Source of the DNA: Phalacrocorax aristotelis
Taxonomy: Eukaryota > Chordata > Aves > Suliformes > Phalacrocoracidae
Length of the DNA stretch: 64,000 nucleotides
Assembly: GCF_949628215.1 (NCBI RefSeq)
Contig: NW_027441285.1
Location: 1 to 64,000 of the forward strand
Reading direction: 5' to 3'
The first letter of the stretch is position 1, and each line of letters opens with the position of its first letter. Of the stretch, positions 1 to 64,000 are shown one piece after another. Below the pieces are notes generated by a model. That model was given only the letters and a program-made list of their open reading frames with translations. It did no database searches and was not told the DNA's origin. The position numbers and the translations under genes were made by a program.

Positions 1-355
1 AGAAACAACAACAGAAATGCAATGGAAAAGAGAACAACGAGAGGCGCAAAGCCCCGGGGGAGGAGGGAAGGGAGGGCAGAGGGGGAACGAACCGCCGAAA
101 CAAACCGCACGCGCCGCAGCCGCGCCGCAGCCGCGCCGCGCCGCTCCCGAGCTGCAACTGGCCCCCCTCCATAGGCTGGTCATGGTGTCACGTGGTAGGG
201 AATGAACCTGCCGTCGGCCAGTCGGGCTCAGCCGCCCCCGCCACGGCCCCGCCCCTCCCAGCCCCCCCGCCACGCGGCAGAGCCCGGGAAGCTGGAAAGG
301 CAGCCGCCCCCCCACAGTGAGGAGAATTAACCCCTTCTCAGCCAAAACCAGCACA
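1..355 (-). mobile_element. Solo LTR of an avian endogenous retrovirus, unit 1 (cut by window start)
   Basis: This is the right-hand 355 bp of the LTR seen whole in the following units. Read on the minus strand it begins TGTGCTGGTTTTGGCTGAG and, in whole copies, finishes CTAAACCACGACA, so it has TG...CA ends. From memory this matches a common avian ERV LTR type, and that orientation places the family's CRE/TATA promoter ahead of its A/T-rich end. It contains a G-quadruplex motif on the + strand (56-85), a GC-rich short tandem repeat (about 109-145) and a CACGTG site (189-194). No internal retroviral region is present, so it is a fossil solo LTR. Confidence 0.75.
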
Positions 356-1150
356 TGTGGTTTAAGTTATTCTGGGTTGTTTTGGGGTTTTTTTTAGGGA
401 GAGTTTACATTATTTTTGTACTGTCCCTTTTCTTAGCAAAATGTGTTCCGTTTCAACAAAGCCTACCGACCCCAACCCCGCTTGCTGCTGTCAGGACCCT
501 GCCGGCCATGAGCCAGGCTGTGGCACGAAGCTCCGCGGCCAGAGCCCTGATGGCAATCCCAAGCAGGCAGCCGTGAAGTGACACCACCAGCGGGGATTTG
601 CTGCAGCGATCCCTCCAGGCGATTGCTTTGCTTTGCCACAGCCCCAGCAGCATCACTGTGTCGGGGGGGCTGTGGAGTTGCTCTGTGGACAACGGAGAGC
701 CCGGCCCAGCTCAGCTGCCACGCCGTGGACACCCCCAGCCGCTGCTGCTATTGCTGGCCAAAAACCACTGCCAGGAGTCAAATCCCAATTAGTGCCCACT
801 TTTGCCACAAGTACCGCTTCTCACCTGGCTCCGTCCCAGTCACAGCAGGGATACAGAGCTGGCTCCAAAGCTGCGCGGCCAGAGCCCTGATGGGAAGCGG
901 GGGGCGGGTGGGTGAAGGCTGCTCCAGCCTCCCTGCGCTCGCAGGAAACGTGCCCAAAAGCGTCTGCACAAGAAGCCCGTGCCACAGTCCCTCCCGCCCC
1001 GGATCACAGCCCTGTGCCTGTCCCCAGGTCCCAGATGCAGGGAAGGAGACGGCTGGGCGTGGGGACATTTGTCACCTGGCTCCGCACACGCGTGACCGTG
1101 TTTGTGACCCTACATGCGTGCAGAGCCGTGTCACAAAGAGCCCAGGCTGG
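356..1150 (+). other. 5' flank between LTR and core promoter
   Basis: This 795-bp stretch lies upstream of the gene and has the same length in every unit. Its first ~110 bp are AT-rich, with a TGTGGTTT motif at the LTR edge and a run of eight T; the rest is GC-rich. It holds a 24-bp motif occurring twice (530-553 and 870-893, one mismatch), TCACCTGGCTCCG twice (821-833 and 1072-1084), a G-quadruplex motif (892-912) and an 8-bp inverted repeat (1101-1108 / 1130-1137). I see no gene in it. Equivalents: 4677-5471, 9000-9794, 13321-14115, 17643-18437, 21964-22758, 26286-27080, 30608-31402, 34930-35724, 39247-40041, 43541-44335, 47862-48656, 52171-52965, 56493-57287, 60802-61596. Confidence 0.7.
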
Positions 1151-1185
1151 ATAAATACCCCGCGCAACCGCCCCCAGCTCAGTGG
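1151..1185 (+). promoter_or_regulatory. Predicted core promoter: TATA-like box plus initiator
   Basis: ATAAATA at 1151-1157 lies 30 bp upstream of the A (1181) in an initiator-like CTCAGTGG, which is the canonical TATA-to-start spacing. The start codon follows 100 bp later and the predicted 5' UTR has no upstream ATG. The ATG context has G at -3 and G at +4, which is strong. Equivalent TATA starts: 5472, 9795, 14116, 18438, 22759, 27081, 31403, 35725, 40042, 44336, 48657, 52966, 57288, 61597. The transcription start is inferred from motif spacing only. Confidence 0.6.
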
Positions 1186-1280
1186 CGAGTTTGCCACAGA
1201 CGCTGGAAGATCAGGACGGTCTTTGACCGCACTGACGTCCCCAAGCCCAGCCATCTCCTTCACTGCAGCCACTTGCGGTG

Positions 1281-3664
1281 ATGGAGCTGAGGTCGCGGCG
1301 CCGCAAGATGCCGCAGTCCCCCCCTGCCCAGTGTCCCCCGGCGCCGCCGGAGGAGCAGGCAGGACCCTCCCGTGTGCCACCCCCGCGCAAAAGAAAGCGT
1401 CAGGTCCCCAAGGAGGAAGGTGAGCGCAGAGCATCCCCCACCGGGCACCTGCCAGAGGGGATTTTGGCTGGTGCCCAGCTGTGCAAGCGGAGGCCCCCGC
1501 ATCGTGGCAAGGCGCCCCGGCCTCTCCCCCGTCCCGCTCCCGGCACTGCCGCCCCAGCACACCGGCGCGGTGCTGGGGGTGACAGCGCCGCTGTCCTCCG
1601 ACAGTATGCAGGCTGTGCTGGCGAGCAGACTGTGACCCCGAAGTCGTGGGGCAGCTGTGCCGTCAGAAGGGGCTCTGCGTCCATGAGAACTGCCTGGTGA
1701 GTCCCCGGGGCTCAACACCCACCGGTCCACAACACCCCGCCCTCTCCAGCACCGCGGCACAGGCAGCCCCTGGCACGCACCCTCTTTTCCCCCCTTGCAG
1801 TACCACGCCACCAGGCTGGGCCAGAAAGGGGCCGATGAAGAGGGCTTCTACGGCTTTCTCTTCCCCGACATCCGGCAGGAGCTGAAGCGGGTGGCACAGA
1901 AGGTGAGGCCGGAGGGGACGTGCCCCCACCGTGGTCCCCGTGTCCCGAGCCCGGCGCTGCACAGGCCAGCAACCCCCCAGGAATGCTCTGGCAGCTGGCT
2001 GCAAGCAACCGCCCCCAGATCCTCCTTCCCCCAAAAGGGCCCATTTCTGCAGCAACTGGGGATTTGGGGAGGGTAGGGGACGTTATCAGCGGCCCAGTGT
2101 CAATGGCCAGGCAGCCCACCGAAACGCGGCGGGGCTGCGCTGGGCGAGGGCGAACAGGGCTCCCCGGGGAGTGCGGCATTGACTGCGCGGCGCTGACGCT
2201 GTCCACCTCCATGCCGTCCCCAGAGGTGCTGCATCTGCCGGCTGCGGGGTGCCTCGGTCGCCTGTCGGCGCAGGCGCTGCCGCCGAATCTTCCACTTCCC
2301 CTGCGGCAGTGAGCGGGGCTGCGTCTCCCAGTTCTTCGGGGAGTTCAAGTGAGTGTGGCTGCCTTGAAGGGCCAGGGCCGGACCCAGGCCAGGGCCTGGG
2401 GCAGAGGAGGCCTGTGGCTGAACCGTCACCTCCCTCCCACAGGTCCTTCTGCTGGAAGCACCGGCCGGTGCAGCGGGTGCGGGCGGTGCAGCAGGACGAG
2501 ACCCCCTGCCTCATCTGCCAGGAGGCGGTGGCGGGGCGGCCCTGCTACGACACCCTGGTCTGTCCTGCCTGTGCCAGCGCCTGGTTCCACCGCCGCTGCA
2601 TCCAGGTAGGCGACATCGCCCCCGGCCCCTGACGGGATCAGCCCTGTCGTCACCCTGTCGCCCAGCTCCCAGGGGGCGAACGAGACCCGCCCCGGCTCTG
2701 ACGTTGATGCCCTCTCTGCCCCAGGGCCAGGCGCTGCGCTCTGCCCTGCACTACTTCCGCTGCCCCCTCTGCCAGGACGTGCCGACCTTCCAGGCGGAGA
2801 TGTTTCGCCTGGGCATCAAAATCCCCGACAGGTCGGTGCCCTCCCCGCTGCCCCCTTCCCCCTCCGTGGTGCTCCGGCCGATCCCCTCCTGCCTCCCTGG
2901 GTGCCAGCAGGGTGGCCCCCACGCCCCCCGCGGCTGAGGGCTTCCTGTCTCCCGCAGGGATGCTGCCTGGGAGGAGGACGGGGCCTTCGCGGACCACTAC
3001 CAGCGGCACAGCTCCTGCGATGCCAGCCAGTGCCTGTGCCCGGTGGGACGGGAGCAGGCGGAGGTGAACGGGTGAGTGCCCGTGTCCCCGGTCCCTGCAG
3101 CCCCGGCGAGGAGACGATGCCTTCGTCTCCTCCTCTGGGCAGGTATCCCGGGGGGGTCGGGTCCCTGGGATGGCGAGCTGGGCCTGGCACCAGGTGCGTG
3201 CCGGCAGCTCAGCTGCAGGTGCCTGGAGGGGAGCAGGGCCCAACGCTGCGCCCGGGCTGGCAGCCCACAGCTCGGGGGGCCTTTGGTGGCAGTGGGTCCC
3301 ATTGCTCCCCCAGGCCCTGGAGACTTCTGCTCTGTGGCTCCTGTGCCTCCCGCGGCACCCACCAGCTCTGCTCCGGCATAGGAGAAGACGCCGACTCCTG
3401 GGAGTGCGGCGACTGCAGCGGCACGGGCACTGGTGAGGGGGGCGGGGCAGGGTGCCCACAGCCACGTGGCCACCACAGCACGTGGGACCTGGGGCCAGGC
3501 GCAGGGCTCTGATGCGGGGAGGGAGCGAGCGTGGCCTGGACTTGTTGTGCTCATCGTCTCCCTGCCTGCCCCTTGCAGCGCCTCCCGTTGCACCTGGCCC
3601 AGACTCCAGCCCCGCCGACGCAGGGACCCTCGCACAGCACCCCGGGTCCTGGCACTTCAGCTGA
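1281..3664 (+). CDS. PHF7-like: PHF7-like PHD/RING-finger protein, copy 1 (reference copy)
   Basis: Predicted 348-residue PHD finger protein 7 homologue. Exons: 1281-1419, 1605-1696, 1801-1902, 2224-2348, 2443-2605, 2725-2831, 2958-3071, 3314-3432, 3579-3664; all introns are GT-AG and all phases agree. Residues 1-46 are Pro-rich and basic, with PRKRKR at 35-40 (likely nuclear import). The extended PHD has C48, C51, H73, C76, then C113, C116, C125, C130, H135, C138, C156, H159. The central RING/PHD variant has C175, C178, C193, C196, H202, C205, C220, C223. The last PHD-like module has C263, C268, C288, C291, H297, C300, C312, C315. Family landmarks are VHENCL, FHFPC, IPDRDAAWE and GTHQLC. Mouse PHF7 ubiquitinates histone H2A in spermatids; that role is inferred here. 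This copy has R31, Q41, A181. The tail after residue 321 is uncertain: a weaker acceptor (exon start 3610) would give another frame ending at 3752. Confidence 0.9.
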
Positions 3665-3750
3665 GGAAGAAGAGGCCAGGATCCTCGCAGGACACCCCGG
3701 CACCCAGCTGCCCTCCCAGCCCCTCTCCCAGAAACCTGCAGAGCCTCACT

Positions 3751-3756
3751 AATAAA
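3751..3756 (+). terminator. Polyadenylation signal AATAAA
   Basis: AATAAA lies 87 bp after the predicted stop codon and is followed by TG-rich sequence (about 3772-3790) that could act as the downstream element. It overlaps the TAA that ends the alternative last-exon frame. Equivalents: 8074-8079, 12395-12400, 16717-16722, 21038-21043, 25360-25365, 29682-29687, 34004-34009, 38326-38331, 42642-42647, 46936-46941, 51257-51262, 55567-55572, 59888-59893. Confidence 0.8.
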
Positions 3757-4191
3757 AGCTGGAACGTCACACGTGGCCTTGCTGATGTGCCGAAATGCTG
3801 CGGCGCAAGGGCCTCCGCGGTGGCCCTGACCCTCCCCTTGGCACCGTGGGTGCTGCCAGGTCGTTTCCCAAACAGGAGCTGGCACTGGCCGCCCCAGGTG
3901 AGATGCTGGTGTCACCCGCTTGGGGACGTGATGTGCGGCACCAGAGCTGAACCCACGGGGGCTGGGGAGGGGGAAGCTCCACGGGAGCTGCTGAGGGGCC
4001 AAGGCCTCCCTGCCCAGGGCGCGGAGCAGTGGACCCAGGGTGCGGGGAGGGCAAGGGCGTCCCCGTGGGTCCCTTCTCCCACACCGGGGCTCCAGCAGGG
4101 ACTTCAGAGACGTCCAGAGGGGTTCGTAGCACAAGCGCTTTGTTCAGGCATCAGAATTCCTGACTCTCCATTAACGAGCCGAATGACGTGG
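3757..4191. other. Intergenic spacer, no recognisable content
   Basis: This 435-bp GC-rich spacer between the polyadenylation signal and the next LTR has the same length in every unit. I see no gene, repeat family or RNA in it beyond one CACGTG at 3770-3775. Equivalents: 8080-8514, 12401-12835, 16723-17157, 21044-21478, 25366-25800, 29688-30122, 34010-34444, 38332-38766, 42648-43082, 46942-47376, 51263-51697, 55573-56007, 59894-60328. Copies 12 and 14 share one private base here (51432 and 60063). Confidence 0.7.
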
Positions 4192-4676
4192 TGTCGTGGT
4201 TTAGGCGGCAGCTCAGCCCCACACAGTCGCTCGCTCCCTCCCCCACCGGTAGATGGGGGAGAGAATCAGAAGGGTAACGCTCGTGGGTTGCGATAAGAAC
4301 AGTTTAATAATTAAAATTAACAGAAACAACAACAGAAATGCAATGGAAAAGAGAACAACGAGAGGCGCAAAGCCCCGGGGGAGGAGGGAAGGGAGGGCAG
4401 AGGGGGAACGAACCGCCGAAACAAACCGCACGCGCCGCAGCCGCGCCGCAGCCGCGCCGCGCCGCTCCCGAGCTGCAACTGGCCCCCCTCCATAGGCTGG
4501 TCATGGTGTCACGTGGTAGGGAATGAACCTGCCGTCGGCCAGTCGGGCTCAGCCGCCCCCGCCACGGCCCCGCCCCTCCCAGCCCCCCCGCCACGCGGCA
4601 GAGCCCGGGAAGCTGGAAAGGCAGCCGCCCCCCCACAGTGAGGAGAATTAACCCCTTCTCAGCCAAAACCAGCACA
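4192..4676 (-). mobile_element. Solo LTR of an avian endogenous retrovirus, unit 2 (whole, 485 bp)
   Basis: First complete LTR in the window. On the + strand it runs from TGTCGTGGTTTAGG to AAAACCAGCACA, with TG/CA ends. It is flanked by an imperfect 5-bp direct repeat (CGTGG on the left, TGTGG on the right) that fits a target-site duplication. The promoter-like order of the family is on the minus strand, so it points away from its own unit's gene and toward the 3' end of the preceding gene. No gag, pol or env sequence adjoins it. It is present at the same place in all units, so insertion predates amplification; the insertion is old relative to the array. Confidence 0.8.
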
Positions 4677-5601
4677 TGTGGTTTAAGTTATTCTGGGTTG
4701 TTTTGGGGTTTTTTTTAGGGAGAGTTTACATTATTTTTGTACTGTCCCTTTTCTTAGCAAAATGTGTTCCGTTTCAACAAAGCCTACCGACCCCAACCCC
4801 GCTTGCTGCTGTCAGGACCCTGCCGGCCATGAGCCAGGCTGTGGCACGAAGCTCCGCGGCCAGAGCCCTGATGGCAATCCCAAGCAGGCAGCCGTGAAGT
4901 GACACCACCAGCGGGGATTTGCTGCAGCGATCCCTCCAGGCGATTGCTTTGCTTTGCCACAGCCCCAGCAGCATCACTGTGTCGGGGGGGCTGTGGAGTT
5001 GCTCTGTGGACAACGGAGAGCCCGGCCCAGCTCAGCTGCCACGCCGTGGACACCCCCAGCCGCTGCTGCTATTGCTGGCCAAAAACCACTGCCAGGAGTC
5101 AAATCCCAATTAGTGCCCACTTTTGCCACAAGTACCGCTTCTCACCTGGCTCCGTCCCAGTCACAGCAGGGATACAGAGCTGGCTCCAGAGCTGCGCGGC
5201 CAGAGCCCTGATGGGAAGCGGGGGGCGGGTGGGTGAAGGCTGCTCCAGCCTCCCTGCGCTCGCGGGAAACGTGCCCAAAAGCGTCTGCACAAGAAGCCCG
5301 TGCCACAGTCCCTCCCGCCCCGGATCACAGCCCTGTGCCTGTCCCCAGGTCCCAGATGCAGGGAAGGAGACGGCTGGGCGTGGGGACATTTGTCACCTGG
5401 CTCCGCACACGCGTGACCGTGTTTGTGACCCTACATGCGTGCAGAGCCGTGTCACAAAGAGCCCAGGCTGGATAAATACCCCGCGCAACCGCCCCCAGCT
5501 CAGTGGCGAGTTTGCCACAGACGCTGGAAGATCAGGACGGTCTTTGACCGCACCGACGTCCCCAAGCCCAGCCATCTCCTTCACTGCAGCCACTTGCGGT
5601 G

Positions 5602-7987
5602 ATGGAGCTGAGGTCGCGGCGCCGCAAGATGCCGCAGTCCCCCCCTGCCCAGTGTCCCCCGGCGCCGCCGGAGGAGCAGGCAGGACCCTCCCGTGTGCCA
5701 CCCCCGCGCAAAAGAAAGCGTCAGGTCCCCAAGGAGGAAGGTGAGCGCAGAGCATCCCCCACCGGGCACCTGCCAGAGGGGATTTTGGCTGGTGCCCAGC
5801 TGTGCAAGCGGAGGCCCCCGCATCGTGGCAAGGCGCCCCGGCCTCTCCCCCGTCCCGCTCCCGGCACTGCCGCCCCAGCACACCGGCGCGGTGCTGGGGG
5901 TGACAGCGCCGCTGTCCTCCGACAGTATGCAGGCTGTGCTGGCGAGCAGACTGTGACCCCGAAGTCGTGGGGCAGCTGTGCCGTCAGAAGGGGCTCTGCG
6001 TCCATGAGAACTGCCTGGTGAGTCCCCGGGGCTCAACACCCACCGGTCCACAACACCCCGCCCTCTCCAGCACCGCGGCACAGGCAGCCCCTGGCACGCA
6101 CCCTCTTTTCCCCCCCTTGCAGTACCACGCCACCAGGCTGGGCCAGAAAGGGGCCGATGAAGAGGGCTTCTACGGCTTTCTCTTCCCCGACATCCGGCAG
6201 GAGCTGAAGCGGGTGGCACAGAAGGTGAGGCCGGAGGGGACGTGTCCCCACCGTGGTCCCCGTGTCCCGAGCCCGGCGCTGCACAGGCCAGCAACCCCCC
6301 AGGAATGCTCTGGCAGCTGGCTGCAAGCAACCGCCCCCAGATCCTCCTTCCCCCAAAAGGGCCCATTTCTGCAGCAACTGGGGATTTGGGGAGGGTAGGG
6401 GACGTTATCAGCGGCCCAGTGTCAATGGCCAGGCAGCCCACCGAAACGCGGCGGGGCTGCGCTGGGCGAGGGCGAACAGGGCTCCCCGGGGAGTGCGGCA
6501 TTGACTGCACGGCGCTGACGCTGTCCACCTCCATGCCGTCCCCAGAGGTGCTGCATCTGCCGGCTGCGGGGTGCCTCGGTCGCCTGTCGGCGCAGGCGCT
6601 GCCGCCGAATCTTCCACTTCCCCTGCGGCAGTGAGCGGGGCTGCGTCTCCCAGTTCTTCGGGGAGTTCAAGTGAGTGTGGCCGCCTTGAAGGGCCAGGGC
6701 CGGACCCAGGCCAGGGCCTGGGGCAGAGGAGGCCTGTGGCTGAACCGTCACCTCCCTCCCACAGGTCCTTCTGCTGGAAGCACCGGCCGGTGCAGCGGGT
6801 GCGGGCGGTGCAGCAGGACGAGACCCCCTGCCTCATCTGCCAGGAGGTGGTGGCGGGGCGGCCCTGCTACGACACCCTGGTCTGTCCTGCCTGTGCCAGC
6901 GCCTGGTTCCACCGCCGCTGCATCCAGGTAGGCGACATCGCCCCCGGCCCCTGACGGGATCAGCCCTGTCGTCACCCTGTCGCCCAGCTCCCAGGGGGCG
7001 AACGAGACCCGCCCCGGCTCTGACGTTGATGCCCTCTCTGCCCCAGGGCCAGGCGCTGCGCTCTGCCCTGCACTACTTCCGCTGCCCCCTCTGCCAGGAC
7101 GTGCCGACCTTCCAGGCGGAGATGTTTCGCCTGGGCATCAAAATCCCCGACAGGTCGGTGCCCTCCCCGCTGCCCCCTTCCCCCTCCGTGGTGCTCCGGC
7201 CGATCCCCTCCTGCCTCCCTGGGTGCCAGCAGGGTGGCCCCCACGCCCCCCGCGGCTGAGGGCTTCCTGTCTCCCGCAGGGATGCTGCCTGGGAGGAGGA
7301 CGGGGCCTTCGCGGACCACTACCAGCGGCACAGCTCCTGCGATGCCAGCCAGTGCCTGTGCCCGGTGGGACGGGAGCAGGCGGAGGTGAACGGGTGAGTG
7401 CCCGTGTCCCCGGTCCCTGCAGCCCCGGCGAGGAGACGATGCCTTCGTCTCCTCCTCTGGGCAGGTATCCCGGGGGGGGTCGGGTCCCTGGGATGGCGAG
7501 CTGGGCCTGGCACCAGGTGCGTGCCGGCAGCTCAGCTGCAGGTGCCTGGAGGGGAGCAGGGCCCAACGCTGCGCCCGGGCTGGCAGCCCACAGCTCGGGG
7601 GGCCTTTGGTGGCAGTGGGTCCCATTGCTCCCCCAGGCCCTGGAGACTTCTGCTCTGTGGCTCCTGTGCCTCCCGCGGCACCCACCAGCTCTGCTCCGGC
7701 ATAGGAGAAGACGCCGACTCCTGGGAGTGCGGCGACTGCAGCGGCACGGGCACTGGTGAGGGGGGCGGGGCAGGGTGCCCACAGCCACGTGGCCACCACA
7801 GCACGTGGGACCTGGGGCCAGGCGCAGGGCTCTGATGCGGGGAGGGAGCGAGCGTGGCCTGGACTTGTTGTGCTCATCGTCTCCCTGCCTGCCCCTTGCA
7901 GCGCCTCCCGTTGCACCTGGCCCAGACTCCAGCCCCGCCGACGCAGGGACCCTCGCACAGCACCCCGGGTCCTGGCACTTCAGCTGA
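5602..7987 (+). CDS. PHF7-like: PHF7-like PHD/RING-finger protein, copy 2
   Basis: Exons: 5602-5740, 5926-6017, 6123-6224, 6546-6670, 6765-6927, 7047-7153, 7280-7393, 7637-7755, 7902-7987. Protein markers are R31, Q41 and V181, so the central RING-like module differs from copy 1 by Ala-to-Val between C178 and C193. Intron 2 has one more C (run of seven) and intron 7 one more G (run of eight) than copy 1. Intron 7 carries the GCAGGT marker. All zinc ligands and splice sites are kept. It is preceded by a promoter with TATA at 5472. Confidence 0.9.
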
Positions 7988-8514
7988 GGAAGAAGAGGCC
8001 AGGATCCTCGCAGGACACCCCGGCACCCAGCTGCCCTCCCAGCCCCTCTCCCAGAAACCTGCAGAGCCTCACTAATAAAAGCTGGAACGTCACACGTGGC
8101 CTTGCTGATGTGCCGAAATGCTGCGGCGCAAGGGCCTCCGCGGTGGCCCTGACCCTCCCCTTGGCACCGTGGGTGCTGCCAGGTCGTTTCCCAAACAGGA
8201 GCTGGCACTGGCCGCCCCAGGTGAGATGCTGGTGTCACCCGCTTGGGGACGTGATGTGCGGCACCAGAGCTGAACCCACGGGGGCTGGGGAGGGGGAAGC
8301 TCCACGGGAGCTGCTGAGGGGCCAAGGCCTCCCTGCCCAGGGCGCGGAGCAGTGGACCCAGGGTGCGGGGAGGGCAAGGGCGTCCCCGTGGGTCCCTTCT
8401 CCCACACCGGGGCTCCAGCAGGGACTTCAGAGACGTCCAGAGGGGTTCGTAGCACAAGCGCTTTGTTCAGGCATCAGAATTCCTGACTCTCCATTAACGA
8501 GCCGAATGACGTGG

Positions 8515-8999
8515 TGTCGTGGTTTAGGCGGCAGCTCAGCCCCACACAGTCGCTCGCTCCCTCCCCCACCGGTAGATGGGGGAGAGAATCAGAAGGGTAA
8601 CGCTCGTGGGTTGCGATAAGAACAGTTTAATAATTAAAATTAACAGAAACAACAACAGAAATGCAATGGAAAAGAGAACAACGAGAGGCGCAAAGCCCCG
8701 GGGGAGGAGGGAAGGGAGGGCAGAGGGGGAACGAACCGCCGAAACAAACCGCACGCGCCGCAGCCGCGCCGCAGCCGCGCCGCGCCGCTCCCGAGCTGCA
8801 ACTGGCCCCCCTCCATAGGCTGGTCATGGTGTCACGTGGTAGGGAATGAACCTGCCGTCGGCCAGTCGGGCTCAGCCGCCCCCGCCACGGCCCCGCCCCT
8901 CCCAGCCCCCCCGCCACGCGGCAGAGCCCGGCAAGCTGGAAAGGCAGCCGCCCCCCCACAGTGAGGAGAATTAACCCCTTCTCAGCCAAAACCAGCACA
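8515..8999 (-). mobile_element. Solo LTR, unit 3 (485 bp)
   Basis: Same element, position and orientation as the LTR ending at 4676. It carries the CCCGGCAAG marker near its right end, shared with the LTRs of units 5, 8 and 11. Confidence 0.8.
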
Positions 9000-9924
9000 T
9001 GTGGTTTAAGTTATTCTGGGTTGTTTTGGGGTTTTTTTTAGGGAGAGTTTACATTATTTTTGTACTGTCCCTTTTCTTAGCAAAATGTGTTCCGTTTCAA
9101 CAAAGCCTACCGACCCCAACCCCGCTTGCTGCTGTCAGGACCCTGCCGGCCATGAGCCAGGCTGTGGCACGAAGCTCCGCGGCCAGAGCCCTGATGGCAA
9201 TCCCAAGCAGGCAGCCGTGAAGTGACACCACCAGCGGGGATTTGCTGCAGCGATCCCTCCAGGCGATTGCTTTGCTTTGCCACAGCCCCAGCAGCATCAC
9301 TGTGTCGGGGGGGCTGTGGAGTTGCTCTGTGGACAACGGAGAGCCCGGCCCAGCTCAGCTGCCACGCCGTGGACACCCCCAGCCGCTGCTGCTATTGCTG
9401 GCCAAAAACCACTGCCAGGAGTCAAATCCCAATTAGTGCCCACTTTTGCCACAAGTACCGCTTCTCACCTGGCTCCGTCCCAGTCACAGCAGGGATACAG
9501 AGCTGGCTCCAAAGCTGCGCGGCCAGAGCCCTGATGGGAAGCAGGGGGCGGGTGGGTGAAGGCTGCTCCAGCCTCCCTGCGCTCGCAGGAAACGTGCCCA
9601 AAAGCGTCTGCACAAGAAGCCCGTGCCACAGTCCCTCCCGCCCCGGATCACAGCCCTGTGCCTGTCCCCAGGTCCCAGATGCAGGGAAGGAGACGGCTGG
9701 GCGTGGGGACATTTGTCACCTGGCTCCGCACACGCGTGACCGTGTTTGTGACCCTACATGCGTGCAGAGCCGTGTCACAAAGAGCCCAGGCTGGATAAAT
9801 ACCCCGCGCAACCGCCCCCAGCTCAGTGGCGAGTTTGCCACAGACGCTGGAAGATCAGGACGGTCTTTGACCGCACCGACGTCCCCAAGCCCAGCCATCT
9901 CCTTCACTGCAGCCACTTGCGGTG

Positions 9925-12308
9925 ATGGAGCTGAGGTCGCGGCGCCGCAAGATGCCCCAGTCCCCCCCTGCCCAGTGTCCCCCGGCGCCGCCGGAGGAGC
10001 AGGCAGGACCCTCCCGTGTGCCACCCCCGCGCAAAAGAAAGCGTCAGGTCCCCAAGGAGGAAGGTGAGCGCAGAGCATCCCCCACCAGGCACCTGCCAGA
10101 GGGGATTTTGGCTGGTGCCCAGCTGTGCAAGCGGAGGCCCCCGCATCGTGGCAAGGCACCCCGGCCTCTCCCCCGTCCCGCTCCCGGCACTGCCGCCCCA
10201 GCACACCGGCGCGGTGCTGGGGGTGACAGCGCCGCTGTCCTCCGACAGTATGCAGGCTGTGCTGGCGAGCAGACTGTGACCCCGAAGTCGTGGGGCAGCT
10301 GTGCCGTCAGAAGGGGCTCTGCGTCCATGAGAACTGCCTGGTGAGTCCCCGGGGCTCAACACCCACCGGTCCACAACACCCCGCCCTCTCCAGCACCGCG
10401 GCACAGGCAGCGCCTGGCACGCACCCTCTTTTCCCCCCTTGCAGTACCACGCCACCAGGCTGGGCCAGAAAGGGGCCGATGAAGAGGGCTTCTACGGCTT
10501 TCTCTTCCCCGACATCCGGCAGGAGCTGAAGCGGGTGGCACAGAAGGTGAGGCCGGAGGGGACGTGTCCCCACCGTGGTCCCCGTGTCCCGAGCCCGGCG
10601 CTGCACAGGCCAGCAACCCCCCAGGAATGCTCTGGCAGCTGGCTGCAAGCAACCGCCCCCAGATCCTCCTTCCCCCAAAAGGGCCCATTTCTGCAGCAAC
10701 TGGGAATTTGGGGAGGGTAGGGGACGTTATCAGCGGCCCAGTGTCAATGGCCAGGCAGCCCACCGAAACGCGGCGGGGCTGCGCTGGGCGAGGGCGAACA
10801 GGGCTCCCCGGGGAGTGCGGCATTGACTGCGCGGCGCTGACGCTGTCCACCTCCATGCCGTCCCCAGAGGTGCTGCATCTGCCGGCTGCGGGGTGCCTCG
10901 GTCGCCTGTCGGCGCAGGCGCTGCCGCCGAATCTTCCACTTCCCCTGCGGCAGTGAGCGGGGCTGCGTCTCCCAGTTCTTCGGGGAGTTCAAGTGAGTGT
11001 GGCCGCCTTGAAGGGCCAGGGCCGGACCCAGGCCAGGGCCTGGGGCAGAGGAGGCCTGTGGCTGAACCGTCACCTCCCTCCCACAGGTCCTTCTGCTGGA
11101 AGCACCGGCCGGTGCAGCGGGTGCGGGCGGTGCAGCAGGACGAGACCCCCTGCCTCATCTGCCAGGAGGCGGTGGCGGGGCGGCCCTGCTACGACACCCT
11201 GGTCTGTCCTGCCTGTGCCAGCGCCTGGTTCCACCGCCGCTGCATCCAGGTAGGCGACATCGCCCCCGGCCCCTGACGGGATCAGCCCTGTCGTCACCCT
11301 GTCGCCCAGCTCCCAGGGGGCGAACGAGACCCGCCCCGGCTCTGACGTTGATGCCCTCTCTGCCCCAGGGCCAGGCGCTGCGCTCTGCCCTGCACTACTT
11401 CCGCTGCCCCCTCTGCCAGGACGTGCCGACCTTCCAGGCGGAGATGTTTCGCCTGGGCATCAAAATCCCCGACAGGTCGGTGCCCTCCCCGCTGCCCCCT
11501 TCCCCCTCCGTGGTGCTCCGGCCGATCCCCTCCTGCCTCCCTGGGTGCCAGCAGGGTGGCCCCCACGCCCCCCGCGGCTGAGGGCTTCCTGTCTCCCGCA
11601 GGGATGCTGCCTGGGAGGAGGACGGGGCCTTCGCGGACCACTACCAGCGGCACAGCTCCTGCGATGCTAGCCAGTGCCTGTGCCCGGTGGGACGGGAGCA
11701 GGCGGAGGTGAACGGGTGAGTGCCCGTGTCCCCGGTCCCTGCAGCCCCGGCGAGGAGACGATGCCTTCGTCTCCTCCTCTGGGCAGGTATCCCGGGGGGG
11801 TCGGGTCCCTGGGATGGCGAGCTGGGCCTGGCACCAGGTGCGTGCCGGCAGCTCAGCTTCGGCTGCCTGGAGGGGAGCAGGGCCCAACGCTGCGCCCGGG
11901 CTGGCAGCCCACAGCTCGGGGGGCCTTTGGTGGCAGTGGGTCCCATTGCTCCCCCAGGCCCTGGAGACTTCTGCTCTGTGGCTCCTGTGCCTCCCGCGGC
12001 ACCCACCAGCTCTGCTCCGGCATAGGAGAAGACGCCGACTCCTGGGAGTGCGGCGACTGCAGCGGCACGGGCACTGGTGAGGGGGGCGGGGCAGGGTGCC
12101 CACGGCCACGTGGCCACCACAGCACGTGGGACCTGGGGCCAGGCGCAGGGCTCTGATGCGGGGAGGGAGCGAGCGTGGCCTGGACTTGTTGTGCTCATCG
12201 TCTCCCTGCCTGCCCCTTGCAGCGCCTCCCGTTGCACCTGGCCCAGACTCCAGCCCCGCCGACGCAGGGACCCTCGCACAGCACCCCGGGTCCTGGCACT
12301 TCAGCTGA
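9925..12308 (+). CDS. PHF7-like: PHF7-like PHD/RING-finger protein, copy 3
   Basis: Exons: 9925-10063, 10249-10340, 10445-10546, 10868-10992, 11087-11249, 11369-11475, 11602-11715, 11958-12076, 12223-12308. Markers are Q41, A181, a silent change at A265 (GCT, shared with copies 10, 11 and 14), and TCGGCT in intron 7. In intron 1 it shares the GCAAGGCACC variant with copy 10 only, suggesting that these distant copies descend from or exchanged with one another. The frame and zinc ligands are complete. Confidence 0.9.
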
Positions 12309-12835
12309 GGAAGAAGAGGCCAGGATCCTCGCAGGACACCCCGGCACCCAGCTGCCCTCCCAGCCCCTCTCCCAGAAACCTGCAGAGCCTCACTAATAAA
12401 AGCTGGAACGTCACACGTGGCCTTGCTGATGTGCCGAAATGCTGCGGCGCAAGGGCCTCCGCGGTGGCCCTGACCCTCCCCTTGGCACCGTGGGTGCTGC
12501 CAGGTCGTTTCCCAAACAGGAGCTGGCACTGGCCGCCCCAGGTGAGATGCTGGTGTCACCCGCTTGGGGACGTGATGTGCGGCACCAGAGCTGAACCCAC
12601 GGGGGCTGGGGAGGGGGAAGCTCCACGGGAGCTGCTGAGGGGCCAAGGCCTCCCTGCCCAGGGCGCGGAGCAGTGGACCCAGGGTGCGGGGAGGGCAAGG
12701 GCGTCCCCGTGGGTCCCTTCTCCCACACCGGGGCTCCAGCAGGGACTTCAGAGACGTCCAGAGGGGTTCGTAGCACAAGCGCTTTGTTCAGGCATCAGAA
12801 TTCCTGACTCTCCATTAACGAGCCGAATGACGTGG

Positions 12836-13320
12836 TGTCGTGGTTTAGGCGGCAGCTCAGCCCCACACAGTCGCTCGCTCCCTCCCCCACCGGTAGATGG
12901 GGGAGAGAATCAGAAGGGTAACGCTCGTGGGTTGCGATAAGAACAGTTTAATAATTAAAATTAACAGAAACAACAACAGAAATGCAATGGAAAAGAGAAC
13001 AACGAGAGGCGCAAAGCCCCGGGGGAGGAGGGAAGGGAGGGCAGAGGGGGAACGAACCGCCGAAACAAACCGCACGCGCCGCAGCCGCGCCGCAGCCGCG
13101 CCGCGCCGCTCCCGAGCTGCAACTGGCCCCCCTCCATAGGCTGGTCATGGTGTCACGTGGTAGGGAATGAACCTGCCGTCGGCCAGTCGGGCTCAGCCGC
13201 CCCCGCCACGGCCCCGCCCCTCCCAGCCCCCCCGCCACGCGGCAGAGCCCGGGAAGCTGGAAAGGCAGCCGCCCCCCCACAGTGAGGAGAATTAACCCCT
13301 TCTCAGCCAAAACCAGCACA
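12836..13320 (-). mobile_element. Solo LTR, unit 4 (485 bp)
   Basis: Same element, position and orientation as in the other units; it carries the common CCCGGGAAG marker. Confidence 0.8.
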
Positions 13321-14245
13321 TGTGGTTTAAGTTATTCTGGGTTGTTTTGGGGTTTTTTTTAGGTAGAGTTTACATTATTTTTGTACTGTCCCTTTTCTTA
13401 GCAAAATGTGTTCCGTTTCAACAAAGCCTACCGACCCCAACCCCGCTTGCTGCTGTCAGGACCCTGCCGGCCATGAGCCAGGCTGTGGCACGAAGCTCCG
13501 CGGCCAGAGCCCTGATGGCAATCCCAAGCAGGCAGCCGTGAAGTGACACCACCAGCGGGGATTTGCTGCAGCGATCCCTCCAGGCGATTGCTTTGCTTTG
13601 CCACAGCCCCAGCAGCATCACTGTGTCGGGGGGGCTGTGGAGTTGCTCTGTGGACAACGGAGAGCCCGGCCCAGCTCAGCTGCCACGCCGTGGACACCCC
13701 CAGCCGCTGCTGCTATTGCTGGCCAAAAACCACTGCCAGGAGTCAAATCCCAATTAGTGCCCACTTTTGCCACAAGTACCGCTTCTCACCTGGCTCCGTC
13801 CCAGTCACAGCAGGGATACAGAGCTGGCTCCAAAGCTGCGCGGCCAGAGCCCTGATGGGAAGCGGGGGGCGGGTGGGTGAAGGCTGCTCCAGCCTCCCTG
13901 CGCTCGCGGGAAACGTGCCCAAAAGCGTCTGCACAAGAAGCCCGTGCCACAGTCCCTCCCGCCCCGGATCACAGCCCTGTGCCTGTCCCCAGGTCCCAGA
14001 TGCAGGGAAGGAGACGGCTGGGCGTGGGGACATTTGTCACCTGGCTCCGCACACGCGTGACCGTGTTTGTGACCCTACATGCGTGCAGAGCCGTGTCACA
14101 AAGAGCCCAGGCTGGATAAATACCCCGCGCAACCGCCCCCAGCTCAGTGGCGAGTTTGCCACAGACGCTGGAAGATCAGGACGGTCTTTGACCGCACCGA
14201 CGTCCCCAAGCCCAGCCATCTCCTTCACTGCAGCCACTTGCGGTG

Positions 14246-16630
14246 ATGGAGCTGAGGTCGCGGCGCCGCAAGATGCCCCAGTCCCCCCCTGCCCAGTGTC
14301 CCCCGGCGCCGCCGGAGGAGCAGGCAGGACCCTCCCATGTGCCACCCCCGCGCAAAAGAAAGCGTCCGGTCCCCAAGGAGGAAGGTGAGCGCAGAGCATC
14401 CCCCACCGGGCACCTGCCAGAGGGGATTTTGGCTGGTGCCCAGCTGTGCAAGCGGAGGCCCCCGCATCGTGGCAAGGCGCCCCGGCCTCTCCCCCGTCCC
14501 GCTCCCGGCACTGCCGCCCCAGCACACCGGCGCGGTGCTGGGGGTGACAGCGCCGCTGTCCTCCGACAGTATGCAGGCTGTGCTGGCGAGCAGACTGTGA
14601 CCCCGAAGTCGTGGGGCAGCTGTGCCGTCAGAAGGGGCTCTGCGTCCATGAGAACTGCCTGGTGAGTCCCCGGGGCTCAACACCCACCGGTCCACAACAC
14701 CCCGCCCTCTCCAGCACCGCGGCACAGGCAGCCCCTGGCACGCACCCTCTTTTCCCCCCTTGCAGTACCACGCCACCAGGCTGGGCCAGAAAGGGGCCGA
14801 TGAAGAGGGCTTCTACGGCTTTCTCTTCCCCGACATCCGGCAGGAGCTGAAGCGGGTGGCACAGAAGGTGAGGCCGGAGGGGACGTGTCCCCACCGTGGT
14901 CCCCGTGTCCCGAGCCCGGCGCTGCACAGGCCAGCAACCCCCCAGGAATGCTCTGGCAGCTGGCTGCAAGCAACCGCCCCCAGATCCTCCTTCCCCCAAA
15001 AGGGCCCATTTCTGCAGCAACTGGGAATTTGGGGAGGGTAGGGGACGTTATCAGCGGCCCAGTGTCAATGGCCAGGCAGCCCACCGAAACGCGGCGGGGC
15101 TGCGCTGGGCGAGGGCGAACAGGGCTCCCCGGGGAGTGCGGCATTGACTGCACGGCGCTGACGCTGTCCACCTCCATGCCGTCCCCAGAGGTGCTGCATC
15201 TGCCGGCTGCGGGGTGCCTCGGTCGCCTGTCGGCGCAGGCGCTGCCGCCGAATCTTCCACTTCCCCTGCGGCAGTGAGCGGGGCTGCGTCTCCCAGTTCT
15301 TCGGGGAGTTCAAGTGAGTGTGGCCGCCTTGAAGGGCCAGGGCCGGACCCAGGCCAGGGCCTGGGGCAGAGGAGGCCTGTGGCTGAACCGTCACCTCCCT
15401 CCCACAGGTCCTTCTGCTGGAAGCACCGGCCGGTGCAGCGGGTGCGGGCGGTGCAGCAGGACGAGACCCCCTGCCTCATCTGCCAGGAGGTGGTGGCGGG
15501 GCGGCCCTGCTACGACACCCTGGTCTGTCCTGCCTGTGCCAGCGCCTGGTTCCACCGCCGCTGCATCCAGGTAGGCGACATCGCCCCCGGCCCCTGACGG
15601 GATCAGCCCTGTCGTCACCCTGTCGCCCAGCTCCCAGGGGGCGAACGAGACCCGCCCCGGCTCTGACGTTGATGCCCTCTCTGCCCCAGGGCCAGGCGCT
15701 GCGCTCTGCCCTGCACTACTTCCGCTGTCCCCTCTGCCAGGACGTGCCGACCTTCCAGGCGGAGATGTTTCGCCTGGGCATCAAAATCCCCGACAGGTCG
15801 GTGCCCTCCCCGCTGCCCCCTTCCCCCTCCGTGGTGCTCCGGCCGATCCCCTCCTGCCTCCCTGGGTGCCAGCAGGGTGGCCCCCACGCCCCCCGCGGCT
15901 GAGGGCTTCCTGTCTCCCGCAGGGATGCTGCCTGGGAGGAGGACGGGGCCTTCGCGGACCACTACCAGCGGCACAGCTCCTGCGATGCCAGCCAGTGCCT
16001 GTGCCCGGTGGGACGGGAGCAGGCGGAGGTGAACGGGTGAGTGCCCGTGTCCCCGGTCCCTGCAGCCCCGGCGAGGAGACGATGCCTTCGTCTCCTCCTC
16101 TGGGCAGGTATCCCGGGGGGGGTCGGGTCCCTGGGATGGCGAGCTGGGCCTGGCACCAGGTGCGTGCCGGCAGCTCAGCTTCGGCTGCCTGGAGGGGAGC
16201 AGGGCCCAACGCTGCGCCCGGGCTGGCAGCCCACAGCTCGGGGGGCCTTTGGTGGCAGTGGGTCCCATTGCTCCCCCAGGCCCTGGAGACTTCTGCTCTG
16301 TGGCTCCTGTGCCTCCCGCGGCACCCACCAGCTCTGCTCCGGCATAGGAGAAGACGCCGACTCCTGGGAGTGCGGCGACTGCAGCGGCACGGGCACTGGT
16401 GAGGGGGGCGGGGCAGGGTGCCCATGGCCACGTGGCCACCACAGCACGTGGGACCTGGGGCCAGGCGCAGGGCTCTGATGCGGGGAGGGAGCGAGCGTGG
16501 CCTGGACTTGTTGTGCTCATCGTCTCCCTGCCTGCCCCTTGCAGCGCCTCCCGTTGCACCTGGCCCAGACTCCAGCCCCGCCGACGCAGGGACCCTCGCA
16601 CAGCACCCCGGGTCCTGGCACTTCAGCTGA
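14246..16630 (+). CDS. PHF7-like: PHF7-like PHD/RING-finger protein, copy 4
   Basis: Exons: 14246-14384, 14570-14661, 14766-14867, 15189-15313, 15408-15570, 15690-15796, 15923-16036, 16280-16398, 16545-16630. It is the only copy with H31 (Arg-to-His in the Pro-rich N-terminus); other markers are P41 and V181, a silent change at C220 (TGT), eight G in intron 7 and TCGGCT in intron 7. In intron 3 it shares a CTGCACGGC variant with copies 2 and 13. Otherwise identical in domain content to copy 1. Confidence 0.9.
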
Positions 16631-17157
16631 GGAAGAAGAGGCCAGGATCCTCGCAGGACACCCCGGCACCCAGCTGCCCTCCCAGCCCCTCTCCCAGAAA
16701 CCTGCAGAGCCTCACTAATAAAAGCTGGAACGTCACACGTGGCCTTGCTGATGTGCCGAAATGCTGCGGCGCAAGGGCCTCCGCGGTGGCCCTGACCCTC
16801 CCCTTGGCACCGTGGGTGCTGCCAGGTCGTTTCCCAAACAGGAGCTGGCACTGGCCGCCCCAGGTGAGATGCTGGTGTCACCCGCTTGGGGACGTGATGT
16901 GCGGCACCAGAGCTGAACCCACGGGGGCTGGGGAGGGGGAAGCTCCACGGGAGCTGCTGAGGGGCCAAGGCCTCCCTGCCCAGGGCGCGGAGCAGTGGAC
17001 CCAGGGTGCGGGGAGGGCAAGGGCGTCCCCGTGGGTCCCTTCTCCCACACCGGGGCTCCAGCAGGGACTTCAGAGACGTCCAGAGGGGTTCGTAGCACAA
17101 GCGCTTTGTTCAGGCATCAGAATTCCTGACTCTCCATTAACGAGCCGAATGACGTGG

Positions 17158-17642
17158 TGTCGTGGTTTAGGCGGCAGCTCAGCCCCACACAGTCGCTCGC
17201 TCCCTCCCCCACCGGTAGATGGGGGAGAGAATCAGAAGGGTAACGCTCGTGGGTTGCGATAAGAACAGTTTAATAATTAAAATTAACAGAAACAACAACA
17301 GAAATGCAATGGAAAAGAGAACAACGAGAGGCGCAAAGCCCCGGGGGAGGAGGGAAGGGAGGGCAGAGGGGGAACGAACCGCCGAAACAAACCGCACGCG
17401 CCGCAGCCGCGCCGCAGCCGCGCCGCGCCGCTCCCGAGCTGCAACTGGCCCCCCTCCATAGGCTGGTCATGGTGTCACGTGGTAGGGAATGAACCTGCCG
17501 TCGGCCAGTCGGGCTCAGCCGCCCCCGCCACGGCCCCGCCCCTCCCAGCCCCCCCGCCACGCGGCAGAGCCCGGCAAGCTGGAAAGGCAGCCGCCCCCCC
17601 ACAGTGAGGAGAATTAACCCCTTCTCAGCCAAAACCAGCACA
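17158..17642 (-). mobile_element. Solo LTR, unit 5 (485 bp)
   Basis: Same element, position and orientation as in the other units; it carries the CCCGGCAAG marker. Confidence 0.8.
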
Positions 17643-18567
17643 TGTGGTTTAAGTTATTCTGGGTTGTTTTGGGGTTTTTTTTAGGGAGAGTTTACATTAT
17701 TTTTGTACTGTCCCTTTTCTTAGCAAAATGTGTTCCGTTTCAACAAAGCCTACCGACCCCAACCCCGCTTGCTGCTGTCAGGACCCTGCCGGCCATGAGC
17801 CAGGCTGTGGCACGAAGCTCCGCGGCCAGAGCCCTGATGGCAATCCCAAGCAGGCAGCCGTGAAGTGACACCACCAGCGGGGATTTGCTGCAGCGATCCC
17901 TCCAGGCGATTGCTTTGCTTTGCCACAGCCCCAGCAGCATCACTGTGTCGGGGGGGCTGTGGAGTTGCTCTGTGGACAACGGAGAGCCCGGCCCAGCTCA
18001 GCTGCCACGCCGTGGACACCCCCAGCCGCTGCTGCTATTGCTGGCCAAAAACCACTGCCAGGAGTCAAATCCCAATTAGTGCCCACTTTTGCCACAAGTA
18101 CCGCTTCTCACCTGGCTCCGTCCCAGTCACAGCAGGGATACAGAGCTGGCTCCAAAGCTGCGCGGCCAGAGCCCTGATGGGAAGCGGGGGGCGGGTGGGT
18201 GAAGGCTGCTCCAGCCTCCCTGCGCTCGCGGGAAACGTGCCCAAAAGCGTCTGCACAAGAAGCCCGTGCCACAGTCCCTCCCGCCCCGGATCACAGCCCT
18301 GTGCCTGTCCCCAGGTCCCAGATGCAGGGAAGGAGACGGCTGGGCGTGGGGACATTTGTCACCTGGCTCCGCACACGCGTGACCGTGTTTGTGACCCTAC
18401 ATGCGTGCAGAGCCGTGTCACAAAGAGCCCAGGCTGGATAAATACCCCGCGCAACCGCCCCCAGCTCAGTGGCGAGTTTGCCACAGACGCTGGAAGATCA
18501 GGACGGTCTTTGACCGCACCGACGTCCCCAAGCCCAGCCATCTCCTTCACTGCAGCCACTTGCGGTG

Positions 18568-20951
18568 ATGGAGCTGAGGTCGCGGCGCCGCAAGATGCCG
18601 CAGTCCCCCCCTGCCCAGTGTCCCCCGGCGCCGCCGGAGGAGCAGGCAGGACCCTCCCGTGTGCCACCCCCGCGCAAAAGAAAGCGTCCGGTCCCCAAGG
18701 AGGAAGGTGAGCGCAGAGCATCCCCCACCGGGCACCTGCCAGAGGGGATTTTGGCTGGTGCCCAGCTGTGCAAGCGGAGGCCCCCGCATCGTGGCAAGGC
18801 GCCCCGGCCTCTCCCCCGTCCCGCTCCCGGCACTGCCGCCCCAGCACACCGGCGCGGTGCTGGGGGTGACAGCGCCGCTGTCCTCCGACAGTATGCAGGC
18901 TGTGCTGGCGAGCAGACTGTGACCCCGAAGTCGTGGGGCAGCTGTGCCGTCAGAAGGGGCTCTGCGTCCATGAGAACTGCCTGGTGAGTCCCCGGGGCTC
19001 AACACCCACCGGTCCACAACACCCCGCCCTCTCCAGCACCGCGGCACAGGCAGCCCCTGGCACGCACCCTCTTTTCCCCCCTTGCAGTACCACGCCACCA
19101 GGCTGGGCCAGAAAGGGGCCGATGAAGAGGGCTTCTACGGCTTTCTCTTCCCCGACATCCGGCAGGAGCTGAAGCGGGTGGCACAGAAGGTGAGGCCGGA
19201 GGGGACGTGTCCCCACCGTGGTCCCCGTGTCCCGAGCCCGGCGCTGCACAGGCCAGCAACCCCCCAGGAATGCTCTGGCAGCTGGCTGCAAGCAACCGCC
19301 CCCAGATCCTCCTTCCCCCAAAAGGGCCCATTTCTGCAGCACTGGGAATTTGGGGAGGGTAGGGGACGTTATCAGCGGCCCAGTGTCAATGGCCAGGCAG
19401 CCCACCGAAACGCGGCGGGGCTGCGCTGGGCGAGGGCGAACAGGGCTCCCCGGGGAGTGCGGCATTGACTGCGCGGCGCTGACGCTGTCCACCTCCATGC
19501 CGTCCCCAGAGGTGCTGCATCTGCCGGCTGCGGGGTGCCTCGGTCGCCTGTCGGCGCAGGCGCTGCCGCCGAATCTTCCACTTCCCCTGCGGCAGTGAGC
19601 GGGGCTGCGTCTCCCAGTTCTTCGGGGAGTTCAAGTGAGTGTGGCCGCCTTGAAGGGCCAGGGCCGGACCCAGGCCAGGGCCTGGGGCAGAGGAGGCCTG
19701 TGGCTGAACCGTCACCTCCCTCCCACAGGTCCTTCTGCTGGAAGCACCGGCCGGTGCAGCGGGTGCGGGCGGTGCAGCAGGACGAGACCCCCTGCCTCAT
19801 CTGCCAGGAGGTGGTGGCGGGGCGGCCCTGCTACGACACCCTGGTCTGTCCTGCCTGTGCCAGCGCCTGGTTCCACCGCCGCTGCATCCAGGTAGGCGAC
19901 ATCGCCCCCGGCCCCTGACGGGATCAGCCCTGTCGTCACCCTGTCGCCCAGCTCCCAGGGGGCGAACGAGACCCGCCCCGGCTCTGACGTTGATGCCCTC
20001 TCTGCCCCAGGGCCAGGCGCTGCGCTCTGCCCTGCACTACTTCCGCTGCCCCCTCTGCCAGGACGTGCCGACCTTCCAGGCGGAGATGTTTCGCCTGGGC
20101 ATCAAAATCCCCGACAGGTCGGTGCCCTCCCCGCTGCCCCCTTCCCCCTCCGTGGTGCTCCGGCCGATCCCCTCCTGCCTCCCTGGGTGCCAGCAGGGTG
20201 GCCCCCACGCCCCCCGCGGCTGAGGGCTTCCTGTCTCCCGCAGGGATGCTGCCTGGGAGGAGGACGGGGCCTTCGCGGACCACTACCAGCGGCACAGCTC
20301 CTGCGATGCCAGCCAGTGCCTGTGCCCGGTGGGACGGGAGCAGGCGGAGGTGAACGGGTGAGTGCCCGTGTCCCCGGTCCCTGCAGCCCCGGCGAGGAGA
20401 CGATGCCTTCGTCTCCTCCTCTGGGCAGGTATCCCGGGGGGGGTCGGGTCCCTGGGATGGCGAGCTGGGCCTGGCACCAGGTGCGTGCCGGCAGCTCAGC
20501 TTCGGCTGCCTGGAGGGGAGCAGGGCCCAACGCTGCGCCCGGGCTGGCAGCCCACAGCTCGGGGGGCCTTTGGTGGCAGTGGGTCCCATTGCTCCCCCAG
20601 GCCCTGGAGACTTCTGCTCTGTGGCTCCTGTGCCTCCCGCGGCACCCACCAGCTCTGCTCCGGCATAGGAGAAGACGCCGACTCCTGGGAGTGCAGCGAC
20701 TGCAGCGGCACTGGCACTGGTGAGGGGGGCGGGGCAGGGTGCCCATGGCCACGTGGCCACCACAGCACGTGGGACCTGGGGCCAGGCGCAGGGCTCTGAT
20801 GCGGGGAGGGAGCGAGCGTGGCCTGGACTTGTTGTGCTCATCGTCTCCCTGCCTGCCCCTTGCAGCGCCTCCCGTTGCACCTGGCCCAGACTCCAGCCCC
20901 GCCGACGCAGGGACCCTCGCACAGCACCCCGGGTCCTGGCACTTCAGCTGA
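18568..20951 (+). CDS. PHF7-like: PHF7-like PHD/RING-finger protein, copy 5
   Basis: Exons: 18568-18706, 18892-18983, 19088-19189, 19510-19634, 19729-19891, 20011-20117, 20244-20357, 20601-20719, 20866-20951. It is the only copy with S313, a Gly-to-Ser change between the last two zinc cysteines C312 and C315, and it also has a private silent change at T318. Other markers are P41, V181, eight G and TCGGCT in intron 7. A one-base deletion in intron 3 is shared only with copy 15. The zinc ligands are intact, so the last PHD-like module should still fold. Confidence 0.9.
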
Positions 20952-21478
20952 GGAAGAAGAGGCCAGGATCCTCGCAGGACACCCCGGCACCCAGCTGCCC
21001 TCCCAGCCCCTCTCCCAGAAACCTGCAGAGCCTCACTAATAAAAGCTGGAACGTCACACGTGGCCTTGCTGATGTGCCGAAATGCTGCGGCGCAAGGGCC
21101 TCCGCGGTGGCCCTGACCCTCCCCTTGGCACCGTGGGTGCTGCCAGGTCGTTTCCCAAACAGGAGCTGGCACTGGCCGCCCCAGGTGAGATGCTGGTGTC
21201 ACCCGCTTGGGGACGTGATGTGCGGCACCAGAGCTGAACCCACGGGGGCTGGGGAGGGGGAAGCTCCACGGGAGCTGCTGAGGGGCCAAGGCCTCCCTGC
21301 CCAGGGCGCGGAGCAGTGGACCCAGGGTGCGGGGAGGGCAAGGGCGTCCCCGTGGGTCCCTTCTCCCACACCGGGGCTCCAGCAGGGACTTCAGAGACGT
21401 CCAGAGGGGTTCGTAGCACAAGCGCTTTGTTCAGGCATCAGAATTCCTGACTCTCCATTAACGAGCCGAATGACGTGG

Positions 21479-21963
21479 TGTCGTGGTTTAGGCGGCAGCT
21501 CAGCCCCACACAGTCGCTCGCTCCCTCCCCCACCGGTAGATGGGGGAGAGAATCAGAAGGGTAACGCTCGTGGGTTGCGATAAGAACAGTTTAATAATTA
21601 AAATTAACAGAAACAACAACAGAAATGCAATGGAAAAGAGAACAACGAGAGGCGCAAAGCCCCGGGGGAGGAGGGAAGGGAGGGCAGAGGGGGAACGAAC
21701 CGCCGAAACAAACCGCACGCGCCGCAGCCGCGCCGCAGCCGCGCCGCGCCGCTCCCGAGCTGCAACTGGCCCCCCTCCATAGGCTGGTCATGGTGTCACG
21801 TGGTAGGGAATGAACCTGCCGTCGGCCAGTCGGGCTCAGCCGCCCCCGCCACGGCCCCGCCCCTCCCAGCCCCCCCGCCACGCGGCAGAGCCCGGGAAGC
21901 TGGAAAGGCAGCCGCCCCCCCACAGTGAGGAGAATTAACCCCTTCTCAGCCAAAACCAGCACA
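21479..21963 (-). mobile_element. Solo LTR, unit 6 (485 bp)
   Basis: Same element, position and orientation as in the other units; it carries the CCCGGGAAG marker. Confidence 0.8.
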
Positions 21964-22888
21964 TGTGGTTTAAGTTATTCTGGGTTGTTTTGGGGTTTTT
22001 TTTAGGGAGAGTTTACATTATTTTTGTACTGTCCCTTTTCTTAGCAAAATGTGTTCCGTTTCAACAAAGCCTACCGACCCCAACCCCGCTTGCTGCTGTC
22101 AGGACCCTGCCGGCCATGAGCCAGGCTGTGGCACGAAGCTCCGCGGCCAGAGCCCTGATGGCAATCCCAAGCAGGCAGCCGTGAAGTGACACCACCAGCG
22201 GGGATTTGCTGCAGCGATCCCTCCAGGCGATTGCTTTGCTTTGCCACAGCCCCAGCAGCATCACTGTGTCGGGGGGGCTGTGGAGTTGCTCTGTGGACAA
22301 CGGAGAGCCCGGCCCAGCTCAGCTGCCACGCCGTGGACACCCCCAGCCGCTGCTGCTATTGCTGGCCAAAAACCACTGCCAGGAGTCAAATCCCAATTAG
22401 TGCCCACTTTTGCCACAAGTACCGCTTCTCACCTGGCTCCGTCCCAGTCACAGCAGGGATACAGAGCTGGCTCCAAAGCTGCGCGGCCAGAGCCCTGATG
22501 GGAAGCGGGGGGCGGGTGGGTGAAGGCTGCTCCAGCCTCCCTGCGCTCGCGGGAAACGTGCCCAAAAGCGTCTGCACAAGAAGCCCGTGCCACAGTCCCT
22601 CCCGCCCCAGATCACAGCCCTGTGCCTGTCCCCAGGTCCCAGATGCAGGGAAGGAGACGGCTGGGCGTGGGGACATTTGTCACCTGGCTCCGCACACGCG
22701 TGACCGTGTTTGTGACCCTACATGCGTGCAGAGCCGTGTCACAAAGAGCCCAGGCTGGATAAATACCCCGCGCAACCGCCCCCAGCTCAGTGGCGAGTTT
22801 GCCACAGACGCTGGAAGATCAGGACGGTCTTTGACCGCACCGACGTCCCCAAGCCCAGCCATCTCCTTCACTGCAGCCACTTGCGGTG

Positions 22889-25273
22889 ATGGAGCTGAGG
22901 TCGCGGCGCCGCAAGATGCCGCAGTCCCCCCCTGCCCAGTGTCCCCCGGCGCCACCGGAGGAGCAGGCAGGACCCTCCCGTGTGCCACCCCCGCGCAAAA
23001 GAAAGCGTCAGGTCCCCAAGGAGGAAGGTGAGCGCAGAGCATCCCCCACCGGGCACCTGCCAGAGGGGATTTTGGCTGGTGCCCAGCTGTGCAAGCGGAG
23101 GCCCCCGCATCGTGGCAAGGCGCCCCGGCCTCTCCCCCGTCCCGCTCCCGGCACTGCCGCCCCAGCACACCGGCGCGGTGCTGGGGGTGACAGCGCCGCT
23201 GTCCTCCGACAGTATGCAGGCTGTGCTGGCGAGCAGACTGTGACCCCGAAGTCGTGGGGCAGCTGTGCCGTCAGAAGGGGCTCTGCGTCCATGAGAACTG
23301 CCTGGTGAGTCCCCGGGGCTCAACACCCACCGGTCCACAACACCCCGCCCTCTCCAGCACCGCGGCACAGGCAGCCCCTGGCACGCACCCTCTTTTCCCC
23401 CCCTTGCAGTACCACGCCACCAGGCTGGGCCAGAAAGGGGCCGATGAAGAGGGCTTCTACGGCTTTCTCTTCCCCGACATCCGGCAGGAGCTGAAGCGGG
23501 TGGCACAGAAGGTGAGGCCGGAGGGGACGTGTCCCCACCGTGGTCCCCGTGTCCCGAGCCCGGCGCTGCACAGGCCAGCAACCCCCCAGGAATGCTCTGG
23601 CAGCTGGCTGCAAGCAACCGCCCCCAGATCCTCCTTCCCCCAAAAGGGCCCATTTCTGCAGCAACTGGGGATTTGGGGAGGGTAGGGGACGTTATCAGCG
23701 GCCCAGTGTCAATGGCCAGGCAGCCCACCGAAACGCGGCGGGGCTGCGCTGGGCGAGGGCGAACAGGGCTCCCCGGGGAGCGCGGCATTGACTGCGCGGC
23801 GCTGACGCTGTCCACCTCCATGCCGTCCCCAGAGGTGCTGCATCTGCCGGCTGCGGGGTGCCTCGGTCGCCTGTCGGCGCAGGCGCTGCCGCCGAATCTT
23901 CCACTTCCCCTGCGGCAGTGAGCGGGGCTGCGTCTCCCAGTTCTTCGGGGAGTTCAAGTGAGTGTGGCCGCCTTGAAGGGCCAGGGCCGGACCCAGGCCA
24001 GGGCCTGGGGCAGAGGAGGCCTGTGGCTGAACCATCACCTCCCTCCCACAGGTCCTTCTGCTGGAAGCACCGGCCGGTGCAGCGGGTGCGGGCGGTGCAG
24101 CAGGACGAGACCCCCTGCCTCATCTGCCAGGAGGCGGTGGCGGGGCGGCCCTGCTACGACACCCTGGTCTGTCCTGCCTGTGCCAGCGCCTGGTTCCACC
24201 GCCGCTGCATCCAGGTAGGCGACATCGCCCCCGGCCCCTGACGGGATCAGCCCTGTCGTCACCCTGTCGCCCAGCTCCCAGGGGGCGAACGAGACCCGCC
24301 CCGGCTCTGACGTTGATGCCCTCTCTGCCCCAGGGCCAGGCGCTGCGCTCTGCCCTGCACTACTTCCGCTGCCCCCTCTGCCAGGACGTGCCGACCTTCC
24401 AGGCGGAGATGTTTCGCCTGGGCATCAAAATCCCCGACAGGTCGGTGCCCTCCCCGCTGCCCCCTTCCCCCTCCGTGGTGCTCCGGCCGATCCCCTCCTG
24501 CCTCCCTGGGTGCCAGCAGGGTGGCCCCCACGCCCCCCGCGGCTGAGGGCTTCCTGTCTCCCGCAGGGATGCTGCCTGGGAGGAGGACGGGGCCTTCGCG
24601 GACCACTACCAGCGGCACAGCTCCTGCGATGCCAGCCAGTGCCTGTGCCCGGTGGGACGGGAGCAGGCGGAGGTGAACGGGTGAGTGCCCGTGTCCCCGG
24701 TCCCTGCAGCCCCGGCGAGGAGACGATGCCTTCGTCTCCTCCTCTGGGCAGGTATCCCGGGGGGGTCGGGTCCCTGGGATGGCGAGCTGGGCCTGGCACC
24801 AGGTGCGTGCCGGCAGCTCAGCTGCAGGTGCCTGGAGGGGAGCAGGGCCCAACGCTGCGCCCGAGCTGGCAGCCCACAGCTCGGGGGGCCTTTGGTGGCA
24901 GTGGGTCCCATTGCTCCCCCAGGCCCTGGAGACTTCTGCTCTGTGGCTCCTGTGCCTCCCGCGGCACCCACCAGCTCTGCTCTGGCATAGGAGAAGACGC
25001 CGACTCCTGGGAGTGCGGTGACTGCAGCGGCACGGGCACTGGTGAGGGGGGCGGGGCAGGGTGCCCACAGCCACGTGGCCACCACAGCACGTGGGACCTG
25101 GGGCCAGGCGCAGGGCTCTGATGCGGGGAGGGAGCGAGCGTGGCCTGGACTTGTTGTGCTCATCGTCTCCCTGCCTGCCCCTTGCAGCGCCTCCCGTTGC
25201 ACCTGGCCCAGACTCCAGCCCCGCCGACGCAGGGACCCTCGCACAGCACCCCGGGTCCTGGCACTTCAGCTGA
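22889..25273 (+). CDS. PHF7-like: PHF7-like PHD/RING-finger protein, copy 6
   Basis: Exons: 22889-23027, 23213-23304, 23410-23511, 23833-23957, 24052-24214, 24334-24440, 24567-24680, 24923-25041, 25188-25273. Markers are Q41, A181, a private silent change at P22 (CCA) and GCAGGT in intron 7. It opens the homogeneous block of copies 6-9, recognised by GAACCATCACC in intron 4, a silent GGT at G313 and seven C in intron 2. With copies 7 and 8 it also shares silent TCT at S301. Confidence 0.9.
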
Positions 25274-25800
25274 GGAAGAAGAGGCCAGGATCCTCGCAGG
25301 ACACCCCGGCACCCAGCTGCCCTCCCAGCCCCTCTCCCAGAAACCTGCAGAGCCTCACTAATAAAAGCTGGAACGTCACACGTGGCCTTGCTGATGTGCC
25401 GAAATGCTGCGGCGCAAGGGCCTCCGCGGTGGCCCTGACCCTCCCCTTGGCACCGTGGGTGCTGCCAGGTCGTTTCCCAAACAGGAGCTGGCACTGGCCG
25501 CCCCAGGTGAGATGCTGGTGTCACCCGCTTGGGGACGTGATGTGCGGCACCAGAGCTGAACCCACGGGGGCTGGGGAGGGGGAAGCTCCACGGGAGCTGC
25601 TGAGGGGCCAAGGCCTCCCTGCCCAGGGCGCGGAGCAGTGGACCCAGGGTGCGGGGAGGGCAAGGGCGTCCCCGTGGGTCCCTTCTCCCACACCGGGGCT
25701 CCAGCAGGGACTTCAGAGACGTCCAGAGGGGTTCGTAGCACAAGCGCTTTGTTCAGGCATCAGAATTCCTGACTCTCCATTAACGAGCCGAATGACGTGG

Positions 25801-26285
25801 TGTCGTGGTTTAGGCGGCAGCTCAGCCCCACACAGTCGCTCGCTCCCTCCCCCACCGGTAGATGGGGGAGAGAATCAGAAGGGTAACGCTCGTGGGTTGC
25901 GATAAGAACAGTTTAATAATTAAAATTAACAGAAACAACAACAGAAATGCAATGGAAAAGAGAACAACGAGAGGCGCAAAGCCCCGGGGGAGGAGGGAAG
26001 GGAGGGCAGAGGGGGAACGAACCGCCGAAACAAACCGCACGCGCCGCAGCCGCGCCGCAGCCGCGCCGCGCCGCTCCCGAGCTGCAACTGGCCCCCCTCC
26101 ATAGGCTGGTCATGGTGTCACGTGGTAGGGAATGAACCTGCCGTCGGCCAGTCGGGCTCAGCCGCCCCCGCCACGGCCCCGCCCCTCCCAGCCCCCCCGC
26201 CACGCGGCAGAGCCCGGGAAGCTGGAAAGGCAGCCGCCCCCCCACAGTGAGGAGAATTAACCCCTTCTCAGCCAAAACCAGCACA
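25801..26285 (-). mobile_element. Solo LTR, unit 7 (485 bp)
   Basis: Same element, position and orientation as in the other units; it carries the CCCGGGAAG marker. Confidence 0.8.
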
Positions 26286-27210
26286 TGTGGTTTAAGTTAT
26301 TCTGGGTTGTTTTGGGGTTTTTTTTAGGGAGAGTTTACATTATTTTTGTACTGTCCCTTTTCTTAGCAAAATGTGTTCCGTTTCAACAAAGCCTACCGAC
26401 CCCAACCCCGCTTGCTGCTGTCAGGACCCTGCCGGCCATGAGCCAGGCTGTGGCACGAAGCTCCGCGGCCAGAGCCCTGATGGCAATCCCAAGCAGGCAG
26501 CCGTGAAGTGACACCACCAGCGGGGATTTGCTGCAGCGATCCCTCCAGGCGATTGCTTTGCTTTGCCACAGCCCCAGCAGCATCACTGTGTCGGGGGGGC
26601 TGTGGAGTTGCTCTGTGGACAACGGAGAGCCCGGCCCAGCTCAGCTGCCACGCCGTGGACACCCCCAGCCGCTGCTGCTATTGCTGGCCAAAAACCACTG
26701 CCAGGAGTCAAATCCCAATTAGTGCCCACTTTTGCCACAAGTACCGCTTCTCACCTGGCTCCGTCCCAGTCACAGCAGGGATACAGAGCTGGCTCCAAAG
26801 CTGCGCGGCCAGAGCCCTGATGGGAAGCGGGGGGCGGGTGGGTGAAGGCTGCTCCAGCCTCCCTGCGCTCGCGGGAAACGTGCCCAAAAGCGTCTGCACA
26901 AGAAGCCCGTGCCACAGTCCCTCCCGCCCCGGATCACAGCCCTGTGCCTGTCCCCAGGTCCCAGATGCAGGGAAGGAGATGGCTGGGCGTGGGGACATTT
27001 GTCACCTGGCTCCGCACACGTGTGACCGTGTTTGTGACCCTACATGCGTGCAGAGCCGTGTCACAAAGAGCCCAGGCTGGATAAATACCCCGCGCAACCG
27101 CCCCCAGCTCAGTGGCGAGTTTGCCACAGACGCTGGAAGATCAGGACGGTCTTTGACCGCACCGACGTCCCCAAGCCCAGCCATCTCCTTCACTGCAGCC
27201 ACTTGCGGTG

Positions 27211-29595
27211 ATGGAGCTGAGGTCGCGGCGCCGCAAGATGCCCCAGTCCCCCCCTGCCCAGTGTCCCCCGGCGCCGCCGGAGGAGCAGGCAGGACCCTCC
27301 CGTGTGCCACCCCCGCGCAAAAGAAAGCGTCAGGTCCCCAAGGAGGAAGGTGAGCGCAGAGCATCCCCCACCGGGCACCTGCCAGAGGGGATTTTGGCTG
27401 GTGCCCAGCTGTGCAAGCGGAGGCCCCCGCATCGTGGCAAGGCGCCCCGGCCTCTCCCCCGTCCCGCTCCCGGCACTGCCGCCCCAGCACACCGGCGCGG
27501 TGCTGGGGGTGACAGCGCCGCTGTCCTCCGACAGTATGCAGGCTGTGCTGGCGAGCAGACTGTGACCCCGAAGTCGTGGGGCAGCTGTGCCGTCAGAAGG
27601 GGCTCTGCGTCCATGAGAACTGCCTGGTGAGTCCCCGGGGCTCAACACCCACCGGTCCACAACACCCCGCCCTCTCCAGCACCGCGGCACAGGCAGCCCC
27701 TGGCACGCACCCTCTTTTCCCCCCCTTGCAGTACCACGCCACCAGGCTGGGCCAGAAAGGGGCCGATGAAGAGGGCTTCTACGGCTTTCTCTTCCCCGAC
27801 ATCCGGCAGGAGCTGAAGCGGGTGGCACAGAAGGTGAGGCCGGAGGGGACGTGTCCCCACCGTGGTCCCCGTGTCCCGAGCCCGGCGCTGCACAGGCCAG
27901 CAACCCCCCAGGAATGCTCTGGCAGCTGGCTGCAAGCAACCGCCCCCAGATCCTCCTTCCCCCAAAAGGGCCCATTTCTGCAGCAACTGGGGATTTGGGG
28001 AGGGTAGGGGACGTTATCAGCGGCCCAGTGTCAATGGCCAGGCAGCCCACCGAAACGCGGCGGGGCTGCGCTGGGCGAGGGCGAACAGGGCTCCCCGGGG
28101 AGCGCGGCATTGACTGCGCGGCGCTGACGCTGTCCACCTCCATGCCGTCCCCAGAGGTGCTGCATCTGCCGGCTGCGGGGTGCCTCGGTCGCCTGTCGGC
28201 GCAGGCGCTGCCGCCGAATCTTCCACTTCCCCTGCGGCAGTGAGCGGGGCTGCGTCTCCCAGTTCTTCGGGGAGTTCAAGTGAGTGTGGCCGCCTTGAAG
28301 GGCCAGGGCCGGACCCAGGCCAGGGCCTGGGGCAGAGGAGGCCTGTGGCTGAACCATCACCTCCCTCCCACAGGTCCTTCTGCTGGAAGCACCGGCCGGT
28401 GCAGCGGGTGCGGGCGGTGCAGCAGGACGAGACCCCCTGCCTCATCTGCCAGGAGGCGGTGGCGGGGCGGCCCTGCTACGACACCCTGGTCTGTCCTGCC
28501 TGTGCCAGCGCCTGGTTCCACCGCCGCTGCATCCAGGTAGGCGACATCGCCCCCGGCCCCTGACGGGATCAGCCCTGTCGTCACCCTGTCGCCCAGCTCC
28601 CAGGGGGCGAACGAGACCCGCCCCGGCTCTGACGTTGATGCCCTCTCTGCCCCAGGGCCAGGCGCTGCGCTCTGCCCTGCACTACTTCCGCTGCCCCCTC
28701 TGCCAGGACGTGCCGACCTTCCAGGCGGAGATGTTTCGCCTGGGCATCAAAATCCCCGACAGGTCGGTGCCCTCCCCGCTGCCCCCTTCCCCCTCCGTGG
28801 TGCTCCGGCCGATCCCCTCCTGCCTCCCTGGGTGCCAGCAGGGTGGCCCCCACGCCCCCCGCGGCTGAGGGCTTCCTGTCTCCCGCAGGGATGCTGCCTG
28901 GGAGGAGGACGGGGCCTTCGCGGACCACTACCAGCGGCACAGCTCCTGCGATGCCAGCCAGTGCCTGTGCCCGGTGGGACGGGAGCAGGCGGAGGTGAAC
29001 GGGTGAGTGCCCGTGTCCCCGGTCCCTGCAGCCCCGGCGAGGAGACGATGCCTTCGTCTCCTCCTCTGGGCAGGTATCCCGGGGGGGTCGGGTCCCTGGG
29101 ATGGCGAGCTGGGCCTGGCACCAGGTGCGTGCCGGCAGCTCAGCTGCAGGTGCCTGGAGGGGAGCAGGGCCCAACGCTGCGCCCGAGCTGGCAGCCCACA
29201 GCTCGGGGGGCCTTTGGTGGCAGTGGGTCCCATTGCTCCCCCAGGCCCTGGAGACTTCTGCTCTGTGGCTCCTGTGCCTCCCGCGGCACCCACCAGCTCT
29301 GCTCTGGCATAGGAGAAGACGCCGACTCCTGGGAGTGCGGTGACTGCAGCGGCACGGGCACTGGTGAGGGGGGCGGGGCAGGGTGCCCACAGCCACGTGG
29401 CCACCACAGCACGTGGGACCTGGGGCCAGGCGCAGGGCTCTGATGCGGGGAGGGAGCGAGCGTGGCCTGGACTTGTTGTGCTCATCGTCTCCCTGCCTGC
29501 CCCTTGCAGCGCCTCCCGTTGCACCTGGCCCAGACTCCAGCCCCGCCGACGCAGGGACCCTCGCACAGCACCCCGGGTCCTGGCACTTCAGCTGA
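27211..29595 (+). CDS. PHF7-like: PHF7-like PHD/RING-finger protein, copy 7
   Basis: Exons: 27211-27349, 27535-27626, 27732-27833, 28155-28279, 28374-28536, 28656-28762, 28889-29002, 29245-29363, 29510-29595. Markers are Q41 and A181. The predicted protein is the same as copies 1, 3, 6, 8 and 9 as far as I compared. In the 5' flank this copy has CACACGTGTGACC (about 27016) where the others have CACACGCGTGACC, and a nearby GAGATGG variant. It belongs to the copies 6-9 block. Confidence 0.9.
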
Positions 29596-30122
29596 GGAAG
29601 AAGAGGCCAGGATCCTCGCAGGACACCCCGGCACCCAGCTGCCCTCCCAGCCCCTCTCCCAGAAACCTGCAGAGCCTCACTAATAAAAGCTGGAACGTCA
29701 CACGTGGCCTTGCTGATGTGCCGAAATGCTGCGGCGCAAGGGCCTCCGCGGTGGCCCTGACCCTCCCCTTGGCACCGTGGGTGCTGCCAGGTCGTTTCCC
29801 AAACAGGAGCTGGCACTGGCCGCCCCAGGTGAGATGCTGGTGTCACCCGCTTGGGGACGTGATGTGCGGCACCAGAGCTGAACCCACGGGGGCTGGGGAG
29901 GGGGAAGCTCCACGGGAGCTGCTGAGGGGCCAAGGCCTCCCTGCCCAGGGCGCGGAGCAGTGGACCCAGGGTGCGGGGAGGGCAAGGGCGTCCCCGTGGG
30001 TCCCTTCTCCCACACCGGGGCTCCAGCAGGGACTTCAGAGACGTCCAGAGGGGTTCGTAGCACAAGCGCTTTGTTCAGGCATCAGAATTCCTGACTCTCC
30101 ATTAACGAGCCGAATGACGTGG

Positions 30123-30607
30123 TGTCGTGGTTTAGGCGGCAGCTCAGCCCCACACAGTCGCTCGCTCCCTCCCCCACCGGTAGATGGGGGAGAGAATCAG
30201 AAGGGTAACGCTCGTGGGTTGCGATAAGAACAGTTTAATAATTAAAATTAACAGAAACAACAACAGAAATGCAATGGAAAAGAGAACAACGAGAGGCGCA
30301 AAGCCCCGGGGGAGGAGGGAAGGGAGGGCAGAGGGGGAACGAACCGCCGAAACAAACCGCACGCGCCGCAGCCGCGCCGCAGCCGCGCCGCGCCGCTCCC
30401 GAGCTGCAACTGGCCCCCCTCCATAGGCTGGTCATGGTGTCACGTGGTAGGGAATGAACCTGCCGTCGGCCAGTCGGGCTCAGCCGCCCCCGCCACGGCC
30501 CCGCCCCTCCCAGCCCCCCCGCCACGCGGCAGAGCCCGGCAAGCTGGAAAGGCAGCCGCCCCCCCACAGTGAGGAGAATTAACCCCTTCTCAGCCAAAAC
30601 CAGCACA
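30123..30607 (-). mobile_element. Solo LTR, unit 8 (485 bp)
   Basis: Same element, position and orientation as in the other units. It carries the CCCGGCAAG marker although the gene beside it belongs to the uniform 6-9 block, so LTR and gene markers are not locked together. Confidence 0.8.
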
Positions 30608-31532
30608 TGTGGTTTAAGTTATTCTGGGTTGTTTTGGGGTTTTTTTTAGGGAGAGTTTACATTATTTTTGTACTGTCCCTTTTCTTAGCAAAATGTGTTC
30701 CGTTTCAACAAAGCCTACCGACCCCAACCCCGCTTGCTGCTGTCAGGACCCTGCCGGCCATGAGCCAGGCTGTGGCACGAAGCTCCGCGGCCAGAGCCCT
30801 GATGGCAATCCCAAGCAGGCAGCCGTGAAGTGACACCACCAGCGGGGATTTGCTGCAGCGATCCCTCCAGGCGATTGCTTTGCTTTGCCACAGCCCCAGC
30901 AGCATCACTGTGTCGGGGGGGCTGTGGAGTTGCTCTGTGGACAACGGAGAGCCCGGCCCAGCTCAGCTGCCACGCCGTGGACACCCCCAGCCGCTGCTGC
31001 TATTGCTGGCCAAAAACCACTGCCAGGAGTCAAATCCCAATTAGTGCCCACTTTTGCCACAAGTACCGCTTCTCACCTGGCTCCGTCCCAGTCACAGCAG
31101 GGATACAGAGCTGGCTCCAAAGCTGCGCGGCCAGAGCCCTGATGGGAAGCGGGGGGCGGGTGGGTGAAGGCTGCTCCAGCCTCCCTGCGCTCGCGGGAAA
31201 CGTGCCCAAAAGCGTCTGCACAAGAAGCCCGTGCCACAGTCCCTCCCGCCCCGGATCACAGCCCTGTGCCTGTCCCCAGGTCCCAGATGCAGGGAAGGAG
31301 ACGGCTGGGCGTGGGGACATTTGTCACCTGGCTCCGCACACGCGTGACCGTGTTTGTGACCCTACATGCGTGCAGAGCCGTGTCACAAAGAGCCCAGGCT
31401 GGATAAATACCCCGCGCAACCGCCCCCAGCTCAGTGGCGAGTTTGCCACAGACGCTGGAAGATCAGGACGGTCTTTGACCGCACCGACGTCCCCAAGCCC
31501 AGCCATCTCCTTCACTGCAGCCACTTGCGGTG

Positions 31533-33917
31533 ATGGAGCTGAGGTCGCGGCGCCGCAAGATGCCCCAGTCCCCCCCTGCCCAGTGTCCCCCGGCGCCGCC
31601 GGAGGAGCAGGCAGGACCCTCCCGTGTGCCACCCCCGCGCAAAAGAAAGCGTCAGGTCCCCAAGGAGGAAGGTGAGCGCAGAGCATCCCCCACCGGGCAC
31701 CTGCCAGAGGGGATTTTGGCTGGTGCCCAGCTGTGCAAGCGGAGGCCCCCGCATCGTGGCAAGGCGCCCCGGCCTCTCCCCCGTCCCGCTCCCGGCACTG
31801 CCGCCCCAGCACACCGGCGCGGTGCTGGGGGTGACAGCGCCGCTGTCCTCCGACAGTATGCAGGCTGTGCTGGCGAGCAGACTGTGACCCCGAAGTCGTG
31901 GGGCAGCTGTGCCGTCAGAAGGGGCTCTGCGTCCATGAGAACTGCCTGGTGAGTCCCCGGGGCTCAACACCCACCGGTCCACAACACCCCGCCCTCTCCA
32001 GCACCGCGGCACAGGCAGCCCCTGGCACGCACCCTCTTTTCCCCCCCTTGCAGTACCACGCCACCAGGCTGGGCCAGAAAGGGGCCGATGAAGAGGGCTT
32101 CTACGGCTTTCTCTTCCCCGACATCCGGCAGGAGCTGAAGCGGGTGGCACAGAAGGTGAGGCCGGAGGGGACGTGTCCCCACCGTGGTCCCCGTGTCCCG
32201 AGCCCGGCGCTGCACAGGCCAGCAACCCCCCAGGAATGCTCTGGCAGCTGGCTGCAAGCAACCGCCCCCAGATCCTCCTTCCCCCAAAAGGGCCCATTTC
32301 TGCAGCAACTGGGGATTTGGGGAGGGTAGGGGACGTTATCAGCGGCCCAGTGTCAATGGCCAGGCAGCCCACCGAAACGCGGCGGGGCTGCGCTGGGCGA
32401 GGGCGAACAGGGCTCCCCGGGGAGCGCGGCATTGACTGCGCGGCGCTGACGCTGTCCACCTCCATGCCGTCCCCAGAGGTGCTGCATCTGCCGGCTGCGG
32501 GGTGCCTCGGTCGCCTGTCGGCGCAGGCGCTGCCGCCGAATCTTCCACTTCCCCTGCGGCAGTGAGCGGGGCTGCGTCTCCCAGTTCTTCGGGGAGTTCA
32601 AGTGAGTGTGGCCGCCTTGAAGGGCCAGGGCCGGACCCAGGCCAGGGCCTGGGGCAGAGGAGGCCTGTGGCTGAACCATCACCTCCCTCCCACAGGTCCT
32701 TCTGCTGGAAGCACCGGCCGGTGCAGCGGGTGCGGGCGGTGCAGCAGGACGAGACCCCCTGCCTCATCTGCCAGGAGGCGGTGGCGGGGCGGCCCTGCTA
32801 CGACACCCTGGTCTGTCCTGCCTGTGCCAGCGCCTGGTTCCACCGCCGCTGCATCCAGGTAGGCGACATCGCCCCCGGCCCCTGACGGGATCAGCCCTGT
32901 CGTCACCCTGTCGCCCAGCTCCCAGGGGGCGAACGAGACCCGCCCCGGCTCTGACGTTGATGCCCTCTCTGCCCCAGGGCCAGGCGCTGCGCTCTGCCCT
33001 GCACTACTTCCGCTGCCCCCTCTGCCAGGACGTGCCGACCTTCCAGGCGGAGATGTTTCGCCTGGGCATCAAAATCCCCGACAGGTCGGTGCCCTCCCCG
33101 CTGCCCCCTTCCCCCTCCGTGGTGCTCCGGCCGATCCCCTCCTGCCTCCCTGGGTGCCAGCAGGGTGGCCCCCACGCCCCCCGCGGCTGAGGGCTTCCTG
33201 TCTCCCGCAGGGATGCTGCCTGGGAGGAGGACGGGGCCTTCGCGGACCACTACCAGCGGCACAGCTCCTGCGATGCCAGCCAGTGCCTGTGCCCGGTGGG
33301 ACGGGAGCAGGCGGAGGTGAACGGGTGAGTGCCCGTGTCCCCGGTCCCTGCAGCCCCGGCGAGGAGACGATGCCTTCGTCTCCTCCTCTGGGCAGGTATC
33401 CCGGGGGGGTCGGGTCCCTGGGATGGCGAGCTGGGCCTGGCACCAGGTGCGTGCCGGCAGCTCAGCTGCAGGTGCCTGGAGGGGAGCAGGGCCCAACGCT
33501 GCGCCCGAGCTGGCAGCCCACAGCTCGGGGGGCCTTTGGTGGCAGTGGGTCCCATTGCTCCCCCAGGCCCTGGAGACTTCTGCTCTGTGGCTCCTGTGCC
33601 TCCCGCGGCACCCACCAGCTCTGCTCTGGCATAGGAGAAGACGCCGACTCCTGGGAGTGCGGTGACTGCAGCGGCACGGGCACTGGTGAGGGGGGCGGGG
33701 CAGGGTGCCCACAGCCACGTGGCCACCACAGCACGTGGGACCTGGGGCCAGGCGCAGGGCTCTGATGCGGGGAGGGAGCGAGCGTGGCCTGGACTTGTTG
33801 TGCTCATCGTCTCCCTGCCTGCCCCTTGCAGCGCCTCCCGTTGCACCTGGCCCAGACTCCAGCCCCGCCGACGCAGGGACCCTCGCACAGCACCCCGGGT
33901 CCTGGCACTTCAGCTGA
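31533..33917 (+). CDS. PHF7-like: PHF7-like PHD/RING-finger protein, copy 8
   Basis: Exons: 31533-31671, 31857-31948, 32054-32155, 32477-32601, 32696-32858, 32978-33084, 33211-33324, 33567-33685, 33832-33917. Markers are Q41, A181 and GCAGGT in intron 7. It shares all marker variants of the copies 6-9 block that I scored, including silent TCT at S301, and I noticed no private coding change. Confidence 0.9.
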
Positions 33918-34444
33918 GGAAGAAGAGGCCAGGATCCTCGCAGGACACCCCGGCACCCAGCTGCCCTCCCAGCCCCTCTCCCAGAAACCTGCAGAGCCTC
34001 ACTAATAAAAGCTGGAACGTCACACGTGGCCTTGCTGATGTGCCGAAATGCTGCGGCGCAAGGGCCTCCGCGGTGGCCCTGACCCTCCCCTTGGCACCGT
34101 GGGTGCTGCCAGGTCGTTTCCCAAACAGGAGCTGGCACTGGCCGCCCCAGGTGAGATGCTGGTGTCACCCGCTTGGGGACGTGATGTGCGGCACCAGAGC
34201 TGAACCCACGGGGGCTGGGGAGGGGGAAGCTCCACGGGAGCTGCTGAGGGGCCAAGGCCTCCCTGCCCAGGGCGCGGAGCAGTGGACCCAGGGTGCGGGG
34301 AGGGCAAGGGCGTCCCCGTGGGTCCCTTCTCCCACACCGGGGCTCCAGCAGGGACTTCAGAGACGTCCAGAGGGGTTCGTAGCACAAGCGCTTTGTTCAG
34401 GCATCAGAATTCCTGACTCTCCATTAACGAGCCGAATGACGTGG

Positions 34445-34929
34445 TGTCGTGGTTTAGGCGGCAGCTCAGCCCCACACAGTCGCTCGCTCCCTCCCCCACC
34501 GGTAGATGGGGGAGAGAATCAGAAGGGTAACGCTCGTGGGTTGCGATAAGAACAGTTTAATAATTAAAATTAACAGAAACAACAACAGAAACGCAATGGA
34601 AAAGAGAACAACGAGAGGCGCAAAGCCCCGGGGGAGGAGGGAAGGGAGGGCAGAGGGGGAACGAACCGCCGAAACAAACCGCACGCGCCGCAGCCGCGCC
34701 GCAGCCGCGCCGCGCCGCTCCCGAGCTGCAACTGGCCCCCCTCCATAGGCTGGTCATGGTGTCACGTGGTAGGGAATGAACCTGCCGTCGGCCAGTCGGG
34801 CTCAGCCGCCCCCGCCACGGCCCCGCCCCTCCCAGCCCCCCCGCCACGCGGCAGAGCCCGGGAAGCTGGAAAGGCAGCCGCCCCCCCACAGTGAGGAGAA
34901 TTAACCCCTTCTCAGCCAAAACCAGCACA
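34445..34929 (-). mobile_element. Solo LTR, unit 9 (485 bp)
   Basis: Same element, position and orientation as in the other units. It shares a GAAACGCAATGG variant with the shorter LTRs of units 13 and 15 while keeping full length. Confidence 0.8.
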
Positions 34930-35854
34930 TGTGGTTTAAGTTATTCTGGGTTGTTTTGGGGTTTTTTTTAGGGAGAGTTTACATTATTTTTGTACTGTCC
35001 CTTTTCTTAGCAAAATGTGTTCCGTTTCAACAAAGCCTACCGACCCCAACCCCGCTTGCTGCTGTCAGGACCCTGCCGGCCATGAGCCAGGCTGTGGCAC
35101 GAAGCTCCGCGGCCAGAGCCCTGATGGCAATCCCAAGCAGGCAGCCGTGAAGTGACACCACCAGCGGGGATTTGCTGCAGCGATCCCTCCAGGCGATTGC
35201 TTTGCTTTGCCACAGCCCCAGCAGCATCACTGTGTCGGGGGGGCTGTGGAGTTGCTCTGTGGACAACGGAGAGCCCGGCCCAGCTCAGCTGCCACGCCGT
35301 GGACACCCCCAGCCGCTGCTGCTATTGCTGGCCAAAAACCACTGCCAGGAGTCAAATCCCAATTAGTGCCCACTTTTGCCACAAGTACCGCTTCTCACCT
35401 GGCTCCGTCCCAGTCACAGCAGGGATACAGAGCTGGCTCCAAAGCTGCGCGGCCAGAGCCCTGATGGGAAGCGGGGGGCGGGTGGGTGAAGGCTGCTCCA
35501 GCCTCCCTGCGCTCGCGGGAAACGTGCCCAAAAGCGTCTGCACAAGAAGCCCGTGCCACAGTCCCTCCCGCCCCGGATCACAGCCCTGTGCCTGTCCCCA
35601 GGTCCCAGATGCAGGGAAGGAGACGGCTGGGCGTGGGGACATTTGTCACCTGGCTCCGCACACGCGTGACCGTGTTTGTGACCCTACATGCGTGCAGAGC
35701 CGTGTCACAAAGAGCCCAGGCTGGATAAATACCCCGCGCAACCGCCCCCAGCTCAGTGGCGAGTTTGCCACAGACGCTGGAAGATCAGGACGGTCTTTGA
35801 CCGCACCGACGTCCCCAAGCCCAGCCATCTCCTTCACTGCAGCCACTTGCGGTG

Positions 35855-38239
35855 ATGGAGCTGAGGTCGCGGCGCCGCAAGATGCCCCAGTCCCCCCCTG
35901 CCCAGTGTCCCCCGGCGCCGCCGGAGGAGCAGGCAGGACCCTCCCGTGTGCCACCCCCGCGCAAAAGAAAGCGTCAGGTCCCCAAGGAGGAAGGTGAGCG
36001 CAGAGCATCCCCCACCGGGCACCTGCCAGAGGGGATTTTGGCTGGTGCCCAGCTGTGCAAGCGGAGGCCCCCGCATCGTGGCAAGGCGCCCCGGCCTCTC
36101 CCCCGTCCCGCTCCCGGCACTGCCGCCCCAGCACACCGGCGCGGTGCTGGGGGTGACAGCGCCGCTGTCCTCCGACAGTATGCAGGCTGTGCTGGCGAGC
36201 AGACTGTGACCCCGAAGTCGTGGGGCAGCTGTGCCGTCAGAAGGGGCTCTGCGTCCATGAGAACTGCCTGGTGAGTCCCCGGGGCTCAACACCCACCGGT
36301 CCACAACACCCCGCCCTCTCCAGCACCGCGGCACAGGCAGCCCCTGGCACGCACCCTCTTTTCCCCCCCTTGCAGTACCACGCCACCAGGCTGGGCCAGA
36401 AAGGGGCCGATGAAGAGGGCTTCTACGGCTTTCTCTTCCCCGACATCCGGCAGGAGCTGAAGCGGGTGGCACAGAAGGTGAGGCCGGAGGGGACGTGTCC
36501 CCACCGTGGTCCCCGTGTCCCGAGCCCGGCGCTGCACAGGCCAGCAACCCCCCAGGAATGCTCTGGCAGCTGGCTGCAAGCAACCGCCCCCAGATCCTCC
36601 TTCCCCCAAAAGGGCCCATTTCTGCAGCAACTGGGGATTTGGGGAGGGTAGGGGACGTTATCAGCGGCCCAGTGTCAATGGCCAGGCAGCCCACCGAAAC
36701 GCGGCGGGGCTGCGCTGGGCGAGGGCGAACAGGGCTCCCCGGGGAGCGCGGCATTGACTGCGCGGCGCTGACGCTGTCCACCTCCATGCCGTCCCCAGAG
36801 GTGCTGCATCTGCCGGCTGCGGGGTGCCTCGGTCGCCTGTCGGCGCAGGCGCTGCCGCCGAATCTTCCACTTCCCCTGCGGCAGTGAGCGGGGCTGCGTC
36901 TCCCAGTTCTTCGGGGAGTTCAAGTGAGTGTGGCCGCCTTGAAGGGCCAGGGCCGGACCCAGGCCAGGGCCTGGGGCAGAGGAGGCCTGTGGCTGAACCA
37001 TCACCTCCCTCCCACAGGTCCTTCTGCTGGAAGCACCGGCCGGTGCAGCGGGTGCGGGCGGTGCAGCAGGACGAGACCCCCTGCCTCATCTGCCAGGAGG
37101 CGGTGGCGGGGCGGCCCTGCTACGACACCCTGGTCTGTCCTGCCTGTGCCAGCGCCTGGTTCCACCGCCGCTGCATCCAGGTAGGCGACATCGCCCCCGG
37201 CCCCTGACGGGATCAGCCCTGTCGTCACCCTGTCGCCCAGCTCCCAGGGGGCGAACGAGACCCGCCCCGGCTCTGACGTTGATGCCCTCTCTGCCCCAGG
37301 GCCAGGCGCTGCGCTCTGCCCTGCACTACTTCCGCTGCCCCCTCTGCCAGGACGTGCCGACCTTCCAGGCGGAGATGTTTCGCCTGGGCATCAAAATCCC
37401 CGACAGGTCGGTGCCCTCCCCGCTGCCCCCTTCCCCCTCCGTGGTGCTCCGGCCGATCCCCTCCTGCCTCCCTGGGTGCCAGCAGGGTGGCCCCCACGCC
37501 CCCCGCGGCTGAGGGCTTCCTGTCTCCCGCAGGGATGCTGCCTGGGAGGAGGACGGGGCCTTCGCGGACCACTACCAGCGGCACAGCTCCTGCGATGCCA
37601 GCCAGTGCCTGTGCCCGGTGGGACGGGAGCAGGCGGAGGTGAACGGGTGAGTGCCCGTGTCCCCGGTCCCTGCAGCCCCGGCGAGGAGACGATGCCTTCG
37701 TCTCCTCCTCTGGGCAGGTATCCCGGGGGGGTCGGGTCCCTGGGATGGCGAGCTGGGCCTGGCACCAGGTGCGTGCCGGCAGCTCAGCTGCAGGTGCCTG
37801 GAGGGGAGCAGGGCCCAACGCTGCGCCCGAGCTGGCAGCCCACAGCTCGGGGGGCCTTTGGTGGCAGTGGGTCCCATTGCTCCCCCAGGCCCTGGAGACT
37901 TCTGCTCTGTGGCTCCTGTGCCTCCCGCGGCACCCACCAGCTCTGCTCCGGCATAGGAGAAGACGCCGACTCCTGGGAGTGCGGTGACTGCAGCGGCACG
38001 GGCACTGGTGAGGGGGGCGGGGCAGGGTGCCCACAGCCACGTGGCCACCACAGCACGTGGGACCTGGGGCCAGGCGCAGGGCTCTGATGCGGGGAGGGAG
38101 CGAGCGTGGCCTGGACTTGTTGTGCTCATCATCTCCCTGCCTGCCCCTTGCAGCGCCTCCCGTTGCACCTGGCCCAGACTCCAGCCCCGCCGACGCAGGG
38201 ACCCTCGCACAGCACCCCGGGTCCTGGCACTTCAGCTGA
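35855..38239 (+). CDS. PHF7-like: PHF7-like PHD/RING-finger protein, copy 9
   Basis: Exons: 35855-35993, 36179-36270, 36376-36477, 36799-36923, 37018-37180, 37300-37406, 37533-37646, 37889-38007, 38154-38239. Markers are Q41, A181 and GCAGGT in intron 7. It is the last member of the homogeneous 6-9 block: it keeps GAACCATCACC in intron 4 and GGT at G313 but has the common TCC at S301. Intron 8 carries a private CATCATCTCC variant (about 38127-38136). Confidence 0.9.
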
Positions 38240-38766
38240 GGAAGAAGAGGCCAGGATCCTCGCAGGACACCCCGGCACCCAGCTGCCCTCCCAGCCCCTC
38301 TCCCAGAAACCTGCAGAGCCTCACTAATAAAAGCTGGAACGTCACACGTGGCCTTGCTGATGTGCCGAAATGCTGCGGCGCAAGGGCCTCCGCGGTGGCC
38401 CTGACCCTCCCCTTGGCACCGTGGGTGCTGCCAGGTCGTTTCCCAAACAGGAGCTGGCACTGGCCGCCCCAGGTGAGATGCTGGTGTCACCCGCTTGGGG
38501 ACGTGATGTGCGGCACCAGAGCTGAACCCACGGGGGCTGGGGAGGGGGAAGCTCCACGGGAGCTGCTGAGGGGCCAAGGCCTCCCTGCCCAGGGCGCGGA
38601 GCAGTGGACCCAGGGTGCGGGGAGGGCAAGGGCGTCCCCGTGGGTCCCTTCTCCCACACCGGGGCTCCAGCAGGGACTTCAGAGACGTCCAGAGGGGTTC
38701 GTAGCACAAGCGCTTTGTTCAGGCATCAGAATTCCTGACTCTCCATTAACGAGCCGAATGACGTGG

Positions 38767-39246
38767 TGTCGTGGTTTAGGCGGCAGCTCAGCCCCACACA
38801 GTCGCTCGCTCCCTCCCCCACCGGTAGATGGGGGAGAGAATCAGAAGGGTAACGCTCGTGGGTTGCGATAAGAACAGTTTAATAATTAAAATTAACAGAA
38901 ACAACAACAGAAATGCAATGGAAAAGAGAACAACGAGAGGCGCAAAGCCCCGGGGGAGGAGGGAAGGGAGGGCAGAGGGGGAACGAACCGCCGAAACAAA
39001 CCGCACGCGCCGCAGCCGCGCCGCAGCCGCGCCGCTCCCGAGCTGCAACTGGCCCCCCTCCATAGGCTGGTCATGGTGTCACGTGGTAGGGAATGAACCT
39101 GCCGTCGGCCAGTCGGGCTCAGCCGCCCCCGCCACGGCCCCGCCCCTCCCAGCCCCCCCGCCACGCGGCAGAGCCCGGGAAGCTGGAAAGGCAGCCGCCC
39201 CCCCACAGTGAGGAGAATTAACCCCTTCTCAGCCAAAACCAGCACA
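38767..39246 (-). mobile_element. Solo LTR, unit 10 (480 bp)
   Basis: Same element, position and orientation as in the other units. It is slightly shorter than the usual 485 bp, which makes it a useful copy marker. Confidence 0.8.
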
Positions 39247-40171
39247 TGTGGTTTAAGTTATTCTGGGTTGTTTTGGGGTTTTTTTTAGGGAGAGTTTACA
39301 TTATTTTTGTACTGTCCCTTTTCTTAGCAAAATGTGTTCCGTTTCAACAAAGCCTACCGACCCCAACCCCGCTTGCTGCTGTCAGGACCCTGCCGGCCAT
39401 GAGCCAGGCTGTGGCACGAAGCTCCGCGGCCAGAGCCCTGATGGCAATCCCAAGCAGGCAGCCGTGAAGTGACACCACCAGCGGGGATTTGCTGCAGCGA
39501 TCCCTCCAGGCGATTGCTTTGCTTTGCCACAGCCCCAGCAGCATCACTGTGTCGGGGGGGCTGTGGAGTTGCTCTGTGGACAACGGAGAGCCCGGCCCAG
39601 CTCAGCTGCCACGCCGTGGACACCCCCAGCCGCTGCTGCTATTGCTGGCCAAAAACCACTGCCAGGAGTCAAATCCCAATTAGTGCCCACTTTTGCCACA
39701 AGTACCGCTTCTCACCTGGCTCCGTCCCAGTCACAGCAGGGATACAGAGCTGGCTCCAAAGCTGCGCGGCCAGAGCCCTGATGGGAAGCGGGGGGCGGGT
39801 GGGTGAAGGCTGCTCCAGCCTCCCTGCGCTCGCGGGAAACGTGCCCAAAAGCGTCTGCACAAGAAGCCCATGCCACAGTCCCTCCCGCCCCGGATCACAG
39901 CCCTGTGCCTGTCCCCAGGTCCCAGATGCAGGGAAGGAGACGGCTGGGCGTGGGGACATTTGTCACCTGGCTCCGCACACGCGTGACCGTGTTTGTGACC
40001 CTACATGCGTGCAGAGCCGTGTCACAAAGAGCCCAGGCTGGATAAATACCCCGCGCAACCGCCCCCAGCTCAGTGGCGAGTTTGCCACAGACGCTGGAAG
40101 ATCAGGACGGTCTTTGACCGCACCGACGTCCCCAAGCCCAGCCATCTCCTTCACTGCAGCCACTTGCGGTG

Positions 40172-42555
40172 ATGGAGCTGAGGTCGCGGCGCCGCAAGAT
40201 GCCCCAGTCCCCCCCTGCCCAGTGTCCCCCGGCGCCGCCGGAGGAGCAGGCAGGACCCTCCCGTGTGCCACCCCCGCGCAAAAGAAAGCGTCCGGTCCCC
40301 AAGGAGGAAGGTGAGCGCAGAGCATCCCCCACCGGGCACCTGCCAGAGGGGATTTTGGCTGGTGCCCAGCTGTGCAAGCGGAGGCCCCCGCATCGTGGCA
40401 AGGCACCCCGGCCTCTCCCCCGTCCCGCTCCCGGCACTGCCGCCCCAGCACACCGGCGCGGTGCTGGGGGTGACAGCGCGGCTGTCCTCCGACAGTATGC
40501 AGGCTGTGCTGGCGAGCAGACTGTGACCCCGAAGTCGTGGGGCAGCTGTGCCGTCAGAAGGGGCTCTGCGTCCATGAGAACTGCCTGGTGAGTCCCCGGG
40601 GCTCAACACCCACCGGTCCACAACACCCCGCCCTCTCCAGCACCGCGGCACAGGCAGCGCCTGGCACGCACCCTCTTTTCCCCCCTTGCAGTACCACGCC
40701 ACCAGGCTGGGCCAGAAAGGGGCCGATGAAGAGGGCTTCTACGGCTTTCTCTTCCCCGACATCCGGCAGGAGCTGAAGCGGGTGGCACAGAAGGTGAGGC
40801 CGGAGGGGACGTGTCCCCACCGTGGTCCCCGTGTCCCGAGCCCGGCGCTGCACAGGCCAGCAACCCCCCAGGAATGCTCTGGCAGCTGGCTGCAAGCAAC
40901 CGCCCCCAGATCCTCCTTCCCCCAAAAGGGCCCATTTCTGCAGCAACTGGGGATTTGGGGAGGGTAGGGGACGTTATCAGCGGCCCAGTGTCAATGGCCA
41001 GGCAGCCCACCGAAACGTGGCGGGGCTGCGCTGGGCGAGGGCGAACAGGGCTCCCCGGGGAGTGCGGCATTGACTGCGCGGCGCTGACGCTGTCCACCTC
41101 CATGCCGTCCCCAGAGGTGCTGCATCTGCCGGCTGCGGGGTGCCTCGGTCGCCTGTCGGCGCAGGCGCTGCCGCCGAATCTTCCACTTCCCCTGCGGCAG
41201 TGAGCGGGGCTGCGTCTCCCAGTTCTTCGGGGAGTTCAAGTGAGTGTGGCCGCCTTGAAGGGCCAGGGCCGGACCCAGGCCAGGGCCTGGGGCAGAGGAG
41301 GCCTGTGGCTGAACCGTCACCTCCCTCCCACAGGTCCTTCTGCTGGAAGCACCGGCCGGTGCAGCGGGTGCGGGCGGTGCAGCAGGACGAGACCCCCTGC
41401 CTCATCTGCCAGGAGGCGGTGGCGGGGCGGCCCTGCTACGACACCCTGGTCTGTCCTGCCTGTGCCAGCGCCTGGTTCCACCGCCGCTGCATCCAGGTAG
41501 GCGACATTGCCCCCGGCCCCTGACGGGATCAGCCCTGTCGTCACCCTGTCGCCCAGCTCCCAGGGGGCGAACGAGACCCGCCCCGGCTCTGACGTTGATG
41601 CCCTCTCTGCCCCAGGGCCAGGCGCTGCGCTCTGCCCTGCACTACTTCCGCTGCCCCCTCTGCCAGGACGTGCCGACCTTCCAGGCGGAGATGTTTCGCC
41701 TGGGCATCAAAATCCCCGACAGGTCGGTGCCCTCCCCGCTGCCCCCTTCCCCCTCCGTGGTGCTCCGGCCGATCCCCTCCTGCCTCCCTGGGTGCCAGCA
41801 GGGTGGCCCCCACGCCCCCCGCGGCTGAGGGCTTCCTGTCTCCCGCAGGGATGCTGCCTGGGAGGAGGACGGGGCCTTCGCGGACCACTACCAGCGGCAC
41901 AGCTCCTGCGATGCTAGCCAGTGCCTGTGCCCGGTGGGACGGGAGCAGGCGGAGGTGAACGGGTGAGTGCCCGTGTCCCCGGTCCCTGCAGCCCCGGCGA
42001 GGAGACGATGCCTTCGTCTCCTCCTCTGGGCAGGTATCCCGGGGGGGTCGGGTCCCTGGGATGGCGAGCTGGGCCTGGCACCAGGTGCGTGCCGGCAGCT
42101 CAGCTTCGGCTGCCTGGAGGGGAGCAGGGCCCAACGCTGCGCCCGAGCTGGCAGCCCACAGCTCGGGGGGCCTTTGGTGGCAGTGGGTCCCATTGCTCCC
42201 CCAGGCCCTGGAGACTTCTGCTCTGTGGCTCCTGTGCCTCCCGCGGCACCCACCAGCTCTGCTCCGGCATAGGAGAAGACGCCGACTCCTGGGAGTGCGG
42301 CGACTGCAGCGGCACGGGCACTGGTGAGGGGGGCGGGGCAGGGTGCCCACGGCCACGTGGCCACCACAGCACGTGGGACCTGGGGCCAGGCGCAGGGCTC
42401 TGATGCGGGGAGGGAGCGAGCGTGGCCTGGACTTGTTGTGCTCATCGTCTCCCTGCCTGCCCCTTGCAGCGCCTCCCGTTGCACCTGGCCCAGACTCCAG
42501 CCCCGCCGACGCAGGGACCCTCGCACAGCACCCCGGGTCCTGGCACTTCAGCTGA
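40172..42555 (+). CDS. PHF7-like: PHF7-like PHD/RING-finger protein, copy 10
   Basis: Exons: 40172-40310, 40496-40587, 40692-40793, 41115-41239, 41334-41496, 41616-41722, 41849-41962, 42205-42323, 42470-42555. Markers are P41, A181, silent GCT at A265 and TCGGCT in intron 7. It shares an intron 1 variant with copy 3 only, and a GCGCCCGAGC variant in intron 7 with the neighbouring 6-9 block. It therefore looks like a junction copy combining variants from two groups. Confidence 0.9.
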
Positions 42556-43082
42556 GGAAGAAGAGGCCAGGATCCTCGCAGGACACCCCGGCACCCAGCT
42601 GCCCTCCCAGCCCCTCTCCCAGAAACCTGCAGAGCCTCACTAATAAAAGCTGGAACGTCACACGTGGCCTTGCTGATGTGCCGAAATGCTGCGGCGCAAG
42701 GGCCTCCGCGGTGGCCCTGACCCTCCCCTTGGCACCGTGGGTGCTGCCAGGTCGTTTCCCAAACAGGAGCTGGCACTGGCCGCCCCAGGTGAGATGCTGG
42801 TGTCACCCGCTTGGGGACGTGATGTGCGGCACCAGAGCTGAACCCACGGGGGCTGGGGAGGGGGAAGCTCCACGGGAGCTGCTGAGGGGCCAAGGCCTCC
42901 CTGCCCAGGGCGCGGAGCAGTGGACCCAGGGTGCGGGGAGGGCAAGGGCGTCCCCGTGGGTCCCTTCTCCCACACCGGGGCTCCAGCAGGGACTTCAGAG
43001 ACGTCCAGAGGGGTTCGTAGCACAAGCGCTTTGTTCAGGCATCAGAATTCCTGACTCTCCATTAACGAGCCGAATGACGTGG

Positions 43083-43540
43083 TGTCGTGGTTTAGGCGGC
43101 AGCTCAGCCCCACACAGTCGCTCGCTCCCTCCCCCACCGGTAGATGGGGGAGAGAATCAGAAGGGTAACGCTCGTGGGTTGCGATAAGAACAGTTTAATA
43201 ATTAAAATTAACAGAAACAACAACAGAAATGCAATGGAAAAGAGAACAACGAGAGGCGCAAAGCCCCGGGGGAGGAGGGAAGGGAGGGCAGAGGGGGAAC
43301 GAACCGCCGAAACAAACCGCACGCGCCGCTCCCGAGCTGCAACTGGCCCCCCTCCATAGGCTGGTCATGGTGTCACGTGGTAGGGAATGAACCTGCCGTC
43401 GGCCAGTCGGGCTCAGCCGCCCCCGCCACGGCCCCGCCCCTCCCAGCCCCCCCGCCACGCGGCAGAGCCCGGCAAGCTGGAAAGGCAGCCGCCCCCCCAC
43501 AGTGAGGAGAATTAACCCCTTCTCAGCCAAAACCAGCACA
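43083..43540 (-). mobile_element. Solo LTR, unit 11 (458 bp, shortest copy)
   Basis: Same element, position and orientation as in the other units. At 458 bp it is the shortest copy and accounts for the short 4294-bp unit. It carries the CCCGGCAAG marker. Confidence 0.8.
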
Positions 43541-44465
43541 TGTGGTTTAAGTTATTCTGGGTTGTTTTGGGGTTTTTTTTAGGGAGAGTTTACATTATTT
43601 TTGTACTGTCCCTTTTCTTAGCAAAATGTGTTCCGTTTCAACAAAGCCTACCGACCCCAACCCCGCTTGCTGCTGTCAGGACCCTGCCGGCCATGAGCCA
43701 GGCTGTGGCACGAAGCTCCGCGGCCAGAGCCCTGATGGCAATCCCAAGCAGGCAGCCGTGAAGTGACACCACCAGCGGGGATTTGCTGCAGCGATCCCTC
43801 CAGGCGATTGCTTTGCTTTGCCACAGCCCCAGCAGCATCACTGTGTCGGGGGGGCTGTGGAGTTGCTCTGTGGACAACGGAGAGCCCGGCCCAGCTCAGC
43901 TGCCACGCCGTGGACACCCCCAGCCGCTGCTGCTATTGCTGGCCAAAAACCACTGCCAGGAGTCAAATCCCAATTAGTGCCCACTTTTGCCACAAGTACC
44001 GCTTCTCACCTGGCTCCGTCCCAGTCACAGCAGGGATACAGAGCTGGCTCCAAAGCTGCGCGGCCAGAGCCCTGATGGGAAGCGGGGGGCGGGTGGGTGA
44101 AGGCTGCTCCAGCCTCCCTGCGCTCGCGGGAAACGTGCCCAAAAGCGTCTGCACAAGAAGCCCGTGCCACAGTCCCTCCCGCCCCGGATCACAGCCCTGT
44201 GCCTGTCCCCAGGTCCCAGATGCAGGGAAGGAGACGGCTGGGCGTGGGGACATTTGTCACCTGGCTCCGCACACGCGTGACCGTGTTTGTGACCCTACAT
44301 GCGTGCAGAGCCGTGTCACAAAGAGCCCAGGCTGGATAAATACCCCGCGCAACCGCCCCCAGCTCAGTGGCGAGTTTGCCACAGACGCTGGAAGATCAGG
44401 ACGGTCTTTGACCGCACCGACGTCCCCAAGCCCAGCCATCTCCTTCACTGCAGCCACTTGCGGTG

Positions 44466-46849
44466 ATGGAGCTGAGGTCGCGGCGCCGCAAGATGCCCCA
44501 GTCCCCCCCTGCCCAGTGTCCCCCGGCGCCGCCGGAGGAGCAGGCAGGACCCTCCCGTGTGCCACCCCCGCGCAAAAGAAAGCGTCCGGTCCCCAAGGAG
44601 GAAGGTGAGCGCAGAGCATCCCCCACCGGGCACCTGCCAGAGGGGATTTTGGCTGGTGCCCAGCTGTGCAAGCGGAGGCCCCCGCATGGTGGCAAGGCGC
44701 CCCGGCCTCTCCCCCGTCCCGCTCCCGGCACTGCCGCCCCAGCACACCGGCGCGGTGCTGGGGGTGACAGCGCCGCTGTCCTCCGACAGTATGCAGGCTG
44801 TGCTGGCGAGCAGACTGTGACCCCGAAGTCGTGGGGCAGCTGTGCCGTCAGAAGGGGCTCTGCGTCCATGAGAACTGCCTGGTGAGTCCCCGGGGCTCAA
44901 CACCCACCGGTCCACAACACCCCGCCCTCTCCAGCACCGCGGCACAGGCAGCGCCTGGCACGCACCCTCTTTTCCCCCCTTGCAGTACCACGCCACCAGG
45001 CTGGGCCAGAAAGGGGCCGATGAAGAGGGCTTCTACGGCTTTCTCTTCCCCGACATCCGGCAGGAGCTGAAGCGGGTGGCACAGAAGGTGAGGCCGGAGG
45101 GGACGTGCCCCCACCGTGGTCCCCGTGTCCCGAGCCCGGCGCTGCACAGGCCAGCAACCCCCCAGGAATGCTCTGGCAGCTGGCTGCAAGCAACCGCCCC
45201 CAGATCCTCCTTCCCCCAAAAGGGCCCATTTCTGCAGCAACTGGGGATTTGGGGAGGGTAGGGGACGTTATCAGCGGCCCAGTGTCAATGGCCAGGCAGC
45301 CCACCGAAACGCGGCGGGGCTGCGCTGGGCGAGGGCGAACAGGGCTCCCCGGGGAGCGCGGCATTGACTGCGCGGCGCTGACGCTGTCCACCTCCATGCC
45401 GTCCCCAGAGGTGCTGCATCTGCCGGCTGCGGGGTGCCTCGGTCGCCTGTCGGCGCAGGCGCTGCCGCCGAATCTTCCACTTCCCCTGCGGCAGTGAGCG
45501 GGGCTGCGTCTCCCAGTTCTTCGGGGAGTTCAAGTGAGTGTGGCCGCCTTGAAGGGCCAGGGCCGGACCCAGGCCAGGGCCTGGGGCAGAGGAGGCCTGT
45601 GGCTGAACCGTCACCTCCCTCCCACAGGTCCTTCTGCTGGAAGCACCGGCCGGTGCAGCGGGTGCGGGCGGTGCAGCAGGACGAGACCCCCTGCCTCATC
45701 TGCCAGGAGGCGGTGGCGGGGCGGCCCTGCTACGACACCCTGGTCTGTCCTGCCTGTGCCAGCGCCTGGTTCCACCGCCGCTGCATCCAGGTAGGCGACA
45801 TTGCCCCCGGCCCCTGACGGGATCAGCCCTGTCGTCACCCTGTCGCCCAGCTCCCAGGGGGCGAACGAGACCCGCCCCGGCTCTGACGTTGATGCCCTCT
45901 CTGCCCCAGGGCCAGGCGCTGCGCTCTGCCCTGCACTACTTCCGCTGCCCCCTCTGCCAGGACGTGCCGACCTTCCAGGCGGAGATGTTTCGCCTGGGCA
46001 TCAAAATCCCCGACAGGTCGGTGCCCTCCCCGCTGCCCCCTTCCCCCTCCGTGGTGCTCCGGCCGATCCCCTCCTGCCTCCCTGGGTGCCAGCAGGGTGG
46101 CCCCCACGCCCCCCGCGGCTGAGGGCTTCCTGTCTCCCGCAGGGATGCTGCCTGGGAGGAGGACGGGGCCTTCGCGGACCACTACCAGCGGCACAGCTCC
46201 TGCGATGCTAGCCAGTGCCTGTGCCCGGTGGGACGGGAGCAGGCGGAGGTGAACGGGTGAGTGCCCGTGTCCCCGGTCCCTGCAGCCCCGGCGAGGAGAC
46301 GATGCCTTCGTCTCCTCCTCTGGGCAGGTATCCCGGGGGGGTCGGGTCCCTGGGATGGCGAGCTGGGCCTGGCACCAGGTGCGTGCCGGCAGCTCAGCTT
46401 CGGCTGCCTGGAGGGGAGCAGGGCCCAACGCTGCGCCCGGGCTGGCAGCCCACAGCTCGGGGGGCCTTTGGTGGCAGTGGGTCCCATTGCTCCCCCAGGC
46501 CCTGGAGACTTCTGCTCTGTGGCTCCTGTGCCTCCCGCGGCACCCACCAGCTCTGCTCCGGCATAGGAGAAGACGCCGACTCCTGGGAGTGCGGCGACTG
46601 CAGCGGCACGGGCACTGGTGAGGGGGGCGGGGCAGGGTGCCCACGGCCACGTGGCCACCACAGCACGTGGGACCTGGGGCCAGGCGCAGGGCTCTGATGC
46701 GGGGAGGGAGCGAGCGTGGCCTGGACTTGTTGTGCTCATCGTCTCCCTGCCTGCCCCTTGCAGCGCCTCCCGTTGCACCTGGCCCAGACTCCAGCCCCGC
46801 CGACGCAGGGACCCTCGCACAGCACCCCGGGTCCTGGCACTTCAGCTGA
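44466..46849 (+). CDS. PHF7-like: PHF7-like PHD/RING-finger protein, copy 11
   Basis: Exons: 44466-44604, 44790-44881, 44986-45087, 45409-45533, 45628-45790, 45910-46016, 46143-46256, 46499-46617, 46764-46849. Markers are P41, A181, silent GCT at A265 and TCGGCT in intron 7. Past the predicted stop, the alternative last-exon frame has GACGCCCC where the other copies have GACACCCC, a private change. The domain set is complete. Confidence 0.9.
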
Positions 46850-47376
46850 GGAAGAAGAGGCCAGGATCCTCGCAGGACGCCCCGGCACCCAGCTGCCCTC
46901 CCAGCCCCTCTCCCAGAAACCTGCAGAGCCTCACTAATAAAAGCTGGAACGTCACACGTGGCCTTGCTGATGTGCCGAAATGCTGCGGCGCAAGGGCCTC
47001 CGCGGTGGCCCTGACCCTCCCCTTGGCACCGTGGGTGCTGCCAGGTCGTTTCCCAAACAGGAGCTGGCACTGGCCGCCCCAGGTGAGATGCTGGTGTCAC
47101 CCGCTTGGGGACGTGATGTGCGGCACCAGAGCTGAACCCACGGGGGCTGGGGAGGGGGAAGCTCCACGGGAGCTGCTGAGGGGCCAAGGCCTCCCTGCCC
47201 AGGGCGCGGAGCAGTGGACCCAGGGTGCGGGGAGGGCAAGGGCGTCCCCGTGGGTCCCTTCTCCCACACCGGGGCTCCAGCAGGGACTTCAGAGACGTCC
47301 AGAGGGGTTCGTAGCACAAGCGCTTTGTTCAGGCATCAGAATTCCTGACTCTCCATTAACGAGCCGAATGACGTGG

Positions 47377-47861
47377 TGTCGTGGTTTAGGCGGCAGCTCA
47401 GCCCCACACAGTCGCTCGCTCCCTCCCCCACCGGTAGATGGGGGAGAGAATCAGAAGGGTAACGCTCGTGGGTTGCGATAAGAACAGTTTAATAATTAAA
47501 ATTAACAGAAACAACAACAGAAATGCAATGGAAAAGAGAACAACGAGAGGCGCAAAGCCCCGGGGGAGGAGGGAAGGGAGGGCAGAGGGGGAACGAACCG
47601 CCGAAACAAACCGCACGCGCCGCAGCCGCGCCGCAGCCGCGCCGCGCCGCTCCCGAGCTGCAACTGGCCCCCCTCCATAGGCTGGTCATGGTGTCACGTG
47701 GTAGGGAATGAACCTGCCGTCGGCCAGTCGGGCTCAGCCGCCCCCGCCACGGCCCCGCCCCTCCCAGCCCCCCCGCCACGCGGCAGAGCCCGGGAAGCTG
47801 GAAAGGCAGCCGCCCCCCCACAGTGAGGAGAATTAACCCCTTCTCAGCCAAAACCAGCACA
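47377..47861 (-). mobile_element. Solo LTR, unit 12 (485 bp)
   Basis: Same element, position and orientation as in the other units; it carries the CCCGGGAAG marker. Confidence 0.8.
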
Positions 47862-48786
47862 TGTGGTTTAAGTTATTCTGGGTTGTTTTGGGGTTTTTTT
47901 TAGGGAGAGTTTACATTATTTTTGTACTGTCCCTTTTCTTAGCAAAATGTGTTCCGTTTCAACAAAGCCTACCGACCCCAACCACGCTTGCTGCTGTCAG
48001 GACCCTGCCGGCCATGAGCCAGGCTGTGGCACGAAGCTCCGCGGCCAGAGCCCTGATGGCAATCCCAAGCAGGCAGCCGTGAAGTGACACCACCAGCGGG
48101 GATTTGCTGCAGCGATCCCTCCAGGCGATTGCTTTGCTTTGCCACAGCCCCAGCAGCATCACTGTGTCGGGGGGGCTGTGGAGTTGCTCTGTGGACAACG
48201 GAGAGCCCGGCCCAGCTCAGCTGCCACGCCGTGGACACCCCCAGCCGCTGCTGCTATTGCTGGCCAAAAACCACTGCCAGGAGTCAAATCCCAATTAGTG
48301 CCCACTTTTGCCACAAGTACCGCTTCTCACCTGGCTCCGTCCCAGTCACAGCAGGGATACAGAGCTGGCTCCAAAGCTGCGCGGCCAGAGCCCTGATGGG
48401 AAGCGGGGGGCGGGTGGGTGAAGGCTGCTCCAGCCTCCCTGCGCTCGCGGGAAACGTGCCCAAAAGCGTCTGCACAAGAAGCCCGTGCCACAGTCCCTCC
48501 CGCCCCGGATCACAGCCCTGTGCCTGTCCCCAGGTCCCAGATGCAGGGAAGGAGACGGCTGGGCGTGGGGACATTTGTCACCTGGCTCCGCACACGCGTG
48601 ACCGTGTTTGTGACCCTACATGCGTGCAGAGCCGTGTCACAAAGAGCCCAGGCTGGATAAATACCCCGCGCAACCGCCCCCAGCTCAGTGGCGAGTTTGC
48701 CACAGACGCTGGAAGATCAGGACGGTCTTTGACCGCACCGACGTCCCCAAGCCCAGCCATCTCCTTCACTACAGCCACTTGCGGTG

Positions 48787-51170
48787 ATGGAGCTGAGGTC
48801 GCGGCGCCGCAAGATGCCCCAGTCCCCCCCTGCCCAGTGTCCCCCGGCGCCGCCGGAGGAGCAGGCAGGACCCTCCCGTGTGCCACCCCCGCGCAAAAGA
48901 AAGCGTCAGGTCCCCAAGGAGGAAGGTGAGCGCAGAGCATCCCCCACCGGGCACCTGCCAGAGGGGATTTTGGCTGGTGCCCAGCTGTGCAAGCGGAGGC
49001 CCCCGCATCGTGGCAAGGCGCCCCGGCCTCTCCCCCGTCCCGCTCCCGGCACTGCCGCCCCAGCACACCGGCGCGGTGCTGGGGGTGACAGCGCCGCTGT
49101 CCTCCGACAGTATGCAGGCTGTGCTGGCGAGCAGACTGTGACCCCGAAGTCGTGGGGCAGCTGTGCCGTCAGAAGGGGCTCTGCGTCCATGAGAACTGCC
49201 TGGTGAGTCCCCGGGGCTCAACACCCACCGGTCCACAACACCCCGCCCTCTCCAGCACCGCGGCACAGGCAGCGCCTGGCACGCACCCTCTTTTCCCCCC
49301 TTGCAGTACCACGCCACCAGGCTGGGCCAGAAAGGGGCCGATGAAGAGGGCTTCTACGGCTTTCTCTTCCCCGACATCCGGCAGGAGCTGAAGCGGGTGG
49401 CACAGAAGGTGAGGCCGGAGGGGACGTGTCCCCACCGTGGTCCCCGTGTCCCGAGCCCGGCGCTGCACAGGCCAGCAACCCCCCAGGAATGCTCTGGCAG
49501 CTGGCTGCAAGCAACCGCCCCCAGATCCTCCTTCCCCCAAAAGGGCCCATTTCTGCAGCAACTGGGGATTTGGGGAGGGTAGGGGACGTTATCAGCGGCC
49601 CAGTGTCAATGGCCAGGCAGCCCACCGAAACGCGGCGGGGCTGCGCTGGGCGAGAGCGAACAGGGCTCCCCGGGGAGCGCGGCATTGACTGCGCGGCGCT
49701 GACGCTGTCCACCTCCATGCCGTCCCCAGAGGTGCTGCATCTGCCGGCTGCGGGGTGCCTCGGTCGCCTGTCGGCGCAGGCGCTGCCGCCGAATCTTCCA
49801 CTTCCCCTGCGGCAGTGAGCGGGGCTGCGTCTCCCAGTTCTTCGGGGAGTTCAAGTGAGTGTGGCCGCCTTGAAGGGCCAGGGCCGGACCCAGGCCAGGG
49901 CCTGGGGCAGAGGAGGCCTGTGGCTGAACCGTCACCTCCCTCCCACAGGTCCTTCTGCTGGAAGCACCGGCCGGTGCAGCGGGTGCGGGCGGTGCAGCAG
50001 GACGAGACCCCCTGCCTCATCTGCCAGGAGGTGGTGGCGGGGCGGCCCTGCTACGACACCCTGGTCTGTCCTGCCTGTGCCAGCGCCTGGTTCCACCGCC
50101 GCTGCATCCAGGTAGGCGACATCGCCCCCGGCCCCTGACGGGATCAGCCCTGTCGTCACCCTGTCGCCCAGCTCCCAGGGGGCGAACGAGACCCGCCCCG
50201 GCTCTGACGTTGATGCCCTCTCTGCCCCAGGGCCAGGCGCTGCGCTCTGCCCTGCACTACTTCCGCTGCCCCCTCTGCCAGGACGTGCCGACCTTCCAGG
50301 CGGAGATGTTTCGCCTGGGCATCAAAATCCCCGACAGGTCGGTGCCCTCCCCGCTGCCCCCTTCCCCCTCCGTGGTGCTCCGGCCGATCCCCTCCTGCCT
50401 CCCTGGGTGCCAGCAGGGTGGCCCCCACGCCCCCCGCAGCTGAGGGCTTCCTGTCTCCCGCAGGGATGCTGCCTGGGAGGAGGACGGGGCCTTCGCGGAC
50501 CACTACCAGCGGCACAGCTCCTGCGATGCCAGCCAGTGCCTGTGCCCGGTGGGACGGGAGCAGGCGGAGGTGAACGGGTGAGTGCCCGTGTCCCCGGTCC
50601 CTGCAGCCCCGGCGAGGAGACGATGCCTTCGTCTCCTCCTCTGGGCAGGTATCCCGGGGGGGGTCGGGTCCCTGGGATGGCGAGCTGGGCCTGGCACCAG
50701 GTGCGTGCCGGCAGCTCAGCTGCAGGTGCCGGAGGGGAGCAGGGCCCAACGCTGCGCCCGGGCTGGCAGCCCACAGCTCGGGGGGCCTTTGGTGGCAGTG
50801 GGTCCCATTGCTCCCCCAGGCCCTGGAGACTTCTGCTCTGTGGCTCCTGTGCCTCCCGCGGCACCCACCAGCTCTGCTCCGGCATAGGAGAAGACGCCGA
50901 CTCCTGGGAGTGCGGCGACTGCAGCGGCACGGGCACTGGTGAGGGGGGCGGGGCAGGGTGCCCATGGCCACGTGGCCACCACAGCACGTGGGACCTGGGG
51001 CCAGGCGCAGGGCTCTGATGCGGGGAGGGAGCGAGCGTGGCCTGGACTTGTTGTGCTCATCGTCTCCCTGCCTGCCCCTTGCAGCGCCTCCCGTTGCACC
51101 TGGCCCAGACTCCAGCCCCGCCGACGCAGGGACCCTCGCACAGCACCCCGGGTCCTGGCACTTCAGCTGA
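48787..51170 (+). CDS. PHF7-like: PHF7-like PHD/RING-finger protein, copy 12
   Basis: Exons: 48787-48925, 49111-49202, 49307-49408, 49730-49854, 49949-50111, 50231-50337, 50464-50577, 50820-50938, 51085-51170. Markers are Q41, V181, eight G and GCAGGT in intron 7, with a private one-base deletion just after that marker. The predicted 5' UTR has a private CACTACAGCC variant. In the downstream spacer it shares a base with copy 14 (51432) and lacks the CACGTG of the other copies (CACATG, about 51277). Confidence 0.9.
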
Positions 51171-51697
51171 GGAAGAAGAGGCCAGGATCCTCGCAGGACA
51201 CCCCGGCACCCAGCTGCCCTCCCAGCCCCTCTCCCAGAAACCTGCAGAGCCTCACTAATAAAAGCTGGAACGTCACACATGGCCTTGCTGATGTGCCGAA
51301 ATGCTGCGGCGCAAGGGCCTCCGCGGTGGCCCTGACCCTCCCCTTGGCACCGTGGGTGCTGCCAGGTCGTTTCCCAAACAGGAGCTGGCACTGGCCGCCC
51401 CAGGTGAGATGCTGGTGTCACCCGCTTGGGGTCGTGATGTGCGGCACCAGAGCTGAACCCACGGGGGCTGGGGAGGGGGAAGCTCCACGGGAGCTGCTGA
51501 GGGGCCAAGGCCTCCCTGCCCAGGGCGCGGAGCAGTGGACCCAGGGTGCGGGGAGGGCAAGGGCGTCCCCGTGGGTCCCTTCTCCCACACCGGGGCTCCA
51601 GCAGGGACTTCAGAGACGTCCAGAGGGGTTCGTAGCACAAGCGCTTTGTTCAGGCATCAGAATTCCTGACTCTCCATTAACGAGCCGAATGACGTGG

Positions 51698-52170
51698 TGT
51701 CGTGGTTTAGGCGGCAGCTCAGCCCCACACAGTCGCTCGCTCCCTCCCCCACCGGTAGATGGGGGAGAGAATCAGAAGGGTAACGCTCGTGGGTTGCGAT
51801 AAGAACAGTTTAATAATTAAAATTAACAGAAACGCAATGGAAAAGAGAACAACGAGAGGCGCAAAGCCCCGGGGGAGGAGGGAAGGGAGGGCAGAGGGGG
51901 AACGAACCGCCGAAACAAACCGCACGCGCCGCAGCCGCGCCGCAGCCGCGCCGCGCCGCTCCCGAGCTGCAACTGGCCCCCCTCCATAGGCTGGTCATGG
52001 TGTCACGTGGTAGGGAATGAACCTGCCGTCGGCCAGTCGGGCTCAGCCGCCCCCGCCACGGCCCCGCCCCTCCCAGCCCCCCCGCCACGCGGCAGAGCCC
52101 GGGAAGCTGGAAAGGCAGCCGCCCCCCCACAGTGAGGAGAATTAACCCCTTCTCAGCCAAAACCAGCACA
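51698..52170 (-). mobile_element. Solo LTR, unit 13 (473 bp)
   Basis: Same element, position and orientation as in the other units. Its 473-bp length is shared only with the LTR of unit 15, so the two derive from one event followed by copying. Confidence 0.8.
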
Positions 52171-53095
52171 TGTGGTTTAAGTTATTCTGGGTTGTTTTGG
52201 GGTTTTTTTTAGGGAGAGTTTACATTATTTTTGTACTGTCCCTTTTCTTAGCAAAATGTGTTCCGTTTCAACAAAGCCTACCGACCCCAACCCCGCTTGC
52301 TGCTGTCAGGACCCTGCCGGCCATGAGCCAGGCTGTGGCACGAAGCTCCGCGGCCAGAGCCCTGATGGCAATCCCAAGCAGGCAGCCGTGAAGTGACACC
52401 ACCAGCGGGGATTTGCTGCAGCGATCCCTCCAGGCGATTGCTTTGCTTTGCCACAGCCCCAGCAGCATCACTGTGTCGGGGGGGCTGTGGAGTTGCTCTG
52501 TGGACAACGGAGAGCCCGGCCCAGCTCAGCTGCCACGCCGTGGACACCCCCAGCCGCTGCTGCTATTGCTGGCCAAAAACCACTGCCAGGAGTCAAATCC
52601 CAATTAGTGCCCACTTTTGCCACAAGTACCGCTTCTCACCTGGCTCCGTCCCAGTCACAGCAGGGATACAGAGCTGGCTCCAAAGCTGCGCGGCCAGAGC
52701 CCTGATGGGAAGCGGGGGGCGGGTGGGTGAAGGCTGCTCCAGCCTCCCTGCGCTCGCGGGAAACGTGCCCAAAAGCGTCTGCACAAGAAGCCCGTGCCAC
52801 AGTCCCTCCCGCCCCGGATCACAGCCCTGTGCCTGTCCCCAGGTCCCAGATGCAGGGAAGGAGACGGCTGGGCGTGGGGACATTTGTCACCTGGCTCCGC
52901 ACACGCGTGACCGTGTTTGTGACCCTACATGCGTGCAGAGCCGTGTCACAAAGAGCCCAGGCTGGATAAATACCCCGCGCAACCGCCCCCAGCTCAGTGG
53001 CGAGTTTGCCACAGACGCTGGAAGATCAGGACGGTCTTTGACCGCACCGACGTCCCCAAGCCCAGCCATCTCCTTCACTGCAGCCACTTGCGGTG

Positions 53096-55480
53096 ATGGA
53101 GCTGAGGTCGCGGCGCCGCAAGATGCCCCAGTCCCCCCCTGCCCAGTGTCCCCCGGCGCCGCCGGAGGAGCAGGCAGGACCCTCCCGTGTGCCACCCCCG
53201 CGCAAAAGAAAGCGTCCGGTCCCCAAGGAGGAAGGTGAGCGCAGAGCATCCCCCACCGGGCACCTGCCAGAGGGGATTTTGGCTGGTGCCCAGCTGTGCA
53301 AGCGGAGGCCCCCGCATCGTGGCAAGGCGCCCCGGCCTCTCCCCCGTCCCGCTCCCGGCACTGCCGCCCCAGCACACCGGCGCGGTGCTGGGGGTGACAG
53401 CGCCGCTGTCCTCCGACAGTATGCAGGCTGTGCTGGCGAGCAGACTGTGACCCCGAAGTCGTGGGGCAGCTGTGCCGTCAGAAGGGGCTCTGCGTCCATG
53501 AGAACTGCCTGGTGAGTCCCCGGGGCTCAACACCCACCGGTCCACAACACCCCGCCCTCTCCAGCACCGCGGCACAGGCAGCCCCTGGCACGCACCCTCT
53601 TTTCCCCCCTTGCAGTACCACGCCACCAGGCTGGGCCAGAAAGGGGCCGATGAAGAGGGCTTCTACGGCTTTCTCTTCCCCGACATCCGGCAGGAGCTGA
53701 AGCGGGTGGCACAGAAGGTGAGGCCGGAGGGGACGTGTCCCCACCGTGGTCCCCGTGTCCCGAGCCCGGCGCTGCACAGGCCAGCAACCCCCCAGGAATG
53801 CTCTGGCAGCTGGCTGCAAGCAACCGCCCCCAGATCCTCCTTCCCCCAAAAGGGCCCATTTCTGCAGCAACTGGGAATTTGGGGAGGGTAGGGGACGTTA
53901 TCAGCGGCCCAGTGTCAATGGCCAGGCAGCCCACCGAAACGCGGCGGGGCTGCGCTGGGCGAGGGCGAACAGGGCTCCCCGGGGAGTGCGGCATTGACTG
54001 CACGGCGCTGACGCTGTCCACCTCCATGCCGTCCCCAGAGGTGCTGCATCTGCCGGCTGCGGGGTGCCTCGGTCGCCTGTCGGCGCAGGCGCTGCCGCCG
54101 AATCTTCCACTTCCCCTGCGGCAGTGAGCGGGGCTGCGTCTCCCAGTTCTTCGGGGAGTTCAAGTGAGTGTGGCCGCCTTGAAGGGCCAGGGCCGGACCC
54201 AGGCCAGGGCCTGGGGCAGAGGAGGCCTGTGGCTGAACCGTCACCTCCCTCCCACAGGTCCTTCTGCTGGAAGCACCGGCCGGTGCAGCGGGTGCGGGCG
54301 GTGCAGCAGGACGAGACCCCCTGCCTCATCTGCCAGGAGGTGGTGGCGGGGCGGCCCTGCTACGACACCCTGGTCTGTCCTGCCTGTGCCAGCGCCTGGT
54401 TCCACCGCCGCTGCATCCAGGTAGGCGACATTGCCCCCGGCCCCTGACGGGATCAGCCCTGTCGTCACCCTGTCGCCCAGCTCCCAGGGGGCGAACGAGA
54501 CCCGCCCCGGCTCTGACGTTGATGCCCTCTCTGCCCCAGGGCCAGGCGCTGCGCTCTGCCCTGCACTACTTCCGCTGCCCCCTCTGCCAGGACGTGCCGA
54601 CCTTCCAGGCGGAGATGTTTCGCCTGGGCATCAAAATCCCCGACAGGTCGGTGCCCTCCCCGCTGCCCCCTTCCCCCTCCGTGGTGCTCCGGCCGATCCC
54701 CTCCTGCCTCCCTGGGTGCCAGCAGGGTGGCCCCCACGCCCCCCGCGGCTGAGGGCTTCCTGTCTCCCGCAGGGATGCTGCCTGGGAGGAGGACGGGGCC
54801 TTCGCGGACCACTACCAGCGGCACAGCTCCTGCGATGCCAGCCAGTGCCTGTGCCCGGTGGGACGGGAGCAGGCGGAGGTGAACGGGTGAGTGCCCGTGT
54901 CCCCGGTCCCTGCAGCCCCGGCGAGGAGACGATGCCTTCGTCTCCTCCTCTGGGCAGGTATCCCGGGGGGGGTCGGGTCCCTGGGATGGCGAGCTGGGCC
55001 TGGCACCAGGTGCGTGCCGGCAGCTCAGCTGCAGGTGCCTGGAGGGGAGCAGGGCCCAACGCTGCGCCCGGGCTGGCAGCCCACAGCTCGGGGGGCCTTT
55101 GGTGGCAGTGGGTCCCATTGCTCCCCCAGGCCCTGGAGACTTCTGCTCTGTGGCTCCTGTGCCTCCCGCGGCACCCACCAGCTCTGCTCCGGCATAGGAG
55201 AAGACGCCGACTCCTGGGAGTGCGGCGACTGCAGCGGCACGGGCACTGGTGAGGGGGGCGGGGCAGGGTGCCCACGGCCACGTGGCCACCACAGCACGTG
55301 GGACCTGGGGCCAGGCGCAGGGCTCTGATGCGGGGAGGGAGCGAGCGTGGCCTGGACTTGTTGTGCTCATCGTCTCCCTGCCTGCCCCTTGCAGCGCCTC
55401 CCGTTGCACCTGGCTCAGACTCCAGCCCCGCCGACGCAGGGACCCTCGCACAGCACCCCGGGTCCTGGCACTTCAGCTGA
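53096..55480 (+). CDS. PHF7-like: PHF7-like PHD/RING-finger protein, copy 13
   Basis: Exons: 53096-53234, 53420-53511, 53616-53717, 54039-54163, 54258-54420, 54540-54646, 54773-54886, 55130-55248, 55395-55480. Markers are P41, V181, eight G and GCAGGT in intron 7. It is the only copy with S328 (Pro-to-Ser) in the C-terminal tail; in the alternative last-exon frame the same base falls upstream of the alternative acceptor and would not be coding. In intron 3 it shares variants with copy 4. Confidence 0.9.
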
Positions 55481-56007
55481 GGAAGAAGAGGCCAGGATCC
55501 TCGCAGGACACCCCGGCACCCAGCTGCCCTCCCAGCCCCTCTCCCAGAAACCTGCAGAGCCTCACTAATAAAAGCTGGAACGTCACACGTGGCCTTGCTG
55601 ATGTGCCGAAATGCTGCGGCGCAAGGGCCTCCGCGGTGGCCCTGACCCTCCCCTTGGCACCGTGGGTGCTGCCAGGTCGTTTCCCAAACAGGAGCTGGCA
55701 CTGGCCGCCCCAGGTGAGATGCTGGTGTCACCCGCTTGGGGACGTGATGTGCGGCACCAGAGCTGAACCCACAGGGGCTGGGGAGGGGGAAGCTCCACGG
55801 GAGCTGCTGAGGGGCCAAGGCCTCCCTGCCCAGGGCGCGGAGCAGTGGACCCAGGGTGCGGGGAGGGCAAGGGCGTCCCCGTGGGTCCCTTCTCCCACAC
55901 CGGGGCTCCAGCAGGGACTTCAGAGACGTCCAGAGGGGTTCGTAGCACAAGCGCTTTGTTCAGGCATCAGAATTCCTGACTCTCCATTAACGAGCCGAAT
56001 GACGTGG

Positions 56008-56492
56008 TGTCGTGGTTTAGGCGGCAGCTCAGCCCCACACAGTCGCTCGCTCCCTCCCCCACCGGTAGATGGGGAAGAGAATCAGAAGGGTAACGCTCGT
56101 GGGTTGCGATAAGAACAGTTTAATAATTAAAATTAACAGAAACAACAACAGAAATGCAATGGAAAAGAGAACAACGAGAGGCGCAAAGCCCCGGGGGAGG
56201 AGGGAAGGGAGGGCAGAGGGGGAACGAACCGCCGAAACAAACCGCACGCGCCGCAGCCGCGCCGCAGCCGCGCCGCGCCGCTCCCGAGCTGCAACTGGCC
56301 CCCCTCCATAGGCTGGTCATGGTGTCACGTGGTAGGGAATGAACCTGCCGTCGGCCAGTCGGGCTCAGCCGCCCCCGCCACGGCCCCGCCCCTCCCAGCC
56401 CCCCCGCCACGCGGCAGAGCCCGGGAAGCTGGAAAGGCAGCCGCCCCCCCACAGTGAGGAGAATTAACCCCTTCTCAGCCAAAACCAGCACA
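56008..56492 (-). mobile_element. Solo LTR, unit 14 (485 bp)
   Basis: Same element, position and orientation as in the other units, full length; it carries the CCCGGGAAG marker. Confidence 0.8.
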
Positions 56493-57417
56493 TGTGGTTT
56501 AAGTTATTCTGGGTTGTTTTGGGGTTTTTTTTAGGGAGAGTTTACATTATTTTTGTACTGTCCCTTTTCTTAGCAAAATGTGTTCCGTTTCAACAAAGCC
56601 TACCGACCCCAACCCCGCTTGCTGCTGTCAGGACCCTGCCGGCCATGAGCCAGGCTGTGGCACGAAGCTCCGCGGCCAGAGCCCTGATGGCAATCCCAAG
56701 CAGGCAGCCGTGAAGTGACACCACCAGCGGGGATTTGCTGCAGCGATCCCTCCAGGCGATTGCTTTGCTTTGCCACAGCCCCAGCAGCATCACTGTGTCG
56801 GGGGGGCTGTGGAGTTGCTCTGTGGACAACGGAGAGCCCGGCCCAGCTCAGCTGCCACGCCGTGGACACCCCCAGCCGCTGCTGCTATTGCTGGCCAAAA
56901 ACCACTGCCAGGAGTCAAATCCCAATTAGTGCCCACTTTTGCCACAAGTACCGCTTCTCACCTGGCTCCGTCCCAGTCACAGCAGGGATACAGAGCTGGC
57001 TCCAAAGCTGCGCGGCCAGAGCCCTGATGGGAAGCGGGGGGCGGGTGGGTGAAGGCTGCTCCAGCCTCCCTGCGCTCGCGGGAAACGTGCCCAAAAGCGT
57101 CTGCACAAGAAGCCCGTGCCACAGTCCCTCCCGCCCCGGATCACAGCCCTGTGCCTGTCCCCAGGTCCCAGATGCAGGGAAGGAGACGGCTGGGCGTGGG
57201 GACATTTGTCACCTGGCTCCGCACACGCGTGACCGTGTTTGTGACCCTACATGCGTGCAGAGCCGTGTCACAAAGAGCCCAGGCTGGATAAATACCCCGC
57301 GCAACCGCCCCCAGCTCAGTGGCGAGTTTGCCACAGACGCTGGAAGATCAGGACGGTCTTTGACCGCACCGACGTCCCCAAGCCCAGCCATCTCCTTCAC
57401 TGCAGCCACTTGCGGTG

Positions 57418-59801
57418 ATGGAGCTGAGGTCGCGGCGCCGCAAGATGCCCCAGTCCCCCCCTGCCCAGTGTCCCCCGGCGCCGCCGGAGGAGCAGGCAGG
57501 ACCCTCCCGTGTGCCACCCCCGCGCAAAAGAAAGCGTCCGGTCCCCAAGGAGGAAGGTGAGCGCAGAGCATCCCCCACCGGGCACCTGCCAGAGGGGATT
57601 TTGGCTGGTGCCCAGCTGTGCAAGCGGAGGCCCCCGCATCGTGGCAAGGCGCCCCGGCCTCTCCCCCGTCCCGCTCCCGGCACTGCCGCCCCAGCACACC
57701 GGCGCGGTGCTGGGGGTGACAGCGCCGCTGTCCTCCGACAGTATGCAGGCTGTGCTGGCGAGCAGACTGTGACCCCGAAGTCGTGGGGCAGCTGTGCCGT
57801 CAGAAGGGGCTCTGCGTCCATGAGAACTGCCTGGTGAGTCCCCGGGGCTCAACACCCACCGGTCCACAACACCCCGCCCTCTCCAGCACCGCGGCACAGG
57901 CAGCGCCTGGCACGCACCCTCTTTTCCCCCCTTGCAGTACCACGCCACCAGGCTGGGCCAGAAAGGGGCCGATGAAGAGGGCTTCTACGGCTTTCTCTTC
58001 CCCGACATCCGGCAGGAGCTGAAGCGGGTGGCACAGAAGGTGAGGCCGGAGGGGACGTGTCCCCACCGTGGTCCCCGTGTCCCGAGCCCGGCGCTGCACA
58101 GGCCAGCAACCCCCCAGGAATGCTCTGGCAGCTGGCTGCAAGCAACCGCCCCCAGATCCTCCTTCCCCCAAAAGGGCCCATTTCTGCAGCAACTGGGGAT
58201 TTGGGGAGGGTAGGGGACGTTATCAGCGGCCCAGTGTCAATGGCCAGGCAGCCCACCGAAACGCGGCGGGGCTGCGCTGGGCGAGGGCGAACAGGGCTCC
58301 CCGGGGAGCGCGGCATTGACTGCGCGGCGCTGACGCTGTCCACCTCCATGCCGTCCCCAGAGGTGCTGCATCTGCCGGCTGCGGGGTGCCTCGGTCGCCT
58401 GTCGGCGCAGGCGCTGCCGCCGAATCTTCCACTTCCCCTGCGGCAGTGAGCGGGGCTGCGTCTCCCAGTTCTTCGGGGAGTTCAAGTGAGTGTGGCCGCC
58501 TTGAAGGGCCAGGGCCGGACCCAGGCCAGGGCCTGGGGCAGAGGAGGCCTGTGGCTGAACCGTCACCTCCCTCCCACAGGTCCTTCTGCTGGAAGCACCG
58601 GCCGGTGCAGCGGGTGCGGGCGGTGCAGCAGGACGAGACCCCCTGCCTCATCTGCCAGGAGGCGGTGGCGGGGCGGCCCTGCTACGACACCCTGGTCTGT
58701 CCTGCCTGTGCCAGCGCCTGGTTCCACCGCCGCTGCATCCAGGTAGGCGACATTGCCCCCGGCCCCTGACGGGATCAGCCCTGTCGTCACCCTGTCGCCC
58801 AGCTCCCAGGGGGCGAACGAGACCCGCCCCGGCTCTGACGTTGATGCCCTCTCTGCCCCAGGGCCAGGCGCTGCGCTCTGCCCTGCACTACTTCCGCTGC
58901 CCCCTCTGCCAGGACGTGCCGACCTTCCAGGCGGAGATGTTTCGCCTGGGCATCAAAATCCCCGACAGGTCGGTGCCCTCCCCGCTGCCCCCTTCCCCCT
59001 CCGTGGTGCTCCGGCCGATCCCCTCCTGCCTCCCTGGGTGCCAGCAGGGTGGCCCCCACGCCCCCCGCGGCTGAGGGCTTCCTGTCTCCCGCAGGGATGC
59101 TGCCTGGGAGGAGGACGGGGCCTTCGCGGACCACTACCAGCGGCACAGCTCCTGCGATGCTAGCCAGTGCCTGTGCCCGGTGGGACGGGAGCAGGCGGAG
59201 GTGAACGGGTGAGTGCCCGTGTCCCCGGTCCCTGCAGCCCTGGCGAGGAGACGATGCCTTCGTCTCCTCCTCTGGGCAGGTATCCCGGGGGGGTCGGGTC
59301 CCTGGGATGGCGAGCTGGGCCTGGCACCAGGTGCGTGCCGGCAGCTCAGCTTCGGCTGCCTGGAGGGGAGCAGGGCCCAACGCTGCGCCCGGGCTGGCAG
59401 CCCACAGCTCGGGGGGCCTTTGGTGGCAGTGGGTCCCATTGCTCCCCCAGGCCCTGGAGACTTCTGCTCTGTGGCTCCTGTGCCTCCCGCGGCACCCACC
59501 AGCTCTGCTCCGGCATAGGAGAAGACGCCGACTCCTGGGAGTGCGGCGACTGCAGCGGCACGGGCACTGGTGAGGGGGGCGGGGCAGGGTGCCCACGGCC
59601 ACGTGGCCACCACAGCACGTGGGACCTGGGGCCAGGCGCAGGGCTCTGATGCGGGGAGGGAGCGAGCGTGGCCTGGACTTGTTGTGCTCATCGTCTCCCT
59701 GCCTGCCCCTTGCAGCGCCTCCCGTTGCACCTGGCCCAGACTCCAGCCCCGCCGACGCAGGGACCCTCGCACAGCACCCCGGGTCCTGGCACTTCAGCTG
59801 A
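57418..59801 (+). CDS. PHF7-like: PHF7-like PHD/RING-finger protein, copy 14
   Basis: Exons: 57418-57556, 57742-57833, 57938-58039, 58361-58485, 58580-58742, 58862-58968, 59095-59208, 59451-59569, 59716-59801. Markers are P41, A181, silent GCT at A265 and TCGGCT in intron 7, which group it with copies 10 and 11. Its downstream spacer, however, shares a base with copy 12 (60063). Intron 7 has a private GCCCTGGCGAGG variant. The frame and zinc ligands are complete. Confidence 0.9.
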
Positions 59802-60328
59802 GGAAGAAGAGGCCAGGATCCTCGCAGGACACCCCGGCACCCAGCTGCCCTCCCAGCCCCTCTCCCAGAAACCTGCAGAGCCTCACTAATAAAAGCTGGA
59901 ACGTCACACGTGGCCTTGCTGATGTGCCGAAATGCTGCGGCGCAAGGGCCTCCGCGGTGGCCCTGACCCTCCCCTTGGCACCGTGGGTGCTGCCAGGTCG
60001 TTTCCCAAACAGGAGCTGGCACTGGCCGCCCCAGGTGAGATGCTGGTGTCACCCGCTTGGGGTCGTGATGTGCGGCACCAGAGCTGAACCCACGGGGGCT
60101 GGGGAGGGGGAAGCTCCACGGGAGCTGCTGAGGGGCCAAGGCCTCCCTGCCCAGGGCGCGGAGCAGTGGACCCAGGGTGCGGGGAGGGCAAGGGCGTCCC
60201 CGTGGGTCCCTTCTCCCACACCGGGGCTCCAGCAGGGACTTCAGAGACGTCCAGAGGGGTTCGTAGCACAAGCGCTTTGTTCAGGCATCAGAATTCCTGA
60301 CTCTCCATTAACGAGCCGAATGACGTGG

Positions 60329-60801
60329 TGTCGTGGTTTAGGCGGCAGCTCAGCCCCACACAGTCGCTCGCTCCCTCCCCCACCGGTAGATGGGGGAGAG
60401 AATCAGAAGGGTAACGCTCGTGGGTTGCGATAAGAACAGTTTAATAATTAAAATTAACAGAAACGCAATGGAAAAGAGAACAACGAGAGGCGCAAAGCCC
60501 CGGGGGAGGAGGGAAGGGAGGGCAGAGGGGGAACGAACCGCCGAAACAAACCGCACGCGCCGCAGCCGCGCCGCAGCCGCGCCGCGCCGCTCCCGAGCTG
60601 CAACTGGCCCCCCTCCATAGGCTGGTCATGGTGTCACGTGGTAGGGAATGAACCTGCCGTCGGCCAGTCGGGCTCAGCCGCCCCCGCCACGGCCCCGCCC
60701 CTCCCAGCCCCCCCGCCACGCGGCAGAGCCCGGGAAGCTGGAAAGGCAGCCGCCCCCCCACAGTGAGGAGAATTAACCCCTTCTCAGCCAAAACCAGCAC
60801 A
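60329..60801 (-). mobile_element. Solo LTR, unit 15 (473 bp)
   Basis: Same element, position and orientation as in the other units, with the 473-bp length shared only with unit 13. Confidence 0.8.
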
Positions 60802-61726
60802 TGTGGTTTAAGTTATTCTGGGTTGTTTTGGGGTTTTTTTTAGGGAGAGTTTACATTATTTTTGTACTGTCCCTTTTCTTAGCAAAATGTGTTCCGTTTC
60901 AACAAAGCCTACCGACCCCAACCCCGCTTGCTGCTGTCAGGACCCTGCCGGCCATGAGCCAGGCTGTGGCACGAAGCTCCGCGGCCAGAGCCCTGATGGC
61001 AATCCCAAGCAGGCAGCCGTGAAGTGACACCACCAGCGGGGATTTGCTGCAGCGATCCCTCCAGGCGATTGCTTTGCTTTGCCACAGCCCCAGCAGCATC
61101 ACTGTGTCGGGGGGGCTGTGGAGTTGCTCTGTGGACAACGGAGAGCCCGGCCCAGCTCAGCTGCCACGCCGTGGACACCCCCAGCCGCTGCTGCTATTGC
61201 TGGCCAAAAACCACTGCCAGGAGTCAAATCCCAATTAGTGCCCACTTTTGCCACAAGTACCGCTTCTCACCTGGCTCCGTCCCAGTCACAGCAGGGATAC
61301 AGAGCTGGCTCCAAAGCTGCGCGGCCAGAGCCCTGATGGGAAGCGGGGGGCGGGTGGGTGAAGGCTGCTCCAGCCTCCCTGCGCTCGCGGGAAACGTGCC
61401 CAAAAGCGTCTGCACAAGAAGCCCGTGCCACAGTCCCTCCCGCCCCGGATCACAGCCCTGTGCCTGTCCCCAGGTCCCAGATGCAGGGAAGGAGACGGCT
61501 GGGCGTGGGGACATTTGTCACCTGGCTCCGCACACGCGTGACCGTGTTTGTGACCCTACATGCGTGCAGAGCCGTGTCACAAAGAGCCCAGGCTGGATAA
61601 ATACCCCGCGCAACCGCCCCCAGCTCAGTGGCGAGTTTGCCACAGACGCTGGAAGATCAGGACGGTCTTTGACCGCACCGACGTCCCCAAGCCCAGCCAT
61701 CTCCTTCACTGCAGCCACTTGCGGTG

Positions 61727-64000
61727 ATGGAGCTGAGGTCGCGGCGCCGCAAGATGCCCCAGTCCCCCCCTGCCCAGTGTCCCCCGGCGCCGCCGGAGGA
61801 GCAGGCAGGACCCTCCCGTGTGCCACCCCCGCGCAAAAGAAAGCGTCCGGTCCCCAAGGAGGAAGGTGAGCGCAGAGCATCCCCCACCGGGCACCTGCCA
61901 GAGGGGATTTTGGCTGGTGCCCAGCTGTGCAAGCGGAGGCCCCCGCATCGTGGCAAGGCGCCCCGGCCTCTCCCCCGTCCCGCTCCCGGCACTGCCGCCC
62001 CAGCACACCGGCGCGGTGCTGGGGGTGACAGCGCCGCTGTCCTCCGACAGTATGCAGGCTGTGCTGGCGAGCAGACTGTGACCCCGAAGTCGTGGGGCAG
62101 CTGTGCCGTCAGAAGGGGCTCTGCGTCCATGAGAACTGCCTGGTGAGTCCCCGGGGCTCAACACCCACCGGTCCACAACACCCCGCCCTCTCCAGCACCG
62201 CGGCACAGGCAGCCCCTGGCACGCACCCTCTTTTCCCCCCTTGCAGTACCACGCCACCAGGCTGGGCCAGAAAGGGGCCGATGAAGAGGGCTTCTACGGC
62301 TTTCTCTTCCCCGACATCCGGCAGGAGCTGAAGCGGGTGGCACAGAAGGTGAGGCCGGAGGGGACGTGTCCCCACCGTGGTCCCCGTGTCCCGAGCCCGG
62401 CGCTGCACAGGCCAGCAACCCCCCAGGAATGCTCTGGCAGCTGGCTGCAAGCAACCGCCCCCAGATCCTCCTTCCCCCAAAAGGGCCCATTTCTGCAGCA
62501 CTGGGAATTTGGGGAGGGTAGGGGACGTTATCAGCGGCCCAGTGTCAATGGCCAGGCAGCCCACCGAAACGCGGCGGGGCTGCGCTGGGCGAGGGCGAAC
62601 AGGGCTCCCCGGGGAGCGCGGCATTGACTGCGCGGCGCTGACGCTGTCCACCTCCATGCCGTCCCCAGAGGTGCTGCATCTGCCGGCTGCGGGGTGCCTC
62701 GGTCGCCTGTCGGCGCAGGCGCTGCCGCCGAATCTTCCACTTCCCCTGCGGCAGTGAGCGGGGCTGCGTCTCCCAGTTCTTCGGGGAGTTCAAGTGAGTG
62801 TGGCCGCCTTGAAGGGCCAGGGCCGGACCCAGGCCAGGGCCTGGGGCAGAGGAGGCCTGTGGCTGAACCGTCACCTCCCTCCCACAGGTCCTTCTGCTGG
62901 AAGCACCGGCCGGTGCAGCGGGTGCGGGCGGTGCAGCAGGACGAGACCCCCTGCCTCATCTGCCAGGAGGTGGTGGCGGGGCGGCCCTGCTACGACACCC
63001 TGGTCTGTCCTGCCTGTGCCAGCGCCTGGTTCCACCGCCGCTGCATCCAGGTAGGCGACATCGCCCCCGGCCCCTGACGGGATCAGCCCTGTCGTCACCC
63101 TGTCGCCCAGCTCCCAGGGGGCGAACGAGACCCGCCCCGGCTCTGACGTTGATGCCCTCTCTGCCCCAGGGCCAGGCGCTGCGCTCTGCCCTGCACTACT
63201 TCCGCTGCCCCCTCTGCCAGGACGTGCCGACCTTCCAGGCGGAGATGTTTCGCCTGGGCATCAAAATCCCCGACAGGTCGGTGCCCTCCCCGCTGCCCCC
63301 TTCCCCCTCCGTGGTGCTCCGGCCGATCCCCTCCTGCCTCCCTGGGTGCCAGCAGGGTGGCCCCCACGCCCCCCGCGGCTGAGGGCTTCCTGTCTCCCGC
63401 AGGGATGCTGCCTGGGAGGAGGACGGGGCCTTCGCGGACCACTACCAGCGGCACAGCTCCTGCGATGCCAGCCAGTGCCTGTGCCCGGTGGGACGGGAGC
63501 AGGCGGAGGTGAACGGGTGAGTGCCCGTGTCCCCGGTCCCTGCAGCCCCGGCGAGGAGACGATGCCTTCGTCTCCTCCTCTGGGCAGGTATCCCGGGGGG
63601 GGTCGGGTCCCTGGGATGGCGAGCTGGGCCTGGCACCAGGTGCGTGCCGGCAGCTCAGCTGCAGGTGCCTGGAGGGGAGCAGGGCCCAACGCTGCGCCCG
63701 GGCTGGCAGCCCACAGCTCGGGGGGCCTTTGGTGGCAGTGGGTCCCATTGCTCCCCCAGGCCCTGGAGACTTCTGCTCTGTGGCTCCTGTGCCTCCCGCG
63801 GCACCCACCAGCTCTGCTCCGGCATAGGAGAAGACGCCGACTCCTGGGAGTGCGGCGACTGCAGCGGCACGGGCACTGGTGAGGGGGGCGGGGCAGGGTG
63901 CCCACGGCCACGTGGCCACCACAGCACGTGGGACCTGGGGCCAGGCGCAGGGCTCTGATGCGGGGAGGGAGCGAGCGTGGCCTGGACTTGTTGTGCTCAT
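61727..64000 (+). CDS. PHF7-like: PHF7-like PHD/RING-finger protein, copy 15 (cut by window end)
   Basis: Exons visible: 61727-61865, 62051-62142, 62247-62348, 62669-62793, 62888-63050, 63170-63276, 63403-63516, 63760-63878. The window ends in intron 8, so the last exon is not seen. Markers are P41, V181, eight G and GCAGGT in intron 7. It shares a one-base intron 3 deletion with copy 5 and its LTR length with unit 13, so its two ends point to different relatives. The coding part visible is intact through the last PHD-like module. Confidence 0.9.

Follow-up and report, generated by a model that had tools for sequence, protein, structure and literature searches.

PHF7 is a single gene in mammals. 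The mammalian protein is a reader of H3K4me2/3 that ubiquitinates histone H2A and is required for male fertility, its role in spermatid histone ubiquitination being placed at the histone-to-protamine step (PMC12751476). PHF7 and G2E3 have also been identified as H3K14 ligases, and the activity of PHF7 requires the RING, PHD, and ePHD domains together (PMC13061254). The RING of G2E3 resembles that of PHF7 (PMC13061254), but G2E3 additionally carries a HECT domain (PMC12794477).

In birds, the multiplication of PHF7 has already been reported. A 2025 review gives 60 copies for chicken, 16 of them on the Z chromosome (PMC12794477), and clusters on five chicken chromosomes are attributed to Fouchecourt et al. 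(2022, Genomics 114:110411), as cited in PMC10360393. The same paper describes the PHF7 orthogroup OG0000005 as expanded in turkey. For the zebra finch, an expansion known from earlier work is mentioned in PMC4373106; that canary study itself did not find the expansion and allowed for a bioinformatic problem as the cause. The locus described here, from Phalacrocorax aristotelis, is a clean and young example of this known kind, and it comes as little surprise because avian PHF7 amplification is already published. It shares with the chicken family a multi-copy, clustered organisation and a PHF7-type protein without HECT, and with turkey and zebra finch a lineage-specific amplification of PHF7. 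It differs from the chicken genes in that the units are strictly head-to-tail, 99.5-99.9% identical, and resolved at the level of single bases.

The window, i.e., the whole 64-kb stretch that was analysed, consists entirely of 15 units of about 4,322 bp arranged head to tail, with a G+C content of 66-68% throughout. An anchor search over the whole window located 15 start codons between positions 1281 and 61727, spaced 4294-4323 bp apart, and 14 poly(A) sites. Repeated 20-mers nearly all recur at a single offset near 4,300 bp, and 2,633 distinct 20-mers occur exactly 15 times each, which excludes a chance origin of the array. The uninterrupted array of at least 15 PHF7-like copies that had been proposed from the letters of the sequence was thus recovered by both the anchors and the 20-mer counts. 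All units are in direct orientation, and their identity lies above the 99% mark by which the copies of an ampliconic testis gene array, in tandem or palindrome, are recognised. The window begins within the LTR-like element upstream of unit 1, so that this unit lacks its beginning. Its far end falls within intron 8 of unit 15, and exon 9 of that unit, like its poly(A) signal, lies outside. Fourteen genes are complete, and the fifteenth is partial. Since no single-copy flank lies inside the window, the count is a lower bound, and the array comprises at least 15 units.

Every unit has the same layout, starting with an LTR-like element (about 480 bp) and continuing with a spacer of about 0.8 kb, a TATA-like box, nine exons, and an AATAAA signal about 90 bp downstream of the stop codon. 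The features are as follows.

1..355, no strand assigned: 3' part of the LTR-like element before unit 1; sequence equal to 4322-4676
1151..1157, + strand: putative TATA-like box of unit 1 (ATAAATA), 130 bp upstream of the ATG; anchor likewise placed in 15 of 15 units
1281..3664, + strand: PHF7-like gene of unit 1, CDS of nine exons, 348 aa
1281-1419, 1605-1696, 1801-1902, 2224-2348, 2443-2605, + strand: exons 1-5 of unit 1
2725-2831, 2958-3071, 3314-3432, 3579-3664, + strand: exons 6-9 of unit 1
3751..3756, + strand: AATAAA poly(A) signal of unit 1; anchor found in all 14 units with a 3' end in the window
4197..4676, no strand assigned: LTR-like element, 480 bp, copy before unit 2; one per unit, copies placed by anchor
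5602..7987, + strand: PHF7-like gene of unit 2; A181V
9925..12308, + strand: PHF7-like gene of unit 3
14246..16630, + strand: PHF7-like gene of unit 4; R31H, Q41P, A181V
18568..20951, + strand: PHF7-like gene of unit 5; Q41P, A181V, G313S
22889..25273, + strand: PHF7-like gene of unit 6
27211..29595, + strand: PHF7-like gene of unit 7
31533..33917, + strand: PHF7-like gene of unit 8
35855..38239, + strand: PHF7-like gene of unit 9
40172..42555, + strand: PHF7-like gene of unit 10; Q41P
44466..46849, + strand: PHF7-like gene of unit 11; Q41P
48787..51170, + strand: PHF7-like gene of unit 12; A181V
53096..55480, + strand: PHF7-like gene of unit 13; Q41P, A181V, P328S
57418..59801, + strand: PHF7-like gene of unit 14; Q41P
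61727..64000, + strand: PHF7-like gene of unit 15, truncated by the end of the window after exon 8; Q41P, A181V

A nine-exon model with GT-AG introns throughout suits every unit. All 14 complete genes have 348 codons without a stop or frameshift, and the reading frame of unit 15 stays open over the eight exons that the window contains. The original prediction gave each of the 15 units a nine-exon gene, a poly(A) signal, and a promoter of its own. The gene and its signal were found complete in 14 units, whereas within the window unit 15 is without exon 9 and AATAAA, and what could be recovered of the promoters is a TATA-like motif at a fixed site before each ATG and nothing beyond the motif. 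An Rfam search of the first two units gave no match. Other long open reading frames of the unit, among those scanned, had no Pfam match and were taken as chance frames in GC-rich DNA. A scan of viral contigs for relatives of the window found none.

The LTR-like element, which may resemble a common avian LTR family, starts with TGG and ends with ACA. It is flanked by TGTCG and TGTGG, possibly a decayed 5-bp target duplication. This solo-LTR-like sequence was amplified along with the gene. It has few substitutions (0.62% of sites) but accounts for the array's three largest indels (27, 12, and 5 bp), and a short GCCGC-rich repeat is the site of two of these.

From its N-terminus, the 348-aa protein consists of a basic tail followed by ePHD, RING, and C-terminal PHD domains, the domain order of human PHF7 (8jwj, 8jwu, 8jws, 1weq). 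In a Pfam scan of the protein, only zf-HC5HC2H scored above its cut-off. The best match in a search of PDB sequences was PHF7 itself (8jwj, residues 46-321, E 6.2e-81), followed by 8jwu, the complex of PHF7 with the E2 UBE2D2; further matches were 8jws and 1weq, the latter covering the C-terminal PHD only. Identity to human PHF7 is 45% over 275 residues spanning ePHD-RING-PHD, and the sequence alignment places 30 Cys/His residues in common across the three zinc domains. One cysteine of the RING region differs in position: it aligns with query position 195 in the human protein, while the array protein has C193, displaced by two residues. Neither the protein nor the other scanned long frames of the unit contain a HECT domain by Pfam, which sets the array gene apart from G2E3 despite the similar RING. 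The match to 8jwj, the conserved Cys/His, and the absence of HECT support the assignment to PHF7, and the copies appear, as judged from their sequence, to be working PHF7 ubiquitin-ligase genes.

Pairwise divergence of the units ranges from 0.07 to 0.48% with a mean of 0.32%. Units 6 to 9 form a tight block, only 0.07-0.14% apart. Such similarity, in an array that runs off both window ends with units at least 99.5% identical, is also what would be expected if a single unit had been falsely repeated during assembly. This explanation is highly improbable. Among the 15 units there is not one identical pair; most have substitutions private to a single unit, shared variants are combined differently from unit to unit, and the units are further distinguished by indels of 1-27 bp. 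That every copy is distinct and that variants are shared in many combinations argues against a simple assembly duplication.

The distribution of the variants points to exchange among the units. In the four-gamete test, all four combinations were present in 145 of 378 informative site pairs (28 sites, a few of which sit in a misaligned stretch at the unit start). These violations indicate that variants were reshuffled among the units, the pattern expected from unequal crossing-over or gene conversion. The apparent substitutions at the start of units 13 and 15 were an artefact of cutting the units beside a 12-bp deletion, and a correlation of distance with position obtained with that cut (Mantel P 0.03) was spurious; once the cut was placed at the poly(A) site, distance and array position were not correlated (Mantel P 0.21). 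Units 13 and 15, which are not adjacent, have the 12-bp deletion in the LTR-like element in common and differ by only 0.10%, so that a block of two units may have been duplicated or converted near this end of the window. Variable sites make up 1.72% of introns, 1.15% of the CDS, and 1.03% of the spacer. Several of the intron variants are clustered, for instance at unit-1 positions 3215-3219, and these clusters have the look of conversion tracts. The neutral rate is about 2e-9 per site per year. By rough inference, the mean divergence would place the common ancestry of the units, or their last homogenisation, less than a million years back.

The 14 complete copies give rise to six protein variants, none more than three residues away from the commonest. 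The variable residues are 31, 41, 181, 313, and 328, and none of them is a conserved Cys/His. The CDS contains 12 variable sites, seven synonymous and five nonsynonymous, for an expected nonsynonymous share of 69-76% under four mutation models. At these 12 sites the deficit has a P of 0.010 to 0.050 and an implied pN/pS of 0.22 to 0.33. The range over the four models is preferred because the non-coding spectrum used for neutral expected counts came from an alignment with misaligned unit starts. Since the coding variation is mostly synonymous, constraint on the copies is indicated, albeit weakly shown.

These observations also bear on a neutral explanation, in which the array arose by unequal crossing-over in a region that is rich in GC and prone to recombination, most copies are dispensable, and the intact frames reflect youth and homogenisation instead of selection for dosage. 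Few disabling mutations are expected at the mean divergence, about 0.4 stops under neutrality, so that open frames alone are weak evidence of selection in such a young array. The exchange among units fits this explanation as well. All seven indel events (1-27 bp) lie outside the CDS, but this is not unlikely by chance, as the CDS makes up only about 24% of the unit. What speaks against neutral instability is the depletion of nonsynonymous sites in the CDS, together with the repeated expansion of PHF7 in chicken, turkey, and zebra finch, which suggests that something favours expansion. Overall, we consider neutral instability unlikely, albeit worth keeping in mind.

The locus probably represents a bird's tandem array of functional PHF7 paralogs that is young and has been homogenised, a reading that we hold with good confidence. 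A block made of the PHF7 gene, its promoter, and the adjoining solo LTR would have been duplicated first. The block would then have been multiplied, with unequal crossing-over and gene conversion keeping its copies similar. Recent tandem amplification of intact genes is supported by the open frames, the low divergence, and the mosaic variants. Of the original prediction, the PHF7 identity and the amplification hold, but selection for dosage, meiotic drive, and a position on a microchromosome, sex chromosome, or germline-restricted chromosome are conjectural. The copies may act mainly through a higher dosage of one protein and not through new proteins, given that the 14 complete genes encode only a handful of nearly identical products.

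Amplification by conflict in the male germline has also been weighed, with PHF7 copies on a sex or germline-restricted chromosome serving as a driver or suppressor through sperm chromatin condensation. The action of PHF7 at the histone-to-protamine step (PMC12751476) and the 16 Z-linked copies of chicken (PMC12794477) would be compatible with it. The copies, however, encode nearly one protein and not fast-diverging ones, and a literature search found no paper tying PHF7 to a germline-restricted chromosome; we regard this origin as very doubtful. It is likewise a long shot that the present array lies on such a chromosome, or on a sex chromosome, and that the number of copies skews transmission by way of sperm chromatin remodelling. 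If true, birds would have in PHF7 dosage an agent of genetic conflict.

With a homogenised array of functional paralogs as the preferred reading, the locus adds to an avian multi-copy PHF7 literature that, in the sources cited here, consists mainly of gene counts and in which the zebra finch expansion is doubted by one group. Fifteen intact (one partial), distinct, and homogenised copies resolved at the base level indicate that one such array, at least, exists as real sequence and that its genes are probably constrained. Moreover, the array supplies a defined unit for tests of copy number, expression, and fertility.
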